A stretch of DNA of 64,000 nt, taken from Rheinheimera sp. A13L. GTDB lineage: Bacteria; Pseudomonadota; Gammaproteobacteria; Enterobacterales; Alteromonadaceae. The position numbers were made by a program, and so were the translations under genes. The stretch's first letter is position 1, and the number at the start of each line of letters is the position of its first letter. The DNA lies in the NCBI RefSeq assembly GCF_000217935.1, contig NZ_AFHI01000005.1, positions 1-64,000 on the forward strand, written 5' to 3'. Shown in pieces: positions 1 to 64,000 of the stretch. Below the pieces are notes generated by a model. The model saw nothing but the letters and a program-made list of their open reading frames with translations. It did no database searches and had not been told where the DNA came from.

Positions 1-43
1 CCTGCGGGCCCTTTTTACATCTAGTATAAAAGCAGCAGCCTGT

Positions 44-976
44 TTATTCGCTTAAAAGCGCAAACAACTCCACCCTGTTACGGCCATTACGTTTAGCCAT
101 ATAAAGCGCTGAATCGGCCTGCAAATACAATTCCTCAAAATTGCTTTCGCCGTGAGTTAAGGCAATTCCAATAGAGGTAGTCACACATAACTCAGCGCTA
201 CCAGCTTTGATTGGATAATCCGCCAGAATCACTCTGATCCGTTCAGCCACATGCAGCGCTGTTGCCGGATCCGTTTCTGATAAAAACACAGCAAACTCTT
301 CCCCGCCTATACGGCCAAAAATATCGTATTCCCGCAAGGCTTTTTTAACACGGTTGGCAGTGGCCTTCAGTACTTCATCTCCGGCCTGATGACCGTAAGT
401 GTCATTCACAGATTTAAAAAAGTCTAAGTCCAGCAGTAACAAAGCGGCAGGGTTTTCATTGCGTTGACAACGGGCAAGTTCAGCGTCCACTGAATCTACA
501 AAACAACGACGATTTGCTACTTTGGTCAATTCGTCTGTTAGTGCTAACTCACTTAAAGTAGCTACTTTGCTGTACAGCTGATGCTCCAGCACTTTCTGCT
601 TGGTTATTTCTTTAGCCTGGATCAGCATTTCACCTGAAGGCAAAATTTGTTCAGAGAACAAAAACCAGCGGCCATCCGTTAAATCCACTTCAAACAATCG
701 AAAGGGGTTTTGCCGCCTCTTTTGCTGCGCCTGAGCCAGCCATTCTTCGATGTTGTCCGCTTCAATCCGGATGCCTTTACGCTCTTCAAAAGCAAGCCGC
801 ATCAGACCATCAAACGAAATACCCAGCATCTTGCGCTGATCCTGATAAAAAATATCGCAGAACGCCTGATTGCACCCCAGCATTTTGTCGTCTGCCGTTA
901 AAACGGCATAACCGTCAGTACAAACTTCAATAAATTCCAGTAGCTTCTGCTGAAACTGCGGCGAAGAGAATGGCAT
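44..976 (-). CDS. PAS-GGDEF diguanylate cyclase
   Basis: A 310-aa cytoplasmic protein predicted to make the second messenger c-di-GMP from two GTP. An N-terminal PAS-like sensor region (about residues 10-130) is followed by a GGDEF domain. The signature reads GGEEF near residue 230, a catalytically competent variant. An RxxD inhibitory site (REYD) lies five residues before it, so product feedback inhibition is likely. There are no membrane segments, so the signal is probably cytosolic. The ATG at 976 has a GAGG Shine-Dalgarno just upstream. The gene is monocistronic as far as the window shows. The ligand of the PAS region cannot be told from sequence. Confidence 0.9.
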   Translation of the reverse strand: MPFSSPQFQQKLLEFIEVCTDGYAVLTADDKMLGCNQAFCDIFYQDQRKMLGISFDGLMRLAFEERKGIRIEADNIEEWLAQAQQKRRQNPFRLFEVDLTDGRWFLFSEQILPSGEMLIQAKEITKQKVLEHQLYSKVATLSELALTDELTKVANRRCFVDSVDAELARCQRNENPAALLLLDLDFFKSVNDTYGHQAGDEVLKATANRVKKALREYDIFGRIGGEEFAVFLSETDPATALHVAERIRVILADYPIKAGSAELCVTTSIGIALTHGESNFEELYLQADSALYMAKRNGRNRVELFALLSE

Positions 977-1077
977 AACAACCTCAAGCGCGGGCTTTGA
1001 TTGTTAAACACTAGCAGAGGTGTAATGGAGTGCCAACGAAGATGATATAACTTGATTTTGCTAAGAGATTTAAATAA

Positions 1078-1102
1078 CAAAGGGACATTAAATGTCCCTT
1101 TG
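1078..1102 (-). terminator. Intrinsic terminator after tetR
   Basis: A perfect inverted repeat, CAAAGGGACATT with AATGTCCCTTTG, lies 13 bases past the stop of the TetR gene. On the minus strand a T-rich stretch follows. It separates the TetR gene from the diguanylate cyclase. Confidence 0.75.
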
Positions 1103-1115
1103 TGTCAGGCTGAAT

Positions 1116-1748
1116 TCATTCAAGCTCTGGCCGCTTACCAGGCCAGGCAGCAAGTACGGTTTCTGCAACCTGCTTTAACTCAGCGCAATTAGCACCACTG
1201 GTCGCCTGCACTGCCATGCCCTGAAGTACGGCAAGTATATAACGTGCCAAAGCGGCAGGCTCAGCATTAGCGGGCAAATCGCCTTCTGCTTTGGCTTGTT
1301 CCAGACGAGTGCATAAAGCCACTTCACCGGCACGACGTTTGGCAATCAGCGCTTCTTTGACAAAAGTAGCGGATTCGCTGCAGGCCAAAGCGCCCTGCAC
1401 TATAACGCAGCCCGGTGGATTATCCGGATCAGCATTGGCGCTGGCTGCACCACAAAGCATATGCTGCACCACTTCATAAGAAGTAATCCGCTCCAATGCC
1501 GGATAGAAAAACGCACAAGGGCGGTTTTCGTACAGCTCTATGGTTTTTAAAAACAGCTGTTCTTTATTGCCAAAAGCGGCATACAAACTGGGTTTGTTAA
1601 TGCCCATAGCTTCACATAAATCGGGCAAGGATGCGCCTTCATAACCTTTACGCCAGAAAACTTCCAATGCCTTTTGTAAGGCCTTCTCCATGTCAAAAGC
1701 GCGCGGGCGTCCCACTGTAGGCGCTGGTGTTACCCCTGTTGCTGACAT
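1116..1748 (-). CDS. TetR/AcrR-family repressor of the adjacent RND efflux operon
   Basis: A 210-aa transcriptional regulator. The N-terminal helix-turn-helix (about residues 20-65) includes the typical run ending in INKPSLYAAFGNKEQLF, followed by an all-helical ligand and dimerisation domain (TetR_C-like). It is divergent from the adaptor-pump-channel operon, the usual arrangement for a local repressor relieved by pump substrates. Three TAC-N6-GTA sites in the intergenic region, one near its own start and two around the efflux promoter, are candidate operators and suggest autoregulation plus repression of the pump. The inducing compound is unknown. Confidence 0.88.
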   Translation of the reverse strand: MSATGVTPAPTVGRPRAFDMEKALQKALEVFWRKGYEGASLPDLCEAMGINKPSLYAAFGNKEQLFLKTIELYENRPCAFFYPALERITSYEVVQHMLCGAASANADPDNPPGCVIVQGALACSESATFVKEALIAKRRAGEVALCTRLEQAKAEGDLPANAEPAALARYILAVLQGMAVQATSGANCAELKQVAETVLAAWPGKRPELE

Positions 1749-2212
1749 TTCAAACTCCGGATTAAAAACGATGCCCTAGCTTAAACTGCCTGGCAACACA
1801 TGTCCAGAAAGGAATACCTACCAGTCGGTACATTACTGTATGAAATAGCAACTTATCTTGACAGACCAGTTATCTGGCCCTGCTTGGCTTCGTTACTCTG
1901 GGGTAGTTTTAGGCAATACGACGCGGCTTTTGGATATTCAGCAAACACAGCACAGATTTTATGCTGTAGGTCGTGAACAGAGCCTCCGGCAGTAGTCCTG
2001 CTCACCAACAAAACTAAAGCTTATAACCAAAGTTTTTCTGCTCAGTCCAAAAGGTTCTTTAGTTTTTTACCAATCAGTACAAAATATTAATTGACTCTTG
2101 ATTGAACTTCTATATATTTACCGACCAGTACAAAACTAACAGATGAAACTAGTTTGTACAACAAAAGTTGAAACCAAATCTCTTTATTGACCCAATTGAA
2201 CGAGGAAACGTC
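1749..2212. promoter_or_regulatory. Divergent tetR/efflux control region with three operator-like sites
   Basis: This 464-bp gap holds no gene. A sigma70-like promoter for the efflux operon is visible: TTGACT at 2091-2096 and TATATT at 2113-2118, 16-bp spacer. Three matching sites of form TAC-N6-GTA occur: TACCAGTCGGTA (1819-1830), TACCAATCAGTA (2068-2079) and TACCGACCAGTA (2119-2130). The last two sit just before the -35 and just after the -10, in the context ACC(A/G)A(T/C)CAGTACAAAA, 51 bp apart. They fit a TetR dimer or pair of dimers clamping the promoter. The first lies 71 bp before the tetR start. The sites are seen directly; binding by the TetR protein is inferred. Confidence 0.65.
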
Positions 2213-3469
2213 ATGAGCAACAACACTATCCGAACCTTTGTACTGGGAAGCATAGCTGCCTTAGTGTTATCCGCTTGTGGCACGCCGGAAGCCTCAGCAC
2301 CTGGCGCTATGGCAGCACCAGAAATCAATGTGGCTACAGTAGTACATGAAAAAATTACTGAATGGGATGAGTTTACCGGTCGCTTGCAGGCGCCTGAAAC
2401 TGTCACTTTAGTACCAAGGGTATCAGGTTATATCGAACAGGTGTTTTTCACTGAAGGCGCTTTAGTCAAACAAGGCGACCTGCTGTTCCAGATTGATGCC
2501 CGTCCTTTTGCCACTGAAGTAGCACGCTTAAAAGCTGAGTTATCCAATGCTGAAACAGCGCAAAAACTGGCCGACAATGATTACCGTCGTGCTGAAGCCT
2601 TGAAAAAACAACGGGCGATCTCTGAAGAAGTATTGGATACCCGCTTAAGCCGTAAATTGCAATCAGCAGCCACTGTGGCTTCTGTTAAAGCCGCATTACA
2701 GCGCGCTGAACTGGACTTGTCTTTTACCCAGGTGAAAGCGCCAATTTCGGGCCGGGTTTCTTATGCGCAAATCACAGCGGGTAACTTTGTTCAGGCTGGC
2801 AGCAGCCAACTGACTACGTTAGTCAGCACCAGCAAAATGTATGCGTACTTTGATGCAGACGAACAAACCTATCTGAAGTATGTTCAACTGGCCGCTGAAG
2901 GCAACAGAGCCGAGCAGCGCACAGCCCACAACACCGTTTATATGGCACTGGCGGGTGACAGCGACTTTGGTTATGTCGGCAGCATCGACTTTATCGACAA
3001 CAGCATCAACGCCCAGACCGGAACCATCCGTGCCCGCGCTACCTTTGAAAACGTCGATAACAAATTAATTCCAGGTTTATTCGCCCGCTTAAAACTGGTG
3101 GGCAGCAATGCCTATCAGGGCATTTTGATCGACGACAAAGCCATAGGCACAGACTTAAGCAACAAATTTGTATTGGTCGTCAATAACGAAAACCAACTGG
3201 AATACCGTGCTGTCACTTTAGGTGAAAAGGTCAACGGCCTGCGCATTATCAGCAAAGGTTTAAATGCCTCAGATCGCATTGTGGTCAATGGTCTGCAACG
3301 TGTACGTCCTGCCATGACCATTCAGCCTAAGCAGGTAGAAATGGCAACTGTGCAACAACTTTCCGCTTTAAAAGCAGAACAACAGCAGTTAGAGGCAGAC
3401 AGCAAGCTGGAGCTTACCGCTGCGGCTGAACAAGCTGCTTCTGTGCAACAAGCAGCTAACCAGGGTTAA
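2213..3469 (+). CDS. RND efflux periplasmic adaptor (membrane fusion) lipoprotein
   Basis: A 418-aa AcrA/MexA-type adaptor that joins the inner-membrane RND pump to the outer-membrane channel. The ATG at 2213 is preferred over an in-frame upstream start because a GAGG ribosome site precedes it and it opens directly into a lipoprotein signal peptide with lipobox LSAC (Cys near residue 22). The barrel-sandwich (lipoyl-like) parts flank an alpha-helical hairpin at about residues 85-160, followed by beta-barrel and membrane-proximal domains. The Gln/Ala-rich C-terminal tail is low complexity. It is the first gene of a three-gene operon; the pump starts 9 bp after its stop. Confidence 0.93.
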   Translation: MSNNTIRTFVLGSIAALVLSACGTPEASAPGAMAAPEINVATVVHEKITEWDEFTGRLQAPETVTLVPRVSGYIEQVFFTEGALVKQGDLLFQIDARPFATEVARLKAELSNAETAQKLADNDYRRAEALKKQRAISEEVLDTRLSRKLQSAATVASVKAALQRAELDLSFTQVKAPISGRVSYAQITAGNFVQAGSSQLTTLVSTSKMYAYFDADEQTYLKYVQLAAEGNRAEQRTAHNTVYMALAGDSDFGYVGSIDFIDNSINAQTGTIRARATFENVDNKLIPGLFARLKLVGSNAYQGILIDDKAIGTDLSNKFVLVVNNENQLEYRAVTLGEKVNGLRIISKGLNASDRIVVNGLQRVRPAMTIQPKQVEMATVQQLSALKAEQQQLEADSKLELTAAAEQAASVQQAANQG

Positions 3470-3478
3470 GGAACGGAT

Positions 3479-6400
3479 ATGTTATCGCAATTTTTTATCA
3501 AAAGACCCATTTTTGCCGCTGTGCTGTCGCTGCTGATTTTTATCGGCGGCGCCCTGGCAGTCTGGCAACTCCCCATCACTGAATACCCTGAAGTGGTGCC
3601 ACCTACTGTGGTCGTGACGGCCAACTATCCGGGCGCTAACCCAAAAGTGATAGCTGAAACTGTCGCCTCGCCTTTAGAGCAGGAAATTAATGGTGTCGAA
3701 GACATGTTGTATATGTCTTCTCAGGCAACTTCTGATGGCCGTATGACCTTGACCATCACCTTTGCTATAGGCACAGATGTAGACCGTGCTCAGACGCAAG
3801 TGCAAAGCCGGGTCGACAGAGCCAGGCCTCGCTTGCCGCAGGAAGTGCAACGTTTAGGTGTAGTCACTGAGAAATCATCACCAGACTTAACCATGGTGGT
3901 GCATTTAACCTCACCGGACGACAGATACGATATGTTGTATTTATCAAACTATGCGGCGCTGAACGTGAAAGATGAATTAGCCCGTATAGAAGGTGTTGGC
4001 GCTGTACAATTATTTGGTGCCAGCGAATACAGTTTACGCATTTGGCTGGACCCAAATAAAGTCTCGGCTGTAGGTTTATCGCCTGCGCAAATTATTGCGT
4101 CTATTCGCGAGCAAAACCAACAGGCTGCAGCAGGTTCTTTAGGGGCTCAACCTGCAGGTGACAGTGATTTCCAAATCCTGATAAATGTGAAAGGCCGTTT
4201 AACCACAGAGCAGGAATTTGCAGACATTATCGTCAAAGTCGGTGAAAACGGCGAAGTGACCCGTATCCGCGATATTGGCAGGGTGGAATTAGGTGCTCAG
4301 TCTTATGCCTTACGTTCTTTATTAAACAATAAAGACGCTGTGGCTCTTCCTATTTTCCAGGCTTCAGGTTCAAACGCAATTCAGATTTCTGATGATGTGC
4401 GCGCCACTATGGCTGAACTGTCTAAAGGTTTCCCTGAAGGTTTAACTTACGACATCGTCTACGACCCTACAGTCTTCGTACGTGGATCTATTGAAGCTGT
4501 CGTGAAAACCTTGCTGGAAGCTGTGTTACTGGTCGTGCTGGTGGTGGTGTTATTCCTGCAAACCTGGCGCGCTTCTATTATTCCTTTAGTGGCTGTGCCT
4601 GTATCTTTGGTCGGTACCTTTGCTTTTATGCATCTGCTGGGTTTTTCGCTGAACGCTTTATCCTTATTTGGTCTGGTATTGGCCATAGGTATAGTGGTGG
4701 ATGACGCCATAGTAGTAGTCGAAAACGTTGAGCGTAATATTGCTGATGGTTTATCTCCTATGGCCGCTACCCAAAAAGCCATGAAAGAAGTGACAGGCCC
4801 TATAGTTGCAACTACTTTAGTGCTGGCTGCTGTGTTTATTCCTACCGCTTTTATGTCAGGTTTAACAGGCCAGTTTTATAAACAATTTGCTTTAACTATC
4901 ACTATTTCTACCTTTATCTCTGCGCTGAACTCATTGACCTTAAGCCCTGCTTTGGCGGCTCTGTTGCTAAAACCTCATGGCTCTAAGCCTGATGCCTTAA
5001 CCCGTGGCCTGAACAAAGCTTTTGGCAGCTGGTTATTTGCCCCTTTTAACCGCCTGTTTAACAAAGCGTCCAAAGGTTATGGCCTGATGGTGCGTAAAGT
5101 GATTCGCTTTGGTGGCATTATCGGTATTTTGTATATTGGTTTAGTGGGATTAACTGCAGTGCAGTTCCAGCAAACCCCTACAGGTTATGTACCAGGTCAG
5201 GATAAACAGTACTTAGTGGCTTTTGCTCAGTTACCGGACGCTTCGTCTTTAGACAGAACCGAAGCTGTGATTAAAGAAATGTCCCGTATTGCGGCTGAAC
5301 ATCCGGGTGTGGCGAACTCAATCTCCTTCCCTGGCTTGTCGATCAATGGTTTTACCAATAGCCCAAGTGCAGGCATAGTTTTTGTTGGTCTGGATGACTT
5401 TAGCGAACGAGGTTCAGCTGAATTATCAGGCAATGCGATAGCCGCTGCGTTAAACCAGAAGTTTGCTGGTATTCAGGACGCCTTTATCGCCATATTCCCG
5501 CCACCACCAGTACAAGGTTTAGGCACCATTGGAGGTTTCCGTCTGCAAATTCAGGACAGAGCCAATATGGGGTATGAAGAGCTGGCTGCTGTGACCATGC
5601 AAGTGATGCAAAAAGCCTGGGCGACGCCTGAACTGGCGGGTGTCTTCTCCAGTTATCAGGTGAACGTACCCCAGTTGGATTTAGACATAGACCGCACCAA
5701 AGCCAAACAACAAGGTGTCAATCTGGATGAGATATTCCAGACGCTGCAAGTTTATATGGGCTCGGCTTATGTCAACGACTTCAACCAGTTTGGCCGGACT
5801 TATCAGGTGAATGTGCAGGCGGACGAGCAGTTCCGTCAGGACCCAGAACAAATTCGTCAGCTGAAAGTGCGCAATAACGCCGGTGAAATGATCCCGCTGG
5901 GTTCCTTCATTAACGTGAAGCACTCGGCTGGTCCTGACCGTGTGATGCATTACAACGGTTACACCACGGCCGAAATTAACGGTGGTCCAGCTGCTGGTTA
6001 CAGTACAGGTGAAGCGCAGGCTGCTATTGAAAAAATTCTGGCTGAAACCTTACCTGTTGGCATGACCTACGAATGGACAGAACTGACCTATCAGCAAATT
6101 CTGGCAGGTAACGCTGAACTGCTGGTATTCCCGTTGGTGATACTGCTGGTGTTTATGGTGCTGGCGGCGCAGTACGAAAGCTTAACTTTACCACTGGCTA
6201 TTATCCTGATTGTGCCTATGACCTTGTTGTCGGCCATGACAGGGGTATGGATCTACGGCGGTGATAACAACATCTTCACTCAGATAGGGTTGATAGTTCT
6301 GGTGGGGCTCGCGACGAAAAACGCCATCTTAATAGTCGAATTTGCTAAAGAGCTGCAGGATCACGGCATGAACACTATGGATGCCATTCTGGAAGCGGCC

Positions 6401-6658
6401 CGTTTACGTTTGCGTCCGATTTTAATGACCTCCATCGCCTTTATTATGGGTGTGGTGCCTATGGTGTTCTCCAGCGGAGCAGGTTCGGAAATGCGTCAGG
6501 CCATGGGTGTAGCTGTGTTCGCCGGTATGATTGGTGTCACTATCTTCGGCCTGATCTTAACCCCGTTATTTTATTACGCTCTGGCCAAACGCCGTGATCG
6601 CCAACTGGCCCAAGGCAGTTCAAAAGTTACAGCAACTGAGGAAACTCATCATGCGTAA
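3479..6658 (+). CDS. RND multidrug efflux pump, inner-membrane subunit (HAE1/AcrB family)
   Basis: A 1059-aa proton-driven transporter, full length for the family (about 1030-1060). It has the twelve-helix RND layout with two large periplasmic loops. The proton-relay aspartates appear in GIVVDDAIVVVENVER (TM4) and the conserved lysine in LATKNAILIVEFAK (TM10). The start has an AAGGA ribosome site. Substrates cannot be read from sequence, but the HAE1-type motifs point to drugs, dyes or detergents rather than metals. The channel gene overlaps its last 8 bases, implying coupled translation. Confidence 0.95.
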   Translation: MLSQFFIKRPIFAAVLSLLIFIGGALAVWQLPITEYPEVVPPTVVVTANYPGANPKVIAETVASPLEQEINGVEDMLYMSSQATSDGRMTLTITFAIGTDVDRAQTQVQSRVDRARPRLPQEVQRLGVVTEKSSPDLTMVVHLTSPDDRYDMLYLSNYAALNVKDELARIEGVGAVQLFGASEYSLRIWLDPNKVSAVGLSPAQIIASIREQNQQAAAGSLGAQPAGDSDFQILINVKGRLTTEQEFADIIVKVGENGEVTRIRDIGRVELGAQSYALRSLLNNKDAVALPIFQASGSNAIQISDDVRATMAELSKGFPEGLTYDIVYDPTVFVRGSIEAVVKTLLEAVLLVVLVVVLFLQTWRASIIPLVAVPVSLVGTFAFMHLLGFSLNALSLFGLVLAIGIVVDDAIVVVENVERNIADGLSPMAATQKAMKEVTGPIVATTLVLAAVFIPTAFMSGLTGQFYKQFALTITISTFISALNSLTLSPALAALLLKPHGSKPDALTRGLNKAFGSWLFAPFNRLFNKASKGYGLMVRKVIRFGGIIGILYIGLVGLTAVQFQQTPTGYVPGQDKQYLVAFAQLPDASSLDRTEAVIKEMSRIAAEHPGVANSISFPGLSINGFTNSPSAGIVFVGLDDFSERGSAELSGNAIAAALNQKFAGIQDAFIAIFPPPPVQGLGTIGGFRLQIQDRANMGYEELAAVTMQVMQKAWATPELAGVFSSYQVNVPQLDLDIDRTKAKQQGVNLDEIFQTLQVYMGSAYVNDFNQFGRTYQVNVQADEQFRQDPEQIRQLKVRNNAGEMIPLGSFINVKHSAGPDRVMHYNGYTTAEINGGPAAGYSTGEAQAAIEKILAETLPVGMTYEWTELTYQQILAGNAELLVFPLVILLVFMVLAAQYESLTLPLAIILIVPMTLLSAMTGVWIYGGDNNIFTQIGLIVLVGLATKNAILIVEFAKELQDHGMNTMDAILEAARLRLRPILMTSIAFIMGVVPMVFSSGAGSEMRQAMGVAVFAGMIGVTIFGLILTPLFYYALAKRRDRQLAQGSSKVTATEETHHA

Positions 6659-8090
6659 AACCATTCGTTTAACCGCTATCAGTATGGCATTAGCCTCACT
6701 GCTGTTTGGTTGTGCTTCAGTAGGCCCAAGCTATGCAGCGTCTGCGGCAGCCAATCAGGTGCAACTGCCTGCTGAATATAAAGCAGCAGATAAAGCCCAA
6801 AACTGGTGGCAGCAGTTTAATGACCCTGTGCTTGATCAACTGATAGAAAAAGCCTTGCTGAATAACCAAACTTTAGCTGCGGCAGAAGCCAACGTAAAAC
6901 GTGCTTATGCAGCCTTTGAAGACAGCGACAATGATGGCTGGCCTCGTATGGATATTACGGCGAGTCAGCAAAACAATCAGATCCCTGACAGCGCAACACA
7001 AAACGCAGGGCAAATTCAGCGTCAGGCGAGCCTGGGTGGTGCTTTGAGCTGGGATTTAGACTTATTTGGCAAACTGCGCCGCGCGTCAGAAGCGGCCAAT
7101 GCCAGAGCACAAGGAGCTGAACTGGCCTGGCAGGAAGCCAAAGTGCAATTATTAGCTCAGGTCGCCGCCAGTTATGGCGACTACCGTGGCGCTCAGCTGC
7201 GTCTCACTGTAGCAGAGCAAAACCTGGGGAATTTACGCCGTACCAAGCAGATTATTCTGGCACGCCGCGATGCAGGTTTTGCGTCCGATCTGGAAATCAG
7301 CCGTATCGACGCACAGATGTATCAGTTGCAAAGCACAATGCCACAGTTTCAGTTTGCCAAAGCTCAGGCTAACACCACTATAGCCGCTTTAGTGGCGCAA
7401 GCTGCAGAGCAGTTTGTGCTTGATGGCTCTTTGGGGAAAGGTGAAAAACAAAGTCTGCCAGAACTGACAACACCTTTGTCTTTTGCCAATCAGCACAACT
7501 ACTTAAAGTTCAGAACTGATGTAGCAGTTGCCGAACGTGAACTGGCCGCCAGTACTGCAGATATAGGGGTAGCCACAGCAGAGCTATACCCGGAAGTTTC
7601 TGTCACTGGCTTTTTAGGTTTTATTGCAAGCCCTGGCCTGAGCCTGGGTTCACACAACGAAGCCTGGAGTATAGCGCCTAGTTTGCGCTGGCAAGCCACA
7701 GAGCTGAGCTCAATTCAGGCCCGCATTCGTGGCGCTGAAGCATCTCAGCAGATGGCTTTTGCCCGCTTTCAGCAGACCGTATTTGATGCTTTGGCTCAAA
7801 TGCAAAGCTCATTACACGGCTACAGAACCAGCCGTGAGCAGCAGTTAAGCGCGCAGCAACAAGTAACTGCCACTGAACAGGCCGTGCAGCTAACCCGGGC
7901 TCAATACGAAGCAGGCACCACTGAGTTTCTGGATTTACTGGACGCCGAACGCGACTGGTTAGCAGCCCGCGATCAGCAGGCAGCATTGTCGACTCAAAGC
8001 TTCCAGCGTTTAGTCTCTGTCTACCGCGCCTTTTCGGGTGGTTTAGAACTGGAGCAAGGCACTGCACAAATAGCCTTAGTGAAAGAGTAA
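6651..8090 (+). CDS. RND efflux outer-membrane channel lipoprotein (OprM/NodT family)
   Basis: A 479-aa TolC-like channel that completes the efflux complex. The ATG at 6651 overlaps the end of the pump gene and begins a lipoprotein signal with lipobox LFGC (Cys near residue 20). Two outer-membrane efflux repeats follow (about 50-240 and 260-465), rich in Ala/Gln coiled-coil helices. An in-frame start 57 bp earlier lies inside the pump gene and would hide the signal peptide, so it is rejected. Two hairpins end the operon. Confidence 0.93.
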   Translation: MRKTIRLTAISMALASLLFGCASVGPSYAASAAANQVQLPAEYKAADKAQNWWQQFNDPVLDQLIEKALLNNQTLAAAEANVKRAYAAFEDSDNDGWPRMDITASQQNNQIPDSATQNAGQIQRQASLGGALSWDLDLFGKLRRASEAANARAQGAELAWQEAKVQLLAQVAASYGDYRGAQLRLTVAEQNLGNLRRTKQIILARRDAGFASDLEISRIDAQMYQLQSTMPQFQFAKAQANTTIAALVAQAAEQFVLDGSLGKGEKQSLPELTTPLSFANQHNYLKFRTDVAVAERELAASTADIGVATAELYPEVSVTGFLGFIASPGLSLGSHNEAWSIAPSLRWQATELSSIQARIRGAEASQQMAFARFQQTVFDALAQMQSSLHGYRTSREQQLSAQQQVTATEQAVQLTRAQYEAGTTEFLDLLDAERDWLAARDQQAALSTQSFQRLVSVYRAFSGGLELEQGTAQIALVKE

Positions 8091-8098
8091 AGAGTTTG

Positions 8099-8178
8099 AA
8101 GGCTGGCTCCCCGCCAGCCTTTGTAAAAAAGTAACCTTTTGGGCGTCCGGTCCCATTCCCAACGGACGCCCCTTTTTT
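8099..8178 (+). terminator. Tandem intrinsic terminators of the efflux operon
   Basis: Two hairpins follow the channel gene. The first is AAGGCTGGC (8099-8107) with GCCAGCCTT (8113-8121). The second is GGGCGTCCG (8141-8149) with CGGACGCCC (8163-8171) followed by a run of T. The second is a textbook rho-independent terminator. Confidence 0.85.
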
Positions 8179-8358
8179 TAAACAGTTAGCTTTATTTAGT
8201 GGTCTGTTTTACAAAAAATCCATCTACTTCTCCCCTCCCCTTAGCCGCAAGCCGTTCAAAAATGGGTGGCCAAGGTTTTAAGACGAGGAGTGTTTGAGCG
8301 AGGAGCGGTAGCGACGAACGAGTTGCCGAGTCGCCTTGGACGCACTTTTTTGAGCGGG

Positions 8359-8441
8359 CTTTCGCAGCGGCCAGGGTCGCCTTTTCTTTGGATACTTTCT
8401 TTTGGCGACGCAAAAGAAAGTATCTCGCCAACGGCGAAAGC
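8359..8441 (+). repeat. Dispersed intergenic hairpin repeat, copy 1
   Basis: A structured non-coding element in the 8179-8612 gap. Its core is a perfect 14-bp stem, GATACTTTCTTTTG (8391-8404) with CAAAAGAAAGTATC (8411-8424), followed by a small hairpin CGCC-AAC-GGCG. GCTTTCGC (8359-8366) pairs with GCGAAAGC (8434-8441) to close the whole. The same modules recur, inverted, at 33204-33378. The rest of the gap (8179-8358 and 8442-8612) shows no gene I can support. Confidence 0.7.
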
Positions 8442-8612
8442 GTTAAAAATTCTGCTTCATATGACTCAACCTGAATCCTTATATGTGCATCGCTAAAGTA
8501 AAAACACAGGCCGTGTTACCACAGCCAATCACCGCAAGACCATTGATAACCATTCTTATCCGCATTACTATTGGTACCGTTTTCATTGTTCATTGATAAG
8601 GCTGAACGTCCG

Positions 8613-9764
8613 GTGTTTAAACTCAAACAACGCTTCTGGTTTTTATTGCATGGCTGGGTAGGTTTACCTGTCTGGCTTATTTTTTGCGCTGTGTGTTTAA
8701 CGGGCACCATTGCTGTTTTTAGTCATGAACTGACCTGGCTGACCAACCCCAATGCCAGGGCGGAAAATCCACAAAACTTGCCAGTGAAACCTGCCACTGA
8801 ACTGATTGCAGCGGTAAAAACTGAAGTGCCTGACGCTGAAATTGGTACTGTGATGGTAATGGAACCTTATCTGGTGAATGCCATTGTGTTTTCCTCAGCA
8901 AAAGCGCCATTTGGTATAGCTTATGTCAACCAGTACACAGGCAAAGTGCAGGAGCTGAATTATGGCCTGAACTTCATCAGCTTTATGCGATCGTTACACG
9001 GTTGGTTGCTCTTTCCATGGCAAAGCAGCTACAGCCTTGGTTATTACCTGGTCAGCGGTATGGCACTCTTGATGCTGGCGTCTTTAATCACGGGTTTAGT
9101 CATTTATAAAAACTTCTGGCGCTCTTTTACCCAACCTAAAGTGCGGCTGGATCAGGGCCGTAAAACCCTGCTGACCGACTTACATCGTTTAGCTGGTGTC
9201 TGGTCAATCTGGTTTTTAGTGGTGATGAGTCTGACGGGTTTATGGTATCTGGTGCAGGCTATTTTATGGCACAACGACATAGAGTTTTACCATGAAACGC
9301 AAATTCTGACGGCAGCTGAAGTGCCGGCCGCAGGTCAAAAACAAACACCACCTTATTCTTTAGAAGACGCCCTGGTGATTGCCAAACAAACCCTGCCAGA
9401 GCTACAACCTGCTTATATTGCCATGCCAGAACACAACCGTGATTTATACCGTATTTCAGGTTCTGGCGATTCGATATTTTTTGATCAGTATTCTTATTCT
9501 GTGGCGATAAACCCATGGACAGGTCAGGTGACTGACGTACATACGCCGGAGCAAATGGGCGGCCTTGAAGTGCTGAGCCATATTGCTGACCCGCTGCATT
9601 ACGGCACCTTAGGGGGCATTTGGACCAAAATGATCTGGTTCCTGTTTGGCTTAGTCTTATCTGGTATGTCAATCACAGGTTTTATGATCTGGGGCAGTCG
9701 CACTGTCAAAGCGGCCCGAGCTGAACCCATTGTCAGTTACAGTACTACAGAGGTAAATTCCTGA
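8613..9764 (+). CDS. PepSY-associated transmembrane protein
   Basis: A protein of about 383 aa from the PepSY_TM family, inner-membrane proteins often found with iron or siderophore uptake and sometimes acting as reductases. Four hydrophobic helices are visible: near the N-terminus (HGWVGLPVWLIFCAVCLTG), two in the middle and one near the C-terminus (FLFGLVLSGMSITGF), with periplasmic PepSY-like regions between. The start is uncertain: the open frame begins with TTG at 8571 without a clear ribosome site. I chose GTG at 8613, which has a distant AAGG upstream. It shares a TGATG stop/start with the next gene, so the two are probably made together. Confidence 0.78.
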   Translation: MFKLKQRFWFLLHGWVGLPVWLIFCAVCLTGTIAVFSHELTWLTNPNARAENPQNLPVKPATELIAAVKTEVPDAEIGTVMVMEPYLVNAIVFSSAKAPFGIAYVNQYTGKVQELNYGLNFISFMRSLHGWLLFPWQSSYSLGYYLVSGMALLMLASLITGLVIYKNFWRSFTQPKVRLDQGRKTLLTDLHRLAGVWSIWFLVVMSLTGLWYLVQAILWHNDIEFYHETQILTAAEVPAAGQKQTPPYSLEDALVIAKQTLPELQPAYIAMPEHNRDLYRISGSGDSIFFDQYSYSVAINPWTGQVTDVHTPEQMGGLEVLSHIADPLHYGTLGGIWTKMIWFLFGLVLSGMSITGFMIWGSRTVKAARAEPIVSYSTTEVNS

Positions 9765-10222
9765 TGGCTCAACGCTCAGACACCTGGTGGCAACGCAATA
9801 AATTTAAGCTCAATGCTTTAGTGCTGATTTTGCCATTCTGGTTTTTATACGACTCCTTAAGTCCGGTATTTCCACCATCATGGCCTACTCAGAAAGTGGG
9901 AGCTTTTGAAGTTACGCCAACCCCTCTCACCAACGACGGGCCATACCAGCATCATGGCGATTGGGTAAAAGATTTCAGCCTGCAATTTTGTGAAGGTTGT
10001 GTGGCCAATATCCGTCAGGCTTATATGGCGGTAGCAGCAGAGCAACCTTCCATCGAAGATTTTGCCAAAAGCGATTTGAGTATTTTGCATGGCAGCTCTT
10101 TTGCTCAGCATGTGCATGCCAAAGCCACAGCTCAACCTAAAGCCGGTGATAAAGTCTGGTTACTGATTGAAGACTGGCAGGGCCAGCTGCATGTTGGTTC
10201 ATGGGACTGGCCACAATCTTAA
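9764..10222 (+). CDS. Conserved hypothetical membrane-anchored protein, partner of the PepSY gene
   Basis: A 152-aa protein I cannot name. One hydrophobic segment at about residues 15-32 (ALVLILPFWFLYDSL) probably anchors it in the inner membrane with the rest in the periplasm. A CEGC motif near residue 78 (FCEGCVANIR) could bind metal or be redox active. His residues cluster in HHGDW and FAQHVHAKA. Its ATG overlaps the TGA of the PepSY gene, which suggests that it works with that protein. A role in metal or haem handling is only a guess. Confidence 0.7.
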   Translation: MAQRSDTWWQRNKFKLNALVLILPFWFLYDSLSPVFPPSWPTQKVGAFEVTPTPLTNDGPYQHHGDWVKDFSLQFCEGCVANIRQAYMAVAAEQPSIEDFAKSDLSILHGSSFAQHVHAKATAQPKAGDKVWLLIEDWQGQLHVGSWDWPQS

Positions 10223-10297
10223 TTTTTGTTACAAAACCAAGCACAAATTAACCTGCTAAAGCGTTACACTCAGACAGTTTTATTTACGAGGTTGGCT

Positions 10298-11311
10298 ATG
10301 AAACTGTTTTGGTTCGTTTTGCTGCTTGGTTATTCTGCTCAGGGCACTGCTTTGAGCTGGCCGGGTTTTGCCAAACAGCAGTCTTGCCTCGAGCTTTACC
10401 CCACTTATAAGCAACTGGTTGATGAGGTCCGCACTTACACGCCCTGGTACAGCATGGATCACTGGTTAATGCCCTGGTTGCTGCCCAAAGATCAATTCGA
10501 AGTCACCCAACACCAACTGCATTGCGCTCAACTGGAATACCAATCCGATAATCTGTTGGTTCAGGCCTGGGGTTTACAACCTCACAGCAAAAGCACTAAA
10601 AAATGGCCTGTGATTATTTACAACAGAGGCGGAAATGCGGCTTTAGGCAGGCTGGATTTTGTCTCTGTGTTACGCCAGCTAAGCCCTTTAGCACAGCAGG
10701 GTTTTATTGTGTTGGCCAGCCAGTACAGAGGCTCTGTACCCCAAGATCAAAGCACCTATGGCAAAGATCAGTTTGGTGGTGATGACGTGAATGACATTCA
10801 TCAGTTGATTGAGCTGGCCAAACAGCTGCCAGAGGCCGACGCCGATAATATTTTTTTATACGGTATCAGCAGAGGCGGCATTATGAGTTATCTGACGGCA
10901 CGGCAACGCGATGATATCCGCGCTATGGCCATTACTGCCGCGCCCACAGATTTAGTCACTGAACTGCCCCGTTTGCCAGAAATGGAACTTATTTTCCGTA
11001 GCCTGATCCCTAACTACGATCAAAACAAACAACAGGCACTGCAACAACGTTCTGTTTTGTATTGGGCTGAAGAATTACCTGCCAGCTTACCCATTTTATT
11101 GATGTATGGCGCAGAGGACCAAAGAGTTCATCCTGACAATTCACAGCGACTGGCAGCTAAACTGACAAAACTGCAACGCCCGGTAAAATTAATTGAATTT
11201 ACCGATGCGGACCACTTGTTAACAGACTACAAAGAGCAGGAACGCCAGGCCATGTTGCAGTGGTTTCGTCAGCACCAGCAGAATGAGCAAAAAGCAGCCG
11301 CAGCTCCTTAA
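10298..11311 (+). CDS. Secreted alpha/beta hydrolase, prolyl-oligopeptidase (S9)-like
   Basis: A 337-aa protein with an N-terminal signal peptide (MKLFWFVLLLGYSAQGTAL). The catalytic domain resembles the dipeptidyl-peptidase/acyl-peptidase fold. The nucleophile elbow is GISRGG, the acid lies in MYGAEDQRVHP and the His in DADHLL. The ATG at 10298 has a GAGG ribosome site; an in-frame start at 10226 would bury the signal peptide. It is convergent with the next gene, sharing 4 bases at the 3' ends. The substrate may be a peptide or an ester; it lacks the beta-propeller of full S9 enzymes. Confidence 0.8.
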   Translation: MKLFWFVLLLGYSAQGTALSWPGFAKQQSCLELYPTYKQLVDEVRTYTPWYSMDHWLMPWLLPKDQFEVTQHQLHCAQLEYQSDNLLVQAWGLQPHSKSTKKWPVIIYNRGGNAALGRLDFVSVLRQLSPLAQQGFIVLASQYRGSVPQDQSTYGKDQFGGDDVNDIHQLIELAKQLPEADADNIFLYGISRGGIMSYLTARQRDDIRAMAITAAPTDLVTELPRLPEMELIFRSLIPNYDQNKQQALQQRSVLYWAEELPASLPILLMYGAEDQRVHPDNSQRLAAKLTKLQRPVKLIEFTDADHLLTDYKEQERQAMLQWFRQHQQNEQKAAAAP

Positions 11312-12318
11312 CCAGCAATCTCAACTCTGTTCCGTCCTGACTCTTTGGCTTTATATAAAGCTTGATCCGCGCGTTGTAACAACTGCTCCAACGGGCTTTC
11401 CACTGAACTTGCAATACCTATACTTAAACTGCTTTCTAAACCTGATTGCTGCATCTGCTGCTTAAATTCATGCTGTACCCGTTGTGCCAAATGCAATAAA
11501 CCTTGTGCATCTGTATCCGCAGCAGCCAATACAAATTCGTCGCCGCCTAAACGACAGGCAATATCACTTTGTCTGGCCACCGCCGCCAACACAGTGGCTA
11601 AATGCTGCAATGCCTGATCGCCGGTTTCATGGCCATGCTGATCATTCAGCTGCTTAAACTCGTCGATATCAATCATCATCAAGGCTAAAGCAGTGCCCTG
11701 AGTTTCGGACTGAAGCTGGTATTGTTCAAATTTGGTTTGAAAAGCCCGGCGGTTATCCAGGCCTGTTAACTCGTCGGTATGAGCCAGGTTTTCCATTTGC
11801 TGTGCCTGTTGGTACAGCTTATCTATGGTTTTTTCTGCCACTTTGGCCTTTTTTTGTTGCAGTTGCATCTGTTGGTCCAATGCCATCTGGTAAGCGATGG
11901 CGTCTGCAATCAGTTTCAGGCTGATTAACGTATGGTCTTTAATAACCACAAGGTTGTTACTGGCACCACACAAAGTACCTATGGTTTTACCTTCAGATAA
12001 CACTGGCAAAGCAAAAAAACTTTGCATCCCCAAAGCCACACCTGCTGATCCGGGAAATAGCTCTGGCACTGCATCTGACTGCTCCAGTTTTGCATCAAAC
12101 AACAGACGGCACATCGAATCGGACCATTCAACCACAGCACCTTCCTGTACTGGAACACTGAGTTGTCCTTCCACGAGCACCACTTGCTGGGTCAGAGCTT
12201 TCCAGTCAATACGGGTTATAAAGGTGGTATTCAGTCCTGTTAAATGCTGCACTAATTGCAACAAAGGCCGGGCTGCTTGTTCAAGAGCTACACTGGTATA
12301 AAGTTGACGTTGCGGCAT
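11308..12318 (-). CDS. GAF-GGDEF diguanylate cyclase
   Basis: A 336-aa cytosolic protein. A GAF-like sensor domain (about residues 10-155) is joined by a Gln-rich coiled coil (about 150-185) to a GGDEF domain with intact signature CRLGGDEF and an RxxD inhibitory site (RQSD) five residues before it. It should make c-di-GMP in response to an unknown small ligand. No membrane segment is present. It is the second of three GGDEF proteins in the window and shows no operon partner. Confidence 0.9.
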   Translation of the reverse strand: MPQRQLYTSVALEQAARPLLQLVQHLTGLNTTFITRIDWKALTQQVVLVEGQLSVPVQEGAVVEWSDSMCRLLFDAKLEQSDAVPELFPGSAGVALGMQSFFALPVLSEGKTIGTLCGASNNLVVIKDHTLISLKLIADAIAYQMALDQQMQLQQKKAKVAEKTIDKLYQQAQQMENLAHTDELTGLDNRRAFQTKFEQYQLQSETQGTALALMMIDIDEFKQLNDQHGHETGDQALQHLATVLAAVARQSDIACRLGGDEFVLAAADTDAQGLLHLAQRVQHEFKQQMQQSGLESSLSIGIASSVESPLEQLLQRADQALYKAKESGRNRVEIAG

Positions 12319-12494
12319 AACGACTCTGATGGGCTGCAGGATGTAACATCCCTTGTAGCACTGTTTTCTCCCTGATGTGTGATTAGTACGTCGTTTTAGT
12401 TCTGCTGGAGCAAATAAAAAATATTTTTTTCAGGCTGTCGAATTCATTCAGGTTAAGCCGACTACTCAGTGAATCAACCTAAGGAGAACACAAC

Positions 12495-12923
12495 ATGACT
12501 CAATCCATTCAACAGTTATCCCAACAATGGGCCAGTGCAGTAGCCAGCCAGTCGATGGAACAGATCATGGCTTTTTACGCCGACGAGCTGATTGCCTATG
12601 ACGCTGTCGCTCAATTGCAGTTTATTGGTAAAACCGCCTACAAAAGCCATTGGCAACACTGTATGGAATTCTGCCCTGGTGGCCATTCTAAGTTTGAACT
12701 GCGCGATTTAAACATTCAGCAAAACGACCAACTGGCATTCAGTCATGCGCTGGTGTACTGCGAGGGCAGCAATGAAAAAGGCGAAACTCAGGGCTGCTGG
12801 ATGCGCCTGACTCAAGGCTGGCAGATGCAACAAGGTCATTGGCGCATTATTCATGATCATTTTTCCGTGCCTTTTGATATGGTATCAGGCGCCGTGTTGT
12901 TTGAACTGACACCAGAGGCTTAA
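12495..12923 (+). CDS. SnoaL-like / DUF4440-type small protein
   Basis: A 142-aa single-domain protein of the NTF2-like superfamily (start MTQSIQQLSQQWASAVASQSMEQIMAFYADELIAYD in two halves: helix, then the typical YADELIAYD). Members act as small enzymes or ligand-binding proteins. An AAGGAG ribosome site precedes the start. It leads an operon with two DGPF proteins and a sigma factor; SnoaL-like and DGPF proteins are known companions of ECF sigma factors. The specific role is unknown. Confidence 0.82.
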   Translation: MTQSIQQLSQQWASAVASQSMEQIMAFYADELIAYDAVAQLQFIGKTAYKSHWQHCMEFCPGGHSKFELRDLNIQQNDQLAFSHALVYCEGSNEKGETQGCWMRLTQGWQMQQGHWRIIHDHFSVPFDMVSGAVLFELTPEA

Positions 12924-12932
12924 GGAGCAGCT

Positions 12933-13277
12933 ATGAAATATTTATGTTTAGTCTACAGCGATGAAAAGCTGCTGCACTCCTTGCCCGACAGCCCCAAAGA
13001 CGAAGAATGTTTTGCTTATGCAACATCAGTGCAAAACAGTGGCCGTATGCTGGCCGCCGAAGCGCTTCAGCCGATAGACACAGCCACCACAGTGCGGGTT
13101 CGCGCCGGTAAAACCTTGTTAACCGACGGCCCTTTTGCTGAAACTAAAGAGCAACTGGCTGGTTTTTATCTGGTGGAAGCCAAAGACTTAAACGAAGCTA
13201 TTCAACTGGCTGCTGGTATTCCGGCAGCCCGGGTTGGTTCTGTTGAGGTTCGGCCTGTGCGGCAACTGGAGGTGTGA
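12933..13277 (+). CDS. YCII/DGPF-domain protein 1
   Basis: A 114-aa protein of the YCII-related family with the hallmark DGPF motif (LTDGPFAETKEQLAGFYLVE). The family has a ferredoxin-like fold and is closely tied to ECF42-type sigma factors, but its biochemical job is not settled. The start has an AAGGAG site 9 bp after the stop of the previous gene. A second DGPF paralogue begins one base after its stop. Confidence 0.88.
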   Translation: MKYLCLVYSDEKLLHSLPDSPKDEECFAYATSVQNSGRMLAAEALQPIDTATTVRVRAGKTLLTDGPFAETKEQLAGFYLVEAKDLNEAIQLAAGIPAARVGSVEVRPVRQLEV

Positions 13278-13278
13278 T

Positions 13279-13686
13279 GTGAGATTTATGTTACTGATGA
13301 TCCCTAAAGGCTATGAAAGCGCAGCACCAGGCGCTATGCCCGAAGCCGCAGCTGTGGAAGCCATGATGGACTACAACAGAAAATTGCACAACGCTGGTAT
13401 TTTGATGAGCTGTGAAGGTTTACATCCACCTTCTATGGGAGCCCGCGTCAGCTTTACCGCAGGTAAGCCGCTGGTCACAGACGGGCCTTTTACTGAAACC
13501 AAAGAAGTGCTGGGTGGTTTTTGGATGATTAAAGTGAAATCCAGAGCCGAAGCTATTCGCTGGGCCAGCTTATGTCCAGCTGGTGATAACGAAGTAATTG
13601 AAGTGCGGCAAATTCAGGACATTGAAGATTTTCCTGAAGATATTCAACACATTGCTGCTGACTTCGCCACTATGCAAAGTTCGTAA
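13279..13686 (+). CDS. YCII/DGPF-domain protein 2
   Basis: A 135-aa paralogue of the preceding protein, with DGPF in VTDGPFTETKEVLGGFW and the family's typical start MRFMLLMIPKGYES. The GTG at 13279 is chosen because a GGAGG ribosome site (13268-13272) sits just before it and it begins exactly at that conserved start. The longer frame from 13234 would overlap the previous gene. The sigma-factor gene follows within a few bases. Confidence 0.88.
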   Translation: MRFMLLMIPKGYESAAPGAMPEAAAVEAMMDYNRKLHNAGILMSCEGLHPPSMGARVSFTAGKPLVTDGPFTETKEVLGGFWMIKVKSRAEAIRWASLCPAGDNEVIEVRQIQDIEDFPEDIQHIAADFATMQSS

Positions 13687-13690
13687 GCTG

Positions 13691-14938
13691 TTGAATAGCA
13701 AGGTTACAGCCGAAACTATCTCGGCTTTATACCAACAAGAAAGCCGCAGGGTGCTGGCCACCCTGATCCGGCTTTTGGGTGACTTTGAACTGGCTGAAGA
13801 AGCACTGCAGGAGGCCTTTGCCTCTGCTTTACAGCAATGGCCCGTTGACGGATTACCAGAACAACCCAGAGCCTGGCTGGTCTCCACAGGACGCTTTAAA
13901 GCCATAGATAAAATTCGTCAGCAGCAAACCCAGCGTAAATATCAACAACAATGGCTGTTTGAGCAAGATGAAGACAGCGAAGCTTTTCAAGCCGATGAAG
14001 CAAATCATCAAAACTGGCAAGACGATGAGCTGCGACTGATATTTACCTGCTGCCACCCGGCTTTATCCACCGAAGCTCAAATTGCCTTAACCCTAAGAGA
14101 AATTTGTGGTTTAACCACAGAGCAAATTGCCAAGGCTTTTTTAACCAACCCTGTCACCATAGCCCAGCGAATAGTGCGGGCAAAAAACAAAATCCGTGAC
14201 GCCGCTATTCCTTATGAAATCCCAGTTCCAGAGCAATTACCAGAGCGGCTGGATGCCGTGCTTAAAGTCATTTATTTGCTGTTTAACGAAGGTTATAGCC
14301 AAAGTTCGGGCGATCAGCTGCTATGTGCAGAGCTCTGTGCTCAGGCAATACGGTTGGGTTATTTATTGCTGGAGTTACAAACCGACTCTGAAACTATGGG
14401 CTTATTGGCTTTATTGTTATTACAGGAATCGAGGCGTCACGCCCGTATCAATCAACAGGGTGATCTGATTTTATTGGCCGATCAGGACAGAAGTTTATGG
14501 GATCCAACTTTGATCCAACAAGGGGTTCAACTGGTCGAACGCTCTTTAACGGGCCGTCGTATTGGCCCTTATGGTTTGCAGGCCGCCATAGCTGCACTGC
14601 ATGCCGAAAGCCCCACTGCAGCAAGCACCGACTGGCCACAAATTGTGGCGTTATATGATGTGCTATATCGCTTTGAAGCCTCACCTGTAGTGCTGTTAAA
14701 CCGTGCTGTAGCTATCAGCATGGCGCAAGGCCCGGCTGTGGCATTACCACTTTTACTGGCACTGGAACAAAGTGGCGAATTATCACAGTATCACCTGCTC
14801 GACGCCGCTTTAGCCGATATACACCACAAACTGGGGCTAACCCAACAAGCCCGGTTTTATTACCAGCAAGCCCTGAGTAAAACCAGCCAACAGGCTGAGC
14901 AGCGTTTTTTGCAAAAAAGATTGGAGAATTTGTGCTGA
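13691..14938 (+). CDS. ECF RNA polymerase sigma factor, ECF42-type with TPR-like C-terminal domain
   Basis: A protein of about 415 aa. Sigma region 2 (about residues 10-80, with RVLATLIRLLGDFELAEE and the AIDKIRQQ segment) and region 4 (about 120-175, with LTTEQIAKAFLTNPVTIAQR) are followed by a long helical, TPR-like extension of some 230 aa. That layout, next to DGPF proteins, is the known signature of ECF42 sigma factors (COG4941), which have no classical anti-sigma factor. The TTG at 13691 is preferred since the longer frame from 13598 overlaps DGPF protein 2; the ribosome site is weak. The operon probably responds to some stress and may be self-regulated. Confidence 0.88.
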   Translation: MNSKVTAETISALYQQESRRVLATLIRLLGDFELAEEALQEAFASALQQWPVDGLPEQPRAWLVSTGRFKAIDKIRQQQTQRKYQQQWLFEQDEDSEAFQADEANHQNWQDDELRLIFTCCHPALSTEAQIALTLREICGLTTEQIAKAFLTNPVTIAQRIVRAKNKIRDAAIPYEIPVPEQLPERLDAVLKVIYLLFNEGYSQSSGDQLLCAELCAQAIRLGYLLLELQTDSETMGLLALLLLQESRRHARINQQGDLILLADQDRSLWDPTLIQQGVQLVERSLTGRRIGPYGLQAAIAALHAESPTAASTDWPQIVALYDVLYRFEASPVVLLNRAVAISMAQGPAVALPLLLALEQSGELSQYHLLDAALADIHHKLGLTQQARFYYQQALSKTSQQAEQRFLQKRLENLC

Positions 14939-14976
14939 CTCTCGTCTGCAACTCCATATCCGGAAAAACAGCAAAT

Positions 14977-15013
14977 AAAAAACTCCCGGACCATAAGGTT
15001 CAGGAGTTTTTTT
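14977..15013 (+). terminator. Intrinsic terminator of the sigma-factor operon
   Basis: AAAACTCC and GGAGTTTT pair around a loop region containing GGACC-ATAA-GGTTC, followed by a T run at about 15007-15013. It may work in both directions, since the A run before the stem serves the minus-strand dehydrogenase gene ending at 15036. Confidence 0.8.
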
Positions 15014-15035
15014 GCTCAGCCCCAACAGAAGCCGT

Positions 15036-16535
15036 TTAATCCAGATCCGGCATATTCTGATAACACACAGGCCGTAAAAACCGCTGTAAGGAATTACCGC
15101 CTACAGCACTGACTCTGCTGTCTGTGGCTGCCGGGAAAGGGCCGCCATGCTGCATTGCTGCAGACACTTCAACCCCTGTTGGCATCATATTGGCGATAAG
15201 ACGGCCAGCCTTTAATTCCATTTGCCGGATCAGCGCCTTATGTTGTTTAAGCTCATCTGGCTCTGCAAAAAAGCTGCTGGTTAACTGACCAGCAAACAAG
15301 GTCGCCAACATTTGCATTTGAGTGACATCCTGACATAACACCAGGACTGTGGCCGGGCCAAAAATTTCTTCCATCAGCGAAGGCTGGCTTACGACCACCG
15401 AGCTGTCCGTTAAAAACACCCTGAGCCTGCGATCACAGCCCAGCTCCTCTCCAACTCCTTCAACCAACAGCTCAACCCCGGCCATTTGCCTGAACTGCTC
15501 TGCGGTTTTGCTGTAACCCGCTGCAATTTTGGCACTGAGTAAAGGCCCAGCCTGCTGGGTACTGACCAGATCTCTGAGCTTTTGTAAAAACCTCTGCAAT
15601 GCCGGACCCTGAGGTAACAAGACCAGACCGGGTTTAGTGCAAAGCTGGCCCTGACTCTGACTGACAGAGTGCACCAACATCTCAGCCAGCCGTTCTGGCT
15701 GGTGCTCCAGATACCCTGGCAATACAAACACAGGATTCAGCGAACCCAGTTCCGCATAAAAGGGCACGGGTTCAGCCCTTTGTTGCAACAGGTTGGCAAA
15801 ATGCAATCCCACTTGCTGAGAACCGGTAAAAGCTACAGCTTTAATTTTTGGGTCCAGCAGTAACTGCTCTGCACTTTGGTAATTTCGCGCCTGGATCAGG
15901 TTAAACACTCCGGCAGGCATAGCACAGTGATCCGCAGCCCTGGCAATAGCTTTGGCCACCAGTTCAGAGGTGGCGGGATGAGCACTATGGGCTTTCACTA
16001 TCACAGAACAACCTGCCGCCAAAGCCGCAGCACTGTCTCCTCCTGCCACTGAAAAAGCCAAGGGAAAATTACTGGCAGCAAACACCAGCACAGGTCCAAG
16101 CGGAACCTGTCTGAGTTGTAAACCAGCTTTAGCCACAGGCTGGCGTTCAGGCAAAGCAGCATCGTTGATCGGCGCTAACTTCACCATTTCGGCCGCCAGA
16201 AAACTCAGTTGAAAACAAGTTCTTTGCAGCTCAGCTTCCACCCTGCTTCTGCTCAGTGCTGTTTCAGCCATCACCACCGGGATCAATTCGTCCGCACAGG
16301 CTTTGAGCTCAGCCGCAATACGTTGTAAAAAATCAGCCCTCTGTTGTGCTGGCAATTGGCGATATTGCTCAAAGGCCATCTCGGCCGCACTGGTCACCTG
16401 GTGTAACTGCTCAGCACTGGCTTCGGCAAAAGAATAAGCTAAAGGGCTCGAACTGGCCGGGTCAAAGGACTGAATGCCCTCTTCCGCCTGACCACACCAG
16501 TGGCCGGCTATATACTGTTGTCCGCTAATCATCAT
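15036..16535 (-). CDS. Alpha-ketoglutarate semialdehyde (2,5-dioxovalerate) dehydrogenase
   Basis: A 499-aa aldehyde dehydrogenase. It is predicted to oxidise 2,5-dioxopentanoate to 2-oxoglutarate with NAD(P)+, the last step of hydroxyproline breakdown (LhpG or HypH in other bacteria). The catalytic Cys is near residue 299 (SQSQGQLCTKPG) and the general base Glu near 262 (ELGSLNP); both differ from GabD-type signatures and match the 2,5-dioxovalerate subfamily. Its ATG overlaps the stop of the epimerase gene in an ATGA junction, so it is the third gene of a deaminase-epimerase-dehydrogenase operon. Neighbours make the assignment strong. Confidence 0.9.
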   Translation of the reverse strand: MMISGQQYIAGHWCGQAEEGIQSFDPASSSPLAYSFAEASAEQLHQVTSAAEMAFEQYRQLPAQQRADFLQRIAAELKACADELIPVVMAETALSRSRVEAELQRTCFQLSFLAAEMVKLAPINDAALPERQPVAKAGLQLRQVPLGPVLVFAASNFPLAFSVAGGDSAAALAAGCSVIVKAHSAHPATSELVAKAIARAADHCAMPAGVFNLIQARNYQSAEQLLLDPKIKAVAFTGSQQVGLHFANLLQQRAEPVPFYAELGSLNPVFVLPGYLEHQPERLAEMLVHSVSQSQGQLCTKPGLVLLPQGPALQRFLQKLRDLVSTQQAGPLLSAKIAAGYSKTAEQFRQMAGVELLVEGVGEELGCDRRLRVFLTDSSVVVSQPSLMEEIFGPATVLVLCQDVTQMQMLATLFAGQLTSSFFAEPDELKQHKALIRQMELKAGRLIANMMPTGVEVSAAMQHGGPFPAATDSRVSAVGGNSLQRFLRPVCYQNMPDLD

Positions 16536-17533
16536 TTCACCTCAAAGCCATAGGCATAGGGATCTGTGTTATCCACCTGGATCTGATTAAAACCATAAAC
16601 TTTGGCCCAGCCTTCAATAGAAGGGATAATGGCAGGATGCCCTGCTACTTCGGTTTCTGCTTCAATACGGCCTATAAACTGACTGCCAATAATACTTTCA
16701 TGCACAAAGCTGTCCCCCAGCTTTAACAAACCTTTGCTGAACAGTTGAGCCATACGGGCACTGGTGCCTGTGCCACAAGGCGATCTGTCTATGGCATTTT
16801 CGCCGTAAAACACCGCATTAGCTGCATCAGAGCCCGGATTTCTGGCTTTGCCTGTCCATTGCACATGCCGTATGCCTCTGATACTGGGATCCAAAGGATG
16901 CACCACCTCAAAAGCTGCATTGACGGCCTGGCGCACCAAGGGGCTGTACCTTAAAACTTCAGCTGCACTCCAGTGTTCCAGGCCGGGGAAATTAGGCTGC
17001 GGCTCAATAATGACGTAAAAATTGCCCCCATAAGCCACATCAAAACGGATCTCTCCCAGTTCAGCTACATGCACACTGGCATCCTGAATGGCGAGATACG
17101 AAGGAACATTGCGGATTTTCACAGAGCTGACTTTACCGTCCTGCTGCTGGTAATGGATCTGCACCTGACCTGCAGGCACATCCAGCACCAGCTCTCCGGG
17201 CACTTTGGCCTGCAGCAAACCCTGCTCCAAAGCTGCGGTGACTGTTCCTATGGTGCCATGGCCACACATTGGTAAGCAGCCGCTGGTTTCAATAAACAAC
17301 ACCGAAGCGTCGGCATTGTCTGAGCAAGCCGGGTATAAAAAGGAGCCAGACATCATGGCATGACCTCTGGGCTCAAACATCAGAGCCTGACGGATCCAGT
17401 CAAAGCGTTCGATAAAATCCAGCCGCTTTTCACTCATAGTACGGCCCCGTAACTCAGGGTGACCACTGGTGACCAAGCGGACAGGGTTACCGCAGGTATG
17501 AGCGTCTATGCAAAAAAATGTTCCTTGTATCAT
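16532..17533 (-). CDS. 4-hydroxyproline 2-epimerase (proline racemase family)
   Basis: A 333-aa cytosolic enzyme predicted to convert trans-4-hydroxy-L-proline to cis-4-hydroxy-D-proline. Both catalytic cysteines of the family are present: Cys90 in LPMCGHGTIG and Cys253 in DRSPCGTGTSARM. Having both favours an epimerase over the trans-3-hydroxyproline dehydratases, which lack one of them. It sits between the deaminase gene (4 bp upstream) and the semialdehyde dehydrogenase (overlapping). In other bacteria it is called LhpA or HypRE. Confidence 0.93.
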   Translation of the reverse strand: MIQGTFFCIDAHTCGNPVRLVTSGHPELRGRTMSEKRLDFIERFDWIRQALMFEPRGHAMMSGSFLYPACSDNADASVLFIETSGCLPMCGHGTIGTVTAALEQGLLQAKVPGELVLDVPAGQVQIHYQQQDGKVSSVKIRNVPSYLAIQDASVHVAELGEIRFDVAYGGNFYVIIEPQPNFPGLEHWSAAEVLRYSPLVRQAVNAAFEVVHPLDPSIRGIRHVQWTGKARNPGSDAANAVFYGENAIDRSPCGTGTSARMAQLFSKGLLKLGDSFVHESIIGSQFIGRIEAETEVAGHPAIIPSIEGWAKVYGFNQIQVDNTDPYAYGFEVK

Positions 17534-17537
17534 CAGC

Positions 17538-18461
17538 TTACTCCGCTGCGGTCGTGGATAAAGCCTGCAGATCCGGTCTGTTGGTCAGCGCTGCAGCCAC
17601 CACTTGCTCTACATAACGCCGCTCTTCTCCCACTAGTGTTAAACGGGGTAAACGCACATTTTCATGACCCCGCCCTACTATCTGCTCCGCCAGCTTGATG
17701 CATTGCACCAGAGTAGGCACTGTATCCAGACGCAACAAAGGCATAAACCAGCGGTACAACTCCCTGGCTTCAGCCAGCCGGCCTTGCTGAGCTAAGCGAA
17801 ATAAGGCGACAGACTCACGGGGAAACACATTGGTTAAACCAGAGATCCAGCCTGTAGCACCAAGCAGCACAGACTCCAGCGCTATATCATCCACGCCACA
17901 GAAAATGACAAAACGCTGGCCAAACCTTTGATACAACTCACTGATACGGCGGGTGTCAGTGGTAGATTCTTTGATAGCCACAATATTCGGCTCTTCCGCC
18001 AATATCGCCATCATATCCAGATGAATATCCACGCCATAACTGACCGGATTGTTGTACACCATAATGGGCAATTTAGTGGCTCTGGCCACCAGTTGATAAT
18101 GCGTCAGCACTTCCCTGTCCGTGCCGCGGTATACCACTGCTGGCAACAACATAATGCCATCCACACCAATTTGTTCGGCGGCTTTGACATAATCAATGGC
18201 CTCGCCTGCACTATGTTCAGTACAGCCAGCAAGCACCGGAATACGGCCATTAACAGTGCGTACTGTATGCTGCAGAAATTCCCGCTTTTCTGCTGATGTT
18301 AAAGAGGCATTTTCTCCCACAGTACCCAGCACAATAATACCGTTGATCCCATCCTCAATCAGTTGCTCCAGCATCCTTCTGTTGGCCTGATAATTAATAG
18401 ATCCATCTTCATAAAACTGAGTCGAGATTGCCGGGTAAACCCCTTGCCATTTGTGGTGCAT
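17538..18461 (-). CDS. 1-pyrroline-4-hydroxy-2-carboxylate deaminase (DapA/NAL superfamily)
   Basis: A 307-aa TIM-barrel lyase. By context it converts 1-pyrroline-4-hydroxy-2-carboxylate to alpha-ketoglutarate semialdehyde plus ammonia (LhpC or HypD elsewhere). Family residues are visible: the Schiff-base Lys164 (IVAIKEST), Tyr136 (MVYNNPV) and the GTVGE loop at 46-50. A housekeeping DapA role is unlikely given the operon. The ATG at 18461 has an AGAGGA ribosome site; the frame extends upstream to 18548 but that part crosses the promoter and operator. It is the first gene of the minus-strand operon. Confidence 0.9.
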   Translation of the reverse strand: MHHKWQGVYPAISTQFYEDGSINYQANRRMLEQLIEDGINGIIVLGTVGENASLTSAEKREFLQHTVRTVNGRIPVLAGCTEHSAGEAIDYVKAAEQIGVDGIMLLPAVVYRGTDREVLTHYQLVARATKLPIMVYNNPVSYGVDIHLDMMAILAEEPNIVAIKESTTDTRRISELYQRFGQRFVIFCGVDDIALESVLLGATGWISGLTNVFPRESVALFRLAQQGRLAEARELYRWFMPLLRLDTVPTLVQCIKLAEQIVGRGHENVRLPRLTLVGEERRYVEQVVAAALTNRPDLQALSTTAAE

Positions 18462-18485
18462 ATTTTTTCCTCTTTGGTTGCGATC

Positions 18486-18520
18486 GACAAAAGAATATTG
18501 TATACAATCTACAATATCAA
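18486..18520. promoter_or_regulatory. Divergent hydroxyproline promoters with GntR-type operator
   Basis: A perfect 12-bp palindrome ATTGTATACAAT (18497-18508) sits between the divergent deaminase and oxidoreductase genes. A rightward promoter, TTGCGA (18478-18483) then 17 bp then TATACA (18501-18506), and a leftward one, TTGATA (complement of 18515-18520) then 17 bp then TATTCT (complement of 18492-18497), both have their -10 box inside or touching the palindrome. One bound repressor could thus silence both operons. The extended arm ATATTGTATA recurs at three other promoters of the locus. Confidence 0.7.
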
Positions 18521-18539
18521 GTATTTTTAGGATCCATTG

Positions 18540-19769
18540 ATGCAACAAGTCACGATCATAGGGGCAGGAGTTATAGGTTTAACCACAGCTGTGTTTTTAC
18601 AGCAGGCTGGTTTTCAGACCTTATTACTGGATCAGGCCGGGCCAGGTTCTGGCTGCTCCAGAGGCAATGCGGGGCATTTTGCTACTGAACAGGTATTTCC
18701 ATTGGCTCAGCCATCTTTGCTGAAGCAACTGCCAGCCATGTTATTAGACCCTGTTGGCCCGCTTAAACTCAGGGCCAATTATTTGCTGCAATCTTTACCC
18801 TGGTTTGGCCGCTTTCTCGCCAATATGAGCAAAGATAAACGCCTTGCCCATCAACAGGCATTAAGTCAGCTCAATCACCAAAGCATACGAAGCTGGCAAA
18901 CATTGCTGGAGCTGTGCCAGCTTTCCGATCAGATCCAGTACCAGGGCGCTTTACTGGTCACAGAGCAACACAACAGCAAAGAGCTGCAATCTTGTTACCA
19001 GAGTTTCCGTCAGGCAGGTATAGATGTCAGTTGGCGGGACAAAGCTGCTTTGCAGCAACTGGAACCTGAACTCAGCGGCTCCTTAACAGCAGCACTTGAT
19101 TTTACCGAAGTGGCGCACAGCCCGGATCCTTACCTGTTGTGCCAGCTGTTGTTTGATAAGTTTTGCCAGTTGGGAGGTCAATGGCAACAAAGCGCAGTGC
19201 AGCACATCAGTGTCAGACCACAAGGGATCCAGATCCAGACCGGACAACAACAGATTGTCAGTAAGCAACTGGTGATAGCGGCAGGCGCCCATTCAGGTCA
19301 TTTCACCAAACAGCTGGGCTGGATTGTGCCATTGACAGCAGAGCGGGGTTACCATTTGATGGTACAGCCCATAGCGTTGAAACGTCCGGTCAGCTCATTG
19401 GAACGCAAGTTTATTATGACCCCTATGCAACAGGGGCTGCGGCTGGCCGGAACTGTCGAATTTGCCGGGTTGAACTCGGATCCGGACTACCGCAGAGCCC
19501 TGATATTAAAACAGCATGCCGAAGCTCTGCTGAACCAGCCTTTACAAGCCAGTAACACAGCCCTGCCCTGGGCTGGCAACCGGCCTTCCTTACCCGACTC
19601 TTTACCTGTACTCGGCCCCTGCCCTGTGCATAAAGGGGTGTTTTATAACTTTGGTCATCAGCATCTGGGCTTAACTCAGGCCGCATTTTCGGCCGAGCTG
19701 CTGACCAGTCTGTTTCGTGCTTTACAACCTGCGATTTCACTGACGCCGTACCGGATCAACAGGTTCTAG
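18540..19769 (+). CDS. FAD-dependent D-amino acid dehydrogenase, probable D-hydroxyproline dehydrogenase
   Basis: A 409-aa DadA/DAO-family flavoprotein. The N-terminal dinucleotide-binding motif is IIGAGVIGLTTA (residues 6-17). Context predicts that it oxidises cis-4-hydroxy-D-proline to 1-pyrroline-4-hydroxy-2-carboxylate, passing electrons to the respiratory chain, and so links the epimerase to the deaminase encoded on the other strand. It is a single-chain enzyme, unlike the multi-subunit type of some pseudomonads. The ATG at 18540 has AGGA upstream. A terminator follows. Specificity is inferred from neighbours; DadA-like activity on D-Ala is the alternative. Confidence 0.87.
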   Translation: MQQVTIIGAGVIGLTTAVFLQQAGFQTLLLDQAGPGSGCSRGNAGHFATEQVFPLAQPSLLKQLPAMLLDPVGPLKLRANYLLQSLPWFGRFLANMSKDKRLAHQQALSQLNHQSIRSWQTLLELCQLSDQIQYQGALLVTEQHNSKELQSCYQSFRQAGIDVSWRDKAALQQLEPELSGSLTAALDFTEVAHSPDPYLLCQLLFDKFCQLGGQWQQSAVQHISVRPQGIQIQTGQQQIVSKQLVIAAGAHSGHFTKQLGWIVPLTAERGYHLMVQPIALKRPVSSLERKFIMTPMQQGLRLAGTVEFAGLNSDPDYRRALILKQHAEALLNQPLQASNTALPWAGNRPSLPDSLPVLGPCPVHKGVFYNFGHQHLGLTQAAFSAELLTSLFRALQPAISLTPYRINRF

Positions 19770-19775
19770 TTTTTT

Positions 19776-19805
19776 CAGCAGTTGCCTGACAGCTGCTGAA
19801 TTTTT
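19776..19805 (+). terminator. Intrinsic terminator after the D-hydroxyproline dehydrogenase gene
   Basis: CAGCAGTTG (19776-19784) pairs with CAGCTGCTG (19790-19798) with one G-U pair, followed by AATTTTT. A second perfect hairpin, TTTTTGCA-TCCG-TGCAAAAA (19801-19820), starts within the T run and overlaps the next promoter. Confidence 0.75.
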
Positions 19806-19837
19806 GCATCCGTGCAAAAACATAAAATATACAATAT
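19804..19837 (+). promoter_or_regulatory. Promoter and GntR-type half-operator before the collagen-locus TonB receptor
   Basis: A promoter can be read as TTGCAT (19804-19809), 18 bp, TATACA (19828-19833). TATACAATAT (19828-19837) is, on the other strand, the same ATATTGTATA arm seen at 18495, 26174 and 29810. The other arm is degenerate, so binding may be weaker here. Confidence 0.55.
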
Positions 19838-19859
19838 CCATAATACAAAAAGAGGATTT

Positions 19860-22823
19860 ATGAACACACTCAACAGGGGTAACTTATTTAAACTTTCATT
19901 GCTGGCCGCCTCATTGCTGCTGAGTCTGGGCACACTATCAGTGCAGGCTCAGGACAATACAACGGGCATGCTCAAAGGGGTTGTCAATCAAACCTCAGGG
20001 CAAACCAGTATCACCCTGACTCACAAAAGTCAGGGCTTCAGCCGCACAGTGCAAAGTAACGCACAAGGCGAATACATACTGCGAGCCTTACCTGTAGGTG
20101 AATATCAGCTCAAAGTTCAGCAAAATAACCAGACAGTGCTGGATAACTACAGTATTCAGATCAAACTGGGCCAAACCGTTATTTTTAACCCTGTGCTGGG
20201 AGGCGTAGAAAACATAGAACGTATTGCAGTTCAGGGCAGCATGATCCGGCAAATTGACACCTCAGACTCCACTGCAGGTTTAACCTTTGATCAGGTCACT
20301 TTGGACAAAATGCCCGTCAATACAGGCTTTGAAAACATAGCCTTGCTGACACCAGGTGTGGCCCGCAGCTCTGAGTTTGACGCCTCCAGCTTTGGTGGTG
20401 CCTCCTCAGCTGAGAATGGCTATTTCCTCAATGGTATGAATATCAGTGCACTGCGCACAGGTATAGGCTCTATCGATCTGCCATGGGAAGCTATAGCTCA
20501 GACACAGGTAAAAACAGGCGGCATTTCCGCTGAATACGATCGTTTTATCGGTGGTGTGGTCAATGCAATAGCCCGCTCTGGTGGCAATGATTTTGAATTT
20601 GGCGCTGAATTAAGATACGACCCTGCTGCATTGTTTTCTGCCCATGATTCGGTGTACAAAGACAATCGCAGCTTTGCTATTAATAATGAAGAGTACGAAG
20701 ACAGTTTTCGCGAAGCCAATATCTGGGCCAGCGGTCCATTAATCCAGGACAAATTGTTTTTTTATGCGCTGCTCAACCCACGCCGCTACCAGTCAGAATA
20801 CGCCAATTCTGCAGCCACTGTATTTACCAACCATAAAAAAGATGAAGATCGCTGGTTCCTGAATATGGACTGGTATATTACAGATGATCATGTGCTGACG
20901 GTCACAGCGCTCGACAACACTGTGGATAACAGTTATCAGAATTACAAATGGACCACTGCTGATGGTCGTGGTGAAGAGACAGGCCTGACCCAAAGCGGCT
21001 CAGGTGGCAAAATGTATTCGGCCCGTTATCAGGGCTTTGTCACAGATGAACTGTCCGTCTCCGCTACGCTAGGCCGGGTTGAAGATAATACCCACACCAA
21101 ACCCACCAATACCTTTCCCGGAATCTGGGATTATGTCAATCTGAATGGCCAGCGCTACGGCGACTGGACCACCAATAATCTGGTCAGCGAAGCCTATCGA
21201 CGCGATCAGTTCAGACTGGATCTGACCTATGCCCTGGATAACCATACCTTGCAGTTTGGCATTGATGCAGAACAGCTAGATGTGGATTATCTGGAATTCC
21301 AGAATGGTGTCGCAGATGCGCGCGGCTGGTGGGAATACCGTACTTACACCGCCATTCCACGGATTGACCTGCCAGCCGGTACTTATGTGCGGCAGCGCCA
21401 ACGTGATGTAGGAGGTAAAACCGAAGTTAATTCTTTGGCTTTTTATCTGCAGGACAGCTGGCAGATCAATGATTCACTGGTGCTCAATGCCGGGCTTCGT
21501 TACAGCAGCTTCGAAAATACAGCAAGTACAGGTGAAGCTTATCTGGATTTAAAGCAGCAAATAGCGCCACGCCTGCAGTTGATCTGGGATCCATCAGCCG
21601 ATGGTAACAGCAAAGTGTTCACCACTTTTGGCCGATACTACCAGCCTATTGCCGCCAATATGAATATCAAACAGGCCAGCGGGCAAAAAGATGTGCATTT
21701 TTATTATTTACCTGATCAGTTGAACCCGGATGGGACTTTGGTACTGAATGCGGATGGTTCGCCAAGCCACGGCGATTTAGTGGCAACCAATGTGGTCCAG
21801 AGTGGTGCAGTGGATGTGGATCGTATTGCCGCTGATGATCTGGGCCCTATGTACTCTGACGAATTCACCTTAGGTTATGAACAACAACTGGATGACAACC
21901 TCAAAGGTGGAGTACGTTTTGTTTACCGCGAGCTGAAACAATCGATTGAAGACTCAGATCTTGGGCCTGTTGTTGCTAAATGGCTGGAACAAAACAATAT
22001 AGAGAACAAGGCCAAAGAACATTACTTCTACACCCTGCTGAACCCGGGTAAAGATGTCACATTCTTTTATGATTTTGATTTAAATGGAACAAAAGAAAAA
22101 GTACAGCTGTCGGCAGAAGATTTACGTTTACCCAAACCTGAACGCAAATATCTGGCCTGGGAATTTAGCCTTGAGGGCAAGCCCACAGATCATCTGCAAC
22201 TCTGGGCATCTTATGTCTGGTCACACAGCTGGGGCATGACAGAAGGTTTGGTGCGCACTGACAATGGTCAGGCCGATCCGGGCTGGACCACCTCCTATGA
22301 CTATGCCGATTTGATGGACCATGGCAGAGGCAATTTACCTAACGATCATCGTCATGCGCTGAAACTCAGTGGTATTTACCAGTTGGCTGAGCAGTGGGAT
22401 CTGGGTTTTGTTGCCAGAGCTACATCAGGCTCGCCTCTGAATAAATTCAGCATTCACCCTTCAGGAGTGGACACCTGTAAAGAACCCAGTTTATGGGCAC
22501 AGTGGTGTGCCAGCCAATGGTATAACGAAGCCTCTTTCTACGACTGGGATGGTACACCAGCCCCACGAGGCTCAGCTGGCAGCCTGAAGTGGTTGTACGA
22601 GTTTGATCTGTCTTTGACTTATCACACTCAAGTGGCAGATGGCGATCTGACGTTAAAAACCACTGTCTATAACCTGTTCAACTTCGACACCCCTGTGAAT
22701 GTCAACGAAGTGGCACAAATCACCAGAACCGATGGCAGCTTTGCCGCTAACCCGGACTGGAATAGCCCAACGGCTCTGCAAAGCAACCGTCTTGTGTCTT
22801 TTGTGGTGCGTTACCAATTCTGA
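19860..22823 (+). CDS. Oar-like TonB-dependent outer-membrane receptor of the collagen locus
   Basis: A 987-aa receptor with a signal peptide (cleavage near VQAQ, residue 30), a carboxypeptidase-regulatory-like beta-sandwich domain (about 35-115), a plug (about 130-260) and a C-terminal 22-strand barrel ending in Phe (VVRYQF). Oar-type receptors are typical of protein- and peptide-degrading gammaproteobacteria. Position, with collagenase and peptide-transporter genes downstream and a shared operator arm upstream, suggests import of collagen peptides; the energy comes from TonB-ExbBD encoded elsewhere. The ATG at 19860 has an AGAGGA site; an earlier in-frame ATG at 19812 lies in the promoter. 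Confidence 0.88.
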   Translation: MNTLNRGNLFKLSLLAASLLLSLGTLSVQAQDNTTGMLKGVVNQTSGQTSITLTHKSQGFSRTVQSNAQGEYILRALPVGEYQLKVQQNNQTVLDNYSIQIKLGQTVIFNPVLGGVENIERIAVQGSMIRQIDTSDSTAGLTFDQVTLDKMPVNTGFENIALLTPGVARSSEFDASSFGGASSAENGYFLNGMNISALRTGIGSIDLPWEAIAQTQVKTGGISAEYDRFIGGVVNAIARSGGNDFEFGAELRYDPAALFSAHDSVYKDNRSFAINNEEYEDSFREANIWASGPLIQDKLFFYALLNPRRYQSEYANSAATVFTNHKKDEDRWFLNMDWYITDDHVLTVTALDNTVDNSYQNYKWTTADGRGEETGLTQSGSGGKMYSARYQGFVTDELSVSATLGRVEDNTHTKPTNTFPGIWDYVNLNGQRYGDWTTNNLVSEAYRRDQFRLDLTYALDNHTLQFGIDAEQLDVDYLEFQNGVADARGWWEYRTYTAIPRIDLPAGTYVRQRQRDVGGKTEVNSLAFYLQDSWQINDSLVLNAGLRYSSFENTASTGEAYLDLKQQIAPRLQLIWDPSADGNSKVFTTFGRYYQPIAANMNIKQASGQKDVHFYYLPDQLNPDGTLVLNADGSPSHGDLVATNVVQSGAVDVDRIAADDLGPMYSDEFTLGYEQQLDDNLKGGVRFVYRELKQSIEDSDLGPVVAKWLEQNNIENKAKEHYFYTLLNPGKDVTFFYDFDLNGTKEKVQLSAEDLRLPKPERKYLAWEFSLEGKPTDHLQLWASYVWSHSWGMTEGLVRTDNGQADPGWTTSYDYADLMDHGRGNLPNDHRHALKLSGIYQLAEQWDLGFVARATSGSPLNKFSIHPSGVDTCKEPSLWAQWCASQWYNEASFYDWDGTPAPRGSAGSLKWLYEFDLSLTYHTQVADGDLTLKTTVYNLFNFDTPVNVNEVAQITRTDGSFAANPDWNSPTALQSNRLVSFVVRYQF

Positions 22824-22831
22824 TCCGGCTC

Positions 22832-22859
22832 AGGCCTTTGCTGTGGCAAAGGCCTTTTT
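22832..22859 (+). terminator. Terminator or attenuator hairpin directly before the collagenase start
   Basis: A perfect 10-bp stem, AGGCCTTTGC (22832-22841) with GCAAAGGCCT (22846-22855), loop TGTG, then T through 22859. The collagenase ATG follows at 22861. The only ribosome-site candidate (AAAGG, 22848-22852) lies in the 3' arm. There is no room for a separate promoter after it, so collagenase and transporter expression should depend on read-through or on opening of the hairpin. Confidence 0.75.
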
Positions 22860-22860
22860 A

Positions 22861-24567
22861 ATGATGAATCCAAAAATGAAATTTCACACTTTTGTTTTCT
22901 TTCTGCTGTGCTGCTGGTCAGCCTGGCCACACTTAGTTCAGGCTAAAAACCATTCAGCGTTTTATCCTGCGCTGCAGCAATTGCAACACAGTCTGCAGCA
23001 AAACCCTCTGTCTGAAACCGGGGTGACTCCGGCTTTACAGCAGCTAAGGCATTTGTCTTACCAGCATGCAGTGACAGAGATGCCTGCGGCTGAACTAAAA
23101 TTGCTGCACCAACTGCTGCAACAACTCAGTCAACAGCCAGAATTCAGTCAAAGCAAGCTGCCTGGCTGGCGCTTGCAGGAACACTATGCAGTGTTGCTGT
23201 ACCGTTTTTACCCTGACACTGAACTCAAGCCGCTTTGGCCTGAACAGCTAAAACCTCTGCTGCCGCTCTTGCAGCAGGAGCTGATCTTATCTGACGAACT
23301 GCAGCAGCATTACAGCTGGTGGGAACAGATCCGTAGCCTGGCATTTGGCCTCTATTATGGCCGTTCTGATCCGGACTTAACTCAGGCTTTGTTGCAACTA
23401 AAGCCCGCCAGCTTCTTGCTGCAATTAACTCCGCTAAGCCAGGGCTGGCAATTACAGCATCTGCTGTGGACTCTGGCCTATCTGCACCCTCTGATGGATG
23501 AGGCAGAACAAAAGCAGTTGGATCAGCAGGTTCTGGCTTTATTGCAACAACACAAAGACGTAAGTCCGACAGAGCGGAAACAACTTTTTAGCCAGCTCTA
23601 TCTGGTGAACTCTTTCAGGGTCAGAGACAACTGCGAACAGGAGTTTGCCGGCCAGTGCCTTTATCCGGACCTGACACAAGCTTTGCCGCTGAACTACCAC
23701 TGCTCTGAACGTTTGAAAATCCGGGCTAAAAGCATCACAGAATCTCAGCTCAAACAAAGCTGTGAACAACTGCAAGGGCTGGAACATAAGTTTCATTCAT
23801 TGCTCGATACCCAACAACAGCCTGTAGCCAATGATCTGAATCAGCAACTGGAAGTGGTAATTTTTGACCATTACAGCGACTACAACCTCTATGGATCCCT
23901 GCTGTTTAATATTCATACCAACAATGGCGGTATGTATATTGAAGGTACACCTTCGGATCCGGACAATCAGGCGCGCTTTTTTAGCTTTCAGCATTTCTGG
24001 CAGCAGGACTTTGCGGTCTGGAACCTGGAACATGAATATATCCATTATCTGGATGGCCGTTTTGTCAGTTATGGCCCTTTTGAGCATTTCCCGACACAAA
24101 TGGTCTGGTGGAGCGAAGGCCTGGCGGAACTGATTGCCAAAGGCCAGCACAATGACAAAGCCAGAGAACTGCTGGCAAAAACCAAAGCAGAAGAGCGCCC
24201 TTCGTTAGAACAAATTTTTGCAACCCGCTATACAGATGGTCTGGATCTGACCTACCGCTGGTCTTATTGGGCCTGGCTGTTTCTTCAGCAACAGCAGCCA
24301 CAACAGCTCAGACTGTTAAAACAACATTTGAGTCAGGACTTTTTTGCCGGTTACCAACAGCTGTTACAGCAACTGGCCTCCAGCTCAGAACTGCAGTTTC
24401 AGCAGTTTTTACAACAGCAGGTCTCCCAACCCAAAGCGGAAACTACAGCAGCCCTTTACCTCGGAAAATACCTGTATCGCAGTTATTTGCAGCCCGCTCA
24501 TTTACCGGTCAGCGCTGAACATTTTCATCGGCTGAAGCAGGATGAACCACAAAAGGATCCCCTATGA
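22861..24567 (+). CDS. Secreted M9-family collagenase, short form
   Basis: A 568-aa zinc metalloprotease with a signal peptide (KFHTFVFFLLCCWSAWPHLVQA). The zinc motif HEYIH is at residues 391-395 in HEYIHYLDGRF, and the third ligand Glu419 lies in WWSEGLAE, 24 residues on, as in Vibrio-type microbial collagenases. It has the N-terminal activator-like helical part and peptidase domain, but no C-terminal PPC or PKD domains, so it may act on soluble or pre-cut collagen, possibly in the periplasm. Start choice between 22861, 22864 and 22876 is open; 22861 has the best-spaced AAAGG. It overlaps the transporter gene by 4 bp (ATGA). Confidence 0.88.
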   Translation: MMNPKMKFHTFVFFLLCCWSAWPHLVQAKNHSAFYPALQQLQHSLQQNPLSETGVTPALQQLRHLSYQHAVTEMPAAELKLLHQLLQQLSQQPEFSQSKLPGWRLQEHYAVLLYRFYPDTELKPLWPEQLKPLLPLLQQELILSDELQQHYSWWEQIRSLAFGLYYGRSDPDLTQALLQLKPASFLLQLTPLSQGWQLQHLLWTLAYLHPLMDEAEQKQLDQQVLALLQQHKDVSPTERKQLFSQLYLVNSFRVRDNCEQEFAGQCLYPDLTQALPLNYHCSERLKIRAKSITESQLKQSCEQLQGLEHKFHSLLDTQQQPVANDLNQQLEVVIFDHYSDYNLYGSLLFNIHTNNGGMYIEGTPSDPDNQARFFSFQHFWQQDFAVWNLEHEYIHYLDGRFVSYGPFEHFPTQMVWWSEGLAELIAKGQHNDKARELLAKTKAEERPSLEQIFATRYTDGLDLTYRWSYWAWLFLQQQQPQQLRLLKQHLSQDFFAGYQQLLQQLASSSELQFQQFLQQQVSQPKAETTAALYLGKYLYRSYLQPAHLPVSAEHFHRLKQDEPQKDPL

Positions 24568-25979
24568 ATTCCAGTTCAACACCACAGTACCTGGGCCATC
24601 CCAGAGGCTTATTTTTATTGTTTGGTACAGAAATGTGGGAACGTTTCTCTTATTACGCCATGCGGGCTTTGCTGGTGCTGTATTTAACAGATCAGGTCAG
24701 CAGCCATGGCGGGGGACTGGGCTGGGATACAGCCCGAGCCTTGCAACTTTATGGCAGCTTTACCATGTGTGTGTATTTAACTCCGGTGCTCGGTGGTTAT
24801 CTGGCGGATCGTTACCTCGGGCAACGGCTGGCTGTGCTGGCAGGCTCTCTGTTGATGGCTTCTGGTCAGTTTATGCTGGCTGTACCTCCGCAGTGGTTCA
24901 GTCAGCCCGACCTGTTGTTTTATCTGGGATTAACGGCACTGGTGGCAGGCAATGGCTTATTTAAGCCCAATATTTCCACTATGGTTGGCGATCTGTACCA
25001 CAACAAGGACCCACGCAGAGACAGTGCTTACACCATTTTTTATCTGGGCATTAATTCAGGCATGTTTCTGGCAGGTATAGCTGTAGGTTTAACCATTGAG
25101 CAGTTTGCTTATCAGGTGGAAGGACAGGAATATCGCAATTATCAGGCTGGTTTTTTGCTGGCAGGCATAGGCATGCTGCTGGCTTTTGTCTTACATTTTT
25201 TACTGGCGCCGGGCTGGTTAGGTGACATTGGGCTCAAACGAAACCTGCAGATTTCAGCCTCGCCTGTTTTGCCACTGACGGCTGAAGAACAAAGCAGATT
25301 AAAATCTTTATTGCTGCTGGGGTTGTTTACCGTCATTTTTTGGGCTGGTTTTGAACAGGCCGGAGGCTTAATGACCATTTATGCCGACCGTTTTGTCGAC
25401 AGAGAACTCTGGGGAATGGAACTGAACCCCACTTATTTTCAATCGCTGAACCCATTCTTTATTCTGGTTTTTGCGCCAATACTAGCAGGCATTTGGTTAA
25501 AAGCCGGTGATCGTGGCCCCAGTGCCCAGCAAAAATTTGTGTTGGGTTTACTCTTTCTCAGTGCTGGTTTTGTTTGCCTGGTGCTGGCAGGTTTGCAGTA
25601 TCAAAGCGTCGGCAAAGCCAGTTTATGGTGGCTGGTGCTGGCTTATTTATGCCACACCCTGGGCGAGCTCTGTATTTCTCCTGTGGGTTTATCTATGGTC
25701 AGCCGGCTGGCACCACTGCGGATGGCCTCACTGGTGATGGGGATCTGGTATCTGTTTATTGCCATGGCCAATAAAGTGGCAGGCTGGTGTGGTGCTCTGA
25801 TCGGCACCCAACAGAATTCGGCCGAACAGATGCAACAAAATGCCATGGCCATCTTTGCAGGTTTTGCCATTACAGCTGCAGTTTCAGCTCTGCTGTTATG
25901 GCTGCTGTCCGGCCGCCTGCTGCTTTGGATCCAACAAGGAGAACTGAATTGTCAGGCAAAAGCTGAACCCGGCACCTGA
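24564..25979 (+). CDS. POT/PTR-family proton-dependent di/tripeptide transporter
   Basis: A 471-aa inner-membrane protein with twelve or more hydrophobic helices. The proton-coupling motif ExxERF is visible near residue 23 (TEMWERFSYYAMR), and the second PTR signature region is near residues 135-170 (GLFKPNISTMVGDLY and DSAYTIFYLGIN). It should bring di- and tripeptides such as Gly-Pro or Pro-Hyp into the cytosol. Its ATG overlaps the collagenase stop, so the two are made together, after the upstream hairpin. The imported dipeptides would feed the Xaa-Pro peptidase encoded at 29836. Confidence 0.92.
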   Translation: MNSSSTPQYLGHPRGLFLLFGTEMWERFSYYAMRALLVLYLTDQVSSHGGGLGWDTARALQLYGSFTMCVYLTPVLGGYLADRYLGQRLAVLAGSLLMASGQFMLAVPPQWFSQPDLLFYLGLTALVAGNGLFKPNISTMVGDLYHNKDPRRDSAYTIFYLGINSGMFLAGIAVGLTIEQFAYQVEGQEYRNYQAGFLLAGIGMLLAFVLHFLLAPGWLGDIGLKRNLQISASPVLPLTAEEQSRLKSLLLLGLFTVIFWAGFEQAGGLMTIYADRFVDRELWGMELNPTYFQSLNPFFILVFAPILAGIWLKAGDRGPSAQQKFVLGLLFLSAGFVCLVLAGLQYQSVGKASLWWLVLAYLCHTLGELCISPVGLSMVSRLAPLRMASLVMGIWYLFIAMANKVAGWCGALIGTQQNSAEQMQQNAMAIFAGFAITAAVSALLLWLLSGRLLLWIQQGELNCQAKAEPGT

Positions 25980-26173
25980 CGGCCTCTGCACCGGAGCTGT
26001 TTTTTTAGTGGCAGCTCCGATGCCAGCACAATGACAAACTTAATCACAGTTTGCTATCGGTATTTTTCCGTCCAGCTGCCCCTCTGCATCCAGCCTCAAA
26101 CCGCCGCAGTTCAAGCACACAGCCTGAATTTGTGACATTATAGCGCCAAATAAGTTATATATTCATTAATTAA

Positions 26174-26187
26174 ATATTGTATACAGA
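26174..26187 (+). promoter_or_regulatory. GntR-type operator before the long collagenase gene
   Basis: ATATTGTATACAGA carries the full left arm and the core TGTATACA of the 18497 palindrome (10 of 12 positions). It lies in a 278-bp gap (25980-26257) that also holds a stem CGGAGCTG/CAGCTCCG (25992-26019) without a following T run, a possible weak terminator of the transporter transcript. I could not fix a -35/-10 pair with confidence. Confidence 0.6.
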
Positions 26188-26257
26188 ATATCATATGCTA
26201 TTTTAAATTGGCATCTGGGCAAATTTTAATCAAAATAAAATCACAGGATCTAACAAC

Positions 26258-28990
26258 ATGAAAAAATCCAGTCTATTGCTGAGCCTGCTCGTGGGTTCAA
26301 CCGCTGTGTGGGCGCTAAGCCCATTCAGTGCCGCAGCACATCAGCACCACCAGTCCAGTCCGGAGCGACAGAGCTCTGAGCTGGATCATGGTATTCCTGA
26401 ACTTCAGGCGCCTTTGCCTCCCCGCAAGGTGTCGCCTTATCAGTTTGAACAACAGCAACAAAACCTGAAAAAAATACCAAGCGTCAGTGCCAAAGTTCAG
26501 GTACAAAAAAACGCACTGCAAAGCAGCGGTTGCACCAACCCGGCTCAATTGCTGCCATTGCAGGACCAAGCCCTGATCCAGGCGATAGAGAGTGCCAATC
26601 TGACCGGCTGTTTGTATGGCTTATACAACGCCGATTTTCTCAATAGCGACTATTTTACTGACAGCAAACTGCTGACTATTGTACAAGCCATCCACAACAG
26701 GATGGCGCAGTTTGATGGCTCTGATGCGACCGGAGCCGCCGAACTGGAAAAGCTGGTGACTTACCTGCGTGCCGCTCATTGGGTGGAGTCAGGTTCAGGC
26801 CGCGAGTTTCAAAGTAACTACCTGCAACAACTACAGCACGTCTTTGATCAGTATTTTGCCGCTGAGCATTTCGTTCGATTTGATGGCGCTGTGTCACGCA
26901 ACTTTATGCTGCGCTACGAGATGCTGGTACTGGTCAATAGTTCAGGTACCAACAATCTCAAATACCTGCGCCGTTTCAGTCAGGCGATTAAGGGTTATGC
27001 CAGTACGGTCAATCGGCAGAATAACTGGGGCGTCGGCTATGAAGAAAATGGCATGACCCAGTTGCTGACCCATTATTTTAATGCCAGCAACAGCAATGCA
27101 ACTGCATTACAACAGCTGATCACTACACAACCGGATATCATCACCAATCTGCGTGATTTTGTTTTAAGTGACGGGCTCTGGCTGGTTGGCCATACCCGTG
27201 AATACCAATGGGCCGACGCAGTGACAGAACTGGGCCGTTTTTTAAAATTCGGTGGTGCTGTTGCCGACTCAGTTCGCCCGGCCATGCAAAGTATTTTATC
27301 CAGCTATAGCTTTGGGGGCACAGGCTCCAAAGGCTGGGTAAACGCCCAGCGTATGGTCAGCCTTTATGATCAGGCGAACTGTGCTTCCTATGGTGAGGCT
27401 TGTGCCTTTGATTTGGAAGCCACAGTATTATCCGGACAACATATTTGCAGTGATTCTTTAGAAGTACGTTTTCAGCCCCCTGTCAGCACTGGTAATTTGC
27501 AACAAATCTGTCAGCAATTACATGGTCAGGAGCAGCAATTTCACCTTGAATTTGGCACCAATGCCAACAGCCCTGTCAGCAATGATCAAAATTCTGCGCT
27601 GGAGATTGTGATTTTTAACTCCTCTGCTGAATATCAGAATTATGCCGGCAGTTTTTTTGGTATAGATACCAACAACGGCGGCATGTACCTTGAAGGCACA
27701 CCTTCAGATCCGGCAAATCAGGCGCGTTTTATTGCTTATCAGGCCACCAGGTTGCAACCTGAGTTTGTCGTCTGGAATTTAAACCACGAATATATCCATT
27801 ATCTGGATGGCCGCTTTAACCAGTGGGGCAGTTTTAGCGATCAACCTGCTAATTTAGTCTGGTGGGGCGAAGGACTGGCGGAATATCTGTCGATAGGCGA
27901 TGACAATCCAAAAGTCGTCGATATCATTGCCAATAAAACCTACAGCTTAAGTCAGTTATTCCAGACCACCTATGCCAATAGTAATACCGAACGTACTTAT
28001 TATTGGGGTTATCTGGCCACTCGTTTTATGTTTGAACGCCACAGAGATTTAATCGACAACCAGTTGCTGCCAAGCATGCGCGCTGCCAAATATTATATTT
28101 CAGACCTGCCATGCAGCTTTGACTGGGGCTGGCGCAGCAAATCTGAAGCCATAGCCAACCAGTGGAGCTGGTTGTATGACGACAGCGCCAACTCCGAAGG
28201 AAATTGGGTCTGGACCTGCGGTCAAATGCAAGATCCTAATGTACCAGAGCTGCCACCTTATACGCCGTACAGCGCTATTCTGGCCGCATGGGGCAGCAAC
28301 TTTGATCAGGAATTTGATCAATGGCTGGACTGCCTGCTGACGTCTGAAGACTGCAGCCAGACAGAACCTGCCATACCGCTCTTGCTGAATGGCCAGTCTG
28401 TGGCGATTTCAGGCCTCAAGGACAGTGAACAGCACCTCAAGATTGAATTGCCTGCCAATGCCTATGATTTGAGTATCGTCAGCTCAGGTGGCAGCGGTGA
28501 TTTGGACTTGTATGTGCGCAATCAGCAGCAAGCCAGCCTCAGCGAATGGGATTATCGCCCTTACGCCATTGGCAACAGAGAAAAAGTGGAAGTATTGCAG
28601 CCAACAGGCGACTACTTTGTCATGGTGCATGGGTATAGGGACTTTAACGCAGCCAGTCTGACAGCCAGCTGGAAAGAAGGAAGCTTGTCACAGTTACAGC
28701 AATGGCCAGGCCTGAGCAGCACTTCTGCTGTGTATCAGTGGCTCTGGGTTCCTGCTCATGCCAAAGCTTTATATTTTACCCTTAGCGGCGGTACTGGTGA
28801 TGCACAGTTGTATGTGAAACGTGTTGGCTGGCCAGCGCCAAATAACTATGATGCGGCTTCCAGTATCAGCAGAGGCACCAGCCAGAAAATAACAATGAGT
28901 TCTGTTGTGCCAGGCAGCTATTACCACATTATGGTGAATACTCTGCAAGGTTTTAACAATGTAGAACTGAAAGTACTGATGGTGGAATAA
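26258..28990 (+). CDS. Secreted M9-family collagenase with two C-terminal PPC domains
   Basis: A 910-aa secreted zinc protease. A signal peptide (to about residue 28) and propeptide-like region are followed by an activator domain (about 90-400) and peptidase domain with HEYIH at 510-514 and the third zinc ligand Glu538 in WWGEGLAEYL. Two prepeptidase C-terminal (PPC) beta-sandwich domains follow (about 710-795 and 820-905, each with a GSGDLDLYV- or GTGDAQLYV-like motif), which bind substrate or aid secretion. It resembles Vibrio and Grimontia collagenases in size and order. It has its own promoter region with the shared operator, so it should be co-regulated with hydroxyproline use. It is convergent with the regulator gene. 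Confidence 0.92.
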   Translation: MKKSSLLLSLLVGSTAVWALSPFSAAAHQHHQSSPERQSSELDHGIPELQAPLPPRKVSPYQFEQQQQNLKKIPSVSAKVQVQKNALQSSGCTNPAQLLPLQDQALIQAIESANLTGCLYGLYNADFLNSDYFTDSKLLTIVQAIHNRMAQFDGSDATGAAELEKLVTYLRAAHWVESGSGREFQSNYLQQLQHVFDQYFAAEHFVRFDGAVSRNFMLRYEMLVLVNSSGTNNLKYLRRFSQAIKGYASTVNRQNNWGVGYEENGMTQLLTHYFNASNSNATALQQLITTQPDIITNLRDFVLSDGLWLVGHTREYQWADAVTELGRFLKFGGAVADSVRPAMQSILSSYSFGGTGSKGWVNAQRMVSLYDQANCASYGEACAFDLEATVLSGQHICSDSLEVRFQPPVSTGNLQQICQQLHGQEQQFHLEFGTNANSPVSNDQNSALEIVIFNSSAEYQNYAGSFFGIDTNNGGMYLEGTPSDPANQARFIAYQATRLQPEFVVWNLNHEYIHYLDGRFNQWGSFSDQPANLVWWGEGLAEYLSIGDDNPKVVDIIANKTYSLSQLFQTTYANSNTERTYYWGYLATRFMFERHRDLIDNQLLPSMRAAKYYISDLPCSFDWGWRSKSEAIANQWSWLYDDSANSEGNWVWTCGQMQDPNVPELPPYTPYSAILAAWGSNFDQEFDQWLDCLLTSEDCSQTEPAIPLLLNGQSVAISGLKDSEQHLKIELPANAYDLSIVSSGGSGDLDLYVRNQQQASLSEWDYRPYAIGNREKVEVLQPTGDYFVMVHGYRDFNAASLTASWKEGSLSQLQQWPGLSSTSAVYQWLWVPAHAKALYFTLSGGTGDAQLYVKRVGWPAPNNYDAASSISRGTSQKITMSSVVPGSYYHIMVNTLQGFNNVELKVLMVE

Positions 28991-29008
28991 GGTCGAAAAT
29001 ATAAAACT

Positions 29009-29032
29009 GCAGGGCCGGGCTTAGGGCCCTGC
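29009..29032. terminator. Hairpin between convergent collagenase and gntR genes
   Basis: GCAGGGCC (29009-29016) pairs with GGCCCTGC (29025-29032). The A run just before it becomes a T run on the minus strand, so it best serves as terminator of the gntR-type gene. Confidence 0.7.
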
Positions 29033-29042
29033 GTTCACTGAG

Positions 29043-29714
29043 TTATTGAGCTGCGTCGGCATCCAGCTTTTGCACCAGCAGGTTAATTTCATGAGCAGCG
29101 CCGAGAATATGCTGCTTTAGCACCACACAAGCTTGCTCCACCTTGCGCTGACGGCACAAGTCCAGCAACTGTACATGCTCAGGCCCGGCTTTGGTAACTC
29201 CACCAGCCAACATCAGGTGTACCCTGATATACCGGTCTGAATTACTGTTCAGGTTTTGCACCATTTCAAAGGTCAAAGGCCGGTTGGCCGCTCTGTATAA
29301 ACTCAGATGAAAACGGCTGTTCAGTTCACTCCAGGTTCCTGAGGTGGCAGATTGCTGATAAGCGTCATTCATCTGCTGCAAAATAAGTTCGGTTTGATCC
29401 AGTTCAGCATCTGTCAGTTTAGGGATCGCCAGCCGTAATAACTCGGTCTCCAATAAAGCTCTTAACTCAAACAGCTCTGTCACCTGTTCTGCGGATAATT
29501 TTGTGGCTGTGGCGCCTTTATGAGCTTCAAACTCAACTAATCCTTCAGCTTCAAGTTGCAACAAAGCTTCACGTATAGGAATCCGGCTTACTTTCAGCTC
29601 GTCTGCCAAAGCAGCCTGACGTAAAGGTTCACCTGCTTTAATTTCCCCTTTCAGGATTTTTTCCCTGATAGCTTCCACCACAACCTGAGTTCGGGTTTTG
29701 TATTCAATGACCAT
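29043..29714 (-). CDS. GntR-family (FCD subfamily) regulator of the collagen/hydroxyproline locus
   Basis: A 223-aa regulator. The N-terminal winged helix (about residues 5-70, with LADELKVSRIPIREALLQLEAEGLVE) is followed by an all-helical FCD ligand-binding domain with the typical ELFELRALLETELLRLA and metal-binding His residues (RFHLSLY and a C-terminal HILGAAHE). FCD regulators usually bind small acids and act as repressors on TTGTATACAA-like palindromes, matching the sites at 18497, 26174 and 29810. The start at 29714 is chosen because the longer frame to 29756 runs through the control region. The inducer is probably a hydroxyproline intermediate, which is inference. Confidence 0.88.
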   Translation of the reverse strand: MVIEYKTRTQVVVEAIREKILKGEIKAGEPLRQAALADELKVSRIPIREALLQLEAEGLVEFEAHKGATATKLSAEQVTELFELRALLETELLRLAIPKLTDAELDQTELILQQMNDAYQQSATSGTWSELNSRFHLSLYRAANRPLTFEMVQNLNSNSDRYIRVHLMLAGGVTKAGPEHVQLLDLCRQRKVEQACVVLKQHILGAAHEINLLVQKLDADAAQ

Positions 29715-29737
29715 GTCGTTGTTCTTGTTTACTGTAC

Positions 29738-29749
29738 ATAGTATGCAGT
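29738..29749 (-). promoter_or_regulatory. Degenerate operator upstream of the gntR gene
   Basis: Read on the minus strand the site is ACTGCATACTAT, 9 of 12 matches to ATTGTATACAAT. It lies 24 bp before the regulator start and may give weak autoregulation. On its own this match would not be convincing. Confidence 0.35.
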
Positions 29750-29787
29750 ATATCAAATGCCGATCCTCTGTCGACCATAGACTTTAG

Positions 29788-29823
29788 TTGCAGCCCCACA
29801 GCAAGCAGGATATTGTATACAAA
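29788..29823 (+). promoter_or_regulatory. Promoter and GntR-type operator of the Xaa-Pro peptidase gene
   Basis: TTGCAG (29788-29793), 17 bp, TATTGT (29811-29816) reads as a promoter. The operator ATATTGTATACAAA (29810-29823; core 11 of 12 matches to the 18497 palindrome) covers the -10 box. The ribosome site AGAGG follows within a few bases, so the leader would be very short. Confidence 0.65.
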
Positions 29824-29835
29824 AAGAGGTGTTCC

Positions 29836-30906
29836 ATGCGTTTAGAACTATTTCGCCAGCAAATGAAAAATCAACAGGCCGATGCTGTGTTGGTGACTGA
29901 ACCACTGAATGTGCGCTATTTATCTGGTTTTACCGGATCTGCCGGACAATTATTAATTACCGCAGAGCAGGCGATCCTGATCACCGACTATCGTTATATT
30001 GAACAAGCTCAAACTCAGGCCACAGCTTTTCAGTGTTACTGCCGTGACCGTGCCCGCCAGAGTTTGGGTCAGGCCATCAGAGCGCTGCTGATAAGCCAAC
30101 CCGCTCAGCTCCAACTGGATTACGATCAGGTACCAGTTGCTTTGTATCAGCAGTTGCAACAGGAGTTGCCTTGTACTCTGGCCGATTCCAGGCAAATCAC
30201 TGAGCAACTCAGGGCCATCAAAGATCCACAAGAGCTGGCGGCTATCCGTCAGGCTGCAGCCATTGCCGATCAAGCCCTGAGCTGGTTATTGCCTCAGCTT
30301 AAACCCGGAGTGTCTGAGCAACAGGCCGCGCACTGGCTTGAACAACAACTACTGGCTTTAGGTGCAGAAGCTCTGGCCTTTCCCACTATATTGCTGTCAG
30401 GACCACGCACTGCCCTGCCCCATGGCAAACCTTCAGAGCGGCGGTTTCAGCAGGGAGACTGGATCCTGATCGACTTTGGCGCTCAGGTTCAGGGTTATAA
30501 ATCAGACATGACCCGCAGCTATGTGCTGGGCAAAGCCAGCCCACAACAACAAGACTTTTATCAGACGGTAGAGCGGGCGCAACAAGCCGCTTTAGCTGCT
30601 GCCAAAGCCGGGATCCGGGCAGATCAACTGACAGAGGTAGCGCAGAAAATCTTAGCCGACTCCGCTTTTTCTGCTTATGCAGGCGAAGGCTTAGGCCACA
30701 GTATTGGGCTGGCGCTGCATGAACAGCCTCTGATGCGTTTTGGCTGCCAGCAAATACTGCAACCAGGAATGGTGGTGACTATTGAACCAGGTTTGTATTG
30801 GCCAGGCTTTGGTGGGGTGCGACTGGAAGACGATATACTCATTACCGCTGAAGGGGCTGAACTGCTTAGTCATAGCCCCAAACCTATGGAGTTGCCATTA
30901 GAGTAA
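29836..30906 (+). CDS. Xaa-Pro (M24B) peptidase
   Basis: A 356-aa cytosolic metallopeptidase that cleaves X-Pro or X-Hyp bonds in short peptides. An N-terminal creatinase-like domain (about 1-120) precedes the pita-bread catalytic domain with all five metal ligands: Asp residues in DFGAQVQGYKSDMTR, His in GHSIGLALHE, and Glu in TIEPGLYWPG and GVRLEDDILIT. It releases free proline and hydroxyproline from imported collagen peptides, which fits its operator and place in the locus. ATG 29836 is preceded by AGAGG; the longer frame from 29788 runs through the operator. Aminopeptidase P or prolidase activity cannot be separated from sequence alone. Confidence 0.9.
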   Translation: MRLELFRQQMKNQQADAVLVTEPLNVRYLSGFTGSAGQLLITAEQAILITDYRYIEQAQTQATAFQCYCRDRARQSLGQAIRALLISQPAQLQLDYDQVPVALYQQLQQELPCTLADSRQITEQLRAIKDPQELAAIRQAAAIADQALSWLLPQLKPGVSEQQAAHWLEQQLLALGAEALAFPTILLSGPRTALPHGKPSERRFQQGDWILIDFGAQVQGYKSDMTRSYVLGKASPQQQDFYQTVERAQQAALAAAKAGIRADQLTEVAQKILADSAFSAYAGEGLGHSIGLALHEQPLMRFGCQQILQPGMVVTIEPGLYWPGFGGVRLEDDILITAEGAELLSHSPKPMELPLE

Positions 30907-31040
30907 AGCCACAAAAATAGCCTTACTTTTATAGGTCTAATCCAACAGAGCGCTGTATCCTCAGCGCTCTCTGCTTTGCTTCGCATTTGAAGCACTTTGA
31001 GGCTACACTGGCTGTGCCTGAAAACTCCAGAGCTAAGCCC

Positions 31041-32525
31041 ATGACAAATCAAACAAATAGCGTTTTTTCGCAACTCAAAGACAGCAGTCTGGTACATCAC
31101 AGCAGCTATATAGCAGGACAGTTCCAAAGTGGCCGCAGTGGTCATTTTGCTGTGCATAACCCGGCTGATGGCGCTTTGCTGGCTTTAGTGGCCGAAGCCG
31201 GAGCTACAGAAGCCGAACAAGCAGTCACTGCTGCGGCTGCGGCTTTTCCTGCCTGGTCAGGTCATACAGCAGCAGAACGTGCAGCTTTGCTTATGCGCTG
31301 GTATCAATTGATGTTGGATCACCAGCAAGACTTAGCCCGTATTTTAACGCTGGAGCAAGGCAAACCCTTAGAGGAAGCTGCGGGTGAAATTGGCTATGGT
31401 GCCTCTTTTGTCAGCTGGTTTGCTGAAGAAGCCAAACGTATGAATGGCGATATTATTCCGGCCGCTAAAACCAGCCAGCAAATACTGGTGCTGAAACAAG
31501 CCATAGGTGTGGTGGCAGCTATTACGCCATGGAACTTCCCTAATGCGATGATTTTACGCAAAGCCGCTGCGGCTTTGGCTGCTGGTTGTACTTTTGTCGT
31601 CAAACCCTCTGAGCTGACGCCTTTATCCGCTTTGGCTTTAGCTGAACTGGCGAGTCGTGCCGGTATTCCGGCAGGAGTTTTTAATGTAGTCACAGGCACA
31701 GATGCCAAAGCTATAGGTCAGGTGCTGACCAAAGACAGCCGTGTGGCTAAATTCAGTTTTACCGGCTCAACCCCTGTCGGCAAAACCTTGCTGGCGCAAT
31801 GCGCTTCTACCGTAAAAAAAGTCTCGATGGAGCTGGGGGGCAATGCGCCTTTTATTGTATTTGATGATGCCGACTTAGCCGCAGCTGTGCAGGGTTTACT
31901 GGCGGCAAAATTTAGAAATGCCGGTCAAACCTGTGTTTGTGTCAATCGTGTTTTTGTCCAGCGCCCTGTCTACGATGCCTTTTTAGCTCAGCTGATTAAA
32001 GCCACAGCGCCACTAAAACTGGCCTCTGGTTTAGAAGCTGGTTGCCAGATAGGGCCACTGATTAATCAGGCTGCTGTAGATAAAATAACCCGGCTGTTGG
32101 ATCAGGCGCTGGATCAAGGTGCAGAACTGCTGTTAGGCGGCGCCATTGATGCCGACTTAGGGCCATTGTTTTTCCAGCCCACTATAGTCACAGAAGTCAC
32201 TGCGGATATGCAGATCAGCAAAACTGAAATTTTTGGCCCTGTGCTTTGTATCAGCGTGTTTGATACGGAGCAAGAAGCGATAGAGCTGTCTAACCATACG
32301 CCAACAGGCCTTGCCAGCTACTTTTACAGCCGCGATATAGGCCGGATTTTTCGTGTCGCTAAAGCCCTGGACTACGGCATGGTAGGTGTCAATGAAGGTT
32401 TAATCTCCAATGCAGCAGCGCCTTTTGGTGGAGTCAAAGAGTCAGGTTTAGGCCGCGAAGGCTCCAGCTATGGGCTGGATGATTTTACGGAGTTGAAATA
32501 TATCTGTTTGGGCGGTTTGAGTTGA
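31041..32525 (+). CDS. gabD: NAD(P)-dependent succinate-semialdehyde dehydrogenase-like aldehyde dehydrogenase
   Basis: A 494-aa aldehyde dehydrogenase of the GabD group. Catalytic Cys298 is in NAGQTCVCVNR, Glu264 in SMELGGNAP, and the ITPWNFP motif is at about 161-167. The usual product is succinate from succinic semialdehyde; members also take glutarate or alpha-ketoglutarate semialdehydes, so it could support the hydroxyproline route. The ATG at 31041 is preferred to an in-frame start at 30987; the ribosome site is weak. No copy of the GntR operator is seen upstream, so it may be regulated separately. Confidence 0.85.
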   Translation: MTNQTNSVFSQLKDSSLVHHSSYIAGQFQSGRSGHFAVHNPADGALLALVAEAGATEAEQAVTAAAAAFPAWSGHTAAERAALLMRWYQLMLDHQQDLARILTLEQGKPLEEAAGEIGYGASFVSWFAEEAKRMNGDIIPAAKTSQQILVLKQAIGVVAAITPWNFPNAMILRKAAAALAAGCTFVVKPSELTPLSALALAELASRAGIPAGVFNVVTGTDAKAIGQVLTKDSRVAKFSFTGSTPVGKTLLAQCASTVKKVSMELGGNAPFIVFDDADLAAAVQGLLAAKFRNAGQTCVCVNRVFVQRPVYDAFLAQLIKATAPLKLASGLEAGCQIGPLINQAAVDKITRLLDQALDQGAELLLGGAIDADLGPLFFQPTIVTEVTADMQISKTEIFGPVLCISVFDTEQEAIELSNHTPTGLASYFYSRDIGRIFRVAKALDYGMVGVNEGLISNAAAPFGGVKESGLGREGSSYGLDDFTELKYICLGGLS

Positions 32526-32557
32526 GTACATTGTGGGCTGAGTGCATCAAGCTAAAA

Positions 32558-32577
32558 GCCCGGTGGTTATGCCGGGC
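32558..32577. terminator. Bidirectional terminator between gabD-like and CigR-like genes
   Basis: GCCCGG (32558-32563) pairs with CCGGGC (32572-32577). It sits between two convergent genes. On the minus strand it is followed by a T-containing stretch (GGGCTTTTAGC). Confidence 0.7.
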
Positions 32578-32588
32578 CTTAGTTAAAA

Positions 32589-33032
32589 TCAGTTCAACAC
32601 ATCAATCAGTATGTCTGTGATCACAGCTGTGGCAATAGACACTAACACTATATCTGTGCCAACCACTTGCCATTCATAACCCTTGTGTTGTGGCAGTTCA
32701 GCGACCATAGCCGCAGGTACCATCTTCTTTGCAATACCTGGTGGCAGCGGTTTGCCTTTCGCCAGGTTCTTACGAATGCCTGGTGGTAACGCACTTTGGC
32801 CTGTCAGTTGATATCGTGTTGCCAAAACTCGCGCATCCGCCACACTGATCCCAGCACTGACACTGAAGTCAGCCGGATTAAGTTCAGTGACCTTATCTTT
32901 ACCCTGATGTTTTAGCTGTTTTTCAACCGTTTTGGCTTTATGTTTATGCTCTTGTTTATCGTCAGACGCCATCACTTGCTGTGTTAACAAGGGCGCTATT
33001 AAAGCAACCCACAATGTAGTTCGAGCATTCAT
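32589..33032 (-). CDS. CigR/RcnB-like small periplasmic or membrane protein
   Basis: A 147-aa protein with an N-terminal signal sequence (to about VMASDD, residue 24), a Lys/His-rich stretch (KQEHKHKAKTVEKQLKHQGK) and the repeated motif LPPGIRKNLAKGKPLPPGIAKK, which marks the CigR anti-virulence-regulator/RcnB-like family. A C-terminal hydrophobic helix (IVLVSIATAVITDILIDVL) would anchor it. The function in free-living bacteria is not known. It appears monocistronic. Confidence 0.75.
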   Translation of the reverse strand: MNARTTLWVALIAPLLTQQVMASDDKQEHKHKAKTVEKQLKHQGKDKVTELNPADFSVSAGISVADARVLATRYQLTGQSALPPGIRKNLAKGKPLPPGIAKKMVPAAMVAELPQHKGYEWQVVGTDIVLVSIATAVITDILIDVLN

Positions 33033-33203
33033 GTTGTTTAGCCTTAAAATTCAGTTGTTCTTTAGCATAGTCCTGCAAACTGGATGCTGGCTGAATGGAT
33101 TTGGAACCAAAGGCTTCTAGAGCTGTAGGTTGTAATCGCCGCGTAGCGGCATTACAACAACGAAACTAGCGGTAATAAACAATTTAGGATTATTGAATTC
33201 AAA

Positions 33204-33378
33204 GCGTTTCGCCTTTGGCGAGATACTTTCTTTTGCTTCGCCAAAAGACAAGTATCCAAAGCAAGAAAGTGCAGGAAGCACTTTCTAACAGCCGGAGGCT
33301 GGCCCGCAGGGTGAATTGCAGGAATGCAATTCATAAAAGGCGACCCCAGGTCGCAGCGAAAGCCCCAATGGGGATTTG
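33204..33378 (-). repeat. Dispersed intergenic hairpin repeat, copy 2 (expanded)
   Basis: The gap 33033-33464 holds no gene I can support but a chain of small perfect hairpins: CGCC-TTT-GGCG, GATACTT...AAGTATC with CTTTTG...CAAAAG inside, AGAAAGTGC-AGGAA-GCACTTTCT (33264-33286), AGCC-GGA-GGCT, TGAATTGCA-GGAA-TGCAATTCA (33312-33333), GACC-CCA-GGTC and CCCC-AAT-GGGG. Read on the minus strand, both ends match copy 1 at 8359-8441, while the middle (about 33262-33336) is extra. Looks like a mobile or expanding non-coding repeat. Confidence 0.7.
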
Positions 33379-33464
33379 GTGCCAGTAGTCGGTATTCCTC
33401 ATCGCTTATTGACTTTCAAAACGTAAATGACGCAAATCGCAAAACCAGCACCCACACGTTAAGC

Positions 33465-33923
33465 TCAGTTATAAACCTCTTCTACGGCAATAATAGAGCT
33501 TTTAGGTATGTTGCTAAAATTGCTGGCAACAAGAACATGCTCATCATCCTCAGGAACCGCAGGACAAGGCACTAATTCATTAACCCTGTAAATAGTCACG
33601 TTATCTTGATGCAATTGATGTATGGAAAGCTTAAAAACATAGCCCTTATGCGATTTACCAGCAGACAGAGCATAAAAGCGCGCCCTCTCGAAATGAGGTG
33701 TTGAGGATATTCCAGAAGTTGGAATTGCGGCTTGTTGCCATTGGTGTAGAACAACTGCGTTGATGTCTGATTTACCAAAAACAATTCCAGAACCCCAGCC
33801 TGGGCCGCACTCATCACGAAAACAAGCTTCTGATGCAAACTCGTCACCGCTTTTCTTCGGAGAGAGTATCCCCTTTAGCTCTTGATAACGCTCTTCACAT
33901 ACACCTCGATATAGAAAAAACAT
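33465..33923 (-). CDS. Orphan protein, possible ADP-ribosyltransferase-like fold
   Basis: A 152-aa protein with no signal peptide or membrane segment. I do not recognise a named family. Three spaced motifs recall R-S-E ADP-ribosyltransferases: LYRG at residues 4-7 (Arg), GISSTPHFERARFYA near 70-84 (Ser-Ser/Thr core), and DDEHVL with the following IP...IIAVEEV near 125-151 (Glu). The AGGGG ribosome site before ATG 33923 is good. The gene lies alone between a hairpin repeat and the LacI gene, with AT-richer sequence than its neighbours, hinting at transfer. If the fold call is right it could modify protein or nucleic acid; no antitoxin or immunity gene is evident next to it. Confidence 0.6.
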   Translation of the reverse strand: MFFLYRGVCEERYQELKGILSPKKSGDEFASEACFRDECGPGWGSGIVFGKSDINAVVLHQWQQAAIPTSGISSTPHFERARFYALSAGKSHKGYVFKLSIHQLHQDNVTIYRVNELVPCPAVPEDDEHVLVASNFSNIPKSSIIAVEEVYN

Positions 33924-34045
33924 ACATTGCCCCTAAATACTTAAGAATCCGTTTTCAAAGGAACTCTGCCAACAAGTCGAATATTTCGCTGCATACCGAT
34001 AAGTCAGTGCTAGCTGTAAAAACTACCAGCCCCTTCCAATTTTCC

Positions 34046-35056
34046 CTACCTATGTGGCGCATCCGCCACTGAATCCCTTTCCACCAACTGCGGTATAAAT
34101 AAATGCGTTCTGCTTTCTGGTTCTATGCTGGTGTCGCTTAGTTGTATTGCCAGTTTGGTGGCGTAGCTGGCCATTTCTTCGACTGGGTAATGCATAGTGG
34201 TTAAACGTGGACGGCAGGCGCGGCTGACTATTAGATCGTCAAAACCTATCACCGATACATCTTCTGGTACGCGCAGGCCTGCGGCAAATAAGGCGTGAAT
34301 GGCGCCTATCGCCATTAAGTCGTTGTAGGCCAGCAAAGCTGTGAATTTTATGCCTTTATTCAGTAAGGCCTGAACTGCTTGCTCGCCACCTTCCATATTG
34401 GCGGTGGACTCTTCAATAGCAGCTTCAGCAAGCTGCAAACCTGCTGTTTTTAATGACTCACGAATGCCTTGCAAGCGAAAACCCGGGTCGCCGTTTTGGT
34501 AAATACTGGTGATCACCGCAAAATTTTTATGGCCTCTATTGATTAAATAATCTGTCGCCTGGCGCGCTCCTGCCACGTTGTCCAGCCAGACACAGCGGTT
34601 GGCAATAGCTGGCATATAGCGGTTGATCAGCACCAGCCCCGGGATTTCTTTTGCCAGCTTCAGCAAGGTTTTTTCATCTGAATATTCGCTGTGCAGAATA
34701 ATGGCCTGACAGTTGTGATCCCTAAGCGAATCAATAGCTTCCTGCTCCGATTTGGTCTCGTATAACGAGTTACTCATCAGCAGTTTGTAGTTGTTTTCAC
34801 GCGCACCTTTTTCAACACCACTGGCCAGGCTGCCAAAAAATGGCATCGACAGTTTAGGTGTCACCACGCCCAGCGTATTGGTGGTTTTGCTGACCAGAGC
34901 ACGGGCATTGCTGTTGGGTCTGTAGCCTAATTCGGCAATGACCTTTTTCACCCGCGCACGGCAGGCTTCGCCCACCTGATGACCGTCGTGGATCACCCGG
35001 GACACTGTAGCTATCGACACCCCAGCTACTTTTGCTACATCTTTGATTGTGACCAT
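34046..35056 (-). CDS. LacI/GalR-family transcriptional regulator
   Basis: A 336-aa repressor. The helix-turn-helix and hinge are classic (MVTIKDVAKVAGVSIATVSR...), followed by a periplasmic-binding-protein-like effector domain (about 60-330). As the last gene of a galactoside operon it is expected to bind galactose or a derivative and control the operon through the perfect palindrome at 51175-51188. It starts 43 bp after the transporter stop. Confidence 0.9.
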   Translation of the reverse strand: MVTIKDVAKVAGVSIATVSRVIHDGHQVGEACRARVKKVIAELGYRPNSNARALVSKTTNTLGVVTPKLSMPFFGSLASGVEKGARENNYKLLMSNSLYETKSEQEAIDSLRDHNCQAIILHSEYSDEKTLLKLAKEIPGLVLINRYMPAIANRCVWLDNVAGARQATDYLINRGHKNFAVITSIYQNGDPGFRLQGIRESLKTAGLQLAEAAIEESTANMEGGEQAVQALLNKGIKFTALLAYNDLMAIGAIHALFAAGLRVPEDVSVIGFDDLIVSRACRPRLTTMHYPVEEMASYATKLAIQLSDTSIEPESRTHLFIPQLVERDSVADAPHR

Positions 35057-35099
35057 AATTTCTGCTTTTCTTTTTTTATTGTTGCTTTAAAAGGGCTGA

Positions 35100-36539
35100 T
35101 TAAATGGATTCTGAACCCTGATTTTGATCTTTTGTTTTAGCTAAAGCCAGACTGATTTGCTGACTACCTTGGGCATCCAGATGATAACCCCGGACTATCA
35201 GCAAAGAACACAAGGCAAACAGCATAGTGCCCAGCGCTAAAATAACCCGCATAGCGAAAATACTGTCCGGGTTTTGTGCTGCGGCTTGCTGTGCATCAAA
35301 ACCAATCAGGTTGAGTGACAAACCTGCGACTAATAACGCCAGCGCTGCACTTAAACTGGTGACCCAGCTATGAATAGCCACAAAGACCCCTTCGCGGCGC
35401 TGGCCATGTTTTAGCTCATCTTCATCACATAAATCCGCCATCATAGAGGGGATTAACATGGTCATAGCAGTCCAGGCTGCGGTACACAAAAGTGCATCCA
35501 GCCAAATCCAGCTGTAGCCCTCTGGCGTAAAAATAAACCATTTGCAGGCACCGCCTGCTAAAGTCACCACATAAATCAGCTGCATCGCTTTAATTTTGCC
35601 AACTCGGGATGATAAAGCATAGATCAGGGGCACTGTCAGAAAACCAAAAGCGGCATAGGCCATCGACAACCAGCCTTTAAAAATTGCGCCCTGAGCTATA
35701 TCGCCATCGGCAATAAAATACACCAAGAGGTAATAATCCATACTGGCAGTAAAAGCACCACCCGCCATCTGCAGCACAGTTAACAGCAATAATACCCGTA
35801 AGCCTTTGTTTGATTTCAGCGTTTTTAAGCTTTGCCGTAACGTCACTGGCGGAAAAGCTACGGAAGAACGTTGGACTATTTCTTTGCTGTAACAGGCCGC
35901 TAAAGTACCCAGAAGGCCAAAAATAAACAAGGCAACGCCCCAGCCGACATAACGAATACCAACAAAAACCGAACTGAATATCGCCAGTTGTGCCAGCGGA
36001 AATAACCATTGATACAACAAAGAACCCAGCTTCAGAAAATAGGTGGTAAAACCCATAATTTCAGTGCGCTGATGATAATCCGGGCTCATTTCATAGGATA
36101 AACAGGTCATAGGCACGGACATAAAAGTGGCAGCAACATAAAACAGCAGGGAAAAAACCACAAAATACAATAGATGAGCCAATTCGCCCCAGCCTGAGGG
36201 CACCATCCAAATCAAACCAAAAAACAAACAACAGGCCCAGCTGGCGGCCAGAATAAAAGGCCGTCTGCGGCCAAAGCGGCTTTGATGATGATCAGATAAA
36301 TGCCCCACCCATGGGCCTAATAAAGTGCCAAGCAGCAGTGGTAAAGTAAGAGCCAGCCCCAGGAGAAACGGGTCTACCCCCAGGGTCATCTGATAAAAAG
36401 GAATAGCCAGCACACTGACACTTTGCTGAGCAAAAAACATCGCAAAAAAGCCAGCGCCAAGCGCCAGCTTCTGAGTGCCCGAAACCCGGAGCGATCCTGA
36501 TGTTGAGCTTGTTGTGCTTTGCTGCAGTGGCTTTGCCAT
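35100..36539 (-). CDS. GPH/SLC45-type MFS sugar transporter
   Basis: A 479-aa inner-membrane protein with about twelve helices. The cytoplasmic loop motif GHLSDHHQSRFGRRRPFI is typical of the glycoside-pentoside-hexuronide:cation symporter and SLC45-like transporters. It probably imports a disaccharide or oligosaccharide released by the locus enzymes, complementing the monosaccharide symporter at 39196. The N-terminal 25 residues are Ser/Thr-rich and cytosolic. An 86-bp gap separates it from the glycosidase gene and holds an imperfectly placed stem (36588-36619). Confidence 0.87.
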   Translation of the reverse strand: MAKPLQQSTTSSTSGSLRVSGTQKLALGAGFFAMFFAQQSVSVLAIPFYQMTLGVDPFLLGLALTLPLLLGTLLGPWVGHLSDHHQSRFGRRRPFILAASWACCLFFGLIWMVPSGWGELAHLLYFVVFSLLFYVAATFMSVPMTCLSYEMSPDYHQRTEIMGFTTYFLKLGSLLYQWLFPLAQLAIFSSVFVGIRYVGWGVALFIFGLLGTLAACYSKEIVQRSSVAFPPVTLRQSLKTLKSNKGLRVLLLLTVLQMAGGAFTASMDYYLLVYFIADGDIAQGAIFKGWLSMAYAAFGFLTVPLIYALSSRVGKIKAMQLIYVVTLAGGACKWFIFTPEGYSWIWLDALLCTAAWTAMTMLIPSMMADLCDEDELKHGQRREGVFVAIHSWVTSLSAALALLVAGLSLNLIGFDAQQAAAQNPDSIFAMRVILALGTMLFALCSLLIVRGYHLDAQGSQQISLALAKTKDQNQGSESI

Positions 36540-36625
36540 AGCACTCCTGTGCTGAGAGGGATAAAATCAAAAACAAAGCCGATTATAGGCCTGTGCTGAA
36601 AACTGACGCAACACAGGCCCCTAAA

Positions 36626-39193
36626 CTATGGCTTTTGGATCAAACTCACTTCCGCCAGCTCAACACCATGCCAGCCCTTGGCTGCCGCTGGGCTGTAGGC
36701 GCTCTGATTAAACATCAACTCTATACCCTGTAACTGCTGAAGCTCATTAAGGTTCAACCCTAAGCCCTGCTCCACTTTGGGCGCAAAGACAGGCATAAAC
36801 ATAGGGTAGGCCTGAGTCATCAGCGTATCGGTTTGCTTTAGTTTATGCAGAGGAACTAACAGATACTGCCAGTCAGTGCCCACTTTCAGCTCTGTGCCAT
36901 AAGCTATACCGTCTTTATCCAATAAAGCGAACTTCAACTGTTCCGGCTGTTTGACGGCACGGATTTTCAGCGCCACAGTGTCGTAGTCTTTCAAATTACG
37001 TTGTAGCAGGCTGTTATCAGCAGACAAAGTGGTTTTAAGTATCGCTGCAGCTTGAGGTATTTCTAAAGAATCCACCCCTAGTTGCAAGGCTAAACCATCA
37101 CCTGAACTGTCAGCAACAAAACGCTGAGTGACAGTGGCATCTTTTGGATAGAGGCTGTTTTGCCTGTCCGAAGTTGCATCAAACAAGGCTACTGGCTGGC
37201 CTTGTGGTTTGACCGCCATGGTCCAGTACGGCGCTTTACTGACATAATCCCAATCCTGTGGTGAGCCAGCAGCTGCACCAGGGAAAGTCTGTTTTTTGCC
37301 GTTAGCTGTCACCACAAAGGCATATTCCAGTAAACCGGTCTGAGTCCAGTCTTTTGGCATAGTTAAATGATAGTGACCACTAACATCAAGGCTTTGCTGC
37401 ATATCAAAAGCGGTAAACTTGTGGTGCCCAAGATAACGTAACATCAGCTGCACTTTTTCAGGCTTCACCAAAGCGCCGATGTCCACCTTAAAGCTGAACG
37501 GATCGCCCACATGGCTTTGACGCTGATTTTGATGCACTAAAGCCAGTTCAGTGGATTGTGGTTTTGGCAGATAAAAATTTGTCTCGACCTTATTCGCATA
37601 CTGCTGTGCCAACGCGGCTTGGGCAGTCAGTAAGTACACACCGGGGCGCACTGTCACTTCGCCATTTTTAGCCGAAGCAGTTAGTGTATTGCCACTATTT
37701 AAGCCTTTGAGTTGATAGCTGTTACCCAAATCCGCCAGCGTCAGTTTCAGTTGCTGAGCAGCAGGGTATAAACGCCCTGTTTCGCGGCTTAAACTGGAAT
37801 TCTGATAAGGGTCCTGCAAGGTCAGTAAGTCAGGGTAGACTTCCAAACGCCAGACACCATCAGCTACTTTATCGAGGAAATAAGCACCAGAGCCGCTGTA
37901 TTTAGCTACAGAAGACGAACCAACACCGGCAATAGCTGTCAGCTTAGCTGCAGCTTTTGGCACAACTGTGGTGCTGTTGCTGTAGAAAAACTGCTCTGGG
38001 GTATTCAGCACAGACAAATTCTGCTGATAATCCAAAGTCACAGCAGCAAAGCTGTTGCTCGCTGGATAGTCCGCTGCCTTTTCAGCACGCTTCTGAGTAC
38101 GAAATACTTCAGCAGCAATTTTTAAGCTGATGGCTTTTTCCGGTGTATACAACAAGTTCAGATGGTGAGTGTTGTATTCAGAGTTGGTATGAGCCACAGC
38201 CGCAGCATCATAAGCAAACTGAGTGGCCCACTGAAACCCAGCTTCACGAAAACTGCGCGCCATAGCCGGGAACATCACAGAGCTTGCTACATCAGCTGCG
38301 TCAAACTCGTACACCATTTTGGCTTTAGTAGCGCACTGGCTGATGCCGGCAAAAGGATTAGTGTAATGCGCAACAGCGGGCAACATATTCGCCAGAATAG
38401 TACTACCTTTGACTAAACCTGTTGGATACCACTGATAAGACACACCATCTATGCTGGTATTGCATAAAGCCTGGGCAAAAGGCTGATCGTCCCCCTGCTC
38501 ACTGGTGTTGTAAAACAAAGGTTTAGTCACACCGGCAGCACGAATGGTACTGATTAAGTCTTCAATATAAGCCGCACTTTGCGCAGGTGCTATTTCGTGT
38601 TTAGGTTCGTTAAAGATCTCAAAGGCGATGATATTGTCGTCCTGCTGATAGCTTTTCCCTGTCAGCGGATTGACGTGCTTAAATAGCTGAGTCAGATAGT
38701 TTTTCTGCGCTGCAATAGCATCAGCCGACTGGTTCATCTGGCTTTTGCTGTAGAAAGTAGAAAAACCATATTCCACCGGATCTGGCTCAGGGTAACCACT
38801 GCCCCACCAGCCGATAGGCGTAATCACTACCTTGATGCCTTTTTCTTTTAAGCGCAGCAGCAAGTAATCAAACAATTGCAGGTGGATATTGTCCTGCAAA
38901 TTGCCCTCTTTATCGGCCAGCAATCTGTCCCATAAATGCACGCGGTAAGCGTCCAGCCCTAAGCGGGCAATATGATCCACATCCATGTCGATGGCAGCGC
39001 GATGATCCACGCCAAGACGTTCAACAGAGCGATAACCATAAGCAAAAGGCACACTGTAATTCACACCAAAAAGCGCAACTTCAGAACCGTCTTGCCACAG
39101 CATGACGCCATCTTTTACCGACACAGGGTTAGCAGTGGCGGCGGCGCTAAACAGTGTTGCGGCTAAAGCGGTGAAAAGTAATTTCCGTTTCAT
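36626..39193 (-). CDS. Secreted clan GH-A glycoside hydrolase (GH5-like) with C-terminal CBM-like domain
   Basis: An 855-aa enzyme with a signal peptide (cleaved near ATANP, residue 22). A TIM barrel covers about 30-370: acid/base Glu196 in FEIFNEPKHE and nucleophile Glu296 in MVYEFDAADV. Several beta-sandwich regions follow, ending with a carbohydrate-binding-like domain (about 685-850, GDGLALQLG to the end). The exact GH family and linkage are not clear to me; a galactan- or galactoside-acting role is inferred from the Leloir genes. ATG 39193 lies 2 bp after the symporter stop, so translation is coupled; a start at 39205 overlaps it. Confidence 0.8.
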   Translation of the reverse strand: MKRKLLFTALAATLFSAAATANPVSVKDGVMLWQDGSEVALFGVNYSVPFAYGYRSVERLGVDHRAAIDMDVDHIARLGLDAYRVHLWDRLLADKEGNLQDNIHLQLFDYLLLRLKEKGIKVVITPIGWWGSGYPEPDPVEYGFSTFYSKSQMNQSADAIAAQKNYLTQLFKHVNPLTGKSYQQDDNIIAFEIFNEPKHEIAPAQSAAYIEDLISTIRAAGVTKPLFYNTSEQGDDQPFAQALCNTSIDGVSYQWYPTGLVKGSTILANMLPAVAHYTNPFAGISQCATKAKMVYEFDAADVASSVMFPAMARSFREAGFQWATQFAYDAAAVAHTNSEYNTHHLNLLYTPEKAISLKIAAEVFRTQKRAEKAADYPASNSFAAVTLDYQQNLSVLNTPEQFFYSNSTTVVPKAAAKLTAIAGVGSSSVAKYSGSGAYFLDKVADGVWRLEVYPDLLTLQDPYQNSSLSRETGRLYPAAQQLKLTLADLGNSYQLKGLNSGNTLTASAKNGEVTVRPGVYLLTAQAALAQQYANKVETNFYLPKPQSTELALVHQNQRQSHVGDPFSFKVDIGALVKPEKVQLMLRYLGHHKFTAFDMQQSLDVSGHYHLTMPKDWTQTGLLEYAFVVTANGKKQTFPGAAAGSPQDWDYVSKAPYWTMAVKPQGQPVALFDATSDRQNSLYPKDATVTQRFVADSSGDGLALQLGVDSLEIPQAAAILKTTLSADNSLLQRNLKDYDTVALKIRAVKQPEQLKFALLDKDGIAYGTELKVGTDWQYLLVPLHKLKQTDTLMTQAYPMFMPVFAPKVEQGLGLNLNELQQLQGIELMFNQSAYSPAAAKGWHGVELAEVSLIQKP

Positions 39194-39195
39194 TG

Positions 39196-40758
39196 TTACC
39201 ACCATGCCGTATAAAAGGCGGCCACGATCAGAGTGATCAGCACAGCATGGAAGTTAAAGCTTGGGCGGGTGTCAAAGCTGATATCACCTAATTCCACCGC
39301 ATGTGGATGCTTGCCCTGACGCTGGAATAAAGTCACCAGCACAGCTAAAGCTAAACAGCACAGGAAGACTAAACCTACGCGGTCCATAAATGGCATCTCT
39401 GGCAGCGTTATTTTAAAAATCCAGCTCAGTACTGCGGAACTAATAGCCGCCACTAAAGCGGCTGTTGCAGTAGTACGGGCCCAGAACATACCTAATAAAA
39501 ACAGCACCACAATGCCTGGCGTAAAGAAACCGGTGAATTCCTGAATATACTGGAAGGCCTGATCAAATTCGCCCAGTAATGGCTTAGCTGCGATGACCGC
39601 AATCACCAAAGCGACCAGACTAACAATACGGCCTACTTTGACGTAGTGCTGCTGGCTTTGATCTTTCTTAAACTGAGAGTAAATATCCATAGTGAAAATG
39701 GTCGCGACGCTGTTGGTCATCGAAGCTAAACTCGACAAAATAGCCGCCACTAAAGCCGCAAAAATTAAGCCTTTGATACCAGATGGCATCATGCTCAGTA
39801 GTTGAGGATAGGCCTGATCCGGCTTGCTTAAATCCGGCAGTATTAACACAGCAGCAATACCAGGCAATACCACTATCACCGGCATTAAAATTTTCAGGAA
39901 GGCCGCAAAAATAATGCCTTTTTGCGCTTCAGCTAAGTCTTTGGCCGCTAAAGTGCGCTGAATAATATATTGGTTAAAACCCCAGTAACTCAGGTTCATA
40001 ATCCACATACCACCCAACAGCACAGATAAACCAGGCAGGCTGACATAATGTGGGCTGTCCGGCGTTAAAATCATATCGAATTTGTCTGGTACTTCAGTGA
40101 GTAAGCGGTCAAAACCAGCCCATAAACCGTTACCTGCACCCAACAGTTCCAGCGACATAAAGGACAGGAACAAACCACCGCCCACCAGTAACACCACCTG
40201 AATAATGTCGGTATAGGCCACAGCTTTTAAGCCGCCATATAAGGAATAAGCCACAGATAAAGTGGCCAGTATCAGCATGCTGGTGGTCATATCCACACCA
40301 GTGACTGTATTAATAGCCAGAGCACCTAACCACAAGACTGCAGTTAAATTAACAAAGACATACACCGCCATCCAGAACAGCGCCATAGTGGTGCGTACTC
40401 TGTTGTCAAAGCGCTGCTGCAGGAATTGCGGCATGGTATAAATTTTACGTTTGAGGAAAATAGGCAGGAAAAACTTGCCGACTATTAATAAGGTAATGGC
40501 TGCCATCCACTCGTAAGCAGCTATCGCCATACCTATGGCATAACCTGAGCCTGACATACCAATAATTTGTTCAGCCGAGATATTAGCTGCAATTAAAGAC
40601 GCACCAATAGCCCACCAGGGTAAGGTATTACCGGCCAGAAAATAGTCGTTGGTGTCTTTATCATGTCCCTTCTTTTCCCGGGAAATAAAATAAGCCAGTC
40701 CTACCAGCCCAAGCACATATATGACGAGGATCGTCAAATCTAAATTACTTAAGGTCAT
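39196..40758 (-). CDS. Sodium/galactose symporter (SSS family, vSGLT-like)
   Basis: A 520-aa inner-membrane symporter with about fourteen helices. The N-terminal region (DYFLAGNTLPWWAIGASLIAANIS, split by helix 1) closely follows the sodium/glucose-galactose transporters of marine bacteria. It would import free galactose with Na+ for the mutarotase-kinase pathway. A 96-bp gap without an evident operator precedes it, and the glycosidase gene follows at once. Confidence 0.9.
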   Translation of the reverse strand: MTLSNLDLTILVIYVLGLVGLAYFISREKKGHDKDTNDYFLAGNTLPWWAIGASLIAANISAEQIIGMSGSGYAIGMAIAAYEWMAAITLLIVGKFFLPIFLKRKIYTMPQFLQQRFDNRVRTTMALFWMAVYVFVNLTAVLWLGALAINTVTGVDMTTSMLILATLSVAYSLYGGLKAVAYTDIIQVVLLVGGGLFLSFMSLELLGAGNGLWAGFDRLLTEVPDKFDMILTPDSPHYVSLPGLSVLLGGMWIMNLSYWGFNQYIIQRTLAAKDLAEAQKGIIFAAFLKILMPVIVVLPGIAAVLILPDLSKPDQAYPQLLSMMPSGIKGLIFAALVAAILSSLASMTNSVATIFTMDIYSQFKKDQSQQHYVKVGRIVSLVALVIAVIAAKPLLGEFDQAFQYIQEFTGFFTPGIVVLFLLGMFWARTTATAALVAAISSAVLSWIFKITLPEMPFMDRVGLVFLCCLALAVLVTLFQRQGKHPHAVELGDISFDTRPSFNFHAVLITLIVAAFYTAWW

Positions 40759-40854
40759 ACTAATCCTTACCCTGTTTTACCCGTGGTTTTTGGTACTGCG
40801 CTGCAACACCAGAACAGCCGGGCATATCTTGTTGTTATTGTTACCAGTTTTTAA

Positions 40855-41838
40855 TTAACTGAACTTATACACTATTTGTTGCTGATACAACTCACCTGCT
40901 TTGAGTTGAGTGCCAGGAAAGCCAAGTTGATTAACAGCATCAGGCCAGCCTTGAGCTTCCAGACAAATCCCCTGCCGTGCTGTAAAAGGTGCGGCCAGAA
41001 AATTACCTGTATAAAGCTGCAAGCCAGGCTGAGTACTTAGCACTTCAAGCTGACGGCCACTTTGGCTGGAACTTAACACCGCCATCGACTTTAACTCTGC
41101 AGCATCAGAGTCTTGCCAGATAAAGCAGTGGTCAAAACCATTGGCAAGAGCAAGCTGCTGATCCTGCTGGCGAAGTGCTGGCCCCACCAATTTAGCTTTG
41201 GTAAAGTCAAAGGCAGTGCCAGCCACAGCACGACGCTCTCCGGTTGGAATAGCGCTGGCATCTGTTGGCAAATAATGTGTCGCTGAAAGCTGCAACTGAT
41301 GGTTTTCAACAGAACTGCCATCGCTGTTCAAGTTGAAATAACAGTGGTTGGTTAAATTCAGCAGCGTATCTTTGGTAGATAAAGCCAAAAAGGATAACTC
41401 GAGCTGTTTATCCACAATACGGAATTGCTGCCAGACTTGCACAGCGCCCGGATAACCCTGATCGCCATCGGCTGAGCGCAAATACAATTGCACCGAATCA
41501 GGCTGTTGTTTCAGCACTTGCCATTGCTGACGGTTAAAACCAGTCACACCACCATGCAAATGATTAGGACCATTATTACAGTCCAGTTGATAAGCCACAC
41601 CATTGAGTTCAAAACGGCCTTTGGCAATACGGTTAGCAACCCGGCCTGCGGTAGCCCCCAAATAAAATTCATCGGTTTGATACTGAGCCACGTCCGGATA
41701 ATTTAACGTCAGCTCCTGACCAAATAAACGGATAGAGCGGATTGTTGCCCCTAAAGGCAACAGCTCCACTTCTAAACCCTTATTGCCACCCAGTCGGATC
41801 ACTGAGCCATCAATGTCATCAATTAAAGCAGCACTCAT
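40855..41838 (-). CDS. galM: Galactose mutarotase (aldose 1-epimerase)
   Basis: A 327-aa enzyme that interconverts beta- and alpha-D-galactose ahead of the kinase. Family landmarks are [18 protein letters not shown] (catalytic His region), the [10 protein letters not shown] His and the late Glu in [16 protein letters not shown] 41838 overlaps the galK stop (ATGA), favouring it over an upstream start within galK. Confidence 0.93.
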
Positions 41839-42989
41839 GCCAAAATCTGCTCTGCGCCCTGACTGGCGGTACAAACAAAAATAGCTGCGGTTAAACCTGT
41901 TTGTGCCGGGTATTCACGCTCTACTAAAGCACGGATTTCATCAACCCGACATTGAGGTACTAAAGCCACCACACAACCACCAAAACCACCACCAGTCATA
42001 CGGACACCACCTGTATCACCCAGGGTGTTGCCAATCATTTCGACCAGCGCATCTATAGCAGGCACAGTGATTTCAAAATCATGTTTCATCGACAAGTGAG
42101 ATTCCGCCATTAAGCGGCTTAACAGTTTGATGTCGTGATCAGCTAAAGCTTTAGCTGCTAATTCAGTGCGATCGTTTTCAGTAATGACATGACGAGCCCG
42201 TTTGGCCACTAATGGATCCAATTCGCTCTGCTTAGCCGCAAAAGTGCTCCAGCTGACATCCCGTAAGGCTTTGACGCCAAAAATGGCCGCAGCTTCTTCA
42301 CACTGACGACGGCGGGTATTGTATTCGCTGTCCACCAGGCCACGTTTTACATTGGAGTTAATAATCATCACGGCCATATCTGTGGGCACTGAGACAGGCG
42401 TGCTGTCGAGGCTGCGACAATCAATCAATAAAGCGTGAGCGACTTTGCCCTGCGCAGAAATCAGCTGATCCATAATGCCGCAGTTACAACCAACAAAGTG
42501 GTTTTCTGCATGCTGACCATTGAGTGCATTGTCACGGCTGGAGAGTTCGATGCCAGCCAAAGTGCTGTACGTCAGGCCCAGAGCGACTTCTAGCGAAGCT
42601 GATGAGCTTAAACCTACACCTTGTGGCACATTGCCGCTGATGGCTAAATCGCAACCGGCCAGGTTAAAGCCTTTTTGCATCAGGCTGTTGGCCACACCAC
42701 GCACATAGTTTGCCCATTGATACTCCGGATGTTTATCCAGCGGGAACTTGAGTTCAAACTCATCCACTTGCTGCTGATAATCCAGCGCCAGCACGCGGAC
42801 TTTATTGTCCTGACGCGGTGTTGCCACAACCACAGTGTCGTAGTTAATAGCGCATGGCAGCACAAAACCATCGTTGTAATCTGTATGTTCACCAATCAGA
42901 TTAACCCGGCCCGGCGCTCTGAACGCAAATTCGCCCTGCTGCTGGTAATGTTCGGCAAATGCCTGTTGTACTTGCTCTAATAATGCCAT
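41835..42989 (-). CDS. galK: Galactokinase
   Basis: A 384-aa GHMP kinase that makes galactose-1-phosphate from alpha-D-galactose and ATP. The galactokinase signature [19 protein letters not shown] is at about residues 27-45, the ATP-binding GHMP motif [17 protein letters not shown] at about 125-140 and the third motif [13 protein letters not shown] near the C-terminus. It begins 5 bp after galT ends and overlaps galM by 4 bp. Confidence 0.96.
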
Positions 42990-42994
42990 CTGGT

Positions 42995-44065
42995 TTAAAC
43001 CTTGCTCTGCTGTTTGTAATGCACAGGGCTTTGCTCTTTTAAGCGTTCAGCGGCCTGTTCAGGAGTCATATCACGTTGGGTTTCAGCCAGCATTTCGTAG
43101 CCCACCATAAATTTCTTAATGGTGGCTGAGCGTAATAACGGCGGGTAAAAATGGCCATGCAATTGCCAGTGTTCGATGTTTTCAGCGGTATCAGCACCAG
43201 CATCGTTTTGATAAGGCGCACTGTGCCAGCCCATCGAATAAGGGAATGAACACTGGAACAGGTTGTCGTAGCGAATGGTAATTTGCTGCAGAATATCGGC
43301 CAGCGCGGCTTGCTGCTCTGTGGTTAAATCTTCCATCCGGCGTACATGGGCTTTTGGCAACACCAGAGTTTCAAAAGGCCAACTGGCCCAGAATGGCACC
43401 ACCACTAACCAGTGCTCGTTTTCAACCACAGTGCGCTCGCCACTTTGTTGTTCCAGTGCGGCATAATTTAATAACAGGTTTTTGCCATGTTTAGCTAAAT
43501 ACTCACGCTGCGCTGCGTCGGCTTTGGCTGGCAAGGTAGGCACAGTGCTATTGGCCCAAATCTGACCATGAGGATGCGGATTGGAGCAGCCGTTAATAGC
43601 GCCTTTGTTTTCAAACACCTGCACCCAGTTGTAGGTCTTGGATAAGTCTTTGTACTGACGGATCCATTCTTCCACTATGTGCTGAATATCAGTAACACTC
43701 AGCTCTGGCATCGTCAGGCTGTGATCCGGTGAATAACAAATGACTCTGCTGGTGCCACGCTCGGCTTTTAATACAAATAAATCATCATCTGAGCGCTGAT
43801 AAAAAGGCGTATCTGCGGTTAAGGCGGCAAAGTCATTGGTAAAGACATAAGGCTTTTTATAGTCAGGATTCAGATCACCGGAAATACGGGTGTTGGTTGG
43901 ACATAAAAAGCAGCTGTGGTCATAAGACGGATTCTGCTCTGTGGCCGCAGTTTCAATCTGCCCCTGCCATGGTCTTTTTGCTCTGTGTGGTGACACCAGC
44001 ACCCAATCCCCTGTCAGCGGGTTGTATCTGCGGTGCGGATGATCTTTTGCATTAAATTCAGACAT
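42995..44065 (-). CDS. galT: Galactose-1-phosphate uridylyltransferase
   Basis: A 356-aa HIT-superfamily enzyme that swaps UMP between UDP-glucose and galactose-1-phosphate. The active-site motif NPHPHGQIW is present, and the metal-binding region CFLCPTN lies near residue 50. ATG 44065 is preferred, with GGAA upstream, over a TTG at 44077. Part of the galE-galT-galK-galM run. Confidence 0.95.
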
Positions 44066-44084
44066 CTGTAATTCCAACCTTTTT

Positions 44085-45101
44085 TTAATTCTTCGGATAA
44101 CCCGCAGGGTTTAATTTCTGCCACTTCCAGCTATCCGCCACCATTTGATCCAAACCACGTTCTGCTTTCCAGTTGAGTTTTTCTGCGGCTAAAGACGGGT
44201 CACCGTAATAACAACCAATATCACCAGCACGACGAGGAGCCACCTGATAGGCAATCAACTGGCCTGAAATACGACGATAAGCCTCAACCATTTCCAGCAC
44301 AGAGACGCCCTGACCAGTACCTAAGTTAAACACATGAAAACCCGTATTCTGATGCAAAGTTTCTAAGGCTTTGACATGACCTGAAGCTAAATCACTGACA
44401 TGGATATAATCCCGCACGCCCGTGCCGTCCGGTGTATCGTAATCATCACCAAACACAGATAAATAAGGTCGGCGGCCTATAGCCACCTGATTAATAAAAG
44501 GCATCAGGTTATTTGGAATACCGTTCGGGTCTTCACCAATCTGGCCTGACTCATGCGCGCCTACAGGGTTAAAGTACCGCAACACTATGGCACTGAAATC
44601 GCTTTGCGCCACCACCAGATCAGACATCATCTGTTCAACCATCAGCTTGGAACGGCCATAAGGACTTTCAGGATGCACAGCAAAATCTTCCCGTATAGGC
44701 GAAGAGACCGGCTCGCCGTAGACTGTGGCAGAGGAGCTGAACACCAGCGTTTTCACCTGATGTTTTAGCATCACCTGCATCAATAAGCCTGAAGCGCTGA
44801 CATTGTTTTCATAATAAAACAGTGGTTTAGCGACAGACTCACCCACAGCTTTAGAACCGGCAAAGTGGATGACTGCATCCACTTTTTCAGCAGCAAAAAT
44901 AGCAGAAAGCGCCTTTTCATCACGGATATCAGCCTGATAAAAGCAAATGCTCTGGCCTGTCAGTTGCTCCACCCGCTTTAAAGCTTCAACACTACTGTTG
45001 CTCAGGTTATCAACCACCACCACCTGATGGCCGTTGTTTAATAACTCCAGACAGGTATGAGAGCCAATATAACCAGCACCACCAGTGACTAAAATACGCA
45101 T
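44085..45101 (-). CDS. galE: UDP-glucose 4-epimerase
   Basis: A 338-aa extended SDR enzyme that turns UDP-galactose back into UDP-glucose. The NAD-binding motif GGAGYIGSH is near residue 8, Ser in FSSSATVYG near 124 and the catalytic YxxxK in YGRSKLMVE near 149. ATG 45101 has a strong AAGGAG site lying in the last codons of the GH2 gene, 4 bp away. Confidence 0.95.
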
Positions 45102-45105
45102 ACAG

Positions 45106-47493
45106 TTACTCCTTAACCGCAAAAACTAAAGTATCGCTTTGAATAGCCAGTACTTTGGAGCTGGCCTCTAACTGTGCTTCGGCAAATTTTGCACCTAATT
45201 TCACCAGTACCGCGGCTTTGCCTTGTTCTGTAAAAGCAGGTTCAGGGTTGATGATTTCAATATCACCACTGCTGTTAAATTCAATAATCTGATTATTTAA
45301 AGGCACAGTCTGGCCGTTTTTATCCAGCACCTCTGCATAAACAAAGACCAGATCACCAGGCACAGGAGCCACACCACTGGTATCTAGAGTCAGCTTTAAA
45401 CTGGCAGCGATATCGGCTGTGCTGACCTGATGAGTCGCCACTTCTTTACCTGCAATATAAGCTTTTGCCAGCAACTGACCTGCTTTAAATTCTTTGAGAT
45501 CAAATTCAAAAGGCGGATGCGGTAAATGAGTGGAAAACTTATCCACAGACGGCTTATTACGGCTGACTAAAAAGCCATTTAAATACAGCTCCACTTCTTC
45601 GGCATTACTAAATACCCGCACCTGAGCGCTGGACCCTGACTGCCACTCACTGGCAATAAATACCATAGGACCAGACTGGTACTTGTCTGATTGTTCTGAA
45701 GCCGGGCGCTGACTCTGGAAAAAGTAGTAGCTGTACTTCGGCAGACGATAAATACTCATCACACCTGAAGCTTCCAGATCATTGGCATAACCTCTGTTGT
45801 AATCAAACATCACCCAGTAGCCATCGGCATAAGCAGGTGTCGTCAGGTTGTCGTTATGAGCTTCCTGCACATTGCGGGCTTGTTGCAACAAACGAGCTTC
45901 ACCATGGCTTAATAACTGACGACTGGTGCGGGCTTCTTCTTTTAGATCGGCCCAGCTGTCCTGATTCAAACCCGCATTTTGTGCATAGTATTCCCAGTCG
46001 CCGTATTCAGACACATTGTAAGGAACAGTGGGCGTTTCATAATGCATCTGGCGGTGCTGACGCGCTTGCAGATACATATCGTAACCATGCTGCCAGCCGG
46101 CAGAATAAGCGCCCGGAAACTCTTGTTTGACGGTGTTATGCAAAGTAGCAACAAATTCATCCGGCATGTCCGATTCGTTCAGCGAACATTCCCAGGCCAA
46201 TACGCTGGCATGGTTACGGTCGCGGCGAATTAAGTCGCGGCAACTTTGAATGTTTTGTGCTCTAAAGGCTTCGGCAGGCTGATAATACTGCCAGCCTAAA
46301 ATAGCGTTGATCAGCACTAAACCCAGCTCGTCCGCCGCCTGCATAAAAGCTTTCGAATGCGGGTAATGCGATAAACGTACATAATCAAAACCAGCAGATT
46401 TAATTTTTACCGCATCCCGATAGTCCGCCTGAGGCGATATGGCATAACCAACGTGAGGGTATTCCTGATGGCGGTTAACGCCCCGTAAGAAGGTGACTTC
46501 GCCATTAATCAGCAGTTGATGTTTGTCGTTAAAGGCAAAACTGCGAATACCAATCTGCTGATGCTGACGCTCTATCACTTCGCCATTCTGTTTCAGTACT
46601 GTGTGCAAACTGTATAAAAACGGACTGGCCGGGCTCCATAAGTTGGGTTTGCTCACCGTCAGCTGTTGTTGCTGGTCCAGTTTAGATCCAGCGGCCAGTT
46701 GGATTGGGCCTGAGCTGACTTCTGTGACCAATTGCTCACCGGCAAACAACAGCTGCACCAGCTCCAGCTCGGCGTTGAGCGCTGATTTATTTGCCAGCTG
46801 CGTTTTTACTGCGACTACAGATCCTGCTTTATCTACTTTTGGATAAGTGACAAAAATACCGCCCCCTGCCACTTCATTCGCCAGCATTTCATCTGTGATA
46901 TGAACAGGGTTTTTAATCAGTAAACGTACATCGCGGTATAAACCACCGTAGGTATTAAAATCCAGTTGAGCCAGCGGCTTAGGCCCTGTTATTTCGTTGT
47001 CTCTATTATCCAGTTTTACCTTCAACTGATAGGTCTGGCCTGCGGTGACATAAGGCGTCAGGTCTATGGTAAAAGGCAAATAACCGCCTAAATGCTCACC
47101 AATCTGTTTATCGTCTAACCAAACTTGGGCATGGTTCATAGCCGCTTCAAAACGGATCAACAGCTGTTTGTTCTGCCACTCTGGCGCTATGGTCAGAGAC
47201 TTTTGGTACCAGGCAAAACCCTGCCATTGGTTATTCACCAGCAAAGGTTCAATTTGTGGCGTATGAGGTAAATTGACCTGTTGCCAGTCTTCTGGTGTTG
47301 CAGTTAAATCAGCGGACTGACTTTTGAAAAACAACCAGTCGGCATTTAAATTCTGCTCTGTTGCTACTGCAACTTTCGGTGACTGATCGTCTTTCGATGC
47401 CAGGTCCCCCTTAGAGGATTCGGCAACCGGGCTGCAGGCGAACTGCAGCAGTAACGCCAGCGCAGCCAGAGATGGGTAAAAGTACTTCAACAC
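45106..47493 (-). CDS. GH2-family glycosidase lipoprotein, probable beta-galactosidase
   Basis: A 795-aa enzyme. A lipoprotein signal with lipobox LQFAC opens the protein, so it is probably anchored to a membrane facing the periplasm. The GH2 layout follows: sugar-binding jelly-roll (about 50-200), immunoglobulin-like domain (about 210-310) and TIM barrel with acid/base NE pair in WECSLNESD and a nucleophile candidate in [11 protein letters not shown]. The GTG at 47493 is chosen for its AAAGGA site and because it starts the signal peptide; a longer frame begins at 47547. With the Leloir genes, beta-galactosidase is the likely activity; other beta-glycosides are possible. Confidence 0.85.
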
Positions 47494-47527
47494 TGGAGAA
47501 TTCCTTTTAATAAATAAGCTAGAGGAC

Positions 47528-48235
47528 TTAACAAAAATTGGTTTCAATCTGGGGCCTTAGCACCAACTCATGAATATGGGCTTTGGCAGAGCTGCCTAAC
47601 ATCAGCACAATAGCGGCAGCCACCTCTTCTGCAGACAAGTAATCTGGCCGGCTGGCCGAACGAAATCCGGTATCCACACCACCAGGATACAAAGACAACA
47701 CTTTTACTCCTGTGCCGTTTAACTCTTTACGCAGCACTTTGCTGTAGCTATCAAGAGCAGCTTTGCTGGCGCTGTAAGCCGAAATACCAGGGTTGGAAAA
47801 CAAACAAACGGTAGAGAGTACATTCAGTACTATGCCTTTGCCTTGTTGCTGCATCCCAGGCACCAGTTGCTGGATAAAATGCAGCGGCGCATAGAAGTTC
47901 AGCTGCATCATTTGCTCTAGCGCAGGCCAATCCGGTTCTGTTGCGCTACTTCGGCTGCTATTGCCGCCAGCACAATTAATCAGCACATCCACTGCACCAA
48001 ACTGCTGCTGAGCCTGTTGGCAAAACTGATGGATGGCCGCAGCTTCTGTCACTGAAAAACTGTCACTGAACACTGCAGCGCCTGGTGGTAATAAAGCTAA
48101 GCTCTGTGCCAGTTTGGCCGGGTCACGACCACATAAACTCAGTTTGTGGCCTTGAGCAGCTAAAGTTATGGCTAAAGCACGGCCTATGCCCGACGAGGCA
48201 CCGGTCAGCAAAATATGGCAAGGAGATAAAGACAT
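47528..48235 (-). CDS. Short-chain dehydrogenase/reductase
   Basis: A 235-aa NAD(P)-dependent oxidoreductase with GASSGIGRA at about 12-20, NCAGG near 92 and the catalytic YSASKAALDSY near 155. ATG 48235 has a GGAAG site; upstream sequence in frame runs into a repeat. The substrate is unknown. A galactose-dehydrogenase-like role is possible given the neighbours, but classical SDRs are too broad to say. Confidence 0.82.
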   Translation of the reverse strand: MSLSPCHILLTGASSGIGRALAITLAAQGHKLSLCGRDPAKLAQSLALLPPGAAVFSDSFSVTEAAAIHQFCQQAQQQFGAVDVLINCAGGNSSRSSATEPDWPALEQMMQLNFYAPLHFIQQLVPGMQQQGKGIVLNVLSTVCLFSNPGISAYSASKAALDSYSKVLRKELNGTGVKVLSLYPGGVDTGFRSASRPDYLSAEEVAAAIVLMLGSSAKAHIHELVLRPQIETNFC

Positions 48236-48278
48236 AAGTATGGCTTCCGTAATAAGCCCGGCACTAAGGCCGGGTTTT

Positions 48279-48405
48279 ATCCCCTTTGTTCTTGAAACTG
48301 CAGTTTTGTTGACCACGCACTCTCGCCCCAGTCACATAGGTTTACTATGTTCCTGGGGTCTCAAGTGCTTGTCGCCTCACTGCAACTTCAATTACTTTGG
48401 GTATA
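48279..48405 (-). repeat. 127-bp dispersed repeat, copy 1, with TATACCC ends
   Basis: Read on the minus strand it starts TATACCCAAAGTAATTG and ends near AACAAAGGGGATA. It matches 56610-56736 over the whole length with scattered changes (inner landmarks GGCGACAAG, GAGACCCC, CTATGTGACTGGGGCGAG, GGTCAACAAA). It sits between the TonB-receptor and SDR genes, next to a GC hairpin (CCCGGC/GCCGGG, about 48257-48274). Confidence 0.8.
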
Positions 48406-48428
48406 ACATTTAGTTAATAACAAGCCAC

Positions 48429-51077
48429 TTACATGGAGTAAGAAAAACCTATCAGGAAACGACGGCCCCATTCCTGATAACTGGCCGGACGGCTTGGATC
48501 GTTATCAAAATAAGTGACGGCGGCTTCGTTGGTCAGGTTTTGCGCCTGCAACATAACTTTAAAGGCTTCTGTAACTTCGTAAGATAAGCTGGCATCTACA
48601 GTGCGTTCCGCTGCTGCTCTGGTGATCTCTGTTGGGATCCAGCTGCCTACACGGGTATTGGCACTGCGGTAGTTATACGACACCTTGGCATCAAAACCAG
48701 CTTTGTAGTACCACAAGGTCAGGTTACCCACATGCTTAGATAAACCACCTAAGGGCAACGGATTATCTTCAGGCACAAACTCAGTCACATCGCTGTCGGT
48801 TAAGGAGTAGTTGGCATAAAAACCTAAACCATCAAAAGGCTCTGGCAGCATAGTTAAGGCTTGTTGGTACATCAGTTCCAAGCCTTTAATTTGACCACCG
48901 CTGCCATTGACAGGGCCGGTAAAGTCATAGGCGATACCATCCACCATCATCACGTCAGTTGAACTGCCTATATGAGTTTTTAAGTCTTTAAAGAAGGTTG
49001 ATATCATCATAGCGCGGTCGCTTGACCAGTAGTATTCGTAGCCTAAATCGATTTGATCAGCCACAAATGGATCCAAGCTTGGATTACCACCTGAGCCAGT
49101 TCTGACCGGGCTTTGTGAATCCAGCTGGAAGCCGGTACGCATTTCAACCAATGGCGGCCGTGAAATAGCACGAGACAAACCAAAACGCACCTGAGCTTCT
49201 TCACTTAAGGTGAAAATCATATTCAGAGCAGGCAAAATTTCATCGTAGTCATGGTCGACAGAAACGGGCGAATAAGCACCATCTTTAAACTGATAACCCG
49301 AAGAGGTAGACTCGGTTTTGACATAACGTACACCAAAGTTACCTGTGTAAGGCAGGTCACCCAGCTCACCCGACATTTTCAGCATAAAATAAGCGGCACT
49401 ATTGGTTTCACCCACAAACCAGCTGTTGACTCTGTCCTGATCGGTTTTGGCGTGTTGACTGCGGTTATCTATACCACCAAAAGCCTGAGTCATAGTGGAA
49501 TTCCAGTCTTTAAAGCCATACAGATCAGGTGACACAAAACCACCACCTAAGGCATAACTGTAACCGTAATCTGTCAAAGCTGTATTGACTGGCGACTGCC
49601 ACCAGCTTTGTACATCATTGTTTTTTTCGCGGTCGCTGTAACGGCCACCTATCACCAGAGTTTCAAAAACACCCCATTCGATATTCCGTTCAAAATCTGC
49701 TCTGGCGCTGACCATTTCGTCTGTCAGATCGCGGTCTGTATCTACGTTCATACCAGAAATAGTGTAATAGTCCGGATTGCCAATGGCTTCATTGCTTTGC
49801 ACGGCTAAACGCCCCTCTGTATTACTCCAGCTGATATCCAGAGGTGTAGGACCGCCATAAGCCGAGGTAATATTCACCCAACGTGATTCTATACCTGCTT
49901 CGGAATAGCCAATGTCATAAGTGGATGTCCAGACATCACCTGTCACTGTGGTTTTTAAGCCTGTGCTTAACAGATTATTTTCCTGAAACCAGGTGGCGTT
50001 ATTGGCAGAATGCGCGCCCCATAAAATGCCGCCGCCCGTTAATTGCTGTGAACCATCTGGACGGGTGACAATAGTGGGTGCCGTCGCCGAGTTGTTGTAT
50101 CCCCAGTTATTGCTGCCTTGCCAGTTGCCCCAGCCATCAAACCAAAACTGGTCTTCACGTTCTTCAATATCAAACCTGGAATAAAACAGATCGTATTTCA
50201 GGTTCACGCTGTCAGCAGGTTCCCACTCGAGGATCATTAAGCTGCCAATACGTTCAGTATTGCCAACTTTAGTACCAGTTTTACCGCCCCATGGTGCAGC
50301 TTCGGTAATGCCATCACCATTTACATCACCTTGATCAGCTGCCACTTTGTTGTAAGAGTAAAATGCAGTTTCACGCTGAACTGAAGGTTGATCCTGAAAA
50401 GTTACGCCAAACACCACACCAAAATTATCAGCCCACTGATCGATATAAGAGAAACTGGCTTTTTCGCCAGAACTGTCAGCGCCAGGCAAATCACTGCCCA
50501 TTTGATAATCCATCAGATGACCGCTGATGTTAATAATGCGCTTGTCTCTAGCCAGCGGACTGACAAAATTCATATTGACCAGACCAGCAATACCCCCTTC
50601 GAGGTTATTTGCCATAGGGCTTTTGTACACTTCAACTGAGTTGATCAGTTCAGCAGGAAATTGCTCATAACGCACGTCTCTACTGGGTTCAGCGCTGACA
50701 ATTTCACGGCCATTCATGGTGGCAGCGTTTAAACGAGCGCCTAAACCACGAATAGAAATACTACTGGCATTACCACGGTCGCGCTCTGCCGCAACACCAG
50801 GCAAACGGCCCAGTGAGTCAGCAATAGTGACGTCAGGTAATTGACCTAAATCATCGGTAGAGATAATTTCTACCGTTGATTCTGAAAACTTTTTCTGCAT
50901 TAACGACTTGCTCAGCGTGGCACCAAAACCTTTCACTTCGATGGTTTCGATTTGCGGCTCTGCTTTTTTTGCATTTTGTTGAGTGGTATTTTCTTCGCTT
51001 TGCGCTTGTGCATGCTGCATAGCAAAGATTTGCGTCATAGCTAAAGCTACAACGGTCAAGTTGAATTTGCCTGTCAT
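48429..51077 (-). CDS. TonB-dependent receptor of the galactoside locus
   Basis: An 882-aa outer-membrane receptor of the type common in marine proteobacterial polysaccharide loci (TIGR01782-like). A signal peptide (to AQAQ, about residue 26) is followed by a TonB-box region (IETIEVKGF), plug (about 60-180, GLGARLNAATMNGRE) and 22-strand barrel (RRFLIGFSYSM end). It should import the oligosaccharides cut by the locus enzymes. It is the first gene of the set and has the LacI-type operator over its -35 box. The repeat at 48279 separates it from the rest of the operon. Confidence 0.9.
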   Translation of the reverse strand: MTGKFNLTVVALAMTQIFAMQHAQAQSEENTTQQNAKKAEPQIETIEVKGFGATLSKSLMQKKFSESTVEIISTDDLGQLPDVTIADSLGRLPGVAAERDRGNASSISIRGLGARLNAATMNGREIVSAEPSRDVRYEQFPAELINSVEVYKSPMANNLEGGIAGLVNMNFVSPLARDKRIINISGHLMDYQMGSDLPGADSSGEKASFSYIDQWADNFGVVFGVTFQDQPSVQRETAFYSYNKVAADQGDVNGDGITEAAPWGGKTGTKVGNTERIGSLMILEWEPADSVNLKYDLFYSRFDIEEREDQFWFDGWGNWQGSNNWGYNNSATAPTIVTRPDGSQQLTGGGILWGAHSANNATWFQENNLLSTGLKTTVTGDVWTSTYDIGYSEAGIESRWVNITSAYGGPTPLDISWSNTEGRLAVQSNEAIGNPDYYTISGMNVDTDRDLTDEMVSARADFERNIEWGVFETLVIGGRYSDREKNNDVQSWWQSPVNTALTDYGYSYALGGGFVSPDLYGFKDWNSTMTQAFGGIDNRSQHAKTDQDRVNSWFVGETNSAAYFMLKMSGELGDLPYTGNFGVRYVKTESTSSGYQFKDGAYSPVSVDHDYDEILPALNMIFTLSEEAQVRFGLSRAISRPPLVEMRTGFQLDSQSPVRTGSGGNPSLDPFVADQIDLGYEYYWSSDRAMMISTFFKDLKTHIGSSTDVMMVDGIAYDFTGPVNGSGGQIKGLELMYQQALTMLPEPFDGLGFYANYSLTDSDVTEFVPEDNPLPLGGLSKHVGNLTLWYYKAGFDAKVSYNYRSANTRVGSWIPTEITRAAAERTVDASLSYEVTEAFKVMLQAQNLTNEAAVTYFDNDPSRPASYQEWGRRFLIGFSYSM

Positions 51078-51161
51078 TTCCTACCCCTGTCGGTATCAAT
51101 TGTTATTTTTTTATGCGCTAAGCTGATTTTTTATATACGGGTTCAGCAGTGCACAGTGCAG

Positions 51162-51190
51162 TTATAACACTCAAGGTAAACGTTTACCAA
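51162..51190 (-). promoter_or_regulatory. Promoter with perfect LacI-type operator
   Basis: GGTAAACGTTTACC (51175-51188) is a perfect 14-bp palindrome with the central CG typical of LacI/GalR operators. On the minus strand TTGGTA (complement of 51185-51190), 17 bp, TTATAA (complement of 51162-51167) reads as a promoter whose -35 lies in the operator. A weaker relative, GGTAATCGATTTCT, is at 51254-51267. The rest of the 326-bp gap (51078-51403) shows no gene. Confidence 0.75.
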
Positions 51191-51403
51191 AACTTTTTCA
51201 TCAATATCAAACATTGAAAACTCAAAATACTGATTTTATTGAAAATATATAAAGGTAATCGATTTCTAAAAATTAAAACAACAGTGAGCCATTCAGACAA
51301 AAAAATAACAAAGCTTTAGCGCTGTTGTTCCAGATCAAGATCCAAAACAGGTGCAGGCATTAGCATAGCGGGATCTGTTGCTGATCATGGAACTGTCCTG
51401 AAA

Positions 51404-53983
51404 ATGAATTCTCCGCTGAGCTCTGCGTTAACACCTCTGTCATCAGGCCAGACTGTTGCTATGGTGCTGCAAAAAAACCTGATCTGTTGCAGCCCACACA
51501 GCAGCGTGCAACAAGCAGCGCAGCTGATGCAGCAACACAACATCAGCTGCATTCTGATTAAAGATGAACAAGGGATCATCGGGATCTGGACAGAATCAGA
51601 CTGCAAGAAACTGGATCTGTCAGACAACAGAGTACTGCAACAAGCAGTGTCTGAAGTGATGAGCAGCCCTGTGCTTTCAGTGCCGCAGCAGTGCAGCACC
51701 AGTGATGCAGCGGCGCTGATGAAACAACAAAACGTCAGACGTTTACTGGTGACAGACCCGGCACAGCAAGCCATTGGCATAGTGACGCAAACGGATCTTA
51801 TTTATCAGCAGCCACTGGAACATTATTTAATGCTGCGGGATATCAGCTCTATTCTGGTTGAGCTGCCCTTGCTGCTGCAAGCCGAACTGACAGTAGCTCA
51901 GGCCGCTGTATTGATGCGACAAACTCATAGGGACGCCGCCATTGTAAAGTTTGCTCAGGCTCAGTCTGAAGTTGCGGAATACGGCATAGTGACAGAACGT
52001 GACTTAGTGCACTTTATTGCGACAGACCGCACACTTTGCCTTTTAGCTGAAGTCGCAACCCGGCCTTTATTAACCTTACCTCTGCACAGCAGCTTACTTC
52101 AGGCCGTGCGCTTATTACGTGAGCATGGTTTTCGTCATCTGGGGGTTACCAATTCAGATGGAAAACCTGCGGGTTTGTTATCTCACAACCACATACTGTT
52201 GAATATGGAACATCTATACATCAGCGAGCTAAAAGCGGCGCTGCTCGCCAGAGACAAAGCTCTGAGATCCTCAGAAAGCAGCTTAAGATTAGCCTCTAAA
52301 GTGATAGAAGCATCCCACGATGCCGTGATGATTACTGATACTGCTGGCATCATTCAGTCAGTCAATCCCAGTTTTTGTAAGCTGACTGGCTACAGCGCTG
52401 AAGAAGCTATAGGTCAGACGCCTAATCTGCTTAGTTCTGGAAAACATGACGGGACTTTTTATCAGCAGATGTGGCAACGGCTGCAACAACAAGGCTACTG
52501 GCAAGGCGAGATCTGGAATAAGCGCAAAAATGGCGAACTCTATCCGGAGTGGTTATCCATCAGTGCTGTGCGGGGAGATTGCGGTACTGTAAACCAGTAC
52601 GCTGCCATCTTTTCTGATATTACAGAACGTAAAAAACGTGAGCAGAAAATTCATGAGCTGGCGTATTTTGACGAACTAACGGGTCTTGCCAACCGCCGTT
52701 TGTATCAGGACAGGCTGGAGCAGGCTTTGGCCAATGCAAAACGGCATAATCATCAGCTCGCTGTACTCTTTCTCGACCTGGATCTATTTAAACGGATCAA
52801 CGATACACTGGGCCATCAGGCCGGAGATGACGCTTTACGTCAGGTGGCCAGACGACTGCAAAAAGCCAGCCGATCAGGTGAATCTGTGGCCCGTTTAGGT
52901 GGAGACGAATTCACTGTACTGGTGCCTGAATGCAACGGCATAGAAGAAATAGAAAAGCTGGCGCAACGTATAGTGGCGCAGTTTGAGCTGCCTTTCCAAA
53001 TTCAGCACAAGGAGCTGGTTTTAACCACCAGCGTGGGGATCAGTATTTATCCGCAACATGGCAGCACAGCCAGCGAATTACTGAAATTTGCCGATGCAGC
53101 TATGTATCAGGCGAAAGAATCAGGCCGCAACAAATACAGCTTTTACACCAGTTGTGTAGGTCAACGTCATGACGAGGCGTTGCAGCTGGAACAGGCATTA
53201 CGTAAAGCTCTGGCTCAGCAGCAATTAGAAGTACATTACCAGCCTAAAATTGATTTGCAGACAGGACAATTGCATAGCCTGGAAGCTTTGGTGCGATGGC
53301 ATGATAAAGATTTAGGTCAGGTGTCACCACAACGTTTTATTGCTATAGCGGAAACCCTGGGGCTTATTCAGCAGTTGGGCCAACAGGTGTTGCGACAAGT
53401 TTGTTATCAGTTGCAAGCCTGGGCTGAATTAGCAGTTCCAGTGGCTGTGAATATCTCAGCGAAAGAATTGGCGGATCCGTTGTTTATCCCCCAGTTAATG
53501 CAGATCCTGAGCGAAACTGCGGTAGATCCCAAACTACTGGAGCTGGAAATTACCGAAAGTTGTCTGCTGCCAGAACGGGAAAATCAAACCCGTCATGTAC
53601 TGCAACAACTGCGGCAGTTAGGGATAAGGCTGGCCATTGACGACTTCGGCACAGGCTATTCCTCTTTATCCTATTTACGGCATCTTCCTATCAACAGCCT
53701 GAAAATAGATCGGAGTTTTATCAAGGCTTTACCAGACAATACCAGCGACAAACAAATCACCAGCGCTATTATTGCGATGGCGAATGCACTGGGCCTGGAT
53801 GTGATTGCTGAAGGAATAGAAACTCAGGCACAACAGGAGCTTTTACTGGCTGCTGGTTGTCAGTATGGTCAGGGTTACTGGTTTGGCAAAGCGCAGGACG
53901 CAACCAAAACCGCACTATTGCTGCAAAAAGCAAAACTGCACTCCATCAGTTCAGATAGGGGTTCAACAGTTGCCGAATATTAA
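51404..53983 (+). CDS. CBS(x4)-PAS-GGDEF-EAL c-di-GMP signalling protein
   Basis: An 859-aa cytosolic protein. Four CBS motifs (about residues 15-280) form two Bateman-type modules that usually bind adenine nucleotides. A PAS domain (about 300-410), GGDEF domain with ARLGGDEF near 503, and EAL domain (about 590-840) follow. The EAL catalytic set looks complete: EALVRW, NIS, EITES, DDFGTGYSS, KIDRSF and AEGIET. The inhibitory site before GGDEF is RSGE rather than RxxD, so feedback inhibition may be lost. It could make or break c-di-GMP depending on energy status. Its last 38 bases overlap the convergent ABC1 kinase gene. Confidence 0.92.
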   Translation: MNSPLSSALTPLSSGQTVAMVLQKNLICCSPHSSVQQAAQLMQQHNISCILIKDEQGIIGIWTESDCKKLDLSDNRVLQQAVSEVMSSPVLSVPQQCSTSDAAALMKQQNVRRLLVTDPAQQAIGIVTQTDLIYQQPLEHYLMLRDISSILVELPLLLQAELTVAQAAVLMRQTHRDAAIVKFAQAQSEVAEYGIVTERDLVHFIATDRTLCLLAEVATRPLLTLPLHSSLLQAVRLLREHGFRHLGVTNSDGKPAGLLSHNHILLNMEHLYISELKAALLARDKALRSSESSLRLASKVIEASHDAVMITDTAGIIQSVNPSFCKLTGYSAEEAIGQTPNLLSSGKHDGTFYQQMWQRLQQQGYWQGEIWNKRKNGELYPEWLSISAVRGDCGTVNQYAAIFSDITERKKREQKIHELAYFDELTGLANRRLYQDRLEQALANAKRHNHQLAVLFLDLDLFKRINDTLGHQAGDDALRQVARRLQKASRSGESVARLGGDEFTVLVPECNGIEEIEKLAQRIVAQFELPFQIQHKELVLTTSVGISIYPQHGSTASELLKFADAAMYQAKESGRNKYSFYTSCVGQRHDEALQLEQALRKALAQQQLEVHYQPKIDLQTGQLHSLEALVRWHDKDLGQVSPQRFIAIAETLGLIQQLGQQVLRQVCYQLQAWAELAVPVAVNISAKELADPLFIPQLMQILSETAVDPKLLELEITESCLLPERENQTRHVLQQLRQLGIRLAIDDFGTGYSSLSYLRHLPINSLKIDRSFIKALPDNTSDKQITSAIIAMANALGLDVIAEGIETQAQQELLLAAGCQYGQGYWFGKAQDATKTALLLQKAKLHSISSDRGSTVAEY

Positions 53984-55256
53984 CATTCGCTTTAAGCCGG
54001 GCAGCAAGCAGATACAAACCTGCCATTTTACGATGCAAAAACACAGCAGCTATAGGCGGCGTATGCCAGTAATTTTGCTGCAAACTAAGTGCTGTACCAG
54101 CCTTGCGAACTCGTTGGGCTAAATCAGTTTGCCCAAAAGCATAAGCAGTATCTGACTGAACAGGTTCTGAAATCAGCTGCACCAGAGCAAGTATGGCTTG
54201 TTTTTGTGCGGGTAAAATATCCTGACTGAAAAAGCCGATTTGACGCATGGCCCCTTCAATGTCTGCTATATCATTGACAATAGCTGCAGACAGTAACTGT
54301 CGGTAGCCCTGACTGATGGACTCCGGATAGTCTCTGCACGCACCAAAGTCCAGCAGCACCAATTGTGCGCTCTCTGGCTGATACAGATAATTTGCAAAGT
54401 TAGGATCAGTTTGTACCAGCCGAAACTCAAAAATCTCCCGGAACAACAAAGCGAAAAGCTGCGTCATGGCCTGATCACGTACTTGCTGTGAATACTGCTG
54501 CAAAGATTCAATTGGCACGCCCTCGACAAAACTCATGGTCATCAGCTTAGAGGTACAAAGCTCTGGGTATAATTCTGGCAGTACAAATTGGTTGTCGGCG
54601 ACTAATAAAGTGCGGTAGCGTTGTAAATAGGCTGCTTCTTGCAGATAGTCAGCCTCCTGATGCAACTGCAGTTTTGCCTCATTCAACACAGACTGATAAT
54701 CCACAGCATCAGGTAATAAACCACTGAGTTTCAGCAGCATAGCCACATTGTCCACATCGCTGTCTATGCTTTGCCCTATGCCTGGATACTGCACTTTTAC
54801 CGCCAGCTTGTTGCCATTGTCATGATGAGCCAGGTGGACTTGTCCAATAGAAGCCGCAGCCAAAGGGGAAAAAGTAAATTGTGAAAAGTGTTGCTGCCAC
54901 TGCTCACCTAACTCAGTGCGTAACACCAGAGCAAGCTCTTTTGGCAACATAGGATTGGCGTTAGAGCGCAGCCTCGCCAATAGTTCAGTCAATTCCGCAG
55001 GCAGTAAATCTCCTGCATCCATAGACAACAATTGCCCCACTTTCATCGCTGCCCCACGCAACTGGGCCAACTTATCGCTAACCCGCTGCAGATTAGCAGG
55101 AGTCAGCAATAAATCTTTGGCCTTCGGACTTTGCCCCTGCACCAGCTGTTTAGCACCATTAAACAATACAGAACCAGCAACACGTCCTGCCAAAGCGGCG
55201 AGTCCTCCCAAACGGGCCAGCGGCTGGCGTGGCAACTTAGCAGATGCATCCTTCAT
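53946..55256 (-). CDS. ABC1/AarF-family (UbiB-like) atypical kinase
   Basis: A 436-aa protein of the ABC1/COQ8 family. The hallmark KxGQ helix (MKVGQLLSMD, near residue 92), the Ala-rich loop AAASIGQVH (near 135), the VAVK-like lysine (LAVKVQYPG), the catalytic-loop Asp/Asn (QTDPNFANYL) and the DFG (LLDFGACRD) are all visible. It lacks the C-terminal membrane helices of UbiB, so it is an AarF-like paralogue rather than UbiB itself. Its role may touch ubiquinone or lipid metabolism. No operon partner is visible. Confidence 0.9.
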   Translation of the reverse strand: MKDASAKLPRQPLARLGGLAALAGRVAGSVLFNGAKQLVQGQSPKAKDLLLTPANLQRVSDKLAQLRGAAMKVGQLLSMDAGDLLPAELTELLARLRSNANPMLPKELALVLRTELGEQWQQHFSQFTFSPLAAASIGQVHLAHHDNGNKLAVKVQYPGIGQSIDSDVDNVAMLLKLSGLLPDAVDYQSVLNEAKLQLHQEADYLQEAAYLQRYRTLLVADNQFVLPELYPELCTSKLMTMSFVEGVPIESLQQYSQQVRDQAMTQLFALLFREIFEFRLVQTDPNFANYLYQPESAQLVLLDFGACRDYPESISQGYRQLLSAAIVNDIADIEGAMRQIGFFSQDILPAQKQAILALVQLISEPVQSDTAYAFGQTDLAQRVRKAGTALSLQQNYWHTPPIAAVFLHRKMAGLYLLAARLKANVNIRQLLNPYLN

Positions 55257-55401
55257 AAAATTCCGAACTATTTGTTTTGATATTTACTATACGGACGAAA
55301 AGAGCAGTCAGCCCAAACTTCTGGCCTATTAGTCGCTTATAGATTGGCAGTATCACTTCTTTTCGGCATACTTTGCCAAGGATCAGGAAGAAGAAGTTGA
55401 T

Positions 55402-56046
55402 ATGGATAGCAAACCAGAAATAGAAAAGATTGAACACAGGCTCAGAGAAATTAACCGCCTGAAATTAAAACTGACTTTTGGAAATGTGCCGGCTTTTTAT
55501 CACGCTGTTGCCACCTCTTTAGGCATGGCTGAAGGAATGCTGAAATACGGTTTTGAAAACTCACTGGATATTCTGACCAACCAGCGCAACTGGAACCTGA
55601 ACTACTTGTGTGGTTCCGAAGATGCGGCCGGACAAATCATTTGCCCTAACAAACCCCGCTTGTCTGTGTATAAAGTTTTTACTCAACATGGCTTTGAAAT
55701 TCATTGTCTGCCGTGGAAAGCTGCGAGGGAGTTTGATTTCGAACTGGCCAATCATCCACAAATGGACTTTCGATTCTGGCGCCCCAATTCGATGAAAACC
55801 GTATTTCGTATTGCCGGTTTGCATAGTTTTATCAAAATGTATTTTGAACATGGAGATGAAGCAGACTTACAGCTCATTCGCTGTGCACACAATATAGCCG
55901 AAGAGTTTGTTGAACGTTTAGTACCGCAGTTTAATACGCAAAAAGTTTTTGGCGTCACTATCCAGAATTTTTTCGACTTTGCAGAAATGAAATTTAAGTC
56001 CGGAGAAGAAATTTATTTGCCTAAGGTGTATGCGCTGCAGGAATGA
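55402..56046 (+). CDS. Hypothetical protein
   Basis: A 214-aa cytosolic protein I do not recognise. The first 25 residues are strongly charged and helical (IEKIEHRLREINRLKLKL). Two Cys (NYLCGSEDAAGQIICPNK, near 70 and 81) might bind metal. The remainder is mixed alpha/beta and aromatic-rich. No signal peptide or membrane segment is present. The start is set by a purine-rich GAAGAAGAAG stretch upstream. A terminator follows, so it is probably transcribed alone. Confidence 0.65.
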   Translation: MDSKPEIEKIEHRLREINRLKLKLTFGNVPAFYHAVATSLGMAEGMLKYGFENSLDILTNQRNWNLNYLCGSEDAAGQIICPNKPRLSVYKVFTQHGFEIHCLPWKAAREFDFELANHPQMDFRFWRPNSMKTVFRIAGLHSFIKMYFEHGDEADLQLIRCAHNIAEEFVERLVPQFNTQKVFGVTIQNFFDFAEMKFKSGEEIYLPKVYALQE

Positions 56047-56093
56047 GCCTATGCCGCGCAATCAGTAACAGATTTTATTCTGCTCTGAAATGC

Positions 56094-56126
56094 AAAAAGG
56101 CAGCTGCTATGCAGTTGCCTTTTTTT
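56094..56126 (+). terminator. Intrinsic terminator
   Basis: AAAAAGGCAGCTGC (56094-56107) pairs with GCAGTTGCCTTTTT with one G-U pair, followed by T. Its symmetry would let it stop the minus-strand cold-shock transcript as well. Confidence 0.88.
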
Positions 56127-56183
56127 GTGTTGTGACCCTTAACTCAGTTTAACTCTGCTGTCTTGGGTAACTGTAATTAAAAA

Positions 56184-56393
56184 TTACAGAACAACGATTT
56201 TCTCAGCCTGTGGGCCTTTTTGACCTTGTGTTACAGTGAACTGTACACGTTGGCCTTCTTGCAGAGTTTTGAAACCCGTGCTAGAGATTTCGCTGAAGTG
56301 AGCGAAAACGTCTGGACCTGAAGCTTGTTCGATGAAACCGAAACCTTTAGTTTCGTTGAACCATTTTACTGTGCCGGTAGTTGTATTAGACAT
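56184..56393 (-). CDS. Cold-shock-domain (Csp) RNA-binding protein
   Basis: A 69-aa single cold-shock domain. RNP1 reads KGFGFI and RNP2 VFAHF, with the usual opening [15 protein letters not shown]. It binds single-stranded RNA or DNA and acts as an RNA chaperone. The 216 bases upstream (56394-56609) before the repeat have no other gene and probably hold its promoter and a long 5' leader, as in many csp genes; I did not find a clear cold box. Confidence 0.94.
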
Positions 56394-56609
56394 GGTATAT
56401 ACCTGTATTTAATGAAATTAATATGCCTGGTTTCAGGCGGTGGTGCTGTAGAAGATGTTTTAACTTATGAATACAGGACGTACTAAAACAACAGTAACAT
56501 TCGTTGTGGTGCATAAATAATGAACAGACTAACAAAGCAAGGCCAGTGTATAGGTTTTCAGAGCAGTGTCAAAGCTTATTTCACTAAGTTATTAAAATAA
56601 GCTGTTTTA

Positions 56610-56736
56610 TATACCCAAAGTAATTGGAGTTGCAGGGCGGCGACAAGTGAGCGAGACCCCGGGAGCATAGTTGTCCTATGTGACTGGGGCGAGTAGCGCG
56701 GTCAACAAAGCTGCGGCTTCAAGTACAAAGGGTATA
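56610..56736 (+). repeat. 127-bp dispersed repeat, copy 2
   Basis: Starts TATACCCAAAGTAATTGG and ends ACAAAGGGTATA, so the ends form an inverted repeat. It matches the minus strand of 48279-48405. Its right end overlaps the 3' end of the receiver gene (56719-57096), whose last six codons and stop lie in the repeat. Confidence 0.8.
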
Positions 56737-57096
56737 ACGTTCGATGTCGCTGACAAACTGCTGTATTACATCAGGTTTAGCTGGTTTTCGATAATAGTTA
56801 ATTTTATCTGTCATCGCCTGATCTTCAATGTAATTCATAATATTGGACGTTAACAAACCAATAAAACAGTGCTGATCCCGGCCCCGTATCCAGCGGGCCA
56901 GCTCCAGACCATTGCGACCTGGCAGGTTATAGTCCAGTGAATAGGCATCAAAGTGCTGCAGTTCAATTAAAGTCATAGCTTCTTCAGCACTGCCTGCCGT
57001 GGAACAACTCCAGTCTGGTCTGAACGACTGCACATAACCTCTGGTCAGCATCAAACACACCTGACTGTCATCGACTATCAATAACTTAAAAGACAT
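56719..57096 (-). CDS. Stand-alone response-regulator receiver (CheY-like)
   Basis: A 125-aa single REC domain. The acidic pair is DD at 9-10 (LLIVDDSQ), the phospho-acceptor Asp lies in YSLDYNLPGRNG near residue 54, the Ser/Thr in LLTSN and the Lys in YRKPAKP. No output domain is present, so it probably works by protein contact. The last residues (RYTLCT) are encoded by the dispersed repeat at 56610-56736. No sensor kinase is adjacent. Confidence 0.87.
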   Translation of the reverse strand: MSFKLLIVDDSQVCLMLTRGYVQSFRPDWSCSTAGSAEEAMTLIELQHFDAYSLDYNLPGRNGLELARWIRGRDQHCFIGLLTSNIMNYIEDQAMTDKINYYRKPAKPDVIQQFVSDIERYTLCT

Positions 57097-57214
57097 AAGC
57101 CTGTTTCAACCTCTTCCTTGTTACTCAAACAGAAAACTCCATGGTCTTTTACTGTAGTTATAAGTTGTTCAATTCTCCAGTTAAGCAACAAGATGATCTA
57201 ACAAACCAATAAAA

Positions 57215-58501
57215 TCACAAAGCGTTCAGCAACTCCTGAAGCTGGCGGAAGCCCGGACGCCCCTCAACCTGTTGTTGTAAACAAAGGTTCAGCACAGCAG
57301 CATATTGATGCTCAAATTCAGCTGCCTCTTCTACAGATAACAAAGTGTGCATATCCAGCAACCAGTAGCCAAAAGCCCTGACTTCCAGTGCACAGAAGTT
57401 CTGTTGCTGTTGTGCTGGCAAAGCATTCAGCGCTGTAGCTGCACCAAAATCGCCTAAATACAACTGCTGCTGAGCATTCACCAGCATATTGTGGGCATAC
57501 AAGTCCCCATGCACTATCTGCTGCTGATGCAAATGCGCCATTACGTCTACAACTTGCAGTGCCAACTGACTCAGCTCTGCCAGGGTTAAGCGCTGGCCTT
57601 GGGTAAAGGTATCGCGGGTGCAACTGTCAAAAGAAGGAGGTTGCCCCAGTACAATAAAAGACCCCGGCACCAGTTCCATCACTAAACCCGGTAAATCGCT
57701 GTCTTTTAGTTTGGCTTTGACAGCTATTAAATTCGCATGATCACCAGCATTCAGGTAATTATTCATTTCATCTTTTGGACAACCATCACTGGTGACCCAG
57801 CCTTTAAACTGCTTTAAAGCCACCAGCTCTGGCTCTTGTGCAAAACGGGCCTGATAAATAACACCGGACGCGCCTTCGCCTAACTTTTCCAGCAACTGAT
57901 AGTCCTTCAGCCAGTGAGTATTTTTCGCTTCGGCTTCAGGCACAGGGCTAGCCGGATTTGCACCCAGCGCCAGCCAGGCTAATTTTGGCAGCCTGAATAA
58001 CCAATCAGGAAAAGACTCAAACTTATTCAGTGAAAGTCGCAATAAACCCAGCTCACGGCACTGCTGCATGGAGTCCGGCAAAGAGGACAACTGATTGCCT
58101 GCCATAGCCACTTTTTTCAGTCTGGTGTAACGGCCAAAATCAGACGGCAATACAGTGAGTTGATTATCCGTCAGGATCAGCCATTCCAGTTGCTCCGGCA
58201 AAGAAGCTTCAGCAAAGTCTGTTAACTGATTGCCTTTAAAACTGACCATCACTAATTCTGGGCATTGACTAAGCACAACGGGAATATGGCGGAAGTTATT
58301 ATTGGTTAAAAACAGGCGCTTTAGTTTAGTAAAACGATGTAAATCAGCAGGTAAGTCTGATAACTCATTACCGGACAGATCCAGAATTTCGACACTGTCG
58401 GCAAAACGGTATAAATCGGCCGGAAACTCTTGCAGGCCAGCAGAGAGATTAATCCGGCTTAATGGTGTTTTGGTCTGCGCTAAAGTTTCAAGGCTAAACA
58501 T
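57215..58501 (-). CDS. Leucine-rich-repeat protein kinase
   Basis: A 428-aa protein that joins about eight leucine-rich repeats (residues 15-210; LxxLxLxxNxLxxLP pattern such as LDLSGNELSDLPADL) to a Ser/Thr/Tyr protein-kinase-like domain (about 220-428). Kinase landmarks are the Gly loop LGEGASGVIY, the Lys in VALKQF, the catalytic loop HGDLYAHN and the GDFG metal motif. It lacks membrane segments. The kinase looks active. ATG 58501 is chosen because it opens at the first conserved part; a frame extends to 58630 but covers the divergent promoter. The target is unknown. Confidence 0.85.
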   Translation of the reverse strand: MFSLETLAQTKTPLSRINLSAGLQEFPADLYRFADSVEILDLSGNELSDLPADLHRFTKLKRLFLTNNNFRHIPVVLSQCPELVMVSFKGNQLTDFAEASLPEQLEWLILTDNQLTVLPSDFGRYTRLKKVAMAGNQLSSLPDSMQQCRELGLLRLSLNKFESFPDWLFRLPKLAWLALGANPASPVPEAEAKNTHWLKDYQLLEKLGEGASGVIYQARFAQEPELVALKQFKGWVTSDGCPKDEMNNYLNAGDHANLIAVKAKLKDSDLPGLVMELVPGSFIVLGQPPSFDSCTRDTFTQGQRLTLAELSQLALQVVDVMAHLHQQQIVHGDLYAHNMLVNAQQQLYLGDFGAATALNALPAQQQQNFCALEVRAFGYWLLDMHTLLSVEEAAEFEHQYAAVLNLCLQQQVEGRPGFRQLQELLNAL

Positions 58502-58641
58502 TTGATACCCACCCGCTAAAAAGCCGGATTGTACAGATCTGTGCCGGGGAGGGCAAAACTCAAAGTACGGCCCTTGATATCCAGGACCACACCACCAATA
58601 TCCATTTGTAGTTTGCGAAACCAGTTCCAACAGGAGATCTT

Positions 58642-59487
58642 ATGAGCAATACCTACACCCCGGCTAAAGTCTGGACATGGGACAGTCAAAACGGTGGGGC
58701 TTTTGCCAGCATCAACAGACCTGTATCAGGTGCAACCCATGACAAAACTTTGCCTGTTGGCGAGCATAACTTGCAGCTGTATTCCATGGCGACACCCAAT
58801 GGGGTGAAAGTGACTATGCTGCTGGAAGAATTACTGGAGGCTGGCTATAAAGCAGCAGACTACGACGCCTGGCTTATCAGCATTCGTGATGGCGATCAGT
58901 TTGGCAGCGGTTTTGTTGGCGTAAACCCAAACAGTAAGATCCCGGCTTTAGTTGATAAAGGCACCGGCATCCGGGTCTTTGAGTCCGGTTCTATTTTGCT
59001 CTATCTGGCCGAAAAGTTTGGCGCTTTTATGCCACGGGATCTGGCTAAACGCACTGAAGTGATGAACTGGTTATTCTGGCAAATGGGCAGTGCACCTTTT
59101 GTCGGCGGCGGTTTTGGTCATTTTTATGCCTATGCCCCGGAAAAATATGAATACCCCATCAACCGTTATGCGATGGAAACCAAACGTCAGTTGGATGTGC
59201 TGGACCAGCAATTAGCGAACCATGAATTTATCGCAGGTGATGAGTATTCCATCGCCGATATAGCGATTTGGCCCTGGTACGGCGCTCTGGTGTTGGGGCG
59301 GTTATACAATGCGGCTGAGTTTTTAGATGTGCAAAGTTATACACATCTGCAGCGCTGGGCTAAACAGATTGATGCGCGTGCTGCTGTACAACGTGCTGTG
59401 AAGGTGAATCGCAACTGGGGCGAGCCCCATGAGCAATTGCCAGAGCGCCACAGCGCAGCCGATTTTGACAGCATCCCTAAAGCATAA
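58642..59487 (+). CDS. yghU: Glutathione S-transferase, YghU type
   Basis: A 281-aa Nu-class glutathione transferase-like protein with disulfide-bond reductase activity in the Escherichia coli relative. A short N-terminal extension precedes the thioredoxin-fold domain (about 45-130, LYSMATPNGVKVTMLLEEL) and the helical domain (about 135-270, with SIADIAIWPWY). An AGGAG site precedes the start. It is divergent from the LRR-kinase gene, 140 bp apart. Confidence 0.92.
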   Translation: MSNTYTPAKVWTWDSQNGGAFASINRPVSGATHDKTLPVGEHNLQLYSMATPNGVKVTMLLEELLEAGYKAADYDAWLISIRDGDQFGSGFVGVNPNSKIPALVDKGTGIRVFESGSILLYLAEKFGAFMPRDLAKRTEVMNWLFWQMGSAPFVGGGFGHFYAYAPEKYEYPINRYAMETKRQLDVLDQQLANHEFIAGDEYSIADIAIWPWYGALVLGRLYNAAEFLDVQSYTHLQRWAKQIDARAAVQRAVKVNRNWGEPHEQLPERHSAADFDSIPKA

Positions 59488-59498
59488 AAAACTAAAGC

Positions 59499-60665
59499 TT
59501 AATCGGCTCGGTTAGCAAAAGGCAGGCTGTCTTGTGCTTCCTGCTGATACAACACCAAAGCCCGTTGCTCTTGCACACAGTAACGGGCTATAGCGTCATT
59601 CATCGCTTTGTGTTCTGCTTTTTCAGTAAAGCGGTAAAAACCATGCCTGAGCACTGGCGCAAAACCCCGTTGCAGCTTATGTTCGCCCTGAGCTCCGGCA
59701 TCAAAAAACTGCAGCCCTTGCCTGATGCAATAGTCTATGCCGCTGTAATAACAGCATTCAAAATGCAGGAAGTTAAAGTCCTGTTTACAACCCCAGTAGC
59801 GGCCAAACAAAGTACTTTCTGACTGGAAACACAAAGATGCCGCCAGCATTTCCTCATCTTTAAAGGCAGCAAAAACTACTATTTGTTTTGCCATAGTCTG
59901 ACCCCAACGCCAGAAGGTATCGGCCGTTAAATAACCCTGATGGCGTGAGCGCTTTTGGTAAGTGTCGCAATAAAAAGCGTAAAACTGCTGCCAGAACACT
60001 AAGTCCAGTTCAGCACCAGTCAGGGTTTTGATAACAACCCCCTGCTCTGTGACTGCAGCTCTTTCTTTGCGGATTTGTTTACGTTTGCGGGCTGTCAGCA
60101 CAGCCAGAAAATCGTCAAAGCAGGAGTAGTTTTTATTGGACCATAAAAACTGCACATCAAAACGTTCGATAAAATCAGCATCCCGAAAAGCCTGCTGATC
60201 TTGTGGTGAAGCATAAAGGCATTGCAGATGACTTAGTGGCAAAACCTGCTGCAGTTCTGAAACTCCTTGAGCCAGCCACTGCAACAGCTCTGCTTTATCA
60301 ATACCAGCAGCTAGCCCCAAACGGGGTCCTTCGGCTGGCGTAAAGGGAATAGCCAGCAACAACTTAGGGTAATAGTCCAGGCCGTAGTTCTGATAAGCTT
60401 CAGCAAAAGACCAGTCAAACAGGTATTCGCCATAAGAATGCAATTTAATATAAGCAGGCACTGCAGCTATTAACTGATCGTTTTGCCAGACCACAAAATG
60501 CCGCACCAGCCAGCCGGTGTTTTTGCCTGCACTGCTGCCGACACTGCCACCTTGCTCCAACGCCAGTAAAAACTCATAACGGCAAAACGGATAATCAGCA
60601 GGAAATAAGCCATTCCAGTCTGCAGCTGTCACTTCAGCCAGTGAAGACAGCCATTCAAAACGCAT
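59499..60665 (-). CDS. GNAT/FemAB-like acyltransferase (DUF482-type)
   Basis: A 388-aa cytosolic protein of the family once called DUF482, peptidoglycan-recognition/biosynthesis FemAB-like GNATs. Typical features are the N-terminal WNGLFPADYPFCRYEFLLALE, the SYGEYLFDWSFAEAY segment, and C-terminal FGRYWGCKQDFNFLHFECCYYSGIDYCI with FDAGAQGEHKLQRGF. The substrate is not established. ATG 60665 has GGAG upstream; an in-frame TTG-type start at 60680 is less likely. It is convergent with the yghU-like gene. Confidence 0.85.
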   Translation of the reverse strand: MRFEWLSSLAEVTAADWNGLFPADYPFCRYEFLLALEQGGSVGSSAGKNTGWLVRHFVVWQNDQLIAAVPAYIKLHSYGEYLFDWSFAEAYQNYGLDYYPKLLLAIPFTPAEGPRLGLAAGIDKAELLQWLAQGVSELQQVLPLSHLQCLYASPQDQQAFRDADFIERFDVQFLWSNKNYSCFDDFLAVLTARKRKQIRKERAAVTEQGVVIKTLTGAELDLVFWQQFYAFYCDTYQKRSRHQGYLTADTFWRWGQTMAKQIVVFAAFKDEEMLAASLCFQSESTLFGRYWGCKQDFNFLHFECCYYSGIDYCIRQGLQFFDAGAQGEHKLQRGFAPVLRHGFYRFTEKAEHKAMNDAIARYCVQEQRALVLYQQEAQDSLPFANRAD

Positions 60666-60702
60666 AAAACTCCACAGCAATAACGCCCTTTTTCCGGTTT
60701 AT

Positions 60703-61815
60703 TTAATCTTGTTTTGTTAGCAGCAACAGCTGCTCAATCTGCTGGGTTAAATCTGAGCAGGACAAACGAATGGATGAGCTATTAATACGCACTGTAGCGG
60801 CATCTTCAGCCCCCTGCTCCAAAGCCGTCAGCGTCATTTGCAGGTCCGACAGCGCACCTTTTACCTTATGCTGCAAAATATGCTCGACATCATTTTTTAA
60901 GCGGAAGCTATCCTGCAGCGTATCAATCTGGTTGCGCATTTCTTTGGCACTTTGGATCAAAGCCGCATGAGTTTTGACTCTGGCTTTTACCACGGGCGGA
61001 TTCACGGGTTTGGTAATGTAATCCACAGCTCCTAATTCAAAACCACGCACTATATCCATGGTTTGATCCAAAGCTGTTAAAAAAATCACCGTAATATGCT
61101 GAGTTTGTGGATCGGCTTTTAAACGTTTACAAACCTCAAAACCATTCATTTCCGGCATCATCACATCCAGTAAGACCAGATCAGGCTGAGGTTCTGCCGC
61201 ACAAATTTTTAGTGCTTTTTCGCCACTGGTGGCAGCCCCAACTTTATAGTCTTTGCGCAAGATGTCACTGATCACCTGAATATTATCCACCACATCATCC
61301 ACCACCAGAATACGCAGCGGTTGTTGTTGCAGTGGTTCTTCTTTGGAGGACTCGGCAGCTTTTTTCTGTGCTGCAGAACGGGCTGGCCCTTCAATGGCAC
61401 GCAACACCCTTTCACTCAATATCTTGGCTGAAAAAGGTTTCACCACATACTCAGACACACCAGACTTAATGGCCTGGATCACCGCAGCTTGTTCGATAAT
61501 GGACGAGAGCATGATAAAAGGAGTGCGGCTATGTTTTTTATCCGCACGAATTTTGGCCAGCAACTCCATGCCATCCATTTTTGGCATTTGCCATTCAGAT
61601 AACACTAAATCAACCTGCTTGAGCAGCATCATACTCAAGGCATGTTCGCCATTGCCTGCCTGCAACACCTGACCAAAGCCCATGTCCCGCAGCATAGTAA
61701 CCACGGTTTCACGCACAATGTCTGTGGCATCTACCACCAGTACTGTCATTTCAGAGTATGGCTTTCGCACAGCTTCTGCTGCTTCTGTCGTTGTATCCAT
61801 AGCTTTGACTGTCAT
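60703..61815 (-). CDS. Double-receiver response regulator with a pseudo-receiver
   Basis: A 370-aa cytosolic signalling protein. REC1 (about residues 22-142) has Glu74 (LVLSEWQMPKMDG) where the phospho-Asp should be, and VVDATD in place of the acidic pair, while keeping Ser104 and Lys126. REC2 (about 168-290) is intact: DD at 173-174, Asp217 (LLDVMMPEMNG), Thr in FLTALD and Lys in ITKPV. A helical C-terminal region (about 290-370) resembles a histidine-kinase dimerisation helix pair but has no clear phospho-His motif. ATG 61815 has GGAG upstream; ATG 61836 is also possible. It is divergent from the propeller sensor. Confidence 0.85.
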   Translation of the reverse strand: MTVKAMDTTTEAAEAVRKPYSEMTVLVVDATDIVRETVVTMLRDMGFGQVLQAGNGEHALSMMLLKQVDLVLSEWQMPKMDGMELLAKIRADKKHSRTPFIMLSSIIEQAAVIQAIKSGVSEYVVKPFSAKILSERVLRAIEGPARSAAQKKAAESSKEEPLQQQPLRILVVDDVVDNIQVISDILRKDYKVGAATSGEKALKICAAEPQPDLVLLDVMMPEMNGFEVCKRLKADPQTQHITVIFLTALDQTMDIVRGFELGAVDYITKPVNPPVVKARVKTHAALIQSAKEMRNQIDTLQDSFRLKNDVEHILQHKVKGALSDLQMTLTALEQGAEDAATVRINSSSIRLSCSDLTQQIEQLLLLTKQD

Positions 61816-62010
61816 AGTGTTGCACTCCGGCTTCATCTTCTGTTTTGCAGGTTACTTTCTTTTTTACTGAATGGGAATCATTCTGTCCGACAAAAACGCA
61901 GCTATATACTTGGGTATAAATTCAGCAGCCCAACTTGACGAATAGTTGCGGATGGCTGACAGTTGAGCCAGAGCCAGTATCGACATGAATTGTTTATCCG
62001 GAGAGTCTGA

Positions 62011-64000
62011 TTGAATCCTTTGTATCTGCTGGGCATAAGGCTGCTGGCATCTGTTATTCCTGCGCTGCTGATGTTCACAGTAGCAGCCACACAACAAAAA
62101 ATTGAAAAACTGTCGGTGTACAGCAGGCTGGCCAATCCACAAATTTACAGTGTGGCTAACGATCATCAGGGCTTCTTATGGTTTGGCACAACAGACGGAT
62201 TGAAACGTTATGATGGCTATCAGTTTGTTTCCTTTCAGCATGAGCCAGACCAGCCAGGTTCTTTGTCAAACAATAATGTAGGGGTGATGCTGCATGATTC
62301 TCAAAGCCGGCTTTGGGTGGGCACCTGGGGCGGCGGGCTGAATTTGTATCAACCACAAAGTCAGACCTTCCGGCATTTTCGCCACGACCCAGAGTTACCA
62401 GGTTCCTTAGGTGCAGACAGAGTGCAATCCCTGTTTGAAAGTAAATCCGGCGATATATGGGTGGGCACCAATGGCGGCGGTTTAAATTTATATCAGCCAC
62501 AAAGCGGCGCTTTTAAAAGCTACACCCATGACCCTGCTAATCCGCAAAGTATTGGCAACAACAGGATCTGGGGCTTAGCAGAAGACAGTAAGCAGAATTT
62601 ATGGGTTGCCACTACCGATGGTTTGTATCGATTTGACGCTAAGCAACAGCAATTTCATAAATATGGCGTAGCCGAAGGCTCTTTGGATCACCCTGAAGTA
62701 CGTTCTATTTTTATCGACGCCCAAGATCAGCTCTGGGTCTCTACCCGTTTGAGTTTTGGCCGCTTTGAGCCAGACAATAACAGCTATCAGCGCTATGCAT
62801 TACCGGATGGCGAACTGCCCAGCGTTAACAGTATGACAGCTCAGGGTGACTTACTTATTCTGGCCACTCTGGCCGGCGTCTATCATTTTAATACCAAAGA
62901 AAAAAGCTTTCGTCCGGCCGCATTAAATGGCGATTGGTCTTTGCTAGGCAGCCATGACGTGCGCCAGGTGCTGCTCGATTCCACAGGCTTGTTATGGGCA
63001 GCCACCCGTTATGCCGGTGTGGTGAAAGTATTTCCACGCCTACCCGCTTTTGAGGGCTGGAACAACTACTTAAGCCACAGGCCGCTGTCCGGTTTGTATT
63101 CTCAGGTACAGAGTATGATCGCAAAGCCAGATGGCGGTTTATGGCTGGGCACAGGCAAAGGTTTGGTCGCCTTTGATGGTCAGCAGCAATTCAGCCCTTT
63201 AACTTCAGCCAGCTTTCCAGGTCAGTTCACCCGCTTTCGCATCAAAACTATGGCCTATGACAGTCAAGACCAGCTTTATATCAATACAGATTCAGGCTTG
63301 TATAAACTGGAGCCACACCAACTGCAAATCCATCAGCTGTCGATGGACTGGTTGAAATTAGCCGGGGATGGCGTAGAGTCGCTGGCGGTGGATAAAGACG
63401 ATCAACTCTGGCTGGTGTTGTCCTCCACTCATCATCTGGTGCGCTGGGATCCAAAAACCAATACCACAGACTACTTTTTAAAAGACGTAGACCCTGTGTT
63501 TAGTTTTGTTGATCAGCAAAATGAAATCTGGGTTGCCACGCTCGGAGACGGCACTTATCGTATTTCAGCCGATCGTACACAGATTTCCCATTTTTTACCC
63601 GCCACCAGCCAGAGCCTGAGCAATACCAATCTGAGTACAGCCAGCGTATTAGCCATAGTGCAAGCCGATGCCGACAGCTTATGGTTTGCGACCAGTCAGG
63701 GCGTAGACCTGTACTCGAAAAAAACGGGGACAGTCACTCACTTTAAACATGTGATCGAAGGTGAAGTTATTTCAGTGCAATCCATGGCACTGGATACCAA
63801 TGGTATGTTGTGGCTGGCGACCTCTCATGGCGTATCCCGGCTGGATCCGGACACTGGAATATTTAACTACTTCACTACCAATGATGGCTTAAGCAGCAAC
63901 GGCTTTTTGCCTCGTTCAGTCACTCAAACCCCGGATGGCCGGATTTTTTTTGGCAGCGTTGAAGGCATAACAGCAGTATACCCATCGCAAGTCAGGGTCA
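62011..64000 (+). CDS. Propeller-type two-component sensor, 5' part (runs off the window)
   Basis: At least 663 codons, open to the right edge. A TTG start at 62011 follows directly on an in-frame stop and has a GGAGAG site six bases before; an ATG at 62071 is an alternative. A signal peptide or first helix (LLASVIPALLMFTVAAT) precedes about fourteen repeats of the two-component-regulator-propeller type (LWFGTTDGLKRYD, LWVGTWGGGLNLY, IWVGTNGGGLNLY, LWVATTDGLYRFD and so on), which build a periplasmic double beta-propeller. The unseen part should hold a Y_Y_Y domain, a membrane helix and a kinase or GGDEF output. The ligand is unknown, often polysaccharide-derived in this family. Confidence 0.88.
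   Translation, partial: MNPLYLLGIRLLASVIPALLMFTVAATQQKIEKLSVYSRLANPQIYSVANDHQGFLWFGTTDGLKRYDGYQFVSFQHEPDQPGSLSNNNVGVMLHDSQSRLWVGTWGGGLNLYQPQSQTFRHFRHDPELPGSLGADRVQSLFESKSGDIWVGTNGGGLNLYQPQSGAFKSYTHDPANPQSIGNNRIWGLAEDSKQNLWVATTDGLYRFDAKQQQFHKYGVAEGSLDHPEVRSIFIDAQDQLWVSTRLSFGRFEPDNNSYQRYALPDGELPSVNSMTAQGDLLILATLAGVYHFNTKEKSFRPAALNGDWSLLGSHDVRQVLLDSTGLLWAATRYAGVVKVFPRLPAFEGWNNYLSHRPLSGLYSQVQSMIAKPDGGLWLGTGKGLVAFDGQQQFSPLTSASFPGQFTRFRIKTMAYDSQDQLYINTDSGLYKLEPHQLQIHQLSMDWLKLAGDGVESLAVDKDDQLWLVLSSTHHLVRWDPKTNTTDYFLKDVDPVFSFVDQQNEIWVATLGDGTYRISADRTQISHFLPATSQSLSNTNLSTASVLAIVQADADSLWFATSQGVDLYSKKTGTVTHFKHVIEGEVISVQSMALDTNGMLWLATSHGVSRLDPDTGIFNYFTTNDGLSSNGFLPRSVTQTPDGRIFFGSVEGITAVYPSQVRV

Follow-up and report, generated by a model that had tools for sequence, protein, structure and literature searches.

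Positions 15036–30906 of the window (the whole 64,000-nucleotide stretch analyzed here) very probably constitute a collagen (or gelatin) utilization unit under a HypR-type GntR/FCD regulator. Open reading frames and profile searches place in this interval two M9 collagenase genes, a TonB-dependent receptor gene, a POT transporter gene, an M24 peptidase gene, genes resembling hypE, hypO, hypD, and hypH, and a GntR/FCD regulator gene, each an open frame, bearing out the gene set that an earlier sequence-only reading had named; the start codons of several of them, as read from the sequence, fall within rather than at the ends of the listed frames. The sole Pro_racemase-family match and the sole two M9 matches that profile searches found in the 4.52-Mb genome all sit in the locus. 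That reading had also claimed genes for every step from collagen to 2-oxoglutarate, and the claim holds for the stretch from hydroxyproline to 2-oxoglutarate, where the gene set is complete, and for that stretch only. The locus is a further example of a published idea, to which we add operator and gene-order data, and is not a new type of system.

The two collagenases differ in layout. Collagenase b (26258–28990, plus strand; 910 aa) comprises M9_N, M9, and two PPC stretches (PF08453 52.9 bits, PF01752 296, and PF04151 74.5); it has an N-terminal activator-type domain, and its residues 106–604 align with the solved collagenase 7wss. Collagenase a (22861–24567, plus strand; 568 aa; PF01752 253 bits) gives no Pfam M9_N match, and no activator domain was recognized in it by sequence; a profile built from seven relatives aligns with solved collagenases over the peptidase part only, with the HEXXH motif and the downstream Glu invariant across the same seven. 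Both window proteins carry HEYIH and, as had been predicted, the downstream Glu (in GLAE), which we take to be a metal ligand. The gene for collagenase a overlaps by 4 bases that of a POT-family di/tripeptide:H+ symporter (24564–25979, plus strand; PF00854; TIGR00924 303 bits against a cutoff of 130.2), and upstream of it lies the gene for an Oar-like TonB-dependent receptor (19860–22823, plus strand; PF25183 93.7 bits, PF00593 41.5, and PF13620 CarboxypepD_reg 33.3). At the other end are the regulator gene (29043–29714, minus strand; PF00392 61 bits, PF07729 84; no NCBIfam model over its cutoff), which is hypR-like and sits with hyp genes as in HypR regulons, and that of an M24 Xaa-Pro peptidase of YpdF/PepQ-like type (29836–30906, plus strand; PF00557 218 bits, PF01321 92; NF007310 239, under its cutoff of 393).

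The substrate could in principle be some other hydroxyproline- or proline-rich protein, such as an algal or plant wall glycoprotein, rather than animal collagen. Two of the metagenome-assembled genomes carrying the block are titled “planktonic”, and the authors of an Arsukibacterium ikkense exoproteome study, in the accessible part of their text (PMC4767292), suggest that the M9 enzyme found there may act on collagen or on wall proteins of algae and plants. However, collagenase b aligns over both domains of solved collagenases and the locus holds two M9 genes, and we consider a non-collagen substrate unlikely.

The catabolic genes occupy the left part of the locus. The first (15036–16535, minus strand) encodes a hypH-like aldehyde dehydrogenase, predicted to act as the 2-oxoglutarate semialdehyde (2,5-dioxovalerate) dehydrogenase. 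Its class is secure (PF00171 180 bits; nearest solved chains 3v4c and 1eyy, both titled “aldehyde dehydrogenase”), but the more specific name proposed from the letters is one given by context, because no NCBIfam model exceeds its cutoff among the 25 listed of 41 families. It overlaps by 4 bases the hypE-like gene (16532–17533, minus strand), a candidate 4-hydroxyproline 2-epimerase whose two predicted cysteines are present, in MCGH and DRSPCG. Goytia 2007 (PMC1964878, accessible text) identifies epimerases by two catalytic Cys together with the signatures R1 (Val or Ser, not Phe), R2 (His, not Cys or Leu), and R3. Set against the T. cruzi proline racemase, the window protein has Ser62 for Phe102 at R1 and His223 for Cys270 at R2, both as in epimerases, but at R3, worded in that text as “XLA” after DRSPCGXGXXAXXA, it reads QLF. 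The same source describes two-Cys family members with neither activity. Because the R3 signature is absent, we file the protein under NF010578 and not as a proven epimerase.

Next to it lies the gene for a DapA-like predicted deaminase resembling HypD (17538–18461, minus strand; PF00701 210–211 bits), which also scores above the cutoff of the dapA model TIGR00674 (212.3 against 206.15). A second DapA-family protein, encoded on contig C62, is 29% identical to it and has GRTG where the window protein has VSYG; Tyr136 and Lys164 are kept in the window protein. We rejected the idea that the locus encodes the cell's only DapA, since the C62 protein scores higher in Pfam (328 against 211 bits). Divergently from hypD runs a hypO-like gene (18540–19769, plus strand) for an FAD-dependent D-amino-acid dehydrogenase (PF01266 189 bits; NF001933 173, under its cutoff of 383), predicted to be the cis-4-hydroxy-D-proline dehydrogenase.

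Were the racemase-family protein instead a proline racemase, the pathway would serve proline and hydroxyproline would be incidental. The departure at R3 would fit this, as would the nearest solved chains, which are titled proline racemase (7pb3, 255 bits), PA1268 (2azp), a tested hydroxyproline epimerase according to the accessible text of Goytia's and Zhao's papers, reaching 164. Against it stand the residues at R1 and R2 (Ser and His, in place of the Phe and the Cys or Leu of racemases); the scores of 573.5 bits for NF010578 (cutoff 376) and 296 for the proline racemase model NF010576 (cutoff 556); and the adjoining DapA-like and aldehyde dehydrogenase genes, which suit the hydroxyproline route as laid out in the accessible text of PMC4113996. 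We therefore judge a proline pathway quite improbable and retain hydroxyproline catabolism as the reading of these genes.

The evidence for common regulation comes from a short palindrome. An exact search of the 4.52-Mb genome for ATTGTATACA finds it in three places, each at a promoter of the locus, compared with one for the reversed control. The operator-like sites are ATTGTATACAAT in the hypD/hypO divergent promoter (18497–18508), ATTGTATACAGA upstream of collagenase b (26176–26187), and ATTGTATACAAA between hypR and the M24 gene (29812–29823). The run from the TonB receptor through collagenase a to POT lacks its own exact copy of the palindrome, although a degenerate stretch is present around 19826. 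Two terminator- or attenuator-like hairpins, found by pattern match only and each followed by a T run, punctuate the plus strand of the hypO/TonB gap (19774–19800, 11-pair stem) and the TonB/collagenase a gap (22832–22855, 10-pair stem); terminator-like hairpins exceed shuffled sequence (37 against 20.1), and promoter-like hexamers in the locus do not (17 against 17.8). Of the exact WTTGTATACAAW sites in the genome, the third, at C71:188818, lies upstream of a BenE-type transporter ORF.

The palindrome recurs at homologous promoters. Across 61 loci of relatives plus the window (several loci coming from one genome, with ORFs near locus ends omitted and L047 and L049 excluded because they duplicate L057 and L058), it lies near the start of 28 of 29 hypD and 25 of 30 hypO genes, which share one promoter, and of 18 of 27 M9b-type genes, one of them (L031:13520-15523) a PPC protein without M9. 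The same survey gives 5/5 for S9 DPP-like genes and 8/10 for a racemase paralogue (one contributed by L042), with 5/19 for M9a-type genes, 2/11 for TonB, 1/15 for POT, 6/30 for M24, and 6/33 for GntR, compared with 14 of 486 unrelated ORFs, a rate raised by the inclusion of L041–L046, which were picked for carrying the motif. Before M9b-type genes the site is often seen in genomes whose collagenase and hyp genes are far apart. Some copy of the palindrome is present in all 48 relatives searched, so it is not limited to collagen users; strand matches per family genome have a median of 13 where hypE is present (12 genomes) and of 6 where it is absent (20 genomes). A wider regulon reached through one-mismatch sites in the window's own genome was rejected, as such sites are near background among the matches listed (51 against 38).

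The joint control proposed from the sequence alone is backed by an operator-like palindrome common to the three promoter regions named above, and one shared switch probably governs the locus genes. Expression data bear on this in A. ikkense, whose exoproteome, in the accessible text, includes an M9 collagenase (peg.99, 104.4 kDa), a DPP IV (peg.96, 85.8 kDa), and a proline dipeptidase (peg.107, 43.8 kDa); by numbering and mass (103.9, 85.7, and 43.5 kDa) these appear to be its block genes. Because M9 was detected at 5 °C only and the DPP IV and dipeptidase at 15 °C only, joint expression does not follow from these data. That peptidase, transporter, and catabolic genes are adjacent merely by chance or descent would be compatible with this exoproteome, with the several transcription units and the hairpins in the TonB–POT run, and with relatives whose collagenases lie away from the hyp genes, but we rejected it as extremely improbable given a palindrome limited in this genome to the locus promoters and recurring at homologous ones, including those before collagenases in dispersed relatives.

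The gene order itself recurs in Rheinheimera maricola, R. baltica, A. ikkense, and further genomes, with exchanges in particular slots (a DPP-IV-like gene for collagenase a; another TonB receptor in Arsukibacterium) and a third M9 gene in the block of two genomes from one genus. Five loci (L012–L014, L017, and L018, from families coded f21 and f14) bring M9 and hyp-like genes together without this palindrome. The co-occurrence of epimerase and M9 genes, which the sequence-only reading had proposed to look for, is apparent: hypE is present in 51 of 63 M9 genomes, in at least 14 of the 51 within 20 kb (about 1.0 expected), and the association has an odds ratio of 60.6 in a family sample of 246 genomes, uncorrected for relatedness. 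An order sample of 394 genomes, likewise uncorrected, has 31 with both genes and 8 with them within 20 kb (0.6 expected), after prior removal of sub-cutoff rows that included epimerase-like (G039, G014) and racemase-paralogue (G134, G234) matches within 20 kb of M9. Because a tree of the hyp proteins (28 loci, leaving out L012–L014, L017, L018, L024, L039, and L065–L067, and with AU tests chosen after the first tree) splits the window's genus, it suggests that the locus moved between lineages as a block. Tentatively, and with somewhat less than even confidence, we view the locus as a collagen counterpart of a polysaccharide utilization locus, in which a regulon dispersed in some relatives would be gathered into a single block, equipped with a regulator and operators of its own and mobile between genera.

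The combination of collagenases, outer-membrane uptake, and hydroxyproline catabolism had been put forward as the special feature. That claim is unsupported, because the regulon was predicted in 2016, the HypR–M9 link shown in 2019, and a cluster described in 2021 (all cited here from the accessible parts of their texts). The HypR regulon predicted for Alteromonadales by Leyn 2016 (PMC5343134) includes collagenases and uptake. It likewise has a GntR-family HypR, hypE, hypO, hypD, hypH, secreted collagenases (colA1-3), a TonB receptor, the proline (di)peptidases PrdP, AmpP, and YpdF, and the proline di/tripeptide permease PdtP, but the accessible text does not state that these form one physical locus or contain the word “Rheinheimera”. 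Borchert 2021 (PMC7883544) described a predicted collagen cluster of about 21 kb in the Colwellia MAG BB5, found partly in C. piezophila and C. psychrerythraea. It shares with the window M9, a TonB receptor, YpdF, 4-hydroxyproline epimerase, D-hydroxyproline dehydrogenase, deaminase, and semialdehyde dehydrogenase; BB5 has one M9 gene, peptidyl-prolyl isomerases, an MFS transporter, PutR, and stringent starvation genes, whereas the window has two M9 genes, POT, and GntR/FCD, with no isomerase among its annotated genes. In Streptomyces coelicolor (PMC6608401, 2019), a GntR/FCD HypR represses the hydroxyproline operon and the M9 gene SCO5912, as established by experiment; a repressor of the same class is tied there to a collagenase gene, but the genes are dispersed, the operator consensus is CTNTGC(A/C)ATGTCAC, and an outer-membrane receptor is not among the targets named in the accessible text. 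In the literature covered, from which subscription journals are mostly absent, we found no description of this locus as a unit for collagen use in Rheinheimera-like bacteria.

In the order of steps that we infer, collagenase b, with its two-domain layout like that of known collagenases, would open and cut collagen outside the cell, and collagenase a would trim the fragments. Uptake of the peptides would fall to the Oar-like receptor at the outer membrane and to the POT symporter at the inner membrane. The M24 peptidase would release residues adjoining proline or hydroxyproline, and HypE, HypO, HypD, and HypH would convert trans-4-hydroxy-L-proline to 2-oxoglutarate. HypR, which we pair with the palindrome, would act as a repressor of the promoters via ATTGTATACAAT, with hydroxyproline or one of its products presumably relieving the repression. 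Few bacterial loci have been proposed to cover the whole route from extracellular collagen to central metabolism. Carriage of the block by R. baltica, R. maricola, and A. ikkense offers compact, culturable test cases with a simple operator, and the published HypR–collagenase prediction in Gammaproteobacteria is therefore directly testable; the block could also show how a dispersed regulon became a cluster.

A further aldehyde dehydrogenase gene just beyond the M24 gene (30987–32525) was considered as a member of the unit and rejected: it scores 646.7 bits for TIGR01780 (cutoff 646.35) and is an inconstant neighbor in relatives. Among carriers whose stretches extend far enough past the block to judge, a homologue adjoins it in L047/L057, and there is no match 3' of M24 in L048, L049, L050, and L056.

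The locus at 15036-30906 is real and conserved, and it holds all of the collagenase, receptor, transporter, peptidase, hydroxyproline and regulator genes that a sequence-only reading had listed for it. In its left part the predicted 4-hydroxyproline catabolic genes hypH-hypE-hypD lie on the minus strand; on the plus strand follow, in order, hypO, a TonB receptor gene, M9 collagenase a, a POT transporter gene and M9 collagenase b, with a GntR/FCD regulator gene (hypR-like, minus strand) to the right of collagenase b and an M24 peptidase gene (plus strand) at the right end. Four-base overlaps occur at hypH/hypE and at collagenase a/POT. The 4.52-Mb genome (71 contigs, the window being C67) has no other Pro_racemase-family match and no other M9 match outside the locus, and one DHDPS-family gene outside it, on contig C62. 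Just left of the locus, a YCII-domain ORF is followed by an ECF-sigma-like ORF (13234-14938). Inside the hypO-TonB-collagenase a run, hairpins at 19774-19800 and 22832-22855 are followed by T runs, and could possibly be attenuators that would lower collagenase output.

The deaminase HypD is 29% identical to the C62 DHDPS-family protein and keeps Tyr136 and Lys164 but lacks the GRTG motif, all of which we take to be marks of catalysis and substrate binding in DapA. It also passes the DapA model at its curated cut-off (212.3 versus 206.15), which counts against a non-DapA reading. HypO, HypH and the M24 peptidase are predicted identities, by family and context. Collagenase b aligns to 7wss over residues 106-604, that is, over both domains of solved collagenases, whereas collagenase a aligns over the peptidase part only, from which we infer that the two may divide the labour. 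The epimerase scores 573.5 bits against NF010578 (cut-off 376) and 296 bits against the proline racemase model (cut-off 556), and both cysteines named in the earlier reading were found. Its Ser62 and His223 occupy two of the three positions separating epimerase from racemase in the available portion of Goytia 2007 (PMC1964878), but the third signature, XLA, is replaced by QLF, and the same portion describes two-Cys proteins with neither activity; the 4-hydroxyproline epimerase step is therefore likely, rather than proven, for this protein.

Across genomes, M9 and hypE occur together in excess, by statistics that ignore the kinship of genomes: in an order sample of 394 genomes, M9 is present in 79, hypE over the cut-off in 41 and both in 31 (odds ratio 19.7), and in a family sample of 246 the counts are 63, 63 and 51 (odds ratio 60.6). 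The search for an epimerase and an M9 gene within 20 kb, proposed in the sequence-only reading, likewise returned an excess, with 8 of the 31 genomes against 0.6 expected (order) and at least 14 of the 51 against 1.0 (family). What that reading held to be special, collagenases, outer-membrane uptake and the hydroxyproline pathway joined as one regulated unit, is already in print, judging from the accessible parts of the sources. Leyn 2016 (PMC5343134) predicted an Alteromonadales HypR regulon in which hypE/O/D/H are accompanied by a TonB receptor, three secreted collagenases, a permease for proline di- and tripeptides and proline peptidases, YpdF among them; Borchert 2021 (PMC7883544) described a 21-kb Colwellia cluster running from M9 collagenase through to 2-oxoglutarate; S. 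coelicolor HypR (PMC6608401) binds and represses a hydroxyproline operon and an M9 gene; and a Shewanella study of 2011 (PMC3223726) listed HypR for hydroxyproline use. In the literature searched, neither this block of Rheinheimera-like bacteria nor its operator or spread had been described.

The block is carried by Rheinheimera maricola (L048), R. baltica (L056), Arsukibacterium ikkense (L049/L058) and two MAGs (L047, L050), and, in the same order wholly or with slots changed, by G339, G526, G419, G448, G473 and G506. L016, L056 and L059 have an empty collagenase a slot; between POT and collagenase b they carry a DPP-IV-like S9 gene that starts close to a palindrome or near-palindrome (L016:11782-14091, L056:7525-9765, L059:11710-13941; PF00930 and PF00326 confirmed for L016 and L056). 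Arsukibacterium has a TonB receptor of another kind in the receptor slot, and three M9 genes lie close to hypE in G419 and G448. Within the window's genus, hypE and M9 are widely separated or sit on different contigs in G052, G330, G582, G535 and G498; at the search thresholds, G474, G551, G567 and G595 show neither gene. In a locus tree (28 rows; HypE, HypD, HypO and GntR, with GntR missing in 3), a fully supported branch separates the 12 block carriers plus G052 from the remaining rows. The cost of forcing the window's genus into one group is 259 log units (AU p 4e-34), and that for genus g122 is 458 (p 4e-104), for groups that are given genus codes and in AU tests picked after the tree was seen. 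This split fits transfer of the block between genera as a unit; ancient duplication with loss may also have produced it. The hypD homologue at L066:1037-1929 is split into three pieces that overlap and differ in frame, and it looks broken or misassembled.

Arsukibacterium also offers protein-level data. The available part of an A. ikkense exoproteome study (PMC4767292) lists a secreted M9 collagenase (peg.99, 104.40 kDa), dipeptidyl peptidase IV (peg.96, 85.80 kDa) and proline dipeptidase (peg.107, 43.84 kDa). Counting from the S9 gene of L058, collagenase b is fourth and the far M24 gene twelfth, in agreement with that numbering, and the masses calculated for collagenase b, S9 and M24 are 103.9, 85.7 and 43.5 kDa; by numbering and mass these three would be the listed proteins, which supports secretion of the block's collagenase. 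There the M9 protein was confined to 5 C samples, and the dipeptidyl peptidase and dipeptidase to 15 C, so joint expression is unsupported by that source.

Allowing one mismatch, TTGTATACAAT has 6 strand matches in the window, a number never reached in 100 shuffles (mean 1.24). We take this palindrome to be typical of FCD regulators. Genome-wide, ATTGTATACA gives four strand matches, which fall at 18497 (hypD/hypO), 26176 (collagenase b) and 29812 (hypR/M24), three places in all, against one match for the reversed control; a relaxed version of it stays close to background (51 versus 38). The locus is very probably co-regulated at three promoters or more.

All 48 relatives searched contain ATTGTATACA somewhere, so it is not exclusive to collagen users; median strand matches are 13 in family genomes with hypE (n=12, including the window's own, with 4) and 6 in those without (n=20). 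Across 61 fetched loci (L041-L046 chosen for holding the motif) plus the window, a site between 500 bases upstream and 120 inside the ORF start accompanies hypD in 28/29, hypO in 25/30, DPP-IV-like genes in 5/5, a racemase paralogue in 8/10 and M9b-type genes in 18/27. Counts are lower for M9a-type (5/19), M24 (6/30), GntR (6/33), TonB receptor (2/11), POT (1/15), hypE (4/34), hypH (0/35) and SSADH-like genes (0/4), the background being 14/486 other ORFs; M9a, POT and TonB genes may score low because they are often internal to gene runs. Where hyp genes and collagenases lie apart, the site precedes M9 genes in L025, L027, L028, L030, L031, L032 and L034 and is absent before M9 at L026 and L033, with L029 left out of this count as its stretch is too short at its end. 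In other families, L012-L014, L017 and L018 have M9 and hyp-like genes at most 20 kb apart without the palindrome, which suggests a different operator or a separate origin. A second Pro_racemase-family gene (L042:301-1314, L038:16687-17655, L064:1416-2384), which in L042 and L038 shares 33-34% identity with hypE, frequently adjoins M24 or POT with the palindrome close by; it is perhaps the 'hypY' of Leyn 2016, a proline racemase or a 3-hydroxyproline dehydratase. Two genomes of the window's genus have a conserved palindrome, CTGATTGTATACAATTCT, ahead of a DUF885 lipoprotein-like gene (L041:5765 and L043:7728; DUF885 checked for L041).
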